DNA of 64,000 nt from Tetradesmus obliquus (taxonomy: Eukaryota > Chlorophyta > Chlorophyceae > Sphaeropleales > Scenedesmaceae). The position numbers and the translations under genes were made by a program. Below the pieces are notes generated by a model that saw nothing but the letters and a program-made list of their open reading frames with translations, had not been told where the DNA came from and made no database searches. The stretch covers positions 868,001 to 932,000 of the forward strand of contig CP126196.1 of assembly GCA_030272155.1 (NCBI GenBank). Direction: 5' to 3'. Positions 1-64,000 of this stretch are shown here, piece after piece. The stretch's first letter is position 1; every line of letters starts with the position of its first letter.

Positions 1-197
1 GCTCCTGTCATCTTGAAAATACATCTTAGCGTCGTTTTGTGCGCCATCTGCACTTCTAGAGATCTCTGCACTGAGAGCTGCTGCTGTGACAGCAGCTGCA
101 TACCATGGAGTGCCGCTGCTGCTGTCTCCTTTCACTTGCAGCAGGGCGCATTCACTGCCTGTATCACTGTTTGCTGTAATTGTGCAGCTGCAAGCAG

Positions 198-307
198 GTG
201 CTTTGTTCTACGGCACGTTTGCCTTCTACAAGCATCCCAAGGAGCCAGACTATGGCGCCTACCCAATACATGCTGCCACTGGCGATGACGCAACAGGCAC
301 CATCAAG
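198..307 (+). CDS. Isolated candidate exon, unknown product
   Basis: A stretch bounded by a good acceptor (CAG before 198) and donor (AAG|GTGGCC after 307) encodes a complex, non-repetitive peptide beginning ALFYGTFAFYKHPKEPDYGAY and ending ATGTIK. It differs from the low-complexity frames around it, which is why I read it as an exon. I do not recognise the family. It may be an upstream exon of the large Gln-rich gene that follows, or the end of a gene that starts before the window. No linking exon was found between 308 and 1542. Confidence 0.35.
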
Positions 308-1542
308 GTGGCCAGCGGTCGATATGCCTGCAAGCTTTGCAGCTTGCCGCTTGCAGGGCTCTTGCGCATGTGTCTTGCAGCGGCAGCTGCCACTTCAGCG
401 TCATAGATGTGCAGACCTTTTCAGCTTGCAGGAAGCAGCCAGCACCAAGCATGCCAGATCTGCAGCATGCAGGTAGCAGTAGACAATGGTAGGAGGTGTG
501 AAGGCGCATGGGGTATCGTCATCGTCACACACACACACATACCCTCCCTTAACCTACGCGGGTGGCAAGTTTTAAAACACCACGCATAGCTCATTCATTC
601 ATTCATTCATAGTAGTAGACGCCTGCCATGCTCCTGCGAACTTGTAGATGCAGCTGCGCTCCGCTGGCTGCGCGTAAGAGCTGTGTCTGGCTGCTGCTGC
701 ACATGCGTCGCGCTGCTGTGCAGACGTTGCGACTGCTTGGCTTGACTAGCGCCGAAGCGTCAATGACACACAGGAAGCGGCCTGTGCAGCACCTGCTGGG
801 TGCAGCACAGCGCACACTAGAGTGAGTTCCTGCAGGCTCCTGCAACCTGTCGGCACTGCACAACCACTGGGCGCATACGTCAGTCTAAATTCAACTCAAG
901 GGGTGTACTGCGCAGCCTCCTGCAAGCTGGCAGCATGCTGCAGGAGTTGCGGCAGATGTCCAGCAGCGTGGCCACTGCATGTATAAGACTGAATTTACAC
1001 ATCCTCCGAGTCCTCACGGACCGCAGTGGATTCAAAACTGTCCTCTGTGTTGCGCATGTGTTGGTACAGCAGGTTGAAGTACAGCACCGAAGACCACGCC
1101 TGCCGCTGCCTGTTGCTGCCACTGCTGCTGCCTGCGCTGCTGCTGCAGGCTTGACACAGCAGCGCTGGATGCTGCTAACCCGCTGCAGCTGACGCAGCAG
1201 CAGCTGCAGCAGGCGAGGCTCAGGTAGGCTCTGACGTGCGCCTGCAAATGTCGCCGTTTCTTGCAAACAACGGCGCCATGCTCTGTCGGTTGCCGCCATG
1301 CCAGCTGGCCGGGCTGATTTCCTGCAAGCTCTCCTGCAAGAGCACATCTTGCTGCCTTGCATGGCACCCCCCTGGTGTTGACTGCGCCCTTGCATACAGC
1401 CGCTCTAGGCCAGCCCTCACCCCTTTCCTGTGTGGGCATCATGCCACATACAAAGCATATGATAACCAGCATGTGATCATGCGCTGCCCACTCTTGGACC
1501 CACTGCTGTGCGCTGCTGCACTTTGTTGTACTGGCTGTGCAG
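308..1542. other. No gene recognised; probable intron or intergenic
   Basis: The frames here translate to Cys/Leu/Ala-rich low-complexity peptides. A short ATTC repeat lies near 593-610 and an AC run near 529-540. The motif CCTGCAAGC recurs, as it does in other non-coding parts of the window. Nothing else is supported. Confidence 0.4.
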
Positions 1543-2123
1543 GCTGAAGACGCTGCGGGCAGTGGCCGAGCTTTGCGATGTTGAGCGGCGGATGAGCCAA
1601 CAGAGTCCAGGTCAAACGTGAGTCATCAACACAGCAATGACGCAACCGGGCGCTGCTGTTGCTGCCGGACATGCAGGCACGTCGCAGGGGCAGTGATACA
1701 GTTTTTGGTGAAAACCGATGCTTACTGCAATCAACAGCTTCTGAGCACCTGCTGTATGGTCTTCAGCTGTTATATGTAACAGAAGTGACGGTTATTTGTG
1801 GCTGCTGCTGCAGTGTGGACGCCCAGCTCGATGACAACCTTGAATGGTCCAAAATGGTGCTGGGAGAGTTGCTGGAGGAGTGCTTTACAGCAGCAGGCGC
1901 AGCAGCAGCAGGGCTTGCAGTAGATGAGCTGGAGGCAGCTGTGGTGGTTCCCGCACAGCAGCAGCCAGCAGCAGAGGCACAGCAGCCAGCAGCAGCACCG
2001 GCAGCAGCAGCAGCAGCAGCACCAGGTGTTAATGATGCTCAGCTGCAGCCGGCCGGTCCCGTAGCAGCGGCTGCCCCTGCAGCACCACTAGCACATGCGG
2101 CTGAGGAGCCAGACACTCTGTAC

Positions 2124-2173
<50 letters not shown>

Positions 2174-2601
2174 TGAACATGTGCAGCAGCAATCCATGCC
2201 GCCAGGCCAGCCAGCCGTCAACATAGACAGGGAGCAGCTGCTGCAGCGACTGATCAGTCGGCCCACAGAGCAGCTGCTTAGCATGCGTGACAACCCGGCA
2301 ACTACAGCAGCAAACAAGATGCTGCTTGATGAGGCACTGCAGCGGCAGCAGCAGCAGCGGGGGACTAGTGGAGCAGCAGTTGTAGGTGCAGCGGCTACAG
2401 TGTACATGAGGGAGCGTGACCCGCGCTTGCAGCACCATGAGTGGCAGGGGCCACCAGCAGCAGCAGCAGTCGGCAATAGTCAGCAGCAGCAGCAGCAACA
2501 GCGAGTGACCAGTGAGGAAGCAGCTGCTGTTGATGCCGCGACAGCGTACACAAGGGAGCGCGACCCACGCGTGCAGCACCATGAGCGGCAGGGGCCACCA
2601 C

Positions 2602-2641
<40 letters not shown>

Positions 2642-2648
2642 TTCTATT

Positions 2649-2692
<44 letters not shown>

Positions 2693-3724
2693 CAGTGATG
2701 TGCTGGCTACAGTAGGCTCCCCACCGCCACCGCCGCCCGCGTTCCTGCAAGCCCGCAGCTGCTACAGCCGCCGCCACTTCAGCCACATTGGCGCCACTAA
2801 ACCCAAGGACCTGCAGCAGCTAAACCTCCGCCTACAGCGGCAGCAGCAGCTGCTGGGCCAGCTGCTGCGGCAGCCAGATCTGGGGCCGGAGTGCCAGCTG
2901 TGCTTTCACCATGCTGGCTCACTGATGTGGTCCGGGGAGGTTCGCTGGCAGTCAGCAGCAGATCGGCAGCTGCAGGGCAGTTTCAAAGCTTGCGGGCACC
3001 TATTCACCCCGCCAGCATGCGCTGCTGCTGCTGCTGCTGCTGCTGGCAGTAGCAGCGCTGAGCTGTACTGGCTGCGCTACAGCCGGCTGCCGGCTGTGCT
3101 GGAGTTTGTGGTGGGCTGTACCGCACGGAGCTTTGAGCAGGAGCAGTGGAGTGCACCTGCAGCAGCAGGCAGCAGCGCGTGAGTGGCTTGGGCTGCTTTG
3201 GCATGCGCTTGTTAGTTTGGCGGTGGTGTGTATCGGTTGTGAGACAGTGCTTGAGTGGTGTGGGTGGTGCACAGTAAAAGTGCAAGTAATGGCTGGCCGG
3301 CAGTGTGGCAGGCACAGCATGGCTCACCCAGGAAGCAATACAACAATTTACTGTGCTGGATTTTGTGGTGGGCTGTAGCGCCAGGAGCTTTGAGCAGGAG
3401 CAGTGGAGTGCGCCTGCAGCAGCAGGCAGCAGCGCGTGAGTGGCTGCGGCTGCTTGGGTGGATGTTTGTTTGTTTGTTTGTTTGTTTGGAGGTGCTGTGC
3501 GTTGGTGTTTGAAGGAGTGTGCCTGCGTGGTGTGGGTGATGTGCAGTGTAAGTTGATGATGCAGGTGATGTCTGGCTGGCAGTGTGCAGCAGGCACAGCC
3601 CGGCTCACCCAGGCGAGCAATACACCAATTCACTGTGCTGGTCAGCGTCTGGTATTGCAGGAGCCGTGCAGCACCTGCTGTGTTTATGAAGTTGTGTTAA
3701 GCCGATGTTTCACGTGCTGCTGTA

Positions 3725-3763
<39 letters not shown>

Positions 3764-4618
3764 CGTGTGCATGAGGGCTGGGACCTGGCACCACTGGCGC
3801 TGGTGCCACACAGCAGCAGGGACCTGCGGCAGCTGAGGCAGCTGATGGCGGTGCTGCGAGATGAAACGGAGCCGAGCAAGAAAAAGGTGAGAAAGGCAGG
3901 CAGCAGCAGCAGCTGCAGCAGCAGCAGCAGCAGGGACCTGCGGCAGCTGCGGCAGCTGATGGCGGTGCTGCGAGATGAGGCAGAGCCAAGCAAGAAGTAG
4001 GTGAGAAAGGCAGCAGCAGCAGCAGCGGTGCATCACGTTGTGCTGACATGCATCTGTCTTGATGTACTTAGAATGTGAAAGGGGCACCACTCACCACTCT
4101 ACAGGTTGGTCTGGCAGGTTGCAGAGCGTGCTGGTGCGCATGAAGGCTGTTGCACAGTGCGGGGACGTGCATGCTGACATGTGCAGTTGCTAAACTGCTG
4201 ACTGCTGCATGATCTGTCATTGCCCCGCCTGACATGACATAGCCACGCAGCTGTCATTTATTGCCTGCATGCCCTGCTGCTGCCGTGCCCTCTGTGCCAT
4301 TCCCCACTCTTTGCCAGGGTGACTACCAGGTTGCATGTGGCAACATCCACCTACCTGGACCAGCAGCAGCAGCAGGCACTGGTGGCGCAGCAGCAGGAGC
4401 ACAGCTGACAGGCCGCTCATTCATCTTCCACAACCCTGATGGCGGCAGCAACAAGCAGCAGGCGCTGCTAGAAACGCAGCTGCCACTCGAACATCAAATG
4501 CACTGGAGCCTCATGCAGCAGCAGCAGCAGCAGGCTCACAAGCAGCAGCAGTATACGCGGCAGGGCCTGCTGTGGGACAGCGCCTCCCCAGTCTGCTTGA
4601 TGACAACATGCTGGTTCA

Positions 4619-4673
<55 letters not shown>

Positions 4674-5027
4674 GTTTGGCGCTGCTGCAGCTGGCAGTCT
4701 AGAAGTGCTAGTGGCTGACTCTCCGCCAGGGCAGCGCCAGGCACTGCAGGAAGCTCAGCAGGCACATGCAGCTGCTGTGGCTGCGTCTGAGCAGCAGCTT
4801 GTGCAGCTGCGAGAGTGGAAACGGCAGCTGGAGGCCTGGCAGCAGCAGCAGCAGCAGCAGCCAGTTGCACACGAGCAGCAGCAGCAGCAGCAGCAAAACG
4901 TGCAGCAAGTACAAACGCAGCAGCCGCAGCAGCAGCAGCAGCAGCAGCAAAGCGTGCAGCAGATACAAGCGCAGCAGCAGCAGCAGCAGCAGCAACTGCC
5001 ACCGCAAACCGTGCAGCAAGTACAAGC

Positions 5028-5078
<51 letters not shown>

Positions 5079-5132
5079 CCACCACCACCACCACCAGCAA
5101 CCGCTGCTGCAAACCATGCAGCAAGTACAAGC

Positions 5133-5166
<34 letters not shown>

Positions 5167-6166
5167 CTTCAGCAGCAGTTGCAAACCGTGCAGCAAGCGC
5201 AAGCACAGCAGCAGCAGCAGCAGCAGCAGCGGCAGCAGCAGCATCGGCAGCAGCAGCAGCATGGGCTAGTGAGCTCTGTACAGCTGCTGCTGCAGCAAGC
5301 TCCTGTGCAGCTGCCTCCACAGCTGCAGCAGCCAGGGCAGCCTGCACCCGTAGTGATGCAGCATGTAGCACTGCTGCCACAGCAGCAGCAGCAGCAGCAG
5401 CCAGGTCAGCCTGCACCCTTAGTGCTGCAGCATGTAGGTGTACTGCCACAGCAGCAGCAGCAGCACTTTCAGCCGCCACACCTGGTTGTTGTGCCGCAGC
5501 AGGCGGTGCAGCCGCCGCAGCACATCATTGTGGTGTCTCAGGCTCAACAGCAGCTGCCGGTGTTACAGCAGAGCCTGCCGCAGCACATACCTCAAATGAT
5601 GCCAACAGTAGCGGCTGCAGTGACAGCACCCGTGCTTCCACCTGCTTATGCACAGCAGCAACACCAGCAGCAGGTGCAGTTGAATGCAGTGACAGTGCAG
5701 CAGCAGGCACATCAGCAGCAGATCCAGCAGCAGATCCAGCAGCTGCCGCCAGCGCCTGTGCTGCAGCCGCAGCCTCAGCTGATGAGCACTAGCAGCCTAC
5801 AGCAGCAGCAGCAACAGCGACTACGAGCCACCAGCACCGTAGGGGAGCAGCAGCGGCAGCAGCAGCAGCAGCACTTGGAGCAGCAGGCGAGCAGTGGCAT
5901 CAGCCTGCAGCACTCTCAGCTACAGCCTGGCGGGAGCTTGCAGACGCAGCAGCTGCATCTGCAGCCAAGTGGCAGCATCAGTGGGCAGTCAAACCAGCAG
6001 CAGCAGCAGCAGCAGCAGCAGTTGCCGCCTGGTCCGATGCCTGGCCCTGCTGGGCAGGCAGTCATCGGGGCCTGCCACAGCATACCTGGCCTGCAACCTG
6101 CACCTCAGCAGCAGCAGCAGCAGTGTGCCAGGCTTGTTGCTGATCCTGATGCAGATCCAGGCCCTT

Positions 6167-6232
<66 letters not shown>

Positions 6233-6512
6233 CTGGCCTCAGCACAGATGTCAAGCAGCAGCAGCAGCAGTTGCCGCCTGGCCTGCTGCCTGGCCCTGCT
6301 GGGCAGGCTGCCATCAACGCCAGCAACAACATTCCTGGCCTGCAGCCCGCATCCATTATTGCCAGCAACAGCATTCCTGGCCTGCAGCCATCAGCTGAGC
6401 AGCAGCAGCACCAGCAGCAGCAGCAGGTTCAGCTGCCAGTCAGGCCTCCAGCTGCTGGCCTGGGCGGTCTACCTGACATGCCAGTGAACATACCAGGCTT
6501 GCAACCGCGGCC

Positions 6513-6543
<31 letters not shown>

Positions 6544-7307
6544 GATACACATGCAGCACCAGCGCGGTCAGCAGTGGCAGCAGCAGACGATGATGACGCA
6601 GCCTTGAGCGCTGCAGCTGCCCTGCAGGTGCAGCTAACCGAGCCTCTGGCGATCGACTTTGCGTCGCGTCTCACAGCGCAGCAGATCAACGCTGCTGCTG
6701 CTGCGGTGTGTGGCAGCGTGCAGCAGCTGCAGGAGCTGCTGCTGTTTGCAGCTGACGTGTTGGAGCCTCAGAATGATGCTGACGGGTCAGGTTTAGGTTT
6801 AGGGGGCTCAGGTTCAGGGCATTACACCGACAGTGAGATCAGGGTTGCATTAAAGGCAGCAGTTAGGAACCAATTAGCGCAGCGGGGTTTGTTGCAGGGG
6901 TCAAGGGGTGGTAGCTTTAGGTCAGGCAATGGGACTGGGGCTGCGGCTGGCTCTGGTGGCAGCCAGCAGCAGCTGCTGCAGCAGCAGCAGTCGGAGCTGT
7001 CACAGCTGCAGTCACCACAGCAGCTGCAGCAGCAGCAGCAGCAGATGGCAGAGCATGGCGATGAAGCATATGTAGGTGACCGGCAGCAGCAGCAGCAGCA
7101 GCAGCAGGTGGAGTCAGGCCTGCAGGAAGCGGTGTCTATCAAAGCAGAGCAGGAGAGTGTTAGCCAGGACGAGCAGCAGCAGCAACAGCAACAGCAGGAT
7201 GATATTATACAGGGTAGGCAAAGTACTGAGCCAGAGCAGCAGCAGGTAGTGCGGCAGGTAGTGTGGCAGGCAGAGCAGCAGGTAGAGCAGCAGCAAACGG
7301 CAGTAGT

Positions 7308-7347
<40 letters not shown>

Positions 7348-7518
7348 GATGATCGACACATGCAGGTAGATGCAGCAGAGATGCATGCAGAGACAGCAGC
7401 AGCAGCAGCAGCAGCAGGTGACACACAGCTGCAAGTGTCAGACGACTGGAGCCCCGCACCTGAGCCGCCAGACTCACCTGCCCCAGAGCTGCCAGCATCG
7501 CCACCACCGCCAGATGTG

Positions 7519-7571
<53 letters not shown>

Positions 7572-7855
7572 AGCTGCAGCAGCATCCATGCCAGAGGCGG
7601 CTGCCTCACATGATGCTGCATGCAACGCTGTTCCTGAGCCACCAGCATCACCACCACCACCAGATGTGCTGGCAGCAGCAGCAGCAGCAGGGTCTGCACC
7701 AAAAGTGGCTGCATCACAGGACACTGCATGTACTGCTGCACGAAATGCTGCTGCAGCTGCAGTTGTTGGCCCTGAGCCTGGCACTCAGCCGCGCAGGTGG
7801 GTCAGCTGGCGGCACGTTGGCAGCATGCTGCGTGGCAGCACTGCTGCTGCTGCTG

Positions 7856-7901
<46 letters not shown>

Positions 7902-8427
7902 TGGGGAGGGCATGCCTCCAAGCGCAGGCAGCACACAGAGCACAGCCAGCCTGCAGCTGATTAGCGATGCCCCACGCAGCACTGATGCAATCGTGCAGCA
8001 GCTGTGGCAAGCGCTGCCGCCAGAGCAGCAGCAGCAGCAGCAAATTAAGCAGGAAGAGCAGGTAGCCCCTGCAAGACCACACGAGCAGCAGCAGCAGCAG
8101 CAGGGCAAGGTGGGCATGCAGACGTGGATGCAGCTCCTGCCAGCGCTACAGCAGGGCAAGTTCTTCCCCATCCAGCAGTATCAGCAGCAGCAGCAGCAGC
8201 CAGTCAACTCTGCCAACCACATGGATGCGAAGCCCCCAGCAGCAGCAGCAGCAGCAGCAGCAACAACACATGGTGGCAACCTGAACGCAGATCATTCGGA
8301 AGCAGGAGCAGCAGCTGCTGCCCTATGCGCAGGTGACCCTGCTGCTGCTGCTGCTGCTGCTGCTGGCCAGCATGATGGCGGCGCTGCTGCGCAGGTTCCA
8401 CACCACGCTGCAAATGGCCCAGTAGGT

Positions 8428-8459
<32 letters not shown>

Positions 8460-8892
8460 CCCTACAACAGCACAAGCAGAGCAGCAGCCGGGACGCAGGG
8501 ACCGGGTAGAGAATGCGCATGGTGCCAGGAGCAGCAGCAGCAGCAGCCGTGACAGCAGCCGCAGCCGCAGCAGGAGCAGGAGCAGGAACAGAGCAAAGCG
8601 CCGCAGCAGAAGCAGCAGCAGCAGCAGGGGTAGGAGCAAGCGGGCGCGCAGCAGCAGCAGGGGCAGGCAACCTCTGGTTCGCCCTGGTAGTGCAGTCAGC
8701 AGCGGCAGCAAGGGCACAGCGCCTCACCATAACTTGCGTGTGAGCAGCCAACTGTCAAGCCTTCTGGCTGAGTTTACTCCAGAGGTGGTGAATGAGCTTG
8801 ATAAGGTTGAAAGGGATGAGCTGCGCGCAATGGCGCTGCTGCTGCTGGTTGCTGGCACCGATCCCACGCTGCCAGGCGAGTGTGTGAAATGA
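1543..8892 (+). CDS. Giant Gln/Ala-rich protein, possible SPOC-like domain and RS-like tail
   Basis: Four exons join with consistent phase: 1543-1617, 1814-3178, 3763-3886 and 4318-8892 (stop TGA), at least 2,045 residues; the start lies further upstream and was not found. The first exons encode a short non-repetitive segment (LKTLRAVAELCDVERRM, then EWSKMVLGELLEECF). Polyalanine and polyglutamine follow, with two tandem copies of a block containing RERDPR and QHHE. Residues from LMWSGEVRW through LPAVLEFVVG, WDLAPLALVPHSS and VACGNIHL resemble in order the strands of a SPOC domain (compare LWxG, LPxxLxIxGR), but only weakly. Exon 4 is mostly CAG-encoded Gln with Ala and Pro islands. It ends in an RS-like stretch (about 8,520-8,680) and a helical tail containing LSSLLAEFTPEVVNELDKVE. 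The composition suggests a nuclear RNA or transcription factor; the function is unproven and the SPOC call is tentative. Confidence 0.55.
3106..3645 (+). repeat. Tandem duplication of exon end plus intron (2 copies)
   Basis: The end of exon 1814-3178 (encoding VVGCTARSFEQEQWS) with its GTGAGT donor and following intron is repeated about 260 bp downstream (3361-3645). The second copy keeps the exon-like sequence and the donor, and the flanking CACAGC...CTCACCCAGG segment is also repeated (near 3312 and 3594). The second copy is not needed to keep the reading phase, so it is probably intronic. Confidence 0.7.
3933..4005 (+). repeat. Second copy of the 3763-3886 exon end
   Basis: The segment encoding RDLRQLRQLMAVLRDE is repeated here almost unchanged, followed by a GTGAGAAAGG donor-like sequence as in the real exon. 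This copy ends in an in-frame TAG just before the donor, so including it would truncate the protein. The parental copy ends at 3886. Confidence 0.7.
4620..4672 (+). repeat. Uninterrupted CAG tract coding polyGln
   Basis: About 17 uninterrupted CAG codons. It is one of many CAG runs in this exon; others lie near 5,028-5,080, 7,310-7,345 and 8,030. A run of about 20 GCT codons at 6,169-6,231 codes polyAla. Confidence 0.9.
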
Positions 8893-9202
8893 CAGTTTAG
8901 GCATGGTAAATGCACAACTGCGCACCTGCAAGCAATGCTTGACCAGAAGCCCTGCGTGTATTCAGTGCGCTGCTGCTTGTGTTACCCAGCAAAAGGAGGA
9001 CTGGACTTCACAATTGCGCTGACTGTGCATCTGCGCTGGACTTGAATTGCGCTGACTGTGCATCTGCGCTGGACATGTGCTGGCTGCGTGCTGCTGTCAT
9101 GCCTGGACATTGCTGCAATGCCTGCATCAGTTCAGTGCGCTCAACAGCCTGCTCTTTTGCTGAGACCGCCTGCCGTAGCGATATAATTTGACACGCCGCC
9201 GC

Positions 9203-9241
<39 letters not shown>

Positions 9242-10078
9242 TGTCGCTGCTGTTGCTGTGCTGCTACACAGAGCTGGCATGTGAACCGTCAGCAGCTTTC
9301 AAGGTGCGGCCTGTGGTGGCTGTTCAAACACATGTTGGTGCAAGCTGGGTTGTTGATCCTGATTGCATGTGACAGTTGCTGCTCAGCCCTGACGCGCGCG
9401 TTGATCATACGCCCATATCGCAATATAGGGCTCTCCACATGTGCAAACCTTTTTTCGTACCGCGTGTCATGCTGCATTAGTTGCTGCAACAAATAAGGCG
9501 CTGTTGCATTGCTGCACTGCTTCAGATAAAGGTGCCTGTTGCGTGGCTGGATAGCGCACTGCCGCAAGCTCTGCACCCCAGCAACTGCAGCGTGGCGGCA
9601 TTTGCTGGCAGCAACAGCCGCTGCGGCCTGCTGCGGCCTACAGACAAGGGGTGTGTCAAGGTGCGGAATGAAAGAATGAGTGAGTGAGCTACGCGTTTGT
9701 GTGTTCACACTTAACGCCCGCGTAAGTGAAGGAAGGCGACGTGTGTGGTGATTAGGATACCTCATGCCTCCTACCATAAGGTGAGGAGTTGACTGCCGCA
9801 GCTACATATACAGATGCATGTGTATCTGTGAACATGAAAAGCACTGTGCAGCGCTGGTCAGGTCGTACGGGCCCTTTTGATGCGTGTGGCAGGCACGTGT
9901 GGGGCACCTCTCCTTCCTCAACTCACCACAGGATGGACTGCCTTGTGGAGCATGCCTTTTGAGGCATGCTGCAACTGTAAACAAGCAAGTTGATGCCAGC
10001 GACCCAAGCAGCAGTGTGAGTGAAGCTCTAACGAGTGTGAAGTCTGTTACAAAAAATACTATCTCTGACTTTTGACAG
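8893..10078. other. Intergenic; 33-bp tandem pair and GCT tract
   Basis: No gene is recognised. A 33-bp sequence containing GCGCTGACTGTGCATCTGCG occurs twice in tandem at about 9,009-9,077. A CTG/GCT tract lies at about 9,200-9,240. A TGAGTGAGTGAG run is near 9,677. Confidence 0.5.
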
Positions 10079-10132
10079 CCTCATCCTTCGAGGCATGCTG
10101 GAACACGCCTGCTGCAGAGGCGGCGGAGAAAG
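10079..10132 (+). CDS. Candidate small exon, unknown product
   Basis: A 54-nt segment flanked by TTTTGACAG and the strong donor AAAG|GTAAGG. One frame reads LILRGMLEHACCRGGGE. It lies upstream of, and may belong to, the unrecognised gene at 10,538-11,472, but no linking exon is established. Confidence 0.3.
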
Positions 10133-10476
10133 GTAAGGTGTTTTGGCGTGCAAGCAGTCACAGCTGTCGCAGCCATCCAAGCGCATGCGGCGATCGTGCG
10201 ACGTGCAGAGCTGCTCCGCTAGCCAAGCAACGCATACATGCATCGTGGCGTCAGCGGTTGCATGGGTGCATTGGGCAGCACAGTCCTGATATATGTCCGC
10301 TGTAATGGATGGCAAGCAGCCTGTTGCTGCTTCATAAGTACATTATCACGAGCTGCTGCGCATGCAGCTGCAGCCAAGGTACAATTTTATTTGCACACCA
10401 GCTGCCCAAACGCTGCAGCCTCCTTTGGCAGCTGCTGCTGCTGCACCTTACACACACGTCTGCTCCTGCATCCGCC

Positions 10477-10517
<41 letters not shown>

Positions 10518-10537
10518 CCTCATGTGGCCCCCTGCAG

Positions 10538-11472
10538 CTGCGCCCCGTGTACATGCACACGCTGCGCCGCCACAGCCTGCTGCGGCGGCTGCTGGGGCAG
10601 CTGCTGCGCTACGGCCGCGGCTGCTGCCGCAGCCCGGAGATGAACATCAGCCTGCTGGGCTCTGGGCTGGTGCAGGCGCGGGAGCTGCGGCTGCTGCAGC
10701 CGTATCGCCTGGTGAGGAAACCACTGCTTTTTGCACTTGTTTTTGCTGATGTTTTTGCCAAAAATAGGGCTCAGGGCTGGCCCAGCCTGCAGTGCAGGCG
10801 CGGGAGCTGCGGCTGCTGCAGCCGTACCGCCTGGTGAGGGATGTTTTGCTTCTCTGCTGGCTTGTTCTGCTGTTTCAGTTGCCTTTTTGCTGAAGAAGAG
10901 TAAAACAAAGGTCGAGCTGCGGCCGCTGCAGCCGTACGGCCTGATGAGGAAGTTTTGCTGCTCACTTGTTTTGCTGGGGGTCGTTTTGCCCTTTTGATGA
11001 ATAAAACTAAAAAAAGTCAAGCTGCGGCTGCTGCAGCCGTACCGCCTGGTGAGGGACGTTTCGCTGCGCACGTGTTTGCTGTTTTTTTTGCTTTTTGCTG
11101 AAAACAGAAAGATAAAGTGAAATATACATTTAAGGGCTGGGCCGACGAGTGCTGACAGCTTCTGCCGCCGCCACTGCCTCCACCGCTGCTGCTGCCGTGC
11201 AGCTGTACAGCCGCCTGGTTGGATTTGTTGCTGACATGGTGTCAGGAGGGGATGAGGTGTTAGTGGACCTGGGGTGTGGTCCCCAGCAGGGGCCGCAGCT
11301 GCTGCTGCCTGCTGCAGAGCTGCTGCACAACCCCATGTACAGATGTGCACGGCCAGTCACATATGCGCCTCATGGCAAGGATAAACGCATGATGACGCGT
11401 GATGTGGCACAGGACTCGGGCTGGGTTGGGGGCCACGGCAGCAAGCAGAAGCGTGGCAGGGAGTTTGTCTAG
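10538..11472 (+). CDS. Unrecognised two-exon (partial) gene, Leu/Arg-rich
   Basis: Exon 10538-10711 (58 codons, phase 0) starts after CCCCTGCAG and ends at CTG|GTGAGG. It encodes a Leu/Arg-rich peptide that includes VYMHTLRRHSLLRRLL, SPEMNISLLGSGL and RELRLLQPYRL. Exon 11203-11472 starts after GCCGTGCAG in the same phase, encodes LYSRLVGFVADMVSGGDEV then LVDLGCGPQ, and reads to TAG at 11470. The LVDLGCG string recalls a methyltransferase motif I, but no other motif supports that family. The 5' exons are not located, and the stop could be replaced by splicing after 11,345. I do not recognise the product. Confidence 0.4.
10768..11053 (+). repeat. Three extra copies of the exon end ELRLLQPYRL plus donor
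   Basis: The last part of exon 10538-10711 with its GTGAGG donor recurs at about 10,768-10,833, 10,911-10,943 and 11,018-11,048. The second of these has ATGAGG in place of the GT donor; the other two keep GTGAGG. Spacing is about 105-120 bp. The intervening sequence is T-rich and contains repeated TTTTTGCT and TTTTGCTG motifs. Confidence 0.75.
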
Positions 11473-11755
11473 CTGCTGCGGCTGCTGCGGCGTGGCAGCT
11501 GCAGCTGCTGGCGCCCAGAGTGATGCGTGATGTGGTGACTGTAAATGCTGGTTGAGCAATTTGCAGCGCTGTGGCGTGGCAGCTGCAGCTGTAGCTGCTG
11601 GCACCGAGAGTGATGCGTGGCGTGGTGAGGCTGGTTGGTCAATGTGCAGCGCTGTGGAGTGGCAGCTGCAGCTGCAGCTGCTGGCATTGAGAGTGATGCG
11701 TGGTGTGGTGCGGCTGGTTGGATTGATTCGCAGCGCTGCTGCTGTGCATATGATG
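11470..11755 (+). repeat. Tandem repeat, about 85-95 bp unit, 3 copies
   Basis: Three imperfect copies share GTGGCAGCTGCAGCTG, then CTGGCnnnGAGAGTGATGCGTG, then GGCTGGTTG. They start near 11,490, 11,574 and 11,657. One frame reads LLAxRVMRGVVRLVG, so the unit may derive from an exon, but no complete exon was identified. Confidence 0.65.
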
Positions 11756-13240
11756 GGTTGAAAGGCTTGGTGGTGAGTTGAGCCTGGCGGTGCGTTTTGT
11801 GGCGACGTGTTGGCCCGTGAAGGGGTGCGGTTGGACCTGTTGTCCTGTGCAGGGTGCCATCTGCCTTGGCACATTGTGCAGCAGATGCGCGGCGTGTTGC
11901 GTTTGTACGCGTTGCTGGGCTGCAGGAAAGTGCTGCTGCATTTGAGCGTCGTTTTGAGATGTGGCAGAAGTGCAGCGGAGGGGACGTGCCGCCGGGCAGC
12001 GTGTCCAGCTGTTGTTTTCTCTTTGCCCAATGAGCCTGTCATTGGCTCCCCCAAACAGGCGAGGTCACTTGTGTGTGACATTCACCGGCTCTTACCACTG
12101 CCGTTGGCGCCAGCCTGCAAGTTCTGGTAGAGCAAAGATGTGGCTCAGTGCTGTTGGTTGCAGCGCTGCTGCAGCCAGTGATAACCACAACCTGGATCTT
12201 ACGGAGGGACAATGGTAACCCCCTAACAGGTGCAACCACGGATCCACTACCACAAGCAAGCACCATGGCACACTGTGCCATGCGTCAATTGCATGCATAT
12301 ATGATATATTAGACTCAGCTTACCCAGTGAGGAACATCCATGATGTGGTACTGGCAGTGAGCATGAGCTCAAAGCAAGGCAGAGCTGTGTGTGGGCTTGT
12401 GGGCGGCTATGTCTCGCCATCTATCCCAGCAGATATGTGCGCTGCATACACTTGTTTGTGCCGGTGGCTCACGCTGTGTCGGGTGACGACAGTTCCGTGT
12501 GACCGTCACACTTCGACCCTTCTCTTCTCGTGCTTCTCGTGCCTTACCGCCAGCTGTATTAGAAAGATAACTCTGCCATTTAATCCTACATGAAAAGCAA
12601 CAGCGTGCATGTCAGGTGAATGTACACACTGCCTGTGTCATCGTTTTGCTAATAGTTAAACCTGCGGGCCGGCCCCGGGGATGTGCGGCTGCCCAGGTCT
12701 TATCAAATTGCCTCTTATCAAATTGCCCAGCTTGGCCAAATGCAAGACCCGTTTCCACACGATGTATGGATAGATTTCTAGCTCACATAGTTGTTCAACC
12801 ATTTAATTGCTCGCTCATCACTTGACGGGTTCGTCTAGCGAAGAACGAAGACATAGGTGCCTGCCAACGCGTGTTCGAATGGAGAACCAAGGTGAGGGAA
12901 CGACTTTCTACGAATCCAAGTTCAACTTGAGTGTTTTACATGAGGCCAATGGGCTTGCTCTGCGTGCTTTTCTGCATAAACTCGCAAGCTGGCTGCTACA
13001 CAAAAAAGGCCGTTCGTGCGTGTCTGCCAGCGTTGTACACCTTGTACACAGCTAATGTAACGTTGTTTGATGCACATCACAGCGGATCCAAGCTCTCTCC
13101 GTCGACTTCGCCTGCTGTGCTCAGCTGGCAGCTTGTGTGCACACAACACCACGCGGTGTTGGCAGCCACCAACACTACGCACGGCTGCCGCAAGCCGGCA
13201 TTTTTCAACATTCCTGACAATTCCCTTCATAACCTTGCAG
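11756..13240. other. Spacer upstream of the first SBP gene
   Basis: No gene is recognised with confidence; the missing 5' exons of the first SBP gene should lie here. The string TGAGCCTGTCATTGGCT near 12,030 recurs at about 17,811, which indicates a short dispersed repeat. Confidence 0.4.
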
Positions 13241-14223
13241 ATGCATCTGATGTAGCTCCTGGTGCTCGCAAACAGAGGGAGAGGTGCTGCAAGGCCAGTG
13301 GCTGCTGTGCTGACCTGCGGAGCCTGGGAAAGCCCTACTGCCTCAAGAAAGGTAACTCATACTTTTGCTTGCCAGCAGCCAAGCCTCCCTCATAGTTGAA
13401 TTCTGACACTCAATAGCTGATGTTGAATATCACAGCAGCTTGTTATCTTCCTCTCCGTGCTCCTCAAGCAGGGAAATTGGCAGGCCAGCCACTGTTCAGC
13501 AGCAACAGCAGCAGCAGTGCTGTTCATGCTCTCATCCGTCTGGCTGCATCTTTATTGCTGCACCAGCGCCAGCGCCTCTGACCCTGCTGCTACTGCTGCT
13601 GCGGTGCTGCTGCTGCTGCTTCCATGGCCAGGGTTGTGCCCAGAGCACATGAAGACCGATGCGTTACGCCTCAAGGGCGGAGGAGACCAGCTGTGGCGCT
13701 ACTGCCAGCAGGTGAGGCCCCGGCTGCTCGTTTTATTGAAAGTAGTTGCCGATTTGCTATGACTGCTTCATCAACAGTTCAAATCACTTGCTTGCTGAAA
13801 ACTGTTGCAACGTGATCAGCTGTGGCGCTACTGCCAGCTGGTGAGGCCCCGGCCGCACGGCTGGCACCAGTATCAGAGGTGCAGTTGGTTCACTTTGCAG
13901 CAGTAGATAATGCAAGATCATGTGTACACACATGCCTAGATGCCTAGATGCGTAGATGCTTAGAAGCACACCAGGCAAGGCATGTGTGTGTGTGTCTGCT
14001 CCTTGCAGTTGGCTTCAGCACCTCTGCCTTCTGACTTGACCAAACCAAAACACGACCCTGACTTCAGTGCCAGATTTCACCGGACAATCCACAATTGTTA
14101 ATTAAATTTTTGTCCTTGTGCTGCTGCTTGCAGTGTGGCAAGCTGGAGCCCCTGAGCTGCTTCAAGCATGGTGCTCGCAGCTGCAGGAAGGCCCTGGCCA
14201 AGCGCCGTGTTCACCACGCCACC

Positions 14224-14263
<40 letters not shown>

Positions 14264-15258
14264 GTGACTCCTGCGGCTGGCAGCTGCCAGAAGATTGGCC
14301 AGCACCAATGAAACCTGACTACACCAAAAACAGCGGCCAGAGCACTGCAGAGCTGTGCGGCAGCAGCAGCAGTGGCAGTCCAGCTGCCCACCTGGCCGGC
14401 AGCAGCAGCAGCAGCCGCTTGGGCTCCCCTGCTGTGGCTGCAGCAGTTGCAGGAGCTGCTACAGGCGTCGTGGCAGGCTTAGCATCCTGCAGCAGCGGCA
14501 TTGGGCTCACTCAATGTGCCTGCTATGCGCAGTGCGGCAGCCAGGGTTTACAGGGTGCAGCTGCAGCAGGGTTTACAGGGTGTGGTGGCTCTGCGGGTGC
14601 CAGTCATGCGCAGCTGAATGCATGCATGGCTGGAGCTCCTTGGGCAGGAGTGGGGGCACTGCAGCTGGGCGGCAGCACAGCCTATACAGCAGCAGCAGGG
14701 TCTGGAGGTATGCCAGCACCCTTTTACCGCTCAGACAGCATTGCGGAGTCTGGCAGCGCTTCATTTCCAGGGGCCGGTGCACCTGGCATTGCCAATGCAG
14801 CGCCTTTTGAAGCGTTTGGCACAGCTCCCTTTGGAGCGTTTGGTGCTGTTGCTGAGGCAGGCCTCACTGAGGTGGAGCTTGAAGCAATTATTGAAGAGGA
14901 ATTGGCAGCAGCAGGTGTTTTTGTGCCAGCAGAGGGTGGGCAAGGTGGCTATGCGGTTCAAATTATGCCTGCAATGCCTGCAGGCATGCTGCATATGCAG
15001 GCGGCGCCAGGTGCAGCAATAGCAGCAGCAGGTGGGGCAGGTGATGCTTTGCCACATGCAGCAGCAGCAGCAGCAGCAGCAGCGCAGCATGCTGCACTGT
15101 CTCTCAGGCTGGCTGCCCTGGTGGATGAGATGGTGCAAGTGTCAGCGGAGCTGCAGCAGCAGCAGCAGCAGCAGTGGCAGGTGCAGCCTGGACAGCAGCA
15201 GCTGTCGCTGCCCAGCTACTCCAGTGTCACAGCCGCATGGCCGCACAGCAGCGCTTGA
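13241..15258 (+). CDS. SBP-box transcription factor, paralogue 1 (5' end not found)
   Basis: Three exons encode an SBP (SQUAMOSA promoter-binding) DNA-binding domain: 13241-13351, 13632-13711 and 14134-15258. Zinc site 1 is visible as CKASGC and CPEH. Zinc site 2 begins CQQCGKLEPLSCF, and RSCRKALAKRR is the usual basic C-terminal part and nuclear signal. The domain is split by a phase-1 and a phase-0 intron, exactly as in the two paralogues downstream. In zinc site 2 the expected His (CxxCxxxH) is Glu, with a Cys four residues later. The large last exon is Gln/Ala-rich, carries an acidic helix (TEVELEAIIEEELAAAG) and ends in a helical motif (LSLRLAALVDEMVQV) followed by polyGln. Expected role: nuclear GTAC-core DNA binding; target genes unknown. 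N-terminal exons before 13241 are missing from the model. Confidence 0.85.
13814..13853 (+). repeat. Copy of SBP exon 2 end plus donor
   Basis: The segment encoding DQLWRYCQ and the following GTGAGGCCCCGGC, which ends exon 2 at 13711, is repeated about 130 bp downstream inside the intron. The splice donor is intact. Confidence 0.7.
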
Positions 15259-16480
15259 GCTGTCCTCGACCTTGTGCCTGATCTGGGAAATATGTTACCA
15301 TTTCACAGCAAGAGGGGGCAGTCAGCTCACTTTGTGGCCATCTCATGGAATGCTATCAGTTCTAAAAGGAGAGTTATGTTTGCCGCCCGCCCAAACAGCT
15401 TGGGCATCGGTACCAGCCGAGGGACTTGTTCCCGTTGTGCAAAAGGTGTGGCATGGTTTTTTGACTGCAGAGTACATGTGGCGGCCTACATGTTGTGAGG
15501 TGTTGTGTAGCGATGGAAATAGCAGTAGGTGCTGCATGCAGGTTCGCTGAATGGGGCACCATTGTACGCCTGGTGTTGGCAAATTCACTGCTGTGTTATT
15601 TTCCTCCCCGGCAAAAAAAGGTTCACACATGGTACAACAATTGTGTTTCGTCTGCACAGCGCGGTGTGTTTTTGTGGTTCTGTGGTGTATGCAGGTGGTG
15701 GGAAAATACTTCAGCTCAGTCCGCAACAGGTTGTTGCCGAGTGTCAGCTGTGTTATGCACTCTTGAATCTGGGCATGCTGCTACGCTGTGGTTGCGCGTG
15801 CTGCGTTAAGGGGGTGGATTGCATGCTGTTTAGTTGCAATTCATATTGGGCTGGTTCACACGACCCTGTTCCCACCATTGCTGTGTTGTAGTTGCAAGAC
15901 GCACTGTTTTCTTTACAGTGCTGCTTGCCATGCCTTTTTTCACAGTCTCATTGGGGTCTTCTTTGATGCCATAACTGGTATATATACTACCTATAAAGGT
16001 CTTCCAGCTCATATGGTTGATGATTGCTTGCAATACAGGTTGTTTGTTGCACAGCATCTACTCTCTCTGCTACAGCCGTATCGAGCATAGGATCTGTTGT
16101 TTCCAGTTCAGGTGGCGACACCTGAATTGCTCTACCAACTGTTCAGTTTACATTTCTTCTTCTTTTGCTCTGTTGCAAATATAGTTGCCACATTGTGGCA
16201 TGCAGTACATCTGCAGGTCATCATACAGCGATCTGCCATGCGCATGTGCGTTGCAATGTGTATGCTGCTGGAGGTGTGTTGCGGCAGGTGTCTGGCTGCC
16301 TGGAAACTGTGGACGTCTGCCGTTGCCTCTCTTCTTTCTGCCATGTGTTCTGCTGTGCCTTTGTTTCAATCAGCATTCGCCGTGCGCATGTGCGATGCAA
16401 TGTGTATGCTGAATCAATGAAATTGATGCCGCAGCGTGTCAAGGTTCAACTTGAACCTTCGAAAGCGGTTTATAGCTGCC
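15259..16480. other. Downstream spacer with short direct repeats
   Basis: No gene is recognised. A block containing GCGCATGTGCG and TGCAATGTGTATGCTG occurs twice, near 16,238 and 16,382. The region probably includes the SBP paralogue 1 3' UTR. Confidence 0.4.
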
Positions 16481-16499
16481 GGTGCAGTGCAGCTCTGGA

Positions 16500-16800
16500 T
16501 ATGCTGTTTGTGTACTTGTCAGGGCTGCATGCGCAGCCGATCTGTCACACAGTACTGTACTGTTGTTGGCTCTGGACATGCTCTTTGCTTTACTTGTCAG
16601 GGCTGCTTGCATACTCAATATGTCACACAGCAGTGTAGTGTTGTTGGCTCTGGACATGCTGTTTGTGTACTTGTCAGCGCTGCTTGCGCAGCTGATCTGT
16701 CACACAGTACTGTACTGTTGTTGGCTCTGGATATGCGGTTTGTGTACTTGTCAGGGCTGCATGCACAGCCGATCTGTCACACAGCAGTGTAGTGCTGTGG
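16500..16800 (+). repeat. Minisatellite, 78-bp unit, about 4 copies
   Basis: Four tandem units start near 16,500, 16,578, 16,656 and 16,734. Each contains TACTTGTCAG, then CTGTCACACAG, then GTTGGCTCTGGA; the last is truncated. The unit is 26 codons long, so several frames stay open through the array, but the encoded Cys/Leu-rich peptides have no recognisable family. I regard it as non-coding. Confidence 0.8.
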
Positions 16801-19190
16801 AAGGCACCAGCAACAGTGCTGAGCCTGCTCTGCAGCACTTGACATTTGCCATAAGGAAGGCAAATTGTCACTGGGGATGTTGGATTGGGGTCCTCTAGAT
16901 TTGGTGTTGTACTGTGGCATTGTTTTGGCACATCTGCAACATATCCTTGATCGTTGCTCTAGTGTGCTTAGAAGGGTTTTGCATGCTGCAAGAGGCCCAC
17001 AGTACCCAGCAATGCGTCAACTATAGCATTCTTTTCTCTCTCTCTCTCAGTGCTCAGTGACCCCTGGGCGCAATCAAAAAATTGCTGCATGTACGCTTAC
17101 TGCTGCCGACAGCACAGTTGCAGCGTGTTGCGTGCTTGAGTTGTCGCTTGTGTTTCTTGCCCAGCGCCGATTACGGGCAGGCGTGTGCTCGATAGTTTGA
17201 TTGGCGCAGAAATGCTGCAAACATGCTGCTGCTCATGGAACAGCATGCATCAGCTGATCATGTACTATGCTCTGTTGGTGATCACCACAATTGTAGTACA
17301 AACTGTTGATGGCAGACATGGATGGTACGGCGCCTTGGAGGCGAGACAAGGCAATTGCCACAGCAGCTGTTGTCCTATGTAGGCGGGGTACAGCTTCTTT
17401 TCACTCGTGCATAGCATACAATGGTTCTGTCGGTGTTGTGATTGCCGCGAGCCCTGTAGGCGTCGTGCTGGAACTGGACGGACCAGCCATGTTCTTGACG
17501 TAGCGTTGTGTGCATCATGCGGGCGGTGAAGTGTGCGATCCAGGCTGCGACGGCGCAGCTGCGCATGTATGGTTTGATGTGCGGCACCGTGCATGGTGAC
17601 CAGGAGGCAGCGTTGTGCATGGCTTGGAGCTGCTACTTTCAGTCCAATGGGCTTGTCATTGCCTGCTCACGTTCCTGGCTGGTGGCCACAGTGCTGCGTG
17701 CCAGCTTGATAGAGTGCCTCAGGCTGCAGCTGCACAGTGTGACGTGACAGCTGTCACAGTGTGACAACTGGCCGATCCCATGACTAGCTGGGCCCGGCTA
17801 TTGCAAAATGAGCCTGTCATTGGCTTGAAAAAGCAGGCTGTGTCCCCGTCGTGTAACACAACCTGGACAGTATTACTAGGTATGGCATACAAGCAGACCT
17901 TTATTGTCAGCCTCAACACTACAAGCGAGTGAAGCATCTGCTGCGGATGGCACGGCGACCTGCTAGCATAGCGCTATGCTGTTGGCTGCCGTCAGCCTGG
18001 CTGCCAGCCTCGCCTGAGCAGAGTTGAACGCGCTCGGTGCTTTGACATACAAAGCTTACCACGTGATGCCAGCATTTCAAGAGTGCTGTCAAGCATCCCA
18101 GGCAGTGTTGAGTGCAGGGCGTCCTGAGGCGCGAGTAGCAATCCGGTCACTTAGCTGGCCATGCCGCATGGCGGCCATGGCCCCACTGGGGCCACTGGGG
18201 CGCAGCAATTGGTAGCAACCAGATGCCATGATGCCTTTGGCGGGTTGAGTCGGAGCGAAATATTGTATATTATATATTGTATATATGAGGGGAATCTTGG
18301 ACCTTGCCTTGAGCCACTGCCATTGCCCATGTGCTGCACACGCATGCATGCACTGCATGGCATGCAGCATGTACTGCCGCAATACATGTGCTCTGCTGCG
18401 ATCCGGACAATTCCGCGACGTTCGCGGTGCTGGATGAGAACGTCATCAGAAACATAGTAAAATAGGTTGCCAAGCGTCGCTCCCTTCCCGCAACGAAACA
18501 GAGCTGTGCGGTGGCCTAAACCTCCCGGCAGCTCACATTCTCGAGCACTCAACGGTTGCTTCATCGTGCATCTCCAAAACAGTCTGCACATACTACCTGA
18601 GCAACGTGGTTGGGTTTTGCTGCTGTTACTGGTCTGCAGACAGGTGCTGCTTTGGGACAATTTGTTATATAATCTTGGAAACTGGCTGCCATTCCAAGGC
18701 CATTAAGATGATCATATACATGTACCTGTATGATGCACTACTCTTGTAGGTTCGCATGATGGCTGATAGGTTTGCAGAGCGCTAGCAATAGGAGCGGGAA
18801 GTCAAGCGCATGGTGGGATGGCGAACTCAGGTAACCTTGGCAATTGTTGAACTACTTGTTTTGTCTTAACATTTTCTTTTGTGAGGCCACCAGTGCTATG
18901 GGTGCTGTCTATTTCAATCCCGCCCAACAGACGTCCAGCAGTGCACTGCATGCAGCTGATCTGTGGCTTGATTCCAGCCTGCCTATGCAATTATGTGAAA
19001 CTTGTTGCCTTTTGGTTTGCACGGGGGCAACCTCACCGAAGTCCACAGCAGCTGCCGTGGCAGCTACTCCCAGCAGCACCACACATGCCATGGCACTGCC
19101 ACTGCTGCCTCTGCCACTGCTGGCCTTTCTTCCATTGGTTCCAGCGCCATCATGCCCAGATTCACTGTTTGCGCCCTTCCTGTGCTGCAG
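16801..19190. other. Spacer between SBP paralogues 1 and 2
   Basis: No gene is recognised. It contains a CT run near 17,035-17,048, the dispersed string TGAGCCTGTCATTGGCT near 17,811 and an AT-rich stretch near 18,258-18,290. The 5' exons of SBP paralogue 2 are expected here but could not be defined. Confidence 0.4.
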
Positions 19191-22109
19191 TACCCTTGGA
19201 CAACTGTCCTGGCGCCAGTCCAAGGAAGGACAGATGGTGCAAGGCTGTTGCCTGCGCAGTTGATCTGCATGACCTCGGAAGGCCGTACTGTCTCAAGAAA
19301 GGTAGGTCATTTGCATCATTTATCATTGGGAGCAGCAACTGTAGCGTGGCACCTATTGCATGATGCCCAGCACCACATGCTGCCCATGCATGATCTGTCA
19401 ACCAGTAGATCACAGCCACTGTTGTACATCACACGATGGTACACTCTTGCTGCTAGCAGTGCAGGTGTGAAGCTTTGCCATCTCCCTCCAAGGACCCACA
19501 TGCTTGATGCATCGCTTGACTGCAGATTTCGCCGTTGCTGCTGCTGCTTTCTGGTCCTGTTGCCAGGCCTGTGCCCAGAGCACCTGAAGGCCAACGCAGT
19601 ACGCCTCAAGGGCGGTGGCGACCAGCTGTGGCGCTTCTGCCAGCAGGTGAGGCCCAGCTGTGCCTCGCAAAGCATGAGGGTGTGCTTCCTGCAAGCAGGT
19701 ATGCCCCAGTTGCGCCTGGCAAAGCATGTTTGTGCGCTTCCTGCAAGCAAATCAGAAGCTGTGCTTGATATGTGGAGTTGGTGGAGCGGCAGCTTCCTTG
19801 AGCAACAGTAAGCTGTCCTGCTCTGAGGCAGCAAGCTCTCCTGCAAGCAGCCAGGCGGCCAAGTAGCACATGTTTGCTTTCCTGCAAGCAGCTGAGCAGG
19901 TGTTATGCTACTGCTCGCTCTGCACTTAGGATCTGCCGTATAATGTGTTTCCTGCAAACTTATCTGCCTTGTGCGCTGCTTTCTGTGATAGCTTTACATG
20001 TGCTGTCTCCTCACAGGAAGGATACATTGGCAGCCGTTGCAGAGTGACGACATCTTGATCAACCCATCCGCGCATATTCCTTGCATGGGCGCGACTCACC
20101 AGATTTGTCTCTTCAAATGCAGGGCGTGCAGATCCCACCACCAGCAGCTCAGATGTTTTTGGTTTCTCTGGCGCTTTAAAGCTGAGATTCTGTGTTTGAT
20201 ATGCTGCTGCCCGCAGTGTGGCAAGCTGGAGCCCCTGAGCTGCTTCAAGCAAGGCATGCGCAGCTGCAGGAAAGGCCTCGCCAAGCGCCGCCAAAACCTT
20301 GCCAGCAAGCAGGAGCGGCAGCAGCCAGAGCACGAGATCAGCACCCACAGACCGCAGCCGGCAGCCAGGCGGTCAGCATTCGCAACGGCATGCAACTCTG
20401 GCAGCGCCGAGGGCTTGAGCATGGACTGCACTGCATTGGAGCACGATAGCATTGGCCGCACCGGCAGCAGCAACACCACCTGCAGCAACCTTGGACTTCT
20501 GGCAGCAGCGGCAGCAGCAGCAGGCAGCCCTGGCATGTACAACAGCCACCAGCAGCAGCAAGTGCTGCAGCAAGTGCTGCTTCAGCAGCTGGCCGGCAGC
20601 ACAGTAGGACTGTCAGGATTGGTCCCAGCGACGCACCAGTCACTGCTGCTGCTCCAGCAGCTGAGTGGCGACGCGTGGGCAGCAGCAGCACACCCTGGGA
20701 TACTCATGCTTCAGCAGCAGCACCTGCACCAACCGCTGCCTACTGGCATCTGCCATGGCAGCGTGCAGCAGCAGGTGGTGCTGCTGCTGCCGCCACAGGT
20801 CCTGCCTGGCAGCACAGCAGCAGCAGCACTGTCCAACACTCTGCTCATGCAGCAGCAGCAGCAGAACTCGCAGATCTACATGGCAGCAGCAGGGCCCATG
20901 CTGCTGCCAATGGCAGCAGCAGGGCCATCTCTGACAGCCTACACCAGCATCGATGGCCTGAACTCTGCAAGTGTGCCAGCAGGTTGCCTGGACCATGTTG
21001 CCCCAAGCTTCGAACAGCTGGACACAGCTGGCATGCAGGGCACCCCTGCACGCATGAGCAGCACCGGCTCTTCATGCTTTGCAGGGCTGGTGGAACAGAA
21101 GTATGTGGCACCAGCAGTGCCAGCAATTTTTACAGAGCTGACTGGCGAGTGCCTTGCCACAGCAGCAGCAGCAGCAGCAGCAGGGCCTGCAATGCTTTCA
21201 GAGTTTCAGGAGCTGCAAGATTGGGACTGCCATGCCGAAGCAGGGCCAGCAGCAGCATCTGCCATCCCTGGCCTGCCCTTCACTGAGGCAGAGCTAGATG
21301 CACTGATAGATGAGGAGCTGCAGACAGCACGGATTCAGCTGGACAACACTGCAGCAGCAGCAGCACCGGCTGCAGCTGGCATGCCACTGCCTGGGCCTGC
21401 GGCTGCAGTGCTCAACGACAGCGGCGGCAGCAGCGGCAGCTTGCAGGACAGCGATGAGGGCTGGCGTGGTGGTGCAGAATCAGCAGGCTATGCCCTGCTG
21501 AACGATTCCCAGCTGGATGGAATCATTGAGCAGGAGATGCTGGCTTTGGGCATGGTAGTGTCAGCAGGCAGTGGAGGCATTGGCTATGAGCTTGCAGGCT
21601 CACTGGGCTGCACTGCTAACACCCAGCACCTGCAGCCTGCACTGCAGATGCCAGCTGGGGTACCTGAGCCGCCAGCCAGCTCTGCTGTAGCAGCACTGCA
21701 CGCCGCTACTGCCGCACCTTCAGTGGCGGCATTTGCGCCTGCAGGGACGGCAGCAGCAGCTGCAGCAGGGGGTGTCGTGGAGCCTCTTATGACTGAGGTG
21801 ATTAAGCAGGCACAGCCACTGCCGGCAGCAGCAGCAGCAAGTGGCGTGGCACCTCTTCAGGTAGCCGGGCTGCCACAGGTGCCTCTGTTGCCACCTACAG
21901 CAAGCATGGGAGATATGCCAGCAGCGGCATTGCAGGCCATGGCAGCAGCAGCAGCAGCAGGACAAGCCATGGTGCCAACAGGGACTGCAGGGCTGCTGCA
22001 TGCTGCACAGTATGCCAGGCTTGATGCTTTGATCAGCGAGCTAGTGGACTTGAGATCAACAATGCAGCAGCAGCACCAGCAGGTGGAGCAGCTGCAGCAT
22101 CAGCCATAG
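19191..22109 (+). CDS. SBP-box transcription factor, paralogue 2 (5' end not found)
   Basis: Exons 19191-19301, 19567-19646 and 20217-22109 have the same phases as paralogue 1, and the first two have the same lengths (111 and 80 nt). Together they encode the SBP domain: CKAVAC, then CPEH, CQQCGKLEPLSCF, RSCRKGLAKRR. As in paralogue 1, Glu replaces the second-site His and a Cys follows. The last exon codes about 630 residues rich in Gln, Ala and Gly. It holds two copies of the acidic helix (TEAELDALIDEELQ and NDSQLDGIIEQEM), the second preceded by an acidic DSDEGW stretch, and ends with the conserved helix AAQYARLDALISELVDL. A nuclear sequence-specific regulator is expected. Upstream exons are not identified. 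Intron 2 holds a 45-bp tandem pair near 19,655-19,745. Confidence 0.87.
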
Positions 22110-23094
22110 GGTGTGCTGCATGGCCATGTTGTGGCAAGCAGGCAGAGCCCTGATAGCGTGGCAGACACGTGCTACCACAACAGCTGGTGATTTGGAGGCT
22201 TATGGTTGGACGGTTTGGGTTGAGGTTAACACTGTTCAGTGTATGCCATACTACTAGCACAGACAGCTTGGCATCCCTGCAGTCAATAAACATCACAATA
22301 ACTGCTCTTTGTGTGCTGCACTGCTACATTTTAGAGACTTGCGTCTGCCACACCTTCAGCGGCATTTTGTTGTGTCAGGAAGCCTAATGTGCTGGCTGGA
22401 GTTCCAAGATTCACAGCAGGCACACACCAGGCTATATACAGCATAGTGGCTTTGACCTGGCTGACGTTGCTCTGTATCACAGCTCAGGCTTTTTAACCAT
22501 GTGTGTTTGTACATCTGAGGCATATCCTTTGATGTGGCGTGCTGAGATACAGACTGCATGGTCATGTTGAATCACAGTGCACCTCATGTTGGCGCCACTT
22601 GAGCAGTATCAACTCGGGCGCCTGTATGCGAATGAAAGGGCAAACAGTCTGCATGCTGCTACAGGTTGCAGAAACGCAATGGTTTGTGAAGCACTGTCCA
22701 ACAGGGATTGCCCGTGCTGCGGTGTTGCCAAGTGGTTGGCACAACTTGTGGCGCCATTGAAGGCAGTTGCAGCGATTGTGTAGTTTTGCCACCAGCGCTT
22801 AGCTGGCGGTGCGGCCATGTCCTCGGCTGCGCAAGGTGTTGATAGCACAATAAAAGATTGCGAGCGTAATGTTTGGTCAATTGCAAAGTCATTCTTGTGC
22901 CGCTGTGATGGGGCATGTGTGCTGTTGTGAAAGCGGTTTCTTGGGTACATTAGAAATCACTCAATCAGGTGGTGCCCGGCATCAATGGTGCGCCAGGCAA
23001 TTGCATGTGTGGCTTGATTGCACACTTGCGCTGTGCTGCGCAAAGGCACCGCCGTTGGAATGCTACCATGCTTGCTGAAGCCTTGTAGCGGGTG

Positions 23095-23225
23095 GTTTCG
23101 ATCGCCCAAACAACGAAGGAAAGACTGGGTACAATTACTACTATCCCCCATGAGCGGAATAGCGGCTCGCTGGGCTAGTGCCTGGGGTCGGGTTCAGTCC
23201 CGAAAGTGTATTGTAATGTATTGTA
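23095..23225 (+). repeat. Dispersed repeat, copy 1 (possible SINE)
   Basis: About 130 bp with roughly three-quarters identity (by eye) to 43,303-43,442. The shared core includes CATGAGCGG and GGCTCGCTGGGCTAGTGCCT. It contains a GGTTCAGTCCC string resembling a tRNA-type B box and ends in a short simple repeat (TGTATTGTAATGTATTGT). Two diverged copies with simple-repeat tails suggest a SINE, but no proper A-box spacing or target-site duplication was established. Confidence 0.5.
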
Positions 23226-24799
23226 GCCTTGCTACAGCGCAGTTGCCAGGTTTAGGTTTGAGTTATCAATGATGCAGGGTTGCTTTGTGTTGCTTGTGTT
23301 TCTGCATAGGTTAGATGTACTGGGGCAACCAATAAGGGCCCGTGTTTGGGCGCTGCCATCCCACTTGCTTAGTATATGCATGCATGTGCGCACAGTCTGA
23401 TATCCCAGATATGTGTCGCCACTAGCCAGCATGAGAAGTAGCAGAGTGCTGTTGGGCTGATGGTTGGGTGTTCGTTATCTGTTCCCAGTCGGGGGTACTC
23501 AGTCACCCAGCAAACTGCACACTGTCGATTACAATTACGTTGTCCTTGTTTGCTGTTCTGGAGGTCTGATTTTCAACTGCAGGACTGGTTGAGCCACCAG
23601 CCTAGCAGCATGCTGAGGTGTCACCAGGCGATGCTGCACGCACGATTGGTGCAGCTGGCTTGCTGACAGCAGCAGCGCACCAGATGCTGGTGTGTGCAAA
23701 GCCTGCCAAACTCGGCTTTTGCTGAAGTACGTGCTTGAGGTTTATCTTATGCGGTGGTGTGCTATGGGATATGGGGCTTGTGTACACTAGCAGCTTACTG
23801 AGGCCAAACAGAGGTGATGACATGCACGTTTGTTTGCTTGCGTGCAGCTAGCGTACTTCAATTGCTGCTTTCTTTCAGTAGCCTTTTGCGTAGACGTGTT
23901 GTTGGGTAGTTGCTTCAGAGCAGCCCTGCCCAGCTAGCAGCATGGTCTGCCTGTGTACACTGCAGGTACTGCATACTGTGCTAGAAGCAGGGCCATGTCT
24001 CCCAGGCACGCCTGTCGGTACCACAGCTTCTCGTCGCTGTTGGTGTGCACCTGTGAGGGATGCGGCCAGGCGTGCAGATTGTCCTGTGCAGCACGCTGCA
24101 GCACACTTTGGGGCTGCGGGGCTGCTGCATGCAGGCATGGCTCAGCATCAGCTTGTGGTGTGGTGTACACCGCCCACATGTGGGCGGTGCAGGGTCGCAT
24201 TGCACACCTTAAGTGTGCGCTATGCTGCCTGCATGTTTCAATTTGTTTTCAATCTGTTTTGCACCCAGCTGATGATGGCATTTGAGCCGCCAGAGCTCTG
24301 TAGGATGCTCATGCAGTGCTGAGTGCCTGCTGTGTTGCATCGTGGCCAACGTGATGCCAGCTGCTGTACAGCATGCTTTGGAGTGCCAACGGGTCGTGTA
24401 GTGTGCTGCCGTTCCCACCACAGCATATATGCCGTGAGTTTTTGGCTATGCGGGCAGGCGTGACTGTCTTTGGTTTGGCACATATACATCAAAACTGTCC
24501 TTTTACATTGATGCAGTGGTTCACTTACATCGCTAGCTGCTGTTGTAGACTGCTGCAACATCAAGCAGCTGCGTCCCTTGTGAGCACAGATGCCAGTAAA
24601 ATATCAGGCTGCTGCACTCTGCACTGCTTGATGTTGTGATGTTATATATAATGTTACTGCAGTATTAGTGAGGCTGTTGGGCATGCAGACAATGCTCAAA
24701 AAGCCTTATGGTTTTCTGATTATGTCTGCGATGGCCACCAGTGCTTGGGGACAACGCACAGCTTGTTTTGCTGTATAGCATAGGCGAGGGATGAGTCAA

Positions 24800-25830
24800 G
24801 TGCTGGAAATGTTGCTGTTACACAGCTTCAGGATTGCTCAAAGTGCTCACAGACATTTATGGAGGTGTAGCCATTGGCTTGGGTAGATGCTGTGATGCCG
24901 CACACCATGATTTTGTCAGGGGGCACTTGCTCGTACTGTACTGCTGCCGTGAATTGCTTGACATGTGTTACTAAGTTATGTATCGGTCTGTCCATACTCA
25001 GGATCGTGTCAGGCAGCACTTGCTCGAACTTCGCCGCTGCTGTAGTCTGCTTGGCGGTTGTCATCAGGTGTTGCATCAGTCTGCCATGCATGCTTTATTG
25101 CTTGTTGGCTCCTGACTGGGGTTCCCACTCCTCGTTGAGTGGAGCATGTAATGTAATGTAATGTAATGCTTGTCCAGTATGTCTGCTAGTGTGATGTTGT
25201 TACTTCCTGCCGTCAATGCCGCTTGACAGCTGCAGTGCTGGGCAGGCCAGCTGGCTGATACTGTGATGGCATGTGTGCTTGACGAGAGGCCATCACATCT
25301 TGATGAATCTGCAGGCACTCTTGCTGTTTGCAAGAGAACATACACAGGTGCCGGGATCGTTGCTGTTACACGGCTTCAGGAATGCTCGAAGTGCTCACGA
25401 ACATCTATGGATTGCTTGCCATTGGCTTGGGTATATGCTGTGATGACGCATACTCATCATCGAGTCAGAGGCACTTGCTGCTGCACTAATTCGCTAGACA
25501 GGTGTTGATGCGTTTGGTATCAGTCTGTCCATACTCATGATCGTGTCAGGGGGCATTGCTCAAACATTGCTGCTGCAGTAGGCTGCTTGACAGGTATTAT
25601 TAGGTGTCGCATCAGTTTGTCCTGCATGCTTTGTTGCTTGCCCAGTATGTATGTGATGATGTTACCTCTTACCATCAATGCTGTCGACAGCTGCGGTGCT
25701 ACGCAGGCCAGCTGGCTGATGCTGTGATATGATGGCATGTATGCTTGATGATGCGCCATCACAGCTGGATGCTTTGTGCGACACTCTTGCAGTTTGCAAG
25801 AGGACATGCACACCAAGCTTAATCCAGGTT
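24800..25830 (+). repeat. Diverged tandem duplication, about 545-bp unit
   Basis: The segment from about 24,815 to 25,345 recurs from about 25,358 to 25,815. Shared landmarks include TTGCTGTTACAC, GCCATTGGCTTGGGTA, CTGTCCATACTCA, AGGCCAGCTGGCTGAT and TTTGCAAGAG. The first copy contains an inner tandem pair around GTCAGG..GCACTTGCTCG (24,917 and 25,008). On the minus strand both copies read KQxTAAAxFEQ-like peptides, so the unit may once have been coding. No family is recognised. Confidence 0.7.
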
Positions 25831-27019
25831 TGCTGATGTTCGATGCACATGCAGCTCGCTGCAGGTGCAGGGATGTCTAGTGCCGCGTGGGTAGCTATGG
25901 CGTTGTGGGAAAATTTACATGTGTTCTGCTGCTGTCTGTTGGATCTGTCCACACTTTGCACTTATACTCGTCTACAGGAACGGGGATGCAGCATGCCTGC
26001 AAAGAGGCCACAGGCGCAACAGCTTGTTTTAAGTGCTCCAAAAGCGCCGCTGGCACCAGCGTGGTTTTGTTTATCGCCACGCTTGCACTTGTTCAAACAA
26101 CACCCTCAATGTATGTCATTTGTGTGTGATGCTGTTGGCTGTACGCTGCATTGTCCCTTGCCTTGCTGACACTGTCAGTCCAGTATAATGGAGAGCAATC
26201 CACAAGAATGAATGCGCGGTGTCAACGTCTGTGTGCAGACTGTGCACATGTGATGTTGCACCTCGGTTGACACCTTGTTATCTCGTCTCATCTTGTTCTG
26301 CAACGTAAGTTGCAATGCTGAAGGTGCTGCTGCGCCTGTGTGTACTCCACACTGCCTAGCCCTGACCGTGGGGTTGTGAAGGCGTGTCGAGCGGCCTGCA
26401 TGTTGGGGACTGTCTTATTGCAAGTATGGAAGTGAACAGCGCTGCACTGGCTGTGCGGTTTGGTGTGACCAGGCCATGTCAGGTACTACCCCACGAGCTA
26501 TGTGCACAGTATTTGCAAAGCATGGGTGCCACCCTACGCACCTGCAGGTGCGCGCCAGCTGGCGTGCAGCTGCAGCACGCTACAATCCACAGTGTCCACA
26601 CAGCAGGCCCCGCTGCCAGTGGGCTGCCAGGCCTTTCCTGTGCAGTGCGCAGGCTCAGCCGGGCTGCACAGGCTCATGCAGTGCAAGTGCTGTCCAGGCA
26701 CGGGGTCACCACCTGGTGGCAGCACTGCTCGCATGACTGTGCAACATGTGCTACACGTGCACGGCGGCGCTCTGTCGTGTTGATGCAGTGTCATGTAACA
26801 TCGACTGAACTGAAAACGTATCACGGCGGTGAGTTTGCGGCGCCGCGTGGCTCATCACCCAGTCAGCTGTTTGACCCAGCAGCTAGCGTGTGTTTACTGA
26901 CTGAAATTATTGCATGTGATCTTTAACAGTGCAGCTCCTATGTAGTCGCCCGTAGCATCTTACTGTACACACTGTGACAAAGGCTGATCCACAGACAGTC
27001 CACTCACTGTCCAGTGGCC

Positions 27020-27035
27020 ACCCCCCATGGGGGGT
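27020..27035. repeat. Perfect 16-bp palindrome
   Basis: ACCCCCCATGGGGGGT is self-complementary. It is followed closely by CCACAGCACCTGCTGTGG, which can form an 8-bp stem. No role is assigned. Confidence 0.7.
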
Positions 27036-28923
27036 TTTTGGGCCATCCACAGCACCTGCTGTGGATGACTGTGAGGGCGAGTAGCTTGAACGGCTTGCGC
27101 TGTCTCATAAATGGTTTTTGTAGATTGAAAACATGATGTGGTGTGGCAGAACCTGCGCTAGGGCATGCTCATGACCCCAAGCCAGCAGGTGGTCACCCAT
27201 GGACACCCTTGACCCCCGACAGTGACATTGGCCTCCTGTTCACTGACCAAACAACAGAAATCAAGTTGCGTTTAATGATAAAGCTACTGCAAGAACGTTG
27301 ATGATCGCAGAGTGGACTTGATTGGAACAAGTGAAGTAGATCGCCTCAGTGCACTGCCGGCAGCGTATAGCTGCTATTACTTGACTTCAAGAAAATACTA
27401 TGTAAAGTTTAAACTTACCTTAGTAGCTGATCACTCAGTCATCGTTTAACCTCTGCCCTGACAAGTAACAGAACTCAAACTGCCTGTCAACTTCTGTACA
27501 GCTGTCAGCCATGCTATGGCAGCAATACAACAGCCGCAAGCTTGGTGGGTGATGATCATGGCTGCTGATGTTACAATCCTGGCTTTGTCTAGAATTTGTC
27601 ATTTCACAATGCATGTTACCACTGGTCCTTGAAGGAGGTGACGATTACGCTCATTAGTGAGGCCCTTGCTGTAGACCAGTGATTCGTAGCTGCCCAACCT
27701 ATACAACTGTTGCTATAAGGGCGCTGTTTTTGCGCTTGCAAACCATGTGCAGTGCACCATGGTGGCTGGCCAGCCACCAGCAGCGTAAATTTACTGCCCT
27801 TCTTCTAAACTAGAGAGGGGGGAGGTGGGTTGGTCAATTGGCAAAGATGGAGATCGTGACTAGCGGCCAATCATTGGCCATTGAATGGCGAACGCGTGTG
27901 ATTGGTGAATAGTGGCAACCGGCTAAACCTGCAGCAAGGTCCCTGTCGAACAGCAAGTGTGTTACAACCACTACAGCCCTTGACGGATTCATGTGCCAGC
28001 AAATCAATCGAAATCAGACCTTCAACAGCTTCTGGTTGCTTTTGATGGCTTGTCGCTCGCTTCTTCTGATGGCTGATCACGTCGCAGCTCCCAGGAGACA
28101 GAAGCCTGCTTCGAAGTTCAGTCGGAACTCTGCATATTGTGTCTTCCACCGATATTATGTTTTTGAATGATATATTTTGAGTCAATATTCAATGCTATAC
28201 AAGTGCGTACCTGAATTGTTGGTGTCATGACCACCAGGTTTATGGCAGTTTATGGCCATGCTCAACAAGAATATGAGCTCCGGTTTACCCTCGTGCATCG
28301 TTAATAGACACAATTGAGCATTTTAAACATAATACGGTGGACAAAGAATGGCTTTGATGGTGATAATGGCAGCCAGCGTGTCAGCCTCGCTGAGCCGATC
28401 AGGCTCAATCTCGCCAGAAGCGCGGAACTGGGCGCTTGCTGTCTATATTTGTCGCTGAATTGTCGCGCAGGCTAATTTAAGTCAAGCAACTAGTTCTTCA
28501 TATATCGGATTGGAAAAGGCACGCGAGAGGTCAAAGCAGCAGCACCCTCGCTCAGATAGCTGCCCAAGCCAGAATGGTCTCCACAGGTATAACAGGCAAG
28601 TCTTGATTGATTCTGGCTTCGTTGTGCTTGCCGCGTGTGCTCGCTTGCCGCAGCAGTCAAAGTTGCAGATCAGCACGGTGCTGCCCTATCAGCCAGCGGT
28701 GGCATCTCAGCTATAGGTTGAAGCTGTGCAACGCCTTAGCCTTAGACAATACAGGCTGCCGAACTGTCCATTGGTTCGCCCCAGCGTTCACTGCATTCTG
28801 CTGCTGCGACCAGCCACCAAGAACCGTCCGCTCAATCAGCTGCATCGCGACCCTGCTGTGCGTTATTTATTGCGCACACGCATCACATCTGGAGCTAACA
28901 TGCGTGTGTCGCCTGCTGTGCAG

Positions 28924-29292
28924 GACACACCAGCAGCAGCAGCTTTTCAGACACAAGCCAGAACAACCATCATGACAGCTGTGGCACCTCAGGCAGGAAA
29001 AGGGACAGGCTCTGCAAGGTTGTTGGTTGCTCAGTGGACTTGTGTGCCCTGAACAAGCCTTACTGCCTGAAGAGAGGTGAGCAAACTTGAGGTCAGCTGG
29101 TTGATGGGAGCCTGCTTGCAGGACTTGCATGCAGCGCGACTGGTGCATCTGTGCTGGCGTGTGTTCTTTGCTTTGCAAAGCAGAGTATTTGGCAACACAC
29201 AGCAGACGCCTACCACAAGCCTGGTGCACCAGCATGTCGGAGTCAGCATCCGTGTCAGCAACAGTGACTCAATCGGAGGCAGCTCACACTGA

Positions 29293-29336
<44 letters not shown>

Positions 29337-30628
29337 AGGGGTCTGTCCGCAGCACCTGAAAGCTGAAAGTGTGCGCTGCAAGGGGGCAGGCGAACAGCTG
29401 TGGCGCTTCTGCCAGCAGGTGAGGACCCTGCTGCTGCACTGGCACAGCATGCTCCAGCCGGCGTACAAGCACGCTTTCCCAGCGTGCTTGTACACTGGCT
29501 TTGCAGGAGACTGTTGAATTCTGCGAGCACAGTGCAAGGAAGCATCCTAGCCACCATTCGCTGCCTGCTGCCGTCACACATGTGGCGATGTGTCTCTGTG
29601 TCCTCTGTGTCCTCTTGTCCTGCAAGCAGCTGCATCCTCCTGCATGGGCTGCCCTCGCCCGCGTCTGCTGCAACGCCTGCCCCACTGCTGCTGCATCTGC
29701 TGCTGCGCCTGTGTCGCTGCAGTGCGGCAAGATGGAGCACCTGCAGCAGTTCCAAGGCAAGAACCGCAGCTGCAAGGCAGGCCTAGCCCGGCGCAGGCAG
29801 AAGTGCATGATGCGGCAGCAGCAGCAGCAGCAGCAGCAGGACTGGCAGCAGCTGCAGGCCATGCAGCAGCAGGAGCAGCAGGCTGCTGAATGCGGCAATG
29901 CCAGCTGCAGCATGTTTGGCTGGCATGTGCCATCTGAGCTGGCAGTGCAGCAGGCTCCTGCAGGAATTCCAGCAGCATGCACTGAGCTGCCTTGGACCCC
30001 GCCTACTGTGATCAACTGCCATGGCCAGGCCATTGGCGACGGCAACATCGCGCACAGCGCTACCCTGCCTGCGCCGCTTGCCATGTGCGGCCTTCCTGCT
30101 GCTGCTCCGATGCAGCAGCAGCCTGCAGGTCAGCCACGGTGCAGCTCCTTCAGCGCGGCACCCCAGCAGCTCGGCTGCAACGCCACAACCGCAGCAGCAC
30201 AAGCTGCCCCTGCTGCGGCGCCGCTGTTCAGCAGCAGTGAGCTTGAGGCCTGGCTAGCAGCCGGCTGCGATCTACAGGGCAGTGCTGCTGCTGCTACTGC
30301 TGCTGCTGCATGCATCAGCGACGCTGAGCTGGATGCAATCATTGCCGAGGAGCTGCTTGCAGCAGGGCTGCAGATTGGCTGCGGCCTAGCCGGCATACCC
30401 ACAGTGGCGCCCATCTCAGCGCCCTATGCACAGCCTGCAGCAGCAGCAGCGGCAGCGGCAGATGTTGCGGTCAGCGGCAACCCACAGCTGCCTGCAACTA
30501 AAGCCGCGCAGTACGCAAAGCTGCATGCCCTCATGGCGGAGCTTGAGTCGCTGCAGGCGACGCTGCAGCAGCTGCAGCAGGAGCAGGGCGTGGAGCAGCA
30601 GGTTGTGTCGGCCGCAACGCGCTTCTAA
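28924..30628 (+). CDS. SBP-box transcription factor, paralogue 3 (5' end not found)
   Basis: Exons 28924-29076, 29339-29418 and 29723-30628 keep the intron positions and phases (1, 0) of the two upstream paralogues. The SBP domain reads CKVVGC, CPQH, CQQCGKMEHLQQF and RSCKAGLARRR. Here too the expected zinc-site-2 His position is Glu, but a His follows directly (MEHL), and the extra Cys is absent. The last exon (about 300 residues) is the shortest of the three. It has one acidic helix (SDAELDAIIAEELLAAG) and the C-terminal helix AAQYAKLHALMAELESL. Intron 1 ends in about 13 CTG repeats running directly into the acceptor CAG. The sequence is more diverged than paralogues 1 and 2 are from each other. 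Confidence 0.86.
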
Positions 30629-33600
30629 GCGACATGCGAAGCGCCTGATGCAGTGGAGAGGCCTGCAGTGGGAAGGTGGTTGAGGTTAATGCATGTGTGA
30701 TGGCGCAATCGTGTGATGGCGGATAAGCCTGGGTGTGTTGATGCCCTCAGCGCTGTCTGCCATCACATGCCTTTGAAGCGGCGCGGACGCCTGCCAGGGT
30801 GATGGCTGGTCTGTGTCTGCAAATGTTGACAGAGTTGTTGAAATGAATGCTGAGCACAGCGGCAGGCGCTCAAGTGCAGCATGCAGCCGTTGTGCAGCTG
30901 CTGCATGCTGTTTTGGCAGTTAGTGCCCTGATCAGGGTGTAGGGCTTATTTACCGCGTAGCAGTGTGAACATGAGATGCTGCCTAATGCATATCGAGTGC
31001 CACCCATGCCTGCCAACATGTGTTTGATACTATTGCCATCGAGAGTGCGGTACTGCCAAAACACAATGGCTTTCGAGCATGCTTGCTTTGCTTTATCGCT
31101 TGCCTTGTGGTGCCCAGCTTGCACCACCTGGGCCTTGCTTTGAATCCAATTACCCTTTTCTACGGCTGATCAGCCTGATTGATGTCTTACCTGATTCTCT
31201 TATGTGCGGTGAGTTCTTTGGATGCATGCATGCTGCTCCTGCGACTGTTAGCAGACAATGCAGCGGTACGTACAGCTTGTGTGCGGCTGACAGAGTTGAC
31301 CTTTGCACTCTAAAGTACGGGGCGTGTGATTTTCACATGCTGCCTGGTGCGCACACGGATGTACAGGCGTGTGCACTGGCATATCAATGCGTCCAGGCCA
31401 GCTGTCACAGTGCAGGTGCAGCAAAGTTGCGGTGCGGCTGCTGTGCCGCACCTCCCTGTGGCACATCATAAGGTGTTGCGCTGGCCTGGCACCTGGACGC
31501 TACTTAGTGCTATGGTCAGAGCTGTGCTTGAAGTGCAGTACAGGCTATGGCTGCTGCGTTGAAACCATCACTTGCTTGCATATTGATCCTCCCTGAAACA
31601 CCATCATGCACTTGGGCATGCTAGTGCTGGCGGGTTGAGTGCCTGTGTTGTGCTTTTGCTGCAGCTGTGCTCATATTATTCGGTTGGTGTGAGTCTTGCC
31701 GGTGCTTGCTGCGCTGTGGTTTGTGTGCTTTGTTCGGCAGTACGGCCCTGTTACTTACAAGGGCTGTGGTTGTGCCGCTGGATCCTGGCATTACTGCTTT
31801 GACCAGAAGCCACTTGTCTGCATAACACTGTGTGCTGTCAGCACTGAGGCTGTCAGAACACCTTGGAGCTTAGATACACTCTGCCTGAGTTTTAAATGGA
31901 TGGAGCCAGGCGCGGTTCTATTGCAGTTATGTTTATACACACCAGGTCGCCACCGAGCATGTGCGTTGGTGTGTGCTTGCCGCAAGCGTGTGTGTGCATG
32001 CGCGTGCATGAGGTTTTGGTCGGATGGCGCAGCTGTGTCCCATGTGTCACGTGATTGCATGCGGCCGCCGGTGGGCTGAGCTATGCACTGTCGTTCTGCA
32101 CAGCGCCTCACCCCTACGGCACATGGCGGTCAACCGGTTATTTTTTGATCTGCAGCTGGTTGCTTTGTGCAGGGCTCGGGTAGCTTGACTGCCAGCTTCA
32201 ACTGCTGACATCTGCAGTACGCCAGTATCTGCTGGTTTCACATGCCGGCGTGCGGACGCACGCTTCAGCTTGTGACGGATAGTTACTGGTGTCGCAGGCC
32301 CCATGCCTTGCATCTCTTCCTGTTAGCCTGGTCAACGCATGTTTTGAGCAGCTCGACTTCCTGATGTTGGCAGCTGCATGTAGTGTTGCTAATGCCTGCG
32401 TTTCCGTTGCGTGATATACTTATTGCTGGCTTAGCTGGTCGATTTGGCTGCCGACACACTTTTGCTTTCTGAGTTGTACGAATGCAGGGCAGCTGTTGCG
32501 GGCGCCGTCACAACCCATTGCCTGCAGAGCTGCTGGTATGCATGTCATGCGCGTGTCACTGCGCTGTGTCACCCCTCTTGGACGCTTGGATGCGTCGCAC
32601 CGCCTGCGATAGTCATGCATGAGTGAAGCTGCAAGGGCGAATTGAGGCGCAGCAGCTGCAGCAGCATGAGCTGCTGAGTGCGTGTGAGCGTAGACTCTGC
32701 ACAGCACATGCTTGCTTAAGCCGCCGTTGGGATGGGCCACTTTTGGCTGGTGTTGCTAGCAGCACGCTGCGCAGCGCCAGTACGCACCTCTTTGTGCTTG
32801 CGAGAGACACGGGCTTGACTTGCGAATCTGTCATTGTGCTGCGGCCTACTTGGCGTAGGCCGTTCGTCGGTGGTGACTTGCGACAGACCTTGGTGCTTTT
32901 TTTCAATCCTGGGAGGTGCGGGCTCAGTGCAGCAGCGCAGCTTCTGCAGCAGCACAGTGAGCTGCGGCAACGCAGCTTACCGTACCTCCAGCTTTATTGC
33001 TGCTGCAGGAGCTGCTTGCCACTAGCAGCAAGAGCCACTCAGGGTAGCAGCAAACTGGCATGAGATGCTCAACATACTGCTGTGGATGCGGTTGCTACTG
33101 CGGTTCTGCTGCTGGCCTGGTTTGTATTGCCTGTCCTTACTCCCTGCTGGGCCCGTAGCAACACACGATGCCTGTGTAGTGTTTGTGCAGATGGCTGGTG
33201 ATCAGCTGCGCGACTGCACAAGCATGAGATGCTCGACAGCAATAACAGGGCAAGGTTTCAGGGCTGAGTTTGGACCATGTTTCTGCCGGGCGCTTGCTTG
33301 CACCCGGCTCTGATTGCGGACACGCTTTGAGAACTGCTGGGTGGAACCCCACGGGTTCATAGCATAGCTCTCTTTTTCTTTTGCAGCGCTAACGGTGTTT
33401 GGAGGCCTTTGCCTCGCATACAGTTCTAACGCGATCCCTCAAAATGTTGGCCCGTTGTTGCCTGTTGCTGTGTCAGATGGTTGCGCAGCAGTTGCTTTAC
33501 AAAGCTGTGTCACATGGATGTGCTTGACCAGGCTGTTTCACATGGATGCGCAGCAGTTGCTTTACTGCACAAACTGCCTGATGTGGAGGGTACATGTGTC

Positions 33601-35965
33601 ATTATGGATGCGGCCCCAACCTTGGTGCTTAGTGAGGTGGGGAGTGGATGTCATGACACAGCATTCGCAGGTGTCAACTTGGAGCAACTAATCGCTGAGC
33701 AGCAGGGTCTGGGATGATCACGTAGGCTGTTTGGGGTGATGCATGGCAGCACAGCAGTAAGCTGCCTTTGCTGCTTGGCAGTGATTTGCGCACAGCTAGC
33801 AGCCAGATGATGGCTGCAAGTGGCCGTCTAGAGGCTACTGAGCATCAATACTTTTCACCATAGGTCAAATGCATAGCAGCTCATGGGCATAACTTTCAGC
33901 ACTTGCAGTCTGACTGTCTTTTTGCAGGGTTCGTTGCTGGTTTCATGCTCTGGTCCAGCGCATCGCCAGGCGCACATTGTGAGGTCGCAGATCTCGCTTC
34001 TGTGCCAGCTGCGCAGCTGTTTGGGTGAAGCGTCAATGCACCGCACGCTTGCTATCATGGTGCCACCACGGCTGTCGGAGGGTGCACTTAACCTCGAGTC
34101 AATCAGGGGTGGTGCACCGCACCATATGGCGGGTCTATATGCACAGCTAGACAGCCCTGTGGCAGTGCTCGGGAGCGGGTGTGTCTCCTGCAGGTGTGAT
34201 GATTGCCTCATGGCATGAGAGAGAGAGGGCAGCTAGGCTGTGTGCTACTGCTAACTAGGTCCTGCCGTGCGGCGCAGTTGTGACTGCTACATCTCTTGTG
34301 CATCGCACGATCTTGATCGCATGCTGCTTGACCGCGCAAGCAGCACAGGCGGCGCGTCCAGCTGCGGTGGGCTGTTTTCTGCGCACCGCTGTGTTTGTTT
34401 GGCATGTCTGGACGCTTTTTGTTTTCTTCAAAAGTCATAAGGAGGCGTTGCAGTTGTAGAACTTGTGCATATTGATATACACATGTTTTTATTGTGTGTG
34501 TGGTGGGCACTGGGCGGTGTGCGTGAGCAGCGGCACGTGGCTGAGCAGCCTCGTGCTGTTGGCACCTGCAGCGCCGCACTGCACTGACCGCTGCCTTCCT
34601 TTTTACACGGTCGCCGCAGCGGTTGTGTGCACCACATGTGTGCAGTAACAAAATGTGGTGGGGAGGCACGCTGCCCAGCACGTCAGCTGTTGACCGAGAG
34701 TTTGCATGTTGCTGTGTTGGCACTATGAGGTGCTTTGCAGGCGCCGGGAGGCGGTGCCTGCTACTAGCTGAGCTATTATTTTTAGCGCGGCGCAGTTTGA
34801 GCTAATGTACACTGGCTGTGGTGCCAGTCGAGGCGGTGCTTAGCAAACATGCATATGCTAGACCTGACTGGCACGCCATGATGCCGTGTCATTGCTTTCT
34901 TGCCTCCGGACGATGTGCATTGGTGGTGCAGCTCACATCACATTGCTTAGCACGATCGGTCGCATGATTTCAGAATGTTGTGCACAGCCACGCAACACCC
35001 AAATGACGCTAGCTGGGGCTGTTGTTGACAGAGTGATTGCACAAGGTGGCATGCAAGCAGGCCTAGGCGAGCATCCACCTCCCCGCGCCGCCCAGCCTTG
35101 GTTACTATTGCGAGTGTTGCCTTCATCTCTTTATACATGTTGCTGCCGCCACTGTTTGCAAACAACAGTGACTGGCCACCCTTGATTTGGACTACAATCC
35201 TCAAAATATTGCATCGATTTTGACTGGTAGCCTTGGACAGCCATGCATGCTTATAAAGATGATATGTATATGCGGCATGTGCAGCAGACCGGCCCAGTCT
35301 GACTGTGTGACACCGTGACAGCAGCACGTGGCATGCAAGCTGGCTGCACCTGCAGCTGCAGCTGCAAGGCACGGATGTGCATACTGCTCCAGTGTGGTGC
35401 GCGGCTGATGCGGCCATGTTGCACAGCTATGGTTGATATGGCGCGTTCGGTAACATGGCGATGCTGATGATGACGATGTGCAGCTCTTGACAGGCGCCAA
35501 AGTGAGCCAGCAGAACTGGCATGTGCCAAGGGTTACAGCGTGCAGGTCAATCATCGCAAGTCTAATGCATGATGCAGCATAATGAGTAGTCACATGGCCT
35601 GAAGTGGCATGTGCCACGCGACTGCCAGCCAAGGCCCAAGCACCACCCCAGCCATGGCTGCGAGGTTTCAGTGCAGCTACACAAACAACACAACAATGCA
35701 GCGGCAGCGGTTGCGATGCATTCGTACTTCGGTATGTGTGCCCGCTTCAACACTCGCCCCATCCTTGAACAAGCAGTACGCCGCCGCCACTACCACGTCA
35801 CTGCTGCTGCAACAGGCCCAGCATGCAAACGCTCATGCGGCTCCTCACAAGTTCCCTGCCGCAGTCTACACGAAGTCTTGGTGTCCTCCGCTTTTGCGGT
35901 GAACTGATGTCGACACGCCTGCCGTTGAGCTGCTGGCATGGATGTGAGCTTACTGCTGCTGTCCA
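30629..35965. other. 5.3-kb region without recognised gene
   Basis: Several open frames of 80-146 codons occur (for example 32,623-33,063 plus), but none has splice-bounded complex sequence or family resemblance. It may hold long UTRs or lineage-specific genes that cannot be told from chance frames. Confidence 0.4.
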
Positions 35966-36142
35966 TCACTGGGCCATGGCCCAGGAGGTGCCTCCACCAT
36001 CCATTATCGACAGTCAGTAAGCCACCGCCGCCGCCGCCGCCGCTGCTGGTGCTGCTGCTGCTGCTGCTGCTGCTGTCCATCATTGGGCCATGGCCCTGGA
36101 GGTGCCTCCACCATCCACTCCCAACACCCAGCAAGCCGCTGG

Positions 36143-36181
<39 letters not shown>

Positions 36182-36513
36182 CCATCACTGGGCCATGGCC
36201 CTGGAGGTGCCTCCACCATCCACTCCCAACACCCAGCAAGCCGCTGGCGCTGCTGCTGCTGCTGCTGTCCATCATTGGGCCATGGCCCTGGAGGTGCCTC
36301 CACCATCCACTCTCAACACCCAGCAAGCCGCTGGCGCTGCTGGTGCTGCTGCTGCTGCTGCTTTCCATCACTGGGCCATGGCCCTGGAGGTGCCTCCACC
36401 ATCCACTCCCAACACCCAGCAAGCCGCTGGCGCTGCTGCTGCTGCTGCTGTCCATCATTGGGCCATGGCCCTGGAGGTGCCTCCACCATCCACTCTCAAC
36501 ACCCAGCAAGACG
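35966..36513 (-). repeat. Array of six extra copies of the SDR last exon
   Basis: Downstream of the SDR stop, its last exon recurs at 36455-36513, 36368-36426, 36272-36330, 36185-36243, 36080-36138 and (diverged) about 35966-36010. The five good copies are 59 nt, preceded on the minus strand by (CAG)nCGCCAG acceptors. If entered in phase 1, each encodes GVDGGGTSRAMAQ and a stop, matching the SDR C-terminus. Copies are about 95 bp apart, separated by CAG/CTG microsatellites. They could be alternative last exons or inert 3' repeats. Confidence 0.85.
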
Positions 36514-36544
36514 CTGGCGCTGCTGCTGCTGCTGCTGCTGTCCA

Positions 36545-39500
36545 TCACTGGGCCATGGCCCGGGAGGTGCCTCCACCATCAACCACCAGAGACGTGCCTA
36601 ACAGGCACGACAGGAGCAGCAGCAGCAGCAGAAGTGGCATGACATCGTCCCAGGTTAGCCGCCGTGCCGCCCCAGCCAGCTGGCAGGCTGCCACGCAACT
36701 CAGCTGCAGCAAAACATACATATCGTCTTAGTGCAGCTGCAGGTCTGGTAACGCACGCAGCTGCAGAAGCAGCCATGCCTTGCTTCTGAGCTGCTCAGCA
36801 GTAGCACACACTGACTGCGTGGTGTGTGTCGCAGGTGTGCTCGCACCTGTGCAGCAGTCTGCTGCGCGATAGGAGAAGAACACAAGCACCACCCTTGCCA
36901 TGGCTGCCGCTTTCAGTGCTGCTACGCAGAGCAGTGGTATGTTTATGCTCGCACCTGTGCAGTAGTCTGCTGCCCGTGAGGAGAAGAACACGATAGGCCC
37001 TGCAATGTCCTCCGGCTCAGCCAGGCGGCCCAGCGGGATGCGCTCCTGACCAGCACAGGGCAACACATATTTGTTATCAGCAATACAATGTTATGATGCA
37101 CTTGGCTAGCATGCAGAGGTGCTGCAATGTCCTCCGGCTCAGCCAGGCGGCCCAGTGAAATGCGCTCCTACGCAGCGGCAACTCATTGTTAGGCAACACA
37201 TTGTTAGTATGGACAACATATATATATTGTTAGGCAACGCATTGTATCGTCAACATATCGATTATCAGCAATACATTGTTAGTATACACTTGGCAAGCAT
37301 GCAGAGGTGCTGCAATGTCCTCCGGCTCAGCCAGGCGGCCCAGCGGGATGCGCTCCTGACCAGCACAGGGCAACACATAATTGTCGTCACAAGTGCCTTT
37401 TGCTATGCGATTCGTAACATGATTATAATTGTATGATTGACTCAGCTTTGCTAGCATGCTGGGGTGCGGTGTGTGCATGGCGCGCCAGCAGAAGTAGCAG
37501 CAGCAGATGTGCACAGAGGCAATGCCCTTGGTCGTTGCGCGTGCTGGGCAGAAGCTGGAGAGGTGTGCTGCTGCGCTGTGGTGTCACGCACTGCACTTAC
37601 AACTGCTTTCCCTAACCATTTCCTAAGCCGTTCCCTAAGGCTTCCCTATATCGTGGTTAGGGAATCCCTATTAGGGACAAATGGCGTCCCTAATAGGGAT
37701 TCCCTAACCTGATAGGGATTCCCTATTTCTTCTGTATCGCGAAACAGCTGTAAAACGGCATTTTACACGCATAAAACATGATCGGAACCATTGTCATACA
37801 CACGGGTCACTACTGGAGCAGCTCCGTGACTCGGTGCACCGACCTCGGTGGCCTCGCAGTACCATGCATATGCAGCATATGGGGCATGCCTGAGCAGCAA
37901 CGTGATGCTGCTGCCAACAGCATCAAACGCACCATATATATGCTATACAGTAAAACATACACTGGCTCAGAGTGTTGGTCTCTGATCCACATGATGAAGG
38001 CACAGCAGCTGCAACCTTGCTGTTCTGCAACCATGGCACGCAGCTACGTGCCACAGCAAGTTAACATTGCAGCGTCTGATGTCAATGATCAGGTACCCAG
38101 CAAAACATGTCATCTTCTCCTGCATCAATCAAGTAGCTTCAAAGGTCCAAAATCCCACGCATCACGCCTCGACACCACCACCAGCAGCGCCAGCAGTGGC
38201 ACTGCGTGTGCTGCGGCGCAGCTGCTGCCCCGTCGTCACAGTTGGGTCAGCGCACTTGATGAAAGCCACTCTCGCTCGTCATCTGAGGATATTGTGCCAG
38301 CAGACCCCTCACTACCAGCTCGCCTGCGCTTCCTGTGCTGCTGCTTGCCTGGCTGCTTGCCCTGCTGCTGGCCGCGCGCCTGCTTGGTCCCAGACAGCTT
38401 GCGCGGCTTTGTCGTAGCTGCTGCTGAGGGCGCTGAGGCCTTGCCAGGCACACGGCCTGCGGCCCTTGCTGCCCTGTTTGCAGGCAGCAGCGGCTTGACG
38501 AGCTGGCAGCAAGGCAGAGACCCACACAGAGAACGAGCCACAGTCAGTTCATCATGCTGACGTACAACATCCATGTACAGCAGAACCAGACAGCAGCTAC
38601 TGCTGGACCTTATCCCAACACACCTCTTCCGCTGCCTTGCATGCAAGCTCCTGCAAGTGCATGCGACAGATCCTGCCCATCAAGTCGTGATATATGCACA
38701 TAGGCCGCCTGCAAGAATGAAGAACTGCAGTTGGAACCCACCTGCTGCAGCGCTGATGCAACAGGATCTGCGACCTGCGATCCTGTTGGCAAGCCCTGCT
38801 GCTCCTGCGGAGACTCCTCCTGCAGCTCTGAGCCCTGCTCCTGCAGCTGTGGGTCATGCTGCTGCTGCTGCTGCTGCTCCTGCAGCTGTGGGTCATGCTG
38901 CTGCTGCTGCTGCAGCTGTGGGGCCTGCTGTTGCACCTGCGGTGGAGCGATACCTGCGAATGGGTTGAGCGGTGTGGAGACAGCTGGCAACTGAGCTGCT
39001 AGTCCTGTAATCGTGCTCTGCAGCTGTCTCCGGCTGTCCCGCCTGCTGGCCCTCTGCATACACCATTCTCATTGAGTGCGCCAGCAGCCTGCATGGTCGA
39101 CGAGCGCAGGCAGGCAACAGCGCAGAGCATATGGGTGTTTGAGTTGTTGCAACAGGAAGCTGTTTGCAACGCCTGAACTGCTCAACACGGCTTGCCGTGC
39201 CATGCTACCTCTGCCCATCTGCCATGCCTTGCTGGCTCTGCAGATGTGGTGATGATTATTTAGGCGCAGAAACATGTCGCCCACACAGCAAGTGTAGCTG
39301 CTGCTGAGCCGCAGAACCTGTCAGGGCCTGCAGAGGGTGTGCTTCATGTTGTTAACATCAGCGCCCACAGCAGCATAGTCAGACCCTCTGGTGCATTCAG
39401 CAGCGGCGTGCTGTGCAATGCTGCAGCACTGCGCCCCAGCAGAAAAGGCGCCACCAGGCAGCAGTGCTGTACAATATCGCTGCTCAACAGCTGGCAGCGT

Positions 39501-42500
39501 CACGCAGTGCAGGCTGTCCAACTGCTGCTGTGGGGTATGCCGCACCTGCGTCTGGCACTCCCTGCTGCAGTACGCAGCCTGGCCGCAGCCTGCGCACTTG
39601 TTGGCGCGCTCCTTGCTGCACACCTGCACGGCGGCAGCAGCGCACCTGGCACTGTTAGCATGCTGACATGTGTGAAATTGACTGACCAAGCAGCAGCTGC
39701 CAGGGCTTGCAGCACCAAGAACCAGGGCAGGATACAGCAACCAGAAAAGCGCACGTGGCTGACGCCAATTGCCAGGTTGTACAAGCTATATCACAGACAG
39801 CGGCAGCAGTAGCAGCAGCAGGCAGCACCAGCAACACAAAAGGATCAGGAGCAGCAGGCGCTGCAGCCACCTTCCGCACCTTGCACAGTGTGGGCAGCTT
39901 CACGTCAGCAGGCAGCGGCCGCAGCGGCAGCAGGAAGCTGGCCCGGGACTCGCTGCCACGCCTGAAGCCCTCTTGCGCTGACACGCAGTCGGCCGGCAGC
40001 AGCTCTGCATGCATGCGTGCATGGCGGCAGCGCGGGCGGCATGTGCAGTGAGTGGTGCCGGCATCCACCGCATGCGAGGGTTGCTTGCACAGCTGCCAGT
40101 GCGCAATAGATAACAGCGGCTGGTGCTTCATGCAGAACGAAGGGTAGCAGCAGCAGCAACAACAGCTATGTTAACCAACAATGCAGCTGCAGCTCAACTC
40201 ATGTTTGTGCTGTGCTGACATGATCTTACCTGTGTCACTGTCCCTGCAAGCACTTGCAGCAGTGAGGCAGCACCGCGAGAACGGTAGAGCAGCAGCCGCC
40301 TGAGGCAGGCGTGCATCCTGTGTTGTATCATTGCTGGTAGACAAAGTTCTGCACATAACAACATCAGGCAAACAAAGCCAGGTGGCACATACATAAAGGC
40401 GCACACCCAAGCAGTTGTGCAGTGCCTGTCAGGCCATTGCGCACACAGACAGCGTTGAATCCGTGGCAGCCCTACAAACTGTAATAGACTGCCAATCATT
40501 GCTGCAGCGTGCATAGCTGCGTGCATACGTAGCAAGTGCAGGGCTGCATGGTCAGCCATCTCAAAAGCAGGTAACCCTTCTCACCTCTACTGTTCCACGA
40601 GCGTGACAGTGATTACGCAACTGCAAGGCAGCATCGTCCCATATGACAGCGCTCTGTTTGTGCGCCGCACAGTGTTGTGTGCCCACGTATCACAGGAGGC
40701 ATATGGTGTGCCCACGTATCACAGGAGGCATTTGGCTGAGCAGTTCTACATGGCTACATAGCTGTAAACAGCATGCTGCTCCTGGTGCTGCAGCAGGCAG
40801 CGCTGCTGCCTCCTCCACATGCTGCTGGCACAAAGCAGTATAGCTACTATACACGAACATTTTATACGCAGATGATGCACTTTAGAACCCCTGGAGGAGG
40901 CACTGCATCAGCCACTTTGCAAAGGCAGCAACAGCTCCTGCCCCTGGCACTGTGAAGCACCATTGCTGCACCAACCTCAGCGGATCAGTCCAGGGATGAC
41001 AGCCACCGTAGCCACCTGACATCTGCAGGATATGGGCTGCGCGATCGATGATGATTGAGCAAGACAACGCCCATTGCTGCAACCACCGAGTGCACTCAAG
41101 GTCAACCACCACTAATCCGATCCATGCAGCGCCCGATGAGACCTCTTGCCGGCCCAGTAGCTATTTGTGATGTATGAGTCATCTCAATCGCTGTCGAGGC
41201 CCGGCCAATCGATGCTATAGACCGAACGTGTGAGTGCTTCAGGAGCAGCAGGTTGCTACGGGAGCGTCGAATCGCAAGATGAAGTAATAAATGCACGAGA
41301 GTGTCGTTTTGTGATTTGAAGGCGGCAAGTTGCGCGTATGGAGCTTCCATCTGTTTCGGCCCCAGTCAAATGTCTTGGCATAACACCTGTGACAGAGCTA
41401 TGTTTGACGGCACTGCTGAGCTTGCATTATATCACGTACAAGAGTGTGCTTTGTATTTGATTTTAACATCTCACCGAGCACCATCACTTGGTGAGCGTGA
41501 TTTTGCTCGTTTTGCTAGTGGAGCTGCTGCATCTGCTGCAGCTCAGTGCCGCAGGCAGGTCCACTTGAAGTGTGCAGAAGTGCAGCACAAGTTGCGCTGA
41601 TACACGCAGAAGCACATTGATCGTAATAATAATGTCCTTCATCCAACGGCAAAGATGCACAACACGCAGCACCTTCAGCAGCACTGGTAGCAGCAGCAGC
41701 AGCAGCAGTCAGCAGGACCCACTGCAGGAGCAGGCACAGCAATGGTGAGGGTCGCCTACCCGGCTGCCAGCTTCAACATAAGTACAAGTAGACAATACAA
41801 TATATAATACAATGCGTTTTACTCTCTACAGGCTCTGTATATGCGAGAAGCAGCTGCTGCAACTTTTAGGGAATGGCTAGGGAAGGGTTAGGGAACGGTT
41901 AGGGAACGAGTTCTGACCAGAGTGACATCAGGCACTCTGTTTAGTTTGAATGCTTACATGCTCAAGAAGCTAGCTGCCGCACCTTCATGTATTGCACCTT
42001 CTCCGGTGTGTTGAGTATTTTCTGCAGCGCACAATGAGCATTGCAAATCAGTCAGGGGCTTGATCAGCAGGAGGTGCGACACATGTATTGTAATGTAATG
42101 TAATGTACTGTAATGTAATGTAATGTAATGTAATGTAATGTAATGTAGTTTAATGTAATGTATGACACATCACAATGATGCAGACACGGTGCAGTCGACT
42201 CATGCAGCACTCGAGCAGTAGCGGTGCGTAATGCATTGGCTAGCCGCGCCAGTTGAGCAGCTGCAACTGAAACAGTACTGTTATCGCAGCCTCAGCCACA
42301 CTTGAGTATACCCTGAGTACCCACGTGAGTGCACCGCACACTATCACACCCTGAGGGAGAGCAACCTTAAACCCCCGGTGGATTTTGGGCCCAAACCTAA
42401 GATACACCCTGGTGAAGGGCGTAATGCTTGCGCCTCGCAGCACCACGTTGACATCATTGAACCCCATCTAGCTGTAAAGGCCCAAAATGAATAAGCGATT

Positions 42501-43965
42501 AACCTAAGCCGCGCCTCGGTGAAGGGCGTGTTGCTTGCGCATGGCAGCACCACACTTCAAAGTGACGGACCGTAAAGAGAGCAGTTTGATTTCCCCGGTA
42601 GGTTTAGGGCCTAAACCCCAGCCGCACATTGGTAAAGGGCGTGTTGGTGGCGCCTGGCAGCACTACATTCACAATGTGCGTGTTTCTCATCGATGAACCC
42701 CATCTAGCTGTAAAAAACTCACAGTAATAAAGCTGGACCGCACCTTGGTGAAGGGCGTGTTGCTTGCGCCTGGCAGCACCACGTTGACGTTGATGCCGTC
42801 AGGCGCCCACGCCAGGGCCAGGCTCTTGGCCAGCGGCAGCAGCGCACCCTGCGGGGGACGGCATCCAGCCAGCAAAAGCAGCAAAGACATGCATCACATG
42901 ACAAGGCAGTTCGGCAATACAGCGCATTGAGGGAGGCTTTGTCAGAGACTATGCTACAGCCAGCTGGCAAGTCACCAACAGATGCACACGGCACGCATGG
43001 GATGGCAAGCCATTATATGACAGTACAGCACGCATGGCAAGGTCAACGGTAGTTGCTGCTGCTGGCCGCCAGGGCCAGCTCTTAGCCAGCGGCAGCAGCA
43101 CACCCTGCAGGGGAGGGCGAGTCAGGGCAATGGTTGAGCCGCAGCCAAGCGTGAAGTTGCGGCGCAAGCCGGAATGCATGCTGCTGCCGTGCAGCCGCTG
43201 CTTGCTCCACCGCTGGTTTGACAGCCGCTTTGGCAAGGCAGCAGCAGCTGACGTTTTTGGCTGGGCTAAAAAAGCCACTGGAACGGCCAGATTTGTCCGT
43301 GTACTTTCGATTGCCCAAGCAATCAGGGAGGAATTGGGTACCTGATTCCAACCCTCATGAGCGGTATATCGGCTCGCTGGGCTAGTGCCTGAGGCAGGTC
43401 CGTCCTATACTTTGGTATTGGTATTGGTATTGGTATTGGTGCTGAATTGCCGTGCACAACACGGCTGCCTAGCCGGCTAACAACATTGTACAACATAGCT
43501 AGCTGTACAGAGCGCGTAAGTGGAGGAGGGCGCTCACCTTGCTCACGCAGTAGGCTGCCTGAGCTCCATAGCCGATCCATACAAAGAATCGTCTGGATAG
43601 TCCATTGTCTGACTATCCAGATGATCATCAACACTGATCAAGTGTGAAGCACTATTCCAGCGGCAGAGGGCTCACCTTGCTCGCGCAGTAGGCCGCCTGT
43701 GCTCCATAGCCGTAGTTGGCTGCATGCAGCAGATACAGCAGCACAGACGGGAGCAGATGCCTTGTCATCAGCACGTTGGATTCGTTGAGGACCTTGCTGG
43801 ATTGCAGTGTAAAAGTGTGATTCCTGAAACTAAGTAACAGGCAGCTGCACCTGTGGTGCTAAAGAAAAGGCAAAACCATAGGCGACCGAAGCGCGCCACG
43901 AGTGTCACGTGCTGCCGCTGCTCCTCACCCCCACCTGCGATGCTGCTGCTGAGTCCTTTGTGCTG

Positions 43966-44006
<41 letters not shown>

Positions 44007-44159
44007 CGCCCCCACCTGCGATGCTGCTGGTGATGACCACCTTGCTGTGTTTGCTCTGCTTGAGCAGCGGGTAGGCAGCACGGACAGTGTGAAACACTCC
44101 GTCCACATTGGTAGCAAATATGTTGCGCCAGTTGTCTTCAGACAGCTCATGGGGCTTCT

Positions 44160-44226
<67 letters not shown>

Positions 44227-44503
44227 CAGCAGTGGCAGCACCAGGGGGACATGTTAACATGCAGGGATTGTGTTTAAAGCAATAGTAGGAGGGATGCATT
44301 TAGTCAGACTGTAACGAGGCTGCTGGCTCTATAATGAGAGATGCTGCAGCTGCTGCTACGGCACAGTGCCATGCTGCAGGAGCATGGCTGCCTGCTGTGG
44401 CTGCGCCAAGCTGCTGCTGCTGCTGTTGCTGCTGCCGCTGGGCGAGTTGGTGGTGCCAGTCGGCACAACTGCAGGTGCAGCACCACCAGGAGACTGCCAG
44501 GCC

Positions 44504-44535
<32 letters not shown>

Positions 44536-44634
44536 GCCACCACTGCTGCTGCTGCCAGCTTCCGTGCTGCTTGCCTGCATCTCCCCCAGGATGCCCGCAT
44601 TGGCAACCAGCACCTCCAGGTGCCCATGCTTCCT

Positions 44635-44714
<80 letters not shown>

Positions 44715-45722
44715 GATGTGCTGCGTTAGTGTCATGCAGCAGCAAGTCGCCGCCATGTTGCTGCACAGCCTGTCCGCGTCTGCCGCAAACACGCTTCACA
44801 CATGTGCAACAACCAAATCATGGCAGGATTGCCAGGTGACTGTACGCCTTCAGCCATGGCTGCTTGCTCTCCTGCAAGTTCCTGCAAGCTGACGCCTGCC
44901 ACCTCATAACAGAACTCCAAGCAGCCCGCCGGCAGCCCACCGCTCCACTTCCTTCATGACGTCATCCACGGCCGTCCTGTCGCGCACGTCACACTCCAGG
45001 AACATGGCTCTGCTGCCGGTGTCCTGCAACCTCCCGATCAGCGCCTTTGCCTCTGGCGTGGCCCTGAGGTCTGTCACCACCACATCTGCGCCACACCTGC
45101 AGTGACGTGTGTAATAAGGCGGGCAGAGGACGTGTATAATAGTAAGGCCGCTTTTGTGTGTATGTACAGCGGTAGGAGTGTGTGCAAAGGCAAGCTGGCG
45201 TGCTGGTTTTTCTATGGCAAATGGTGACGCTCGCTGGAAAATCCACCCCTGTCAATGGCGCTGGGCGCATCCCTCTGGGAATCACTTGGTTACAGTGGGG
45301 CAGCAAGAAATATTTTGTCGCAGGCCAGACACACACAAACCATCACCACAGTGGCACAGCTGCCGCGTGGGTACTGTCACATTGAGGCCCACTGGGTCAT
45401 TTAAATGATTGGCAGCAGCTGCTGTGCTGCTGCCCAAAGAGATTCTCTGCAGCATGGCTGGCCGGGCAGTGCAGCTGCTGCAGCAGCGCCAAGCACACAG
45501 CCTGACACACCTCCTCCCGCACTCACTTTGCGAGGGCGAGTGACACTGCTGCACCGACAGCTCCAGCCCCACCCGTGACCAGAGCCACACTGTTCTTCAG
45601 CAGGAACAGACTGCAGCAGGGTGGCCGGGTTGCAGGGCGGCAGGTGCAGCAGGGTTGCTGTGTCACACAGCAGTTGCCAGGTTGAAGTTGCCAGGTTGAC
45701 AGAGCACAGGTGGGTACCGCAT
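36545..45722 (-). CDS. Short-chain dehydrogenase/reductase (classical SDR), complete
   Basis: Nine minus-strand exons: 45718-45722 (ATG CG), 45527-45610, 44941-45096, 44575-44632, 44016-44157, 43676-43719, 42744-42848, 36955-37045 and 36545-36597. They total 738 nt, 245 residues. It is an NAD(P)(H)-dependent oxidoreductase of unknown substrate. Visible motifs: TGGAGAVG cofactor loop near residue 15 (a TGxxxGxG variant with Ala for the middle Gly), an acidic residue after strand 2 (VVVTDLR), NAG (VLVANAGI), TNVDG with the structural Asn, catalytic SS in ITSSIA, YCASK with catalytic Tyr and Lys, the PGASNTPF turn, and the usual end LGRLAEPEDIAGP...VVDGGG. Length is normal for the family. Donor 44574 is GC rather than GT. 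The 5.7-kb intron before exon 8 contains a MYND gene on the same strand. Several exons have nearby partial copies. No transit peptide is seen. Confidence 0.9.
36836..36893 (-). repeat. Copy of SDR exon 8 tail with donor
   Basis: A second copy of the exon-8 end, reading VFFSYRAADCCT followed by GTGCGAGC, lies about 100 bp downstream of the functional copy (36955-37045). The donor is intact but no exon head precedes it. Confidence 0.7.
37118..37365 (-). repeat. Two copies of SDR exon 8 head
   Basis: The head of exon 8 (reading RIPLGRLAEPEDIAA on the minus strand) recurs at about 37,118-37,165 and 37,310-37,355. The latter keeps the acceptor GGTCAG and continues into unrelated sequence after GAGGACATTGCAG. 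Between them are AT-rich repeats built from TTGTTAGGCAACACATTGTT-like strings. Confidence 0.75.
37655..37709. repeat. Perfect 24-bp inverted repeat with 7-nt loop
   Basis: The left arm 37655-37678 (starting GGTTAGGGAATCCCTA) and right arm 37686-37709 are exact reverse complements around AAATGGC. Related TTCCCTA/TAGGGA strings extend from 37,610 to 37,728. Within each arm TAGGG and CCCTA alternate, so smaller stems are also possible. It lies inside the large SDR intron. Similar TTAGGGAA units occur at 41,869-41,903. Confidence 0.85.
38236..40131 (-). CDS. MYND zinc-finger protein, nested in the SDR intron (model incomplete)
   Basis: Minus-strand exons with matching phase 0 are 39880-40131 (begins with a possible start ATG), 39546-39623, 38742-39023 and 38236-38502 (stop). 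Joining the first two gives LPTLCKVCSKERANKC. With AGCGQAAYCSREC this makes a MYND pattern CxxC-x7-CxxC-x5-C-x3-C. The final His/Cys pair should lie in an unlocated exon between 39,545 and 39,024. Downstream are a Gln-rich segment with two HDPQLQEQ repeats and a basic C-terminus (KPRKLSGTKQ, HRKRRRAGS) followed by an acidic SSDDERE. MYND fingers are protein-interaction modules; the basic tail suggests a nuclear protein. The start is uncertain and exons are missing, so the product is named only by domain. Confidence 0.65.
41869..41903 (+). repeat. TAGGGAA-type short repeats
   Basis: Four spaced units of TAGGGAA(n) (TTTTAGGGAATGG, CTAGGGAAGGG, TTAGGGAACGG, TTAGGGAACGA). They resemble plant/algal telomere repeats in part, but each unit has extra bases, so this is not an interstitial telomere. 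Confidence 0.6.
42084..42164 (+). repeat. (TGTAA)n microsatellite
   Basis: About 15 units of the 5-bp repeat TGTAA (as ATGTA phase), with a few substitutions. TGTAA is also the poly(A) signal of green algae, but here the array lies antisense inside the SDR intron. Shorter runs occur at 25,147 and 23,211. Confidence 0.9.
42405..42690 (-). repeat. Three degenerate copies of SDR exon 7 tail
   Basis: Segments near 42,405-42,465, 42,511-42,560 and 42,634-42,690 match the end of exon 7 (42744-42848), the part encoding VNVVLPGASNTPFTK and its donor. They are spaced about 110-130 bp apart. The string AACCCCATCTAGCTGTAAA follows two of the copies. All are diverged and lack the exon head. Confidence 0.7.
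43070..43117 (-). repeat. Copy of SDR exon 7 head
   Basis: On the minus strand this reads CAGGGTGTGCTGCTGCCGCT and then a GLAKS-like segment, matching the exon-7 start (GALLPLAKS) with its CTGCAG acceptor. It lies upstream of the functional exon at 42744-42848. Confidence 0.65.
43303..43442 (+). repeat. Dispersed repeat, copy 2, with (GGTATT)n tail
   Basis: This is the second copy of the element at 23,095-23,225, sharing TTGCCCAA, TGGGTAC, CATGAGCGG and GGCTCGCTGGGCTAGTGCCT. It ends in a GGTATT run (about 43,413-43,440), whereas the first copy ends in a TGTAT-type run. It lies in an SDR intron. Confidence 0.5.
43538..43573 (-). repeat. Copy of the SDR catalytic YxxxK exon end
   Basis: On the minus strand it reads GYGAQAAYCVSK followed by GTGAGC, against GYGAQAAYCASK in the functional exon 43676-43719. 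The donor is intact. The expected acceptor immediately upstream is missing, so it is not obviously usable as a whole exon. Confidence 0.75.
43588..43617. repeat. Short inverted repeat, 11-bp arms
   Basis: TCTGGATAGTC and GACTATCCAGA flank an 8-nt loop next to the duplicated YxxxK exon copy. It may be a breakpoint-associated or transposon-footprint sequence; no family is recognised. Confidence 0.6.
43918..43950 (-). repeat. Copy of SDR exon 5 end plus donor
   Basis: The end of the exon 44016-44157 (encoding SSIAG, with the GTGGGGG donor) is repeated about 95 bp downstream. The two copies are separated by a CTG/CAG tract. Confidence 0.6.
44635..44711 (+). repeat. CAG tract of about 25 units at an SDR 3' splice site
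   Basis: On the minus (sense) strand this is (CTG)n ending directly in CTGCAG before exon 44575-44632. The tract therefore forms the whole 3' end of the intron. Confidence 0.9.
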
Positions 45723-47145
45723 ATGAAGCTACTGCTGCTGTGTGCTGCAGCAGTCTGATTTGGCTGATATTTTAAGCAGGTGTGCATTAGTGCAGCGCAC
45801 TATGCAGGTCACATCGCAAGGTGCAGCTTCAATATCCAACAGCAGGGAGCAGCAGCATGCAGAAGTGTGCACCTGCAGCACTGAATGTCTGCGCAACACA
45901 GCATCTGCCATGCCGCAGTATATATCCAGAAAAACAATAAGCATGCACTATTGCGTAAGTACTTGCAAATTATGCAGTCTAGGGGCAGTGCTCGCCTGTC
46001 AAGGTACGCGTGTGCTTCCTCATCTGTTCTGTGCCTGCTGTCAACAGCCATTGATCGTGCGTGCACTCCAAGCACTTGTTTCACAGTTTTATCTAGTACA
46101 GGTATAGTTTGACACGCAAGGCTGCCGAAGCGGCCGTGTGCCACCGCAGGCAGCATCGTGCACGTCGAGATCAACTCCGATACTCCCGCAAAGAGACCAA
46201 CACAGCAGATGCTTGAGTTTAAGGCAACAGAAAAGCATTCAAGGTTGTAGAAAGCGGTCTCGAGCACGATCAACCGAATGCAGCGGCGTCATTGCCTGAC
46301 GGGCTTTACGGAAAGCCCTTCCGGTGTCTGCTGCGTTCACAGCTGCTTGTGTTCACCAAGTAGATATTAATTTGCGTGTATATTGATTGCTGTTGATGCT
46401 GGCAGAAACACTCTACAGAAACACGGCAAGTCTCAATGCAAGAGCGCATGCAGAGCTGGGGTTACACATCCCAATCCTGCTGCATGAAGCAGGCACAAGC
46501 GCTGCTGCGGTAGCTAAGTGGCATGTTAATGACGAATGGGTGCTGCTCCAGCAGAAAGATTGCCACGGGCGTATGGTGTGAGATCACAACTGTAAATTGC
46601 TGCAACCGGCTGGCAGCCTGCTGAGGGCATGCATGTTGACCTGCCCTCAGACAGTAGCATGCTGGCCTTGGATTCTGTGCGGTGCAAGAGGGTGATGATT
46701 AGTACAGCTGTAATCGGTATCACCATCTACTGCCACAGCCGGGCTGCCCACTGCCCAGTCGAAGTTCCCAGACGCCTGAGTGTACCTTTCGTACCTTTCG
46801 TTAACCTTACGTTTGATGTACAGGGTTGGACGGCAGAGGCAACCAAGAGCAATGCTCTGGTGGTCGCACATATAGATTATACGGCATACATGACCTGTTT
46901 CAAGCATCTTGTAGCGCCATCGTTGGTGTACCTTAAATGCTTCAGGTCAGAAGACTTGCAGTCACGCACCAAGTTCAAACGCTGTTACTTTCTACGCGAC
47001 ACCTACCCATCAGTGCATGATTTGCCTTGCGGTGAAGACTGGTTTACTTCAGCTAGTGCTTGTTTCAAGCTGCATAAAGCCTTTACATCCGCCCCAACCA
47101 TCAGTCTTGAGTCAGTGCACTGTGCGAAGCACAGCACTTGCAACG
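45723..47145. other. Divergent intergenic region between SDR and MIS12 genes
   Basis: The two start codons face away from each other across 1.4 kb. It should hold both promoters, but no TATA box or motif was defined. A 178-codon frame at 46,629-47,165 has no recognisable family. Confidence 0.45.
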
Positions 47146-49575
47146 ATGGATGCCTGCAACGATGATATCGATACTCACCACAGGGCATTCTTTTCGTTCA
47201 ACCCCTCACTGTTCTTGGCGGACTTGAGCAACATTGTGAGCACGTCAGACAGCACAGCGTCTCCAGCGGCAATTAAACTGAGCCTCAAAGTCTGTGATGA
47301 TTGATTTTGTTCATGATGCAGGCTCTGGACGTGCTAGCTGACGGCTTCGATGACATGGAGAGGTGAGTGCTGTGTGCTGTTGTATTGCTGCTGCTGCAAC
47401 TGCTTGACAGCGTACTCTGGTGTCTAGCATCAGCGTGCATGATTCAGACCTCCCAACAAGTCTTTGAACTCTACAGGGCACTCCATGATTCACAGACACG
47501 GTCGCAGGAGGAGAAAGCAGCGATATCGAAGGTGTGCCCAGCCTGCGCTGCAGTGGTGATGCACTATTCGACACTTGCCGCAGCAGTTGCCAGCAAAGTA
47601 CAGTAACCGTTGGCAGTGAACGAAAATCAGCAGGGACACCTGCAGCTTTTGCAGCAGGGTACTGCAGCAGGGCGTAGTATGCCAGGATAGGGACTAATTG
47701 CAGAAGAAACGGCATCACACACATACAGCTGCACAGCTGGCAGCAGACAAAGCACCAGCAGCGACTGTAGCAGCAACACAGCGCTAGGTGTCACATGGCA
47801 GCAGCGAAGCCAGCAGGACACATACCTTGGAACCATGGCTGTTTGCAACGACAATGCATGCTCAACCACTGCTCAACTCACCCTGCCTCGTGTGCTGACA
47901 CCTGCTGTACGTGTGCAGCTGCTGCTTGACGCTTGCCTGCTGATGCAAGACAATGTGAGCACAGCAGCCAGCAGCTTTGAGCGCTACGAGCACCTCACAT
48001 CGCTGGCGGTCCCTGCAGAGCTGTTTGTTGAGCAGGTGGGTCACAACAAGCACAGCAGCAGCGCAAGAGAAGTGCCTGCAGCACATGGCAGGGTTGCCCT
48101 GCCCAGCCTGCACCAACTGCTGCAGCATCAGAGCAGCTTGCAGGCATGCGTACTTCTAAACTAGACTGCTGGCTTTGCAAATTTGCTGTCTGGCTGGCAG
48201 CAGTGCGTGCACCAGCGCGTAATAGCAGAACTGTAGATCTGCACAAAGGCTTTCTTTCTGGGTGCCAGCTGTGCATGCGGCACCCCTGCAGGATGTGGCA
48301 CAGCCACCATCAACCGACAGCATGTCATCCTGGCTGTTGTGGCTGCCGCAACCAAACTCAAAGCACACCTACACATGAATGATGGTTGCTTCCCTGTTTC
48401 CTGCTGCTGTCTGCCTGGCTGTTGTTGTGCTGCAGCCCATGCCGGTGCTGCCGGAGCCTGTGGACCCGCAGCAGGAGCAGCAGCTGCAGCACGAGCTGCA
48501 GGAGCTGCGCGAGCAGCTGGCACAGGTGACAACACCACAGCAGGCTCAGCAGCAGCAGCAGCAGCAGCGGACGTCTGTTGTACAGCGTTCCGACTTCAGT
48601 GACCCCAAAGTTTTGCAAGCAGTTTGCATGTAGCGTCAACCGTCACAGCCGGGGCGGTTTCTGACTTTGCAGCATACCAGCAGGTCATGCAGAGTCACGC
48701 AAAAAGTGTTTTACATGTGCCAGTGCCGCTATGGCTGTGATGAGCTTTGAGCCAGGATGTTTGCTTGCCCTGTGATCACCTGCCGTGCATCGTTGCTCAA
48801 TGCGCCGCTGATGCTTGTGTTTGCTGCATTACTTGTGCAGGAGCGCCTTGCATACAGGCAGTCAAAGCAGCAGCTGCAGCAGGTTGACAAGGACGCCACC
48901 CGAGCAGGTATGGCGCAACATGTGCAGCTCGAGCATTAAGAACAGCACGCAGAAGCTTGTGTGGAGCACCTGTGCGTGCAGCAAGGGTCTGGTGACCAGC
49001 ATGCAGGTGGTGGCTGAAACACTGATTCATACTTCTAGAGTGTGACTGCCTACATAGCAGCCGCAGCGTGAAGCAAGCACACCGTGCCAATCTCCACCTG
49101 TTGCAAGGATGCGCAGCATCATCACTCACTGCACAACAGGCCTAACTGACGCACCCAATCTGCACTCTACCTTTTCCACACCCCTTTCTTCACCCTGCAA
49201 CCTGCATCGTCCCGCAACTGCCGCACCACACCCACCCACACACCAGCTGCCCGCAACGCCGCCTTCAAGCCACTGGCTGACGCCATCAGCTCCCGAGGCG
49301 CCCCGCTGCTGGACGATGCTGCAGCCATCACGCAGCTTGCTGCACAGCTGCGGCCGATGGTCGCGCGCGCGCAGCAGCTGCGGGCAGAGCAGCAGGAGCC
49401 AATGCACCAGGCGCTGGCAACAGCAGCAGCAGGGGGTGCGGATGCTGCTGCTGCTGGGGGTGCAGATGCAGGGCTGGGGTCTGATGTGGAGCGGCGGGTG
49501 CGGCAGGTGATGGCGGAGACGGCCGCAAGCGCAGAGCAGCTGCAGGCTGCTGCTGCCGCACTGGAGGCGCTGTGA
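47146..49575 (+). CDS. MIS12: MIS12-like kinetochore protein, complete
   Basis: Seven exons (47146-47235, 47322-47362, 47477-47531, 47919-48035, 48436-48525, 48841-48907, 49247-49575) sum to 789 nt, 262 residues, with every phase consistent. The N-terminus FFSFNPSLFLADLSNI and then ALDVLADGFDDME matches the MIS12 family opening (FxxNPQxFIxExxNxVxDYxxxAFDxxE). The segment FERYEHLTSLAVPAELFV parallels WESYSLRFCFAVPDGFVLP of plant MIS12. The remainder (LQELREQLAQ, AYRQSKQQLQQVDKD and a long Gln/Ala helix) is predicted coiled coil, as in the family. MIS12 is a core subunit of the Mis12/MIND complex linking CENP-C chromatin to the Ndc80 complex. Length matches plant homologues (about 240). The identification rests on these motifs, without a search. 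Confidence 0.75.
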
Positions 49576-49729
49576 GCTGCTGCTGCTGCTGCTGTGAGGT
49601 GTGCATTACGGAGGTGCTGGAGGCACTGTGAGTGTGTGGCGCGTGAAGCCTGCAGCACAGGTGCTGGCAGATGGGCTCTGCACAGCCTAGTGCGAGCTGC
49701 CTTTACTGTTGCCTTGATCACAGCGGTGT

Positions 49730-49768
<39 letters not shown>

Positions 49769-51266
49769 GAGGTGCGCTTGGCGGCAGTACGATGTGAAAT
49801 AGTGCTGGTAGTGCTGACCTGCGTCTGGCACATGGCGTGAGGATGTTGCTGCTATTGTGGTAGATGTGGTGCAAGGGAAGGCTGCGCACTGGTGGGGTGC
49901 TTCTGCTGTGCATGTTGGGTGTGCCTGCAGCACGCACTGCGTGCTGCATGCACTGGCATGCATGTAACTGGTTGTTCGGTTAAACTAAACAGCCAGTTGC
50001 AGTTTGTCCGTTGGCATGCACTTGCTGTGCAGCCTGTGTACCATGAGATGGCATTTTTGTCATATCTGGAGGTTTCATCATGTGGATGCGGTGCATCTGC
50101 TAGATATGCTGGCTGGCACACAACGACGCATGCACTTTGGTTTCCTCATTGTCCAGAGTTTGCCAGACTCAGCAGTACTGTTGCAAGCAAAGCCCAGAAC
50201 TTGGCCCGTGTTGTGTTGATGCCCCAATCATAGGGGCTAAACCTTGTGGTTTATTAAACATGTTATGCATATGCCACTACTACGAGTCATGCATAATCTC
50301 TGAGTCACGCACCCACCAGTTAACGTCGATGCCAAGGTTGGTGGTTAACCTAACTAATGCTGTAGTACAGCAGGGCTATGTGACTGACTATCCATATTTC
50401 AGCATGTCATGGTGTTGGCGGCTGTTGGATACTCTGGCAGGGTTGATTGCTGGTGACCCTGTGCGCACAGGGTTGGCATGCCAAAGTGTAAAACAACTTG
50501 CAGGACGTGTTTGTGGACAAGAGAGACGGCTGTGCAGGCGCTGACTGAATTGCTCTAGCTGAGGTTGCAGCAGGCACATCAGGTAGGGGCCTTGCAATGA
50601 ATGATGCATTATGTTGCATTATGCTTCATTGCAATGTCTTTTACTGCAACTCATAATAATGAACACAGCCCAACTTGGGGTGTGCCCTTGGCTAAGGTTG
50701 CCATGGCAAGGTGGATGCAGGCATGGTGACTACCCGACTCGTAGCCAGGGTGGCCGCTGTCGAAGTACGTGCCTGCCTGTACAGTAAATGGTGATACGTT
50801 GAAGAACAGTCATGTATGCTGTTCTGGACAGTGCGACAGCATGGAATGAGCCCGTGTTGGGCCTTCACACGACTAGGGTTGTTGAGGGCCACCCTTCACA
50901 ACAAACACAAGCACGCATGCTTCGGCTTCCATTATGCTCTTACTTTCTTCACTCATCTACCTCTGCTATATATGTCCGTGTACAACGGTATAAACAGAAG
51001 CAGCAAACTATAGTAGTGTGTGGTTCCATTTTTGGTCTCATTGGGTGATTTGTGAAGAGACTGTGGGTAGAAGTTGTTGTGCCTAAAATTATACTGGCCA
51101 AAGCTTGTTGAGAGCACTCACGTGCACTTGTACATCACTCCGAGACTACCCTCGCGCACTTGCGGACTGACGCGCACGTCTATCATCTCAGCTAAAGAAG
51201 CGTACAAGCTCTGAGCTAGAGCAAATCCAGCTTTAAACTGCCGCTGCGACCCTGCAACGCCTCATA
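49576..51266. other. Intergenic, MIS12 3' end to MFS promoter
   Basis: No gene is recognised. CTG tracts lie near 49,577 and 49,730. A TGTAA that could serve as a poly(A) signal lies at about 49,962. Confidence 0.4.
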
Positions 51267-52114
51267 ATGGACTCCAGGCCTCAAGATATTCCTGTGAAGA
51301 AGCTCATCAAAGCGTTGCTGGCAATCTCCTTCGGCACCATCATCGAATGGGTACGATAGCTGTATAATTGACTGCATAATTACGGCTGCGATGATGGTGC
51401 ACGCATTCCCGCTCACTGTCGCACATCTTTCGTTTCAAGGCTGACTCTCTGTGTGCTGCTGCACTTCCCATGCCACTCCGCTGATTTGTGCTACCGAAAG
51501 TATGACTTTACGGTGAGAGGCTATCGAGCGTATGTCACTTCAGGCCCCGCAATGACCTCGCAGTACTGCATGTGGCTTGCACACGTGGCTCCGCATCGAC
51601 CGTTACCAAGACCCAAGCAGATTGACTTCAGCATTTGGTTGCGTGAATGACCGCTCAGAAGTAGCTGCGGCAGTCACACGCAACAAGCCAGTTGCACTGG
51701 CAGCTAACTGCAAAGCAGCACTGCAGGATCAGCAGCAGAAGCTGACTGTGCTCTGTGGCTGCAGATGTAACTGCGCGGCCTCTCCCAGGACAGCATGCAT
51801 CTCCAACTTTCAACTCCAAAAAACTGCACATGTGTATGTGCAGCAGTGGACACACTCGCATCACTGCCGACATCCCTCTGTGCCATCCCACTGCTTCTGC
51901 CGCACATGCCGCCAATCCCCCACCCTCATCTGCTGCACGCCGTCCTGACAACGACGCACCCCCAAAACCCCAACTGAACAACCTTTCCCAACGCCACCCA
52001 ACAGATCTACACCCAGCTCACGGGTGTCATGAGCAAGGTGTTCTTCCCAGGCTCCGACCCGGCCGTGCAAGCGCTGTCCATCTGGGGCATCTTTGCGGGT
52101 GAGCAGCAGCATGC

Positions 52115-52156
<42 letters not shown>

Positions 52157-55100
52157 GCGTTAGGTGGCTAGTAGCTGCCGTGCACGTAGTAAACCGCGCC
52201 GTGCGTCACCATCACACATGTTACAATGGCACCAGCGGCACGCATGCTGTCCCTAGCTCCTTGCAATGTGGTATGAAAACAGTACGCTTAGAGAGCGAGT
52301 TTACATCAGCAATCAACGCACCCCGCCGTGAAGCATTGTCCACCTGGGGCATCTTTGTGGGTTAGCAGCAGAGATATTGATACTGGTCTGGAACTTGTAC
52401 TTGGATGCAACCAGTGCTTATTTGCTCCATGCGCGGCTACTCCAGCAGCAGCTGCTGCTGCCAACATGCAAAATTTGCCACCCCCACTCTACGTGCATGG
52501 TGTCCCGCCTGTATATGCAATGCACCCCACCTGTAGAAGCAGCACCAGCCCACGCACTACCTCTGCAGCATCTCCACATCTGGCTTTGGGTTCTTCTCCC
52601 ATACGCTGCTGCTCACCTCTGCCACCGCTCCCGCAGTGGGCTTCATCTCCCGCCCCGTGGGCGCGCTGCTGTTTGGGCACATGGGAGATACACGTGGCAG
52701 GGGCCTGTGCCTGCTGCTGTCTGTCATCCTGATGGGCGTGCCCACGGTGAGCCGGCAACAGCGTTAACCAGGGTTGACTAGCGTTGACCAGGGTTGACCA
52801 GGTTTGACCAGTGCGAGGCTGGGCGTGCCCACCATTGTGCAGCAACAGCAGCAGCCGCACAACTGACAGTCTACATTAAGGCAGCAGCAGCAGCAGCAGC
52901 AGCAGGTTCCAGGTGGAGTCCAGAGTGACGGTGCTGCAGCAGCAGCAGAGAAACCTCGGGAATGATGGAGACAACGCCAGGCTCTGTGTTACTGCTGCCA
53001 GGTGATCATTGGTTGCCTGCCCACGTACGCCCAGGCTGGCATTGCCTCCCCCGCCCTGCTGGCCACAATGAGGCTCATCCAGGGCCTGGCAATGGGAGGG
53101 GAGTTTGGTGAGTGACTTGTTACATGTGTAATAACATGTCACCATCATTACATGTTACAAACACGTTACATGTTACAAACGTAGATGTGAGTGCCCTTAT
53201 ATGCTTTGCCAAAGACTTACGCAGGGCCTGCCCATGGGTGGAAAAGATCGGTCAGCTTGGTAGTCAAACTATCACTTGGGCATGCGGAGTGCCCGCCTCC
53301 AACAGCAACACGAACTTTGCTGCAATTTACAAGATGCTATATTGAATTAGTGACATGCTGCTGCTGATGATGCTGACCACATGTCTGACTGCTGCTGCTG
53401 CTGCTGCTGCTGCCCCTTGCAGGTGCTGCCATGGTGTACCTGCACGAGATTGTGCTGCCGCAGTACAAGTCACTCACAGGCAGCCTCCATGCTGCCAACA
53501 ATGCATCACACATGTAACATTGCAATGATGTGCATGTCTGCCTGCTGCCCCCTGCAGGTGCTGCCATGGTGTACCTGCACGAGATTGCGCTGCCGCAGTA
53601 CAAGTCCCTCACAGGCAGCCTGGGCTACGTTTCCCTGGGCCTTGGGGTGGTGCTGGGCATCCTGGTGGTGGCGGCCGTCATCTACACCGTCACTGGAGGT
53701 GGGCAGTCGTTATTGTTGACTAGCGTTGACCGGCGTCGACCAGTGTGGGCGTTGGTGTGGTGCTGGGCATCCTGGTGGTGGCGGCCGTGATCTACACCGT
53801 CACTGGAGGTGAGCGGTTGTCATGTTTGACCAGCGTTGACCATTGTTGACCGGCTTTGACCAGTGTTGACCAAAGTTAACTATTGTTGACCAGTAATGGG
53901 CTGGGCGTGGTGCTGGGCATCCTGGTGGTGGCGGCCGTGATCTACACCGTCACTGGAGGTGGGAGGTTGTTATTGTTGACCAATGTTGACCAGGGGTTGA
54001 CCGACGTTTGACCAGTGTTGGGCCTGGGAGTGGTGCTGGGCATCCTGGTGGTGGCGGCTGTCATCTACACCGTCACTGGAGGTGGGCGGATGCTGTTGTT
54101 GTTGACCAACGTTGACCATTGTTGACCAATGTTGACAAGTGTTGACCAGTGTTGGGCGTGGGAGTGGTGCTGGGCATCCTGGTGGTGGCGGCTGTCATCT
54201 ACACCGTCACTGGAGGTGGGCGGTTGTTTCTGTTGACCAACGCTGACCAGGGGTTGATCGACATTTGACCAGTGTTGACCAGTGTTGTGGCTGCGTCATC
54301 CAGACATAGAATGAAATGCTCACTGGAGCTGCAACAAAAACATTGATCAAAATGTCACTCCCCTAGTTTCCCTGCAGATGTCCTCCTGCAGAGGCCATGC
54401 TGGTGTCGGGCTGGCGAGTGCCCTTCCTGCTTGCCGTCATCACCCTGGTGGCTGCACTGTAGCTGCACAAGCCTTGTTTGATGCTTTGTACTCCTCGGAG
54501 TTGCACCCCAGGAAGACGCTAGCACGGCTTCATGCTGCTGGCTGTATAGGAACCACTCACATCTGCTTCTGCTGCTCTGCTTGCCTCTGTCATCCTGCTT
54601 GCCCTGCACAATGCGGTTGTGTTTTATATGCAGAGGCCATGCTGGTGTGGGGCTGGCGCGTGCCCTTCCTGCTGGCCGTCATCACTCTGGTGGCTGCCAT
54701 CGTGCTGCGCTACAACATGCCGGAGAGCCAGGAGGTGGGCACATGCTGCTGCTGCTGCTGCAACAACAACAGTCCTATGCAGCTGTGGGTGTGCACTGCG
54801 CTGCAACTTGCTGAGCGGTCGAGCTTGCTCATGTTGCCGGATGCAGCTGCTTGCGCCTGGGTACGCTGCGTGTTGTGCTGCTGTGCCAGCGCACCCCCTT
54901 GAAGAAGTATGTTGAACAGAAACTACGCTGCTCACTGCTGCTGCTGCTGCTGCTGCAGTTCATCATGTCGCGTGATGAAATTGACGAGGAGTTCCGCCGC
55001 CGCCTGAAGCAGCAGCAGATGAAGAAGAAGCGCGGATCACTCAAGACCACCAGCACAGGTGAGGCCGCCAGCACAGGTGAGGCCGCCAGCACAGGTGAGG

Positions 55101-55863
55101 CCGCCAGCACAGGTGAGGCCGCCAGCACAGGTGAGGCCGCCAGCACAGGTGAGGCCGCCAGCACAGGTGAGGCCGCCAGCACAGGTGAGGCCGCCAGCAC
55201 AGGTGAGGCCGCCAGCACAGGTGAGGCCGCCAGCACAGGTGAGGCCGCCAGCACAGGTGAGGCCGCCAGCACAGGTGAGGCCGCCAGCACAGGTGAGGCC
55301 GCCAGCACAGGTGAGGCCGCCAGCACAGGTGAGGCCGCCAGCACAGGTGAGGCCGCCAGCACAGGTGAGGCCGCCAGCACAGGTGAGGCCGCCAGCACAG
55401 GTGAGGCCGCCAGCACAGGTGAGGCCGCCAGCACGCTTCACCCCTAGCAGGCATTGGGCTGGCTGCAGCGCTGAAGATGCGGCTGTTGCCGCTGCCACTG
55501 CTGCACGCCGCTGCCACTGCTGCCGATCCTAGCATGCACAGGGCTAGCTAGAGCGCTGATGATGTGGATGCGGCTGCTGCTGCTGCCACTGCTGCACATA
55601 AAGTGGGGATGCGCCTTGTCTGCTGCACGAATTCAGCATGTTTTCAGCACATGCACATGCAGAGCTCACCTTCAATGTGGTATCAATGAGGTCACCTCCT
55701 TGGCTAACAAGGGCGCTGCTGCTGCTGCTGCTGGTGCTGCTGCACACCATCTTGGGCCTGTGGTTCTTGTAAGCAGGCCTCACCTGGAAAGCGTCAGCAG
55801 CAGCGAGGACGGCTCCATGGTCAAGGCTGCTGCTGCTGCTGTCGATCCTGAGGTCAATGGCGG

Positions 55864-55902
<39 letters not shown>

Positions 55903-56356
55903 GCAGACCTCACCTGCGATGTTGCAAGCAGTGAGGACGGCTCCATGGTCAAGGCCACAGTTGCTGCTGTTGCTGCTGCTGACCCTGAGGCCGGCAGCGG
56001 CGCTGCTGCTGCTGCTGCCCCTACGAAGCACTACGTGCCGGTGCTGGAGCTGTTCAGGGGCCACTGGCTGGGCATCCTGGTGCAGGCCTGCTACGAGGCA
56101 TGTGAGTGTGGAAGATGATGCAGCCGTGAACATCATTTCAACAGGTTCAATGCATGCATGCTTCGTGTGCGTGAGTGGAAGCCTCTGGCTGGGCATCATC
56201 TTGCAGGCCTGCTACGAGGCATGTTAGTGTGGAAGATCAAGAAGCACAACGCTGTTGTGCATACACATATGTATGATGTTATGATCAAAAAACGGGATCA
56301 GAGCAGGCATGCTGCAAGGTGTGTGAGTGGCAGCGGGCAGTGACACAAGCATCTTG

Positions 56357-56402
<46 letters not shown>

Positions 56403-57206
56403 AGGGATTGGTGCCGGCTTCTACCTGGGCTACAGCTGGCTGCCGTCTTTCTTCACGAAGCATGCAGGCATCCCTCAGCCGCTGACGCTGTGGATGGTGC
56501 TCAGCGGCATGGTCATCTTCACGGCGGTGGTGCCGGTGAGTGATGCTGTTACACTATAACAATGTTGATTTCATGTTATTTTATGTATGCTATGAAGTTC
56601 AATTGCAGTTCTTGTGGTGCTCAGCGTCGTGGTCGTACATACAGCCCACGTGCCTGTGGCAACCACTTGTATGCTGGGTTGATTGCAACTGCTGTGTCAC
56701 TGCATGGTCAAGCTGCAACAACAGATTAATGTGTTGAATTGATGTTGCTGCTGTTGCTGCTGCCGCTGCTGCTTGTCCTTGCAGCTTGCTGGCTGGCTGA
56801 GTGACAAGGGAGTGGGGCGGGTCACTGCCACCATGTGGGTCACCGTGGTTGCCGGTGAGTGCGCTGCTCTTCTGTTTTCCTGACAACACCAGCACACCAG
56901 CGCACAGCGTGTCGTACCTGCGGGCATCCCTCTCTGCTGCTGCTGCTGCTGTTGCTGCTGCCATTGCTTACAAGTGCTTAATCATTCTGCCCCCCCCCCC
57001 CCCCCTCACCTTATTTCATGCCTGCAGGTGTCACCTCCATCCCCATGTTCCTGGGCTTTGCCACCAAGAGCCTGGCCCTGTGCTGGCTGCTGCAAGTTGC
57101 AATCCTTGTCATGGTGGCCTACACCATGGGAGTGCTGCCAGCCATATGCTCCAACATCTACCCTTGCACTTGTGTGTGGAAACAAGCATTGTTAACCCGT
57201 CTGTTG

Positions 57207-57269
<63 letters not shown>

Positions 57270-58303
57270 ACAATGCAATAGGTGTCACCTCCATCCCCAT
57301 GTTCCTGGGCTTTGCCACCAAGAGCCTCGCCCTCTGCTGGCTGCTGCAAATTGCAATCCTGGTCATGGTGGCCTACACTATGGGAGTGCTGCCAGCCATA
57401 TGCTCCAACATCTACCCGGCAGGCGTGCGCATCAGCGGCTTCAACTTCGCGTACAACACGGGCATCATGACCTTCGGCGGCCTGGTGAGCTGTTATAACA
57501 TGTTATTTGTTGTAAGTAATAACTGAATCTGTGACCGCTTGATCAGATATACCCGGCAGGCGTGCGCATCAGCGGCTTCAACTTCGCCTACAACACAGGC
57601 ATCATGACCTTTGGCAGCCTGGTGAGTCGTTATAACATTTGTTTGTGACAAGTAACAGCTATTTTTTGGCGGCATCAGCACATCTACCCGGCAGGCGCGC
57701 GCATCAGCGGCTTCAACTTCGCGTACAACACGGGCATCATGACCTTCGGCGGCCTGGTGAGCTGTTATAACCTGTCACTTGTGCCAAATAACAACTTGAT
57801 ATGTGGCCGCTTAGAAACATCTACCCGGCAGGCGCGCGCATCAGCGGCTTCAACTTCGAATTCGCATAAAACACGGGCATCATGACCTTTGGGGGCCTGG
57901 TGAGTTGCTACAACTGTTACATTTGTGACAAGTGATGGCTAGATCTTTGGCCGCGTGAACACATGTTGCTGCTGTGTGCGCATCAGCGGCTTTAACTTTG
58001 GCTACAACACAGGCATCATGACCTTTGGCGGCCTGGTGAGTCGTGCTGCAAAGGTTGTGACTTGAAGATGGGAGTGTGGTGGCATCCATGCAAATGGGAG
58101 GCGAAGCATAGCGGCTGGTGTAACCAGCAAATTTAACAGTAATCACAGTCATTCGACAGTCATTCGACAGTCATTATGTGAGCTGCACCGGCTGGCGCAG
58201 CTTCACTCCTGCTGCTGCTCTTGTGTGTCTACGGCTTCCAACCATCCCTGCAGCAGGTGTATGCACTCACCATCGCTGTTGCTGCTGCTGCTGTTGCTGC
58301 CGC

Positions 58304-58352
<49 letters not shown>

Positions 58353-58432
58353 GCAGACGCCGCTGATCATGACTGCCATCCAGACCAGCAGCAAGTCCAT
58401 CTGCAATTGCTAATGCGTGTGTGCACTGCCTG

Positions 58433-58471
<39 letters not shown>

Positions 58472-58554
58472 GCCGCAGACGCCGCTGATCATGACCGCCA
58501 TCCAGACCCACAGCAAGTCCATCTTCATTTGCTGAAGCGGGTGTGCACTGCCTG

Positions 58555-58631
<77 letters not shown>

Positions 58632-58870
58632 AGACGCCGCTGATCATGACTTCCATCCAGACCAACAGCAAATTCGTCTTCAGTTGCTGATGCGTGTGCT
58701 GCACTGCCTGCCTGCTGCTGCTGCCGCAGACGCCGCTGATCATGACCGCCATCCAGACCAACAGCAAGTCCATCTTCATAGGCCCGGGCATTTGGATGAC
58801 CTGCATGGCGGCCGTCACTGTTGTGTCCTGCATCATCATGCTCAAGAAGTTCCCGGCGTGCAACAAGTAG
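51267..58870 (+). CDS. MFS metabolite:H+ symporter (ProP-like), complete model
   Basis: Thirteen exons: 51267-51350, 51501-51512, 52005-52098, 52637-52746, 53002-53107, 53558-53698, 54634-54734, 54959-55058 (or a later donor), 55907-56101, 56405-56535, 56785-56854, 57282-57484 and 58730-58870. Phases agree throughout, giving 495 residues with the first donor of exon 8. Family marks: IIEWYDF at the start of helix 1, the loop signature GHMGDTRGRG after helix 2, MRLIQGLAMGGEFGAAM in helix 4 and YLHEIA (typical of the MHS family, proline/betaine and dicarboxylate symporters), GWRVPFLLA in helix 6, a charged central loop, and GWLSDKGVGR in the second half. The substrate cannot be read from sequence. 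It should be a proton-coupled plasma- or organelle-membrane importer. TGTAA about 110 nt after the stop is a plausible poly(A) signal. Many exons have tandem partial copies. Confidence 0.88.
52330..52366 (+). repeat. Diverged copy of MFS exon 3 end
   Basis: The string TCCACCTGGGGCATCTTTG recalls the exon-3 end (TCCATCTGGGGCATCTTTG, 52078-52096). It is followed by GGTTAGC in place of GGTGAGC. It lies about 260 bp downstream in the intron. Confidence 0.55.
53423..53487 (+). repeat. Upstream copy of MFS exon 6 head
   Basis: It keeps the acceptor CTTGCAG and encodes GAAMVYLHEIVLPQYKSLTG like the functional exon (53558), then diverges. It has no donor at the divergence point. Confidence 0.8.
53745..54215 (+). 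repeat. Four extra copies of the MFS helix-5 exon end
   Basis: The end of exon 6, encoding VVLGILVVAAVIYTVTG with donor GAG|GTGGGC or GTGAGC, recurs with ends at 53808, 53958, 54081 and 54215. The last two are preceded by GACCAG acceptors and form 66-nt exons (54016-54081, 54150-54215) of phase 1-1, so they could be included without a frameshift. The spacers are made of TGTTGACCA-type units. Confidence 0.85.
53820..54286 (+). repeat. TTGACC-rich intron repeats
   Basis: Introns between the duplicated exon copies consist largely of GTTGACCA(G/A) units 10-12 bp apart. Further clusters lie at 52,764-52,812 and 53,714-53,745. TTGACC resembles a plant W-box core, but the placement in introns makes simple repeat expansion the likelier explanation. 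Confidence 0.8.
54392..54464 (+). repeat. Upstream copy of MFS exon 7 head
   Basis: After CTCCTGCAG it reads AGGCCATGCTGGTG and encodes EAMLVSGWRVPFLLAVITLV, like the functional exon at 54634. It then diverges before the exon's normal end. Confidence 0.8.
55058..55434 (+). repeat. 18-bp minisatellite of 21 units, each with a splice donor
   Basis: The unit GGTGAGGCCGCCAGCACA is repeated 20 times plus a 17-bp partial copy with no visible substitutions. It starts at the exon-8 donor. Read through, it encodes GEAAST repeats. Each unit supplies ACAG|GTGAGG in phase 1, so any donor can join exon 9 in frame, adding six residues per unit to the central cytoplasmic loop. Confidence 0.95.
56160..56235 (+). 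repeat. Copy of MFS exon 9 end
   Basis: The sequence encoding WLGIxLQACYEA is repeated about 115 bp after the functional exon end (56101). Here the donor GTGAGT has become GTTAGT. The following TGTGGAAGAT is also shared. Confidence 0.75.
57028..57163 (+). repeat. Upstream copy of MFS exon 12
   Basis: After CCTGCAG it encodes GVTSIPMFLGFATKSLAL and continues to CSNIYP, nearly identical to the functional exon at 57282, then diverges. The two are separated by a 22-unit CTG tract. A run of 16 C residues (56990-57005) precedes this copy's acceptor. Confidence 0.85.
57547..58035 (+). repeat. Four extra copies of the MFS exon 12 end
   Basis: The end of exon 12 (IYPAGVRISGFNFAYNTGIM) with donor CTG|GTGAG recurs at 57547-57621, 57679-57756, about 57813-57899 and about 57978-58035. 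The first two have AG acceptors and lengths of 75 and 78 nt in phase 0-0, so they could be spliced in without a frameshift. The third has an in-frame stop; the fourth lacks the head. Confidence 0.85.
58147..58177 (+). repeat. CAGTCATTCGA triplicate
   Basis: Three tandem 11-bp units (the last partial) lie in the intron before the MFS last-exon array. Confidence 0.8.
58357..58700 (+). repeat. Three upstream copies of the MFS last exon
   Basis: Copies start at 58357, 58479 and 58634, each after (CTG)n and a CAG acceptor, and encode TPLIMTxIQTxSK. Each runs into a stop within about 20 codons (ends CNC, FIC and FSC), while the fourth copy (58730-58870) continues to the full C-terminus. Use of an upstream copy would give a transporter lacking the last helix. 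Confidence 0.85.
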
Positions 58871-61524
58871 GGCACACGAGCATGCACAATGCAGCACAGA
58901 GTGCTGCCACAGCAGGACTCACCGAGTCTTGAGGTCAGATCTGCCTGTCTCTAGAGACTTTGAAGAAGCTTCCATACGGCTGTAATGTAGCTTTCATACG
59001 GCTACCCTGAAATAAATAGTTATTTGCAACGACAGTTTTTGATTAGTGCTACTTATGCTGTCCTTCTGCAGCAATTGAGGGGGGGGGCACTGGTTTGTTG
59101 TGGGATAGTGCAGGTGGTGGTGCTGCTCTTGTGTTATCAATGCCGCTTTGCACTAGGTGAGGCTGCTTGCCATGGCAGCTGCAGTCGGCAGCGGAACGTT
59201 CTAAGCTGATGAAGACGCGGTAGTGCACCAACGCAACACAACCACTGTAGCGCTGAGCACAGACTGTGTTGAAGTTGAGTTGTGTCAGCATGCTGCGTTC
59301 AAACAGCACACATCCTGCTTGATTGCTGTTTGGGTTTGTTTGGTCTGCTGCATGCGTTTGATCGATGTCATGATGAATCCAGGGGTCCATTTACAACATG
59401 ACTAGTGGGTTTATCATCCTGGAAATCAGCGGTCTCAATGCCTGTTTGGTGTGGTATGTTTGCCAGCCAGAAACTGGCAAGTGGCCAGCTGTTGGGAAAC
59501 TGGACCCGCCAAGGATGCATTGCTGGTGCCAGGGGCGCTGATTGGTTTGTGGCGCATCCATCGCATTCCATTCTCACAGTTGTTGCTGCTTCATATTCCA
59601 GCGCACACATTAGACCAGAACCACATCAGACAAAACCTCAGTTGTTTTGCATTTTCGTTTGTGTTGAATGTGAGAGGAAGGCATCATTGTGGGCATCTAG
59701 CTACAAAACAGAGGCGGCCGTGTTATTTGAGTTGGGGGACCAGCACAGGCGATCACCGAAGGTATGGCAGCACGTATGTGATCTTGACCAGCAACCTGCC
59801 TTTGACTTATGTTTGTGTATTTATTGTTATGCCAATCTCAGCAGAGGTGGGTGCCAAGTTCCACTGGGACTCTGTTGTATGCTTGCAACTGAATTGCGTG
59901 AAGTTCAGGTGCATTTGTGTGTGTGTGAGGGGCAGCATGCAGGCTCACAATGGCAATGCTGCAGCAATCGTGTGCAGCAGTTGGTGCAGTGCCACAACTG
60001 TGGCTGTAAGAAGCACCAGTCTTCTCCCAGAGTGGTGACAGGTGCTGCTGAGTGCTGTGGGCTGGTGCGTGATCTTTGTACAGTGTCCTGTCTAGTGCTG
60101 GTTGTGCAGCATGTCTTGTCATGAACTGCAGTGTGTTGGCGGGGAACCATACCCAGGGCAGGTGTTGGTGGTGAGCGTGTCTGAGTGGCAGCTTTTTCTG
60201 TGATTACAACTACGCGTCAGCAAGAGTGGGAGCCACATCACAGTGTTTGTGCTAGGCGCCAATCATGGCATGCATATGGCACTACTTCCTGCCTGGTGTG
60301 TTTCAATCTGGGCCAGTCAGGCACTTTCTGTCTGGGTCACCAAATCTGTGCATGGCTTCCGGTCAGCAGTCATCACGTGACTCGTTCGCGCACAGCGCCA
60401 CAAATGTACAACATGCTTTTGTGTTATTTGTGTAATTTGGCCTGTGTTCAAACACAACACCCAGAGGGATGCATGAATGGGGCTGTGAGGTGTGTCCAGC
60501 AAATCGTCATCACGGGGCTCAAGAGATCTGATCTTATCAGCAGCAGCATCTGATCTGATCAGCATCATCACCTGATCTGATCAGCAACATCATCATTCCA
60601 CATGTGGACACAGACAAGGTGGAAGGTGCAGCATTTGGCGTTCACCACGGAGAGCTCTCGAGGGGTGCATGATTTGTAGGCTCTGCTGCCTAAGAGCGGG
60701 CTGTTGTGAGTTCGAATTCGAGTGCTGCGAGGCGTCGGGTGCATGCATCAGCGTATGTGGCGGCAGCTCATGTATGGGTGACGCTGCTGTCACTCTGCGC
60801 TGTCGTCTCACTACTCGAGTGATCACTGGCTGCATGGACGCTGCAATGCAATGCAGAGGGCGCTGGTCGCGCAATACACAGCATGTTGCTCAATCCGCCT
60901 GCCGTGCAGAAAAGGATGCTGCAGAGCCCAGCAACTCAGCACGTGCTGCTGCACTATCATGGGTTACAAAGAGCAAGCAGGTCTGACATTACAAGCACTG
61001 CTTGTGACAAGGCAACACACTGCGTACTGCATTGTCAGCAGCTGAAGGGGCCCCGGGGCTGCGTGTGTTCCTTACAGCAGCTGCCACCCCAGCTGCAACT
61101 GCTGTTTGGTGCAGCCGGTCCACGGGGGACCATAGCAAATGTACAATACATGTGTATGTATGTATGTGAGCGCTGCCAGCATTGCTGTTTGCTGCATGTC
61201 GACAAGCGCGGCATTGTCGGTTGGTTGTGTGCGTTGACGGTGGCAACCAGCGGCTGTAACATCAACGCATGTGTTTGACTTGCTTTGACCAGAAGAGCCA
61301 GGCCCAAGAATGCACACCCCGGTGGCAGCTGCGTATGCGCTGCTAGTGTCTTTATGTCTCAGAGGCATGTTTCACTTGCTAGGCTCGCATCAGCTATTGG
61401 GCCACCTGTCGCTCTCAGAACAAACTGCATGTCACAGTCAGCAAGAACTCCATGCCACAATCCACACGTGCTATCACTGTGCTTGCAGATCCTACACTGC
61501 TGCGCATGTGAAGTCAGTGCCCTG
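58871..61524. other. Convergent intergenic region between MFS and FBT genes
   Basis: It holds both 3' ends. TGTAA lies at 58,981. A 21-bp unit containing CTGATCTGATCAGCATCATC is repeated about three times at 60,527-60,595. A 239-codon frame (59,405-60,124) has no family resemblance. Confidence 0.45.
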
Positions 61525-61914
61525 TTACCGCCTGCCTTTCGGCGGCGGCTGCTGCCCTAACAGAGGCAGCCCTTCCTCCTCATCTGCTGCTGCTGCTCTA
61601 CTAGACTGCTGGTGCTGCTGTTGATGGCCGTCCGCAACATCTTCACTCCCGCCAATTAGATCTACAACAATCTCCACTCCTTCACCCCGCCCATCCCCGT
61701 GCGCGCTGCTGCTGCTGCTGTCGCCGCCAGCTGCTGCTGCTGGCGGATCTTGGTCAACCGCAGGCGGCAGCAGCCAGAGGAATGGTGCTGGCAGCAGCGT
61801 GGATGCATTGCACAGCACCAGCAGCAGGAACAGGTTGCTAAAATCGCTGCTGGTCACGCCTAGCAGGCTGGTGAGGCTGGCTCCTAGTGCAGAACCGGTG
61901 AAGCCACCTGCAGG

Positions 61915-61982
<68 letters not shown>

Positions 61983-62373
61983 GAAACACGGCAACATCAG
62001 TCTGCGCTGTCAACTGGTGACACGATTTGAGTGGCTGAATGAACCTCAGAGTAACAGTACAGCTGCTGAGATCTGCGTCACTACGCTGCCTATGCTCAGC
62101 AGTTACCAGGGCTGCTGGGGGCTGCAGAAGCGCGACAAACAACTAGTAGCGCTGCCAACACACACCAGCACTGGCAGCAAACTAGAGCAGCCACAGGCAA
62201 GCAGCCTCACTGTAACATTATCCTCTCCATTGAACTATCATCCCATATCTGAACGATAGCGCAGCGCTTGCCTGCGTTGAGTATGCTCATGAGTGTCGCA
62301 AACAGTGTGGCCTCCACTCCCTCGGGGCACAGCCGCGCAGCCAGCACCAGGATGGGCATGAACGACACCTGGC

Positions 62374-62408
<35 letters not shown>

Positions 62409-63951
62409 CGACAACAGCACAATAGTGAGCAGTAGTTGCCGTGATTGCAACCACGTGAACATGTTGAACAACAAGCTGTGTCGCCAGCACGAACAGCGCA
62501 TTGCTGAGCCACCACCGCTGACCCCCGCCAAATTCTATCAGTCGTCTAGCAGTACCGCACACCCACCTGCCCCAACACTGTGAGAATGACGCTGTCTCCC
62601 AGCACAAGCAGCTCATCACTCAGCCCCGTCAAACATACCAATACAAGGCAGCAGCAGTATCATGCAGATCACCAAACCCACCTGCCCCAGCACTGTCAAA
62701 ATGACGCTGCCAACCAGCAAGCACAGCTCAACGCTCAGCCCTTTCAAACACACAAACACAAGGCAGCAGCAGTAGCCCTCATCAAACCAAAACTCACCTG
62801 CCCCAGCACTGTGAGAATGACGCTGTCTCCTGGCACAAACAGCTCGTCACTCAACCACAAAGGGGTGACCCCACAGAGCATCATGGTCTAGCACCTGGCA
62901 ACACATCAATCACAGCACACCCACCTGCCCCAGCACTGTGAGAATGACGCTGTCCCCCAGCACGAACAGCTCATCGCTCAACCCCAGGGCCCTGTTGGCC
63001 CCAGACACCAGCAGCAGCTGCGTGGAGCCCAGGCCCACTCCCAGCAGCATCGCCCACAGCAGCATGCGCTTGAGGGGGACCTTCTTGAAGACCCCATTGT
63101 ACAGCGCCACACCTGTTTGCAAGGGTGGAGTTGCAGCAACAGCGCACACAAAGTGGTGAACAGCATGCGCTTGTGGGGAACGTTCTTGAACACACCGTTG
63201 TACAGGGCCACGCCTGCACACTGGTGTGATGCGGCAGCCCAGGGTGTGGTTATACAGTTTATACATGTTGTTTGGTGTTCCGTTGCACAGCGCTACTCAT
63301 GCAACATGGCACGCCCAGCAGCATCGCCCACAGCAGTATGCGCTTGAGGGGCACCTTCTTGAACACACCGTTGTACAGCGCCACACCTGCTTGCAAGGGT
63401 GGAGTTGCAGCACCACAGCACACAGAACAAACATAGATTTGGCATGCAGGTGGAACCTTTTTGAAGAAACCATATAGCTCTCGCGACTACAAATGCAAGT
63501 GTTCAACACAGGCCAGATGCAGCCAAACAGCACGCAAGCTGCTTCTGCTTGATACCTTGATGCGTAGCAGCTTGTTCCATTGCGTCTGTTATTGTGAAGA
63601 GACTTCAAAGAGCACAATGCCCACCTGCCAGCCGCGCCACCGAGCCTGCCAGCTGCACCCTGCCTAGGATTGCAGGTGCACAGGGCTGCTGCAGGGCCGC
63701 TGGGCAGACGGCAGCAAGCAACCCAACTGATATCAACTTGATATCAAGGTAATATCAAGAACAGGCAGACCCACCTGCCAGCCGCGCCACCGAGCCTGCC
63801 AGCTGCACCCTGCCTAGATTCGCAGGTGCACGGGGCTGCCGCAGGGCCGCTGAGCAGACGGCAGCAAGCAGCCCAACAATATCAACTTGATATCAAGAGC
63901 AGGCAGACCCACCTGCCAGCCGCGCCACTAAGCCTGCCAGCTGCACCCTGC
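61525..63951 (-). CDS. Folate-biopterin (BT1/FBT) transporter, 3' part
   Basis: Minus-strand exons: a 39-nt exon present three times (63913-63951, 63775-63813, 63625-63663), then 62925-63112, 62272-62368 and 61525-61907 (stop). The gene continues past the window end. Key strings: [48 protein letters not shown], then [19 protein letters not shown] and [14 protein letters not shown]. They closely follow plant FBT proteins ([53 protein letters not shown]). The family moves folates or pterins across membranes, in plants notably the chloroplast envelope. The C-terminus is extended by a Ser/Glu/Gln-rich tail with an acidic DEEEGLPLL stretch. The intron after 62272 starts with GC. No substrate evidence is visible. 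Confidence 0.88.
61917..61980 (+). repeat. CAG tract, about 21 units, at an FBT 3' splice site
   Basis: On the sense (minus) strand it is a CTG tract running to CCCCTGCAG just before the last exon. A similar tract of about 11 units (62,374-62,407) precedes exon 62272-62368. Confidence 0.9.
62567..62870 (-). repeat. Three extra copies of FBT exon tail
   Basis: The tail of exon 62925-63112 (encoding [18 protein letters not shown] with donor CAG|GTGGGT or GTGAGT) recurs at about 62798-62870, 62682-62745 and 62567-62625. Donors are kept. The copies lie in the intron downstream of the functional exon, 115-130 bp apart. Confidence 0.85.
63158..63386 (-). repeat. Two extra copies of FBT exon head
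   Basis: The head of exon 62925-63112 (reading [16 protein letters not shown]) recurs, ending at 63213 and 63386, each with its CAG acceptor. The copies diverge after about 55-75 nt and have no donor. They lie in the intron upstream of the functional exon. Confidence 0.8.
63625..63951 (-). repeat. Triplicated complete 39-nt FBT exon
   Basis: Three copies, each with an acceptor (CTAG or CCTAG) and a GTGGGT/GTGGGC donor. Spacing is about 140-150 bp, and the intron sequence with its TTGATATCAA motifs is also copied. Phase 1-1 means one, two or three can be included in frame. The copy at 63913 has one Ser-to-Leu difference. Confidence 0.88.
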
Positions 63952-64000
63952 CTAGGATTGCAGGTGCATGAGGCTGCTGTCAAGCCAGAGAGCAGACAGC

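Follow-up and report, generated by a model that had tools for sequence, protein, structure and literature searches.

The analyzed stretch of the Tetradesmus obliquus genome (assembly GCA_030272155.1; 17 contigs, 104.7 Mb), here called the window, comprises 64,000 bases. Reading and alignment revealed duplicated exon junctions in about seven of its genes (Table 1). The plus strand carries a Q-rich gene (2-9 kb), one at 10.7-12 kb, SBP-box genes at 13.7 and 19.6 kb, and an MHS/MFS transporter gene (51.3-58.9 kb); on the minus strand lie a short-chain dehydrogenase (SDR) gene (36.8-45 kb) and a BT1-family transporter gene (62.5-64 kb). Gene borders are our own and were not taken from annotation; Pfam backs the SBP (13-kb gene), SDR, BT1, and MFS identities. 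An earlier note had described junction duplication in at least six unrelated genes, which is borne out except that "unrelated" is slightly too strong, because the two SBP-box genes are paralogues.

Self-BLAST of the microsatellite-masked window yielded 78 direct-repeat pairs within 1.5 kb, forming 18 clusters that cover 8,057 of the 64,000 bases. Four of these clusters are unrelated to junctions, two lying in predicted intergenic DNA (16492-16798 and 24797-25812) and two entirely in predicted coding sequence (2355-2595 and 6038-6351). Predicted junctions came from a self-trained gene finder and are crude: the first MHS exon was missed, the region at 58.2-58.8 kb was placed on the wrong strand, and positions 1-15258 were fused into one gene.

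Table 1. Duplicated junction segments in the window
Coordinates	Strand	Gene or array	Duplicated segment	Remarks
3094..3641	+	Q-rich gene	exon end + donor GTGAGT, 2 copies, 257-bp unit	3 synonymous and 2 nonsynonymous differences in 27 codons
3811..4026	+		exon end + donor, 2 copies, 114-bp unit	copy 2 ends in TAG
10670..11117	+	array E	exon end + donor, 4 copies	GT lost in copy 3
13685..13859	+	SBP-box gene	exon end + donor	second copy 83 bp downstream
19631..19749	+	second SBP-box gene	donor-containing 52-bp unit, about 2.3 copies	
36838..37384	-	SDR gene	exon end + donor copy (36838/36946); exon start + acceptor copies (37000-37384)	
42373..43712	-	SDR gene	donor-side (42373-42788), acceptor-side (42810/43067), donor-side (43532/43670)	
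52057..52371	+	MHS/MFS transporter	exon end + donor	donor of copy altered to GTTAGC
53414..53621	+	MHS/MFS transporter	acceptor + exon start, 2 copies	
53636..54277	+	array A (MHS/MFS transporter region)	exon end + donor, 5 copies	only two variable sites in the 52-bp exon part, both synonymous
54387..54697	+	MHS/MFS transporter	acceptor + exon start, 2 copies	non-homologous spacer
55050..55434	+		18-bp unit CCAGCACAG|GTGAGGCCG, 21 copies at exon end	TRF 100% matches
56060..56245	+	MHS/MFS transporter	exon end + donor, 2 copies	
57026..57417	+	MHS/MFS transporter	acceptor + exon start, 2 copies	136 exon bp at 96%
57408..58041	+	array B	exon end + donor, 5 copies	copy 4 with 6-bp insert and TAA
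58352..58779	+	array C	acceptor + exon start, 4 copies with CTG tracts	neutral-looking; last copy contiguous with exon
62554..62985	-	array D, BT1 transporter	exon end + donor, 4 copies	
63036..63424	-	BT1 transporter	acceptor + exon start, 3 copies	
63620..64000	-	BT1 gene region	donor-containing unit, 3 copies	up to window end

Structure of the copies

In the alignments of arrays A, B, and E, and partly of D, the exon part and GTGAG are retained and the intron part is lost; in array C exon and intron parts are retained about equally. The earlier note had described copies as keeping the junction best and losing similarity away from it. Mismatches between copies A2 and A3 number 0/52 in the exon tract versus 8/50 in the intron part, and those between A4 and A5 0/52 versus 5/46, the intron divergence of array A being inflated because its intron part is itself a 10-bp repeat. 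Among the extra copies of arrays D and E, exon parts are no better retained than intron parts (p = 0.59 and 0.72), nor are they in the B2-B3 pair (p = 0.16). Several copies are broken, by TAA in B4, TAG at 3940, loss of GT in E3, or a one-base gap (42810/43067, L030 5379, and L032 7874; L numbers denote loci outside the window). Whole small exons may have been copied at 63620-64000 and at L031 1459-2508; for the MHS exons at 53558-53698 and 57281-57484, each copy holds only the start or the end of the exon.

Many copies now stand apart. The spacer lacks homology to either flank (z < 2) in 28 of 52 spaced pairs, the copies themselves being mostly 81 to 100% identical; at L026 (2694/2939), 82 bp are repeated at 100% identity around an unrelated spacer of 163 bp. 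Across 32 curated two-copy pairs, homology is short on the intron side (median, 11.5 bp; range, 0 to 287 bp) and long on the exon side (median, 50.5 bp; range, 27 to 146 bp), the latter exceeding the former in 26 pairs. This asymmetry, the L026 pair, and the small number of intergenic duplications (see below) are what junction-directed copying would produce, whereby segments comprising an exon end and splice site are inserted into the next intron without intron interior, through template switching at splice-like microhomology or an RNA- or R-loop-linked event. We regard such a process as highly unlikely, however: alignable introns within the arrays show that whole exon-plus-intron units were duplicated, apparent stop codons are duplicated as well, and no copy crossing an exon-exon join was seen in the contexts read. 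Moreover, the faded spaced pairs are 78 to 265 bp apart, within the range of array periods (58 to 271 bp), and can therefore be decayed tandem units.

That the copies are artefacts of collapsed or mis-joined haplotypes is scarcely credible. A draft assembly from one strain of T. obliquus was indeed doubled (PMC5552973), but here numerous substitutions and indels separate the copies, which are found at many loci of a 17-contig assembly. For one gene pair, the proteins in two T. obliquus annotations are about 99% identical, far closer than copy and exon; on the strength of this single gene, diverged haplotypes were set aside as the source of the copies.

Distribution within the window and across the genome

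Among 24 readable 10-kb loci sampled elsewhere in the genome, 12 contain local duplications (27 clusters), many of the junction kind, and similar junction copies recur at unlinked loci, in agreement with the suggestion that the process is genome-wide. Combining the 18 window and 27 sample clusters, 32 of 45 span a predicted junction, compared with 22.2 ± 3.0 under random placement across all loci (p = 0.0025). Roughly half to 60% of randomly placed clusters already strike a junction, and within genes the excess shrinks to 32 of 43 clusters versus 26.0 ± 2.8 (p = 0.026); it is 20 of 27 versus 16.7 for the sample alone (p = 0.11), 12 of 16 versus 9.4 for the window alone (p = 0.11), and 22 versus 20.4 for donors alone (p = 0.34). 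The contention that junction copies are too frequent for random duplication is therefore not well supported.

Position specificity fares better in part. Predicted intergenic DNA holds only 2 of the 45 clusters versus about 10.5 expected (combined p = 0.002), although genic duplications stay detectable longer because one copy is constrained. Of 31 spaced pairs with a non-homologous spacer (z < 3), 10 have a donor motif at the sense 3' end of each copy, as against 0 of 31 strand-flipped controls (Fisher p = 0.0008), with 6/18 versus 0/18 in the sample alone (p = 0.019); the acceptor motif YAG is too common to be informative (16/31 sense versus 14/31 flipped). Independently of annotation, GTGAG ranks first of 512 conserved 5-mers (15/45 clusters versus 9.1 expected; sample alone, 8/27 versus 5.6, rank 12), and left/right asymmetry around it is positive in 14 of 20 cluster-strand groups (Wilcoxon p = 0.017), where GTGAG ranks 15th and AGGTG 5th of 117 5-mers. 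These 5-mer tests are weak, and we do not take them as proof. The link to splicing is also not exclusive. At L028 (9622/9746) a duplication spans the apparent stop codon of a coding end, and L009 (8169-8602) carries four copies of a coding end with its apparent stop codon, which argues against a splicing-specific mechanism.

Possible coding constraint in intron-resident copies

Between exons and their intron-resident copies, dN/dS is 0.21 (0.15-0.28) over a curated set of 49 pairs totaling 885 codons, with 2 stops and 4 gapped pairs. In this set the 32 two-copy pairs were hand-picked for a readable junction, the array pairs are not independent, and loci L034 to L036 were chosen by protein match. 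The 18 curated sample pairs alone give 0.19 (0.10-0.31). Simulating a dead copy under the mutation spectrum seen here (kappa 2.1, CpG ×3.0) gives 0.46 (0.32-0.61). Less selected sets yield 0.28 (0.20-0.37) for the sample without the repeat-protein locus L025 (28 pairs; 94 synonymous versus 89 nonsynonymous changes) and marginal values of 0.33 for the full sample with L025 (0.24-0.44; p = 0.04) and for the window (0.24-0.45; p = 0.075); the latter two sets also include in-frame coding repeats, by which dN/dS is lowered for an ordinary reason. The dead-copy expectation is rejected in the curated set and in some of the less selected ones, but arrays C to E fit it, and how the pairs were chosen is a concern.

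By class, synonymous and nonsynonymous changes number 40 versus 30 in 16 two-copy donor and stop pairs (p = 0.007), 49.5 versus 25.5 in 16 two-copy acceptor pairs (p = 1e-5), and 22.8 versus 25.2 in arrays C, D, and E, which match dead copies (p = 0.24). In a paralogous gene pair with one old duplication in common (same end point by eye), the intron-resident copies differ by 6 synonymous and 2 nonsynonymous changes, and in one paralogue exon and copy differ by 10 synonymous changes and no residue change before the stop of the copy; between exon and copy in L035 there are 8.5 synonymous and 7.5 nonsynonymous changes.

Ordinary decay, in which silent junction-spanning tandem duplications rot neutrally and the exon part seems better retained only for the reason that one of the compared sequences is constrained, is somewhat unlikely. 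It accords with the small junction enrichment, with arrays C to E and the broken copies, and with the third-position share of coding mismatches in our first, unselected count (52% in the sample, 56% in the window, near the 50% expected by simple reasoning). However, decay would place dN/dS at the simulated value rather than at 0.21 (curated) or 0.28-0.33 (less selected), and intron parts should still align where exon parts are 90% identical, whereas more than half of the spacers match neither flank.

Low dN/dS would also follow if the copies were used as alternative acceptors or exon ends, giving regulated or truncated isoforms; it is stronger in acceptor-type copies (whose phase is correct by construction), and an identical in-frame TGA closes the copy common to the paralogues L034 and L035. 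Such use seems quite unlikely: when four acceptor-type copies were read through, each ran into a stop 0 to 26 residues past the copy, the synonymous share is raised also in donor-type copies, which simple splice-site use cannot join in frame, and in copies behind a stop codon, and the annotated protein P0020 uses the contiguous copy only. Against six homologous proteins, each of eight duplicated MHS segments has a single best place and no second one, the exception being P0005, from which the last segment is missing. Among the best 120 of 1,724 matches in the MHS search (candidates 0.55 to 1.75 times the query length), none was near-identical, the best ten being 58 to 67% identical; the SBP search for an annotated window gene returned one fragment only. 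Of the two outcomes put forward earlier, intron growth fits these data, and for the creation of alternative exons there is no evidence, P0020 being the sole annotated example that could be checked.

We favor, tentatively, silent duplication of boundary-spanning segments whose copies are held near the exon by second-hand selection. Directly observed are the copies, where they lie, the contrast between exon and intron parts, and a dN/dS under the dead-copy expectation; silence, conversion, and selection on the copies are inferred. Small local duplications, in units of about 60 to 270 bp, would keep arising within genes. One that straddles a coding/non-coding boundary would be silent, since splicing or protein termination would still take place at the copy that adjoins the remainder of the exon, and the extra copy would turn into intron or UTR. 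Copies would therefore accumulate downstream of donors and upstream of acceptors, and introns would lengthen. Duplications over apparent stop codons, as at L028 and L009, are expected if the rule is a boundary of constraint and not splicing. The intron part of each copy would subsequently drift away, while the exon part would on average stay near the functional exon, with synonymous changes favored.

The second-hand purifying selection may arise because a copy can replace the sequence of the functional exon nearby, through ectopic conversion or unequal exchange, so that copies with harmful amino acid changes are costly; perhaps selection against such harmful conversion holds the copies near the exon sequence. 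In gene-pseudogene conversion, a silent copy endangers the working one; here, unlike that case, the copy is an exon fragment in the gene's own intron. In its full form, that untranslated exon fragments are under purifying selection for amino acid meaning as conversion donors (a conversion load, visible genome-wide as a dN/dS well under the dead-copy value), the idea is unlikely. Few sites bear on conversion, by eye two favoring and one opposing it, and a very large population would be needed because the exchange that exposes copies to selection also homogenizes them, and synonymous divergence already stands at 0.19. Conversion alone as the cause of low dN/dS was rejected by reasoning, since a converted copy evolves freely afterwards.

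Relation to known systems

Gao and Lynch (2009) and Hellsten (2011) are reportedly cited for intron gain by tandem duplication. Intron gain by intragenic tandem duplication is also described in the parts available of a report on potato RdRp (PMC4974935) and a review (PMC3443670). As far as those parts go, the algal case is alike in that a short intragenic duplication leaves the protein unchanged and supplies splice signals through the copy; there, however, the new intron lies between the copies, whereas here the junction pre-exists and the extra copy lies inside an existing intron. AGGT intron gain of the Rogers type, in which the new intron would extend from the GT of copy 1 to the AG of copy 2 and leave copy 2 against the next exon, is not what we found in arrays A and B or, by eye, in donor-type pairs, where the last copy is followed by more non-coding sequence and has its own donor-like GT.

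In the passages available of an exon-duplication survey of 20 eukaryotes, exon segments, with or without intron sequence, match inside the introns of many genes, as they do here, and degenerate exons are foreseen; those passages cover neither green algae, copies at both ends of a single exon, nor selection on copies. The algal duplications fall into the inter-boundary and intronic classes of Exonize, which take in alignments across exon and intron sequence or of an exon part within an intron, as assigned by eye and with the self-trained gene finder rather than by Exonize itself. Tandem duplicated, mutually exclusive exons are exon copies in introns kept by coding selection. They are whole exons with both splice sites, whereas the algal copies are mostly exon ends with one; the two MHS exons named above are not tandem duplicated exons, nor, by eye only, are other pairs, except perhaps at 63620-64000 and L031 1459-2508. 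Introners, according to the part available of PMC9860276, likewise expand introns across many genes, but do so with one sequence in many genes, whereas each algal copy appears to derive from its own neighboring exon. When window positions 3106-4106 were searched genome-wide, the matches listed from elsewhere fell on CAG/CTG-rich stretches.

Among the papers listed in our literature searches, none described exon-end copies of this kind in a green alga; the parts available of a Chlamydomonas intron-length comparison (PMC8226300) do not mention them, nor does the available text of a Sphaeropleales comparison (PMC12571836), in whose main text the words intron, exon, and tandem are absent. Intragenic duplication is a main proposed source of new introns and exons, and its intermediates are rarely seen in number; a chromosome-scale genome here shows them at many junctions, as a series that begins with fresh arrays and ends with faded pairs. 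Should the low dN/dS hold up, untranslated sequence would be evolving like coding sequence, and conversion load would become directly measurable. Gene annotation is affected as well: intron copies can be mistaken for exons, and our gene finder called several copies as exons.

Duplicated junction segments in the window

By self-comparison and reading, about seven genes in the window, on both strands, carry short-distance repeats of junction segments, in agreement with the earlier note, which had claimed such copies in several genes. The repeated junctions comprise exon ends with their donors and acceptors with their exon starts; copies of the acceptor type lie upstream, the last copy being contiguous with the exon. 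Nine duplicated-junction sites were read in a single gene, that of the MHS transporter, and eight of the duplicated segments each have a single place in six MHS proteins from related algae, except that P0005, one of the six, lacks the last segment. In array A of this gene, the 52-bp exon part has two variable sites among five copies, both synonymous, and the copies diverge widely 3' of GTGGG/GTGAG. In array B, the exon part is retained in five copies, with an insert and a stop in one.

Features of the window and of sampled loci
Feature	Position	Basis
SBP-box-like transcription factor genes, three consecutive	window 12879-15258; ~19200-22109; ~28973-30628	Pfam (first gene only)
MHS transporter gene	window 51267-58870	reading
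Array A, intron part	window 53700-54290	
18-bp unit, ~21 head-to-tail copies	window 55050-55434	TRF, 100% matches
Dense CAG/CTG repeats (examples)	window 4839-5261; 44635-44711; 61916-61981	
CCCTAA/TTAGGG-like short repeats	window 37620-37730; 41866-41908	
Segment crossing apparent stop codon, four copies	L009 8169-8602	reading frames
Segment crossing apparent stop codon, two copies	L028 9622/9746 (to 9830)	reading frames
Copies at each end of a single predicted exon	L017 3668-4524; L032 9426-9905	

At the sampled loci L009 and L028, copies extend across putative gene ends (assigned from reading frames), with the coding part retained and the downstream part lost. Judged from sequence, the duplication pattern appears to be more than a splicing signature alone. 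It is difficult to reconcile a role of the copies in isoforms with the donor-type copies, the early stops, and the copies located past stop codons.

Several smaller features accompany the copies. Array A has an intron part that in turn consists of a 10-bp TTGACCAGCG-like repeat. The 18-bp array suggests a very recent expansion, since its copies are identical; each unit contains a donor-like CAG|GTGAG and an open GEAAST frame. CAG/CTG repeats are very dense in both exons and introns of the window, and a CTG tract is present in every unit of some junction arrays, which may have broken at those tracts. Donor-side duplications are found in two of the three SBP-box-like genes, at the corresponding exon. 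The chromosome-internal CCCTAA/TTAGGG-like repeats resemble telomere sequence.

Position relative to junctions and occurrence in the genome

The genome containing the window (C6:868001-932000) comprises 104.66 Mb in 17 contigs; a published table gives 104.70 Mb and 17 contigs for T. obliquus GCA_030272155.1 and 100.30 Mb for another 17-contig assembly of this species (PMC12571836). Beyond the window, the sample comprised a 250-kb grid of 25 loci of 10 kb, 24 of them readable (L018 is entirely N), and a further 2.5 kb. Local duplications were present in 12 of the 24 readable loci (27 clusters; 11,189 of 240,000 bases, or 4.7%, versus 12.6% in the window), with donor-side and acceptor-side copies both found, and the MHS paralogues located on C2 and C12 likewise have repeated exon starts. 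The genome-wide occurrence proposed earlier is thus borne out; the window is above average in duplications, which are absent from half of the sampled loci.

Junction positions were taken from a small HMM gene finder trained on these data, which placed at least five MHS donors exactly, made clear errors elsewhere, and merged window positions 1-15258 into one gene, so that gene borders there are only putative. By these predictions, a junction falls within 32 of the 45 clusters, compared to 22.2±3.0 under random placement (p=0.0025). Within genes, the figure is 32 of 43 versus 26.0±2.8 expected (p=0.026), and the excess was not significant in the sample alone (20/27 versus 16.7, p=0.11), in the window alone (12/16 versus 9.4, p=0.11), or for donors alone (22 versus 20.4, p=0.34). 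Random duplication in short-exon genes would thus often strike junctions anyway, but two observations reach beyond this. Mainly intergenic clusters number 2 of 45, with about 10.5 expected (combined p=0.002), a deficit to be read with the caveat that one-sided constraint makes genic duplications detectable for longer. Of 31 spaced pairs with a spacer score (z, homology to the flanks) below 3, 10 have a donor motif at the sense 3' end of each copy, compared to 0 of 31 when strands are flipped, and 3 have it at the wrong end. The view that the copies are too frequent for random duplication is therefore poorly supported, the junction excess being significant overall but not within genes for the sample, the window, or donors taken separately; position specificity is supported in part, by the intergenic deficit and donor orientation.

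The 78 nonredundant pairs include 26 that are adjacent or in arrays and 52 spaced by at least 25 bp. The spacer is homologous to a flank (z≥3) in 21 of the latter and lacks homology to either flank (z<2) in 28 (29 when L010, with one flank missing, is included); in pairs of this second kind the copies are 72 to 100% identical, all but one at least 81%. Direct insertion of exon ends is a possible source of spaced pairs. We read most faded spaced pairs as faded tandem units, since their copy distances (78 to 265 bp) fall within the range of array periods (58 to 271 bp). In 32 curated two-copy pairs, homology extends 27 to 146 bp on the exon side (median, 50.5) and 0 to 287 bp on the intron side (median, 11.5), the exon side being the longer in 26.

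Possible constraint on the copied coding sequence

In a first unselected count, the sample had mismatch rates of 0.096, 0.094, and 0.210 at codon positions 1, 2, and 3, and of 0.141 in predicted introns; the corresponding rates for the window were 0.066, 0.077, and 0.181, and 0.215 in predicted introns. The curated set of 49 pairs (32 two-copy pairs and 17 from arrays A to E; 885 codons) gave a pS of 0.188, a pN of 0.043, and a dN/dS of 0.21 (0.15-0.28), with 0.19 (0.12-0.29) for the acceptor type, 0.22 (0.14-0.33) for the donor/stop type, and 0.19 (0.10-0.31) for random loci only. Simulations using the substitution spectrum of noncoding repeats (60 runs each) yielded 0.46 (0.32-0.61) for a dead copy, evolving without constraint, and 0.23 for a copy evolving at a dN/dS of 0.5. 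When the share of synonymous differences was compared by binomial test with that expected for dead copies, p was 1e-7 for the curated set, overstated because array pairs are related, 1e-5 for two-copy acceptor pairs, 0.007 for two-copy donor and stop pairs (donor only, 0.019), 0.003 for arrays A and B, and 0.24 for arrays C, D, and E.

Neutral decay plus selection bias is a serious rival to constraint. In less selected sets (frames from the gene finder; pairs of at least 8 codons), dN/dS was 0.33 (0.24-0.44; p=0.04) for 32 sample pairs, 0.28 (0.20-0.37; p=0.006) for the 28 remaining without the repeat-protein locus L025, and 0.33 (0.24-0.45; p=0.075) for 32 window pairs, with p again from the binomial test; these sets include in-frame coding repeats, which would lower dN/dS for ordinary reasons.

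In our reading, silent duplication across constraint boundaries accounts for the copy positions and intron growth. Silent duplication alone leaves unexplained the exon-part similarity and the synonymous excess over dead copies. Selection against copies able to corrupt the exon by conversion would account for the constraint and its sharp edge, as well as for exon tracts being identical between A2 and A3, between A4 and A5, and in L026; such selection, which we only propose, would require large populations.

A copy shared by paralogous transporter genes

By eye, one exon-start copy is common to two paralogous transporter genes on C12 (L034 and L035) and, because it has the same end point in both, would be either older than the gene split or passed later by exchange. 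These loci and L036, a third gene, are biased toward conserved copies because they were picked through protein match. In L034, exon and copy share 29 identical residues with 10 synonymous differences, and the copy then runs into TGA. The L035 copy is separated from its exon by 8.5 synonymous and 7.5 nonsynonymous changes; here it is the contiguous exon, rather than the copy, that deviates from the family sequence. Between L034 and L035, the copies differ by 6 synonymous and 2 nonsynonymous changes and the exons by 10.5 and 7.5. The two upstream copies in L036 differ from the exon by 4 plus 2 and 8 plus 1 (synonymous plus nonsynonymous). The annotated protein P0020 fits use of the contiguous copy alone. 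At L035, an MHS paralogue (C12:1926301-1927000), the intron-resident copy reads AIPTVLIG, nearer to the family sequence than AVCTVLIS in the contiguous exon.
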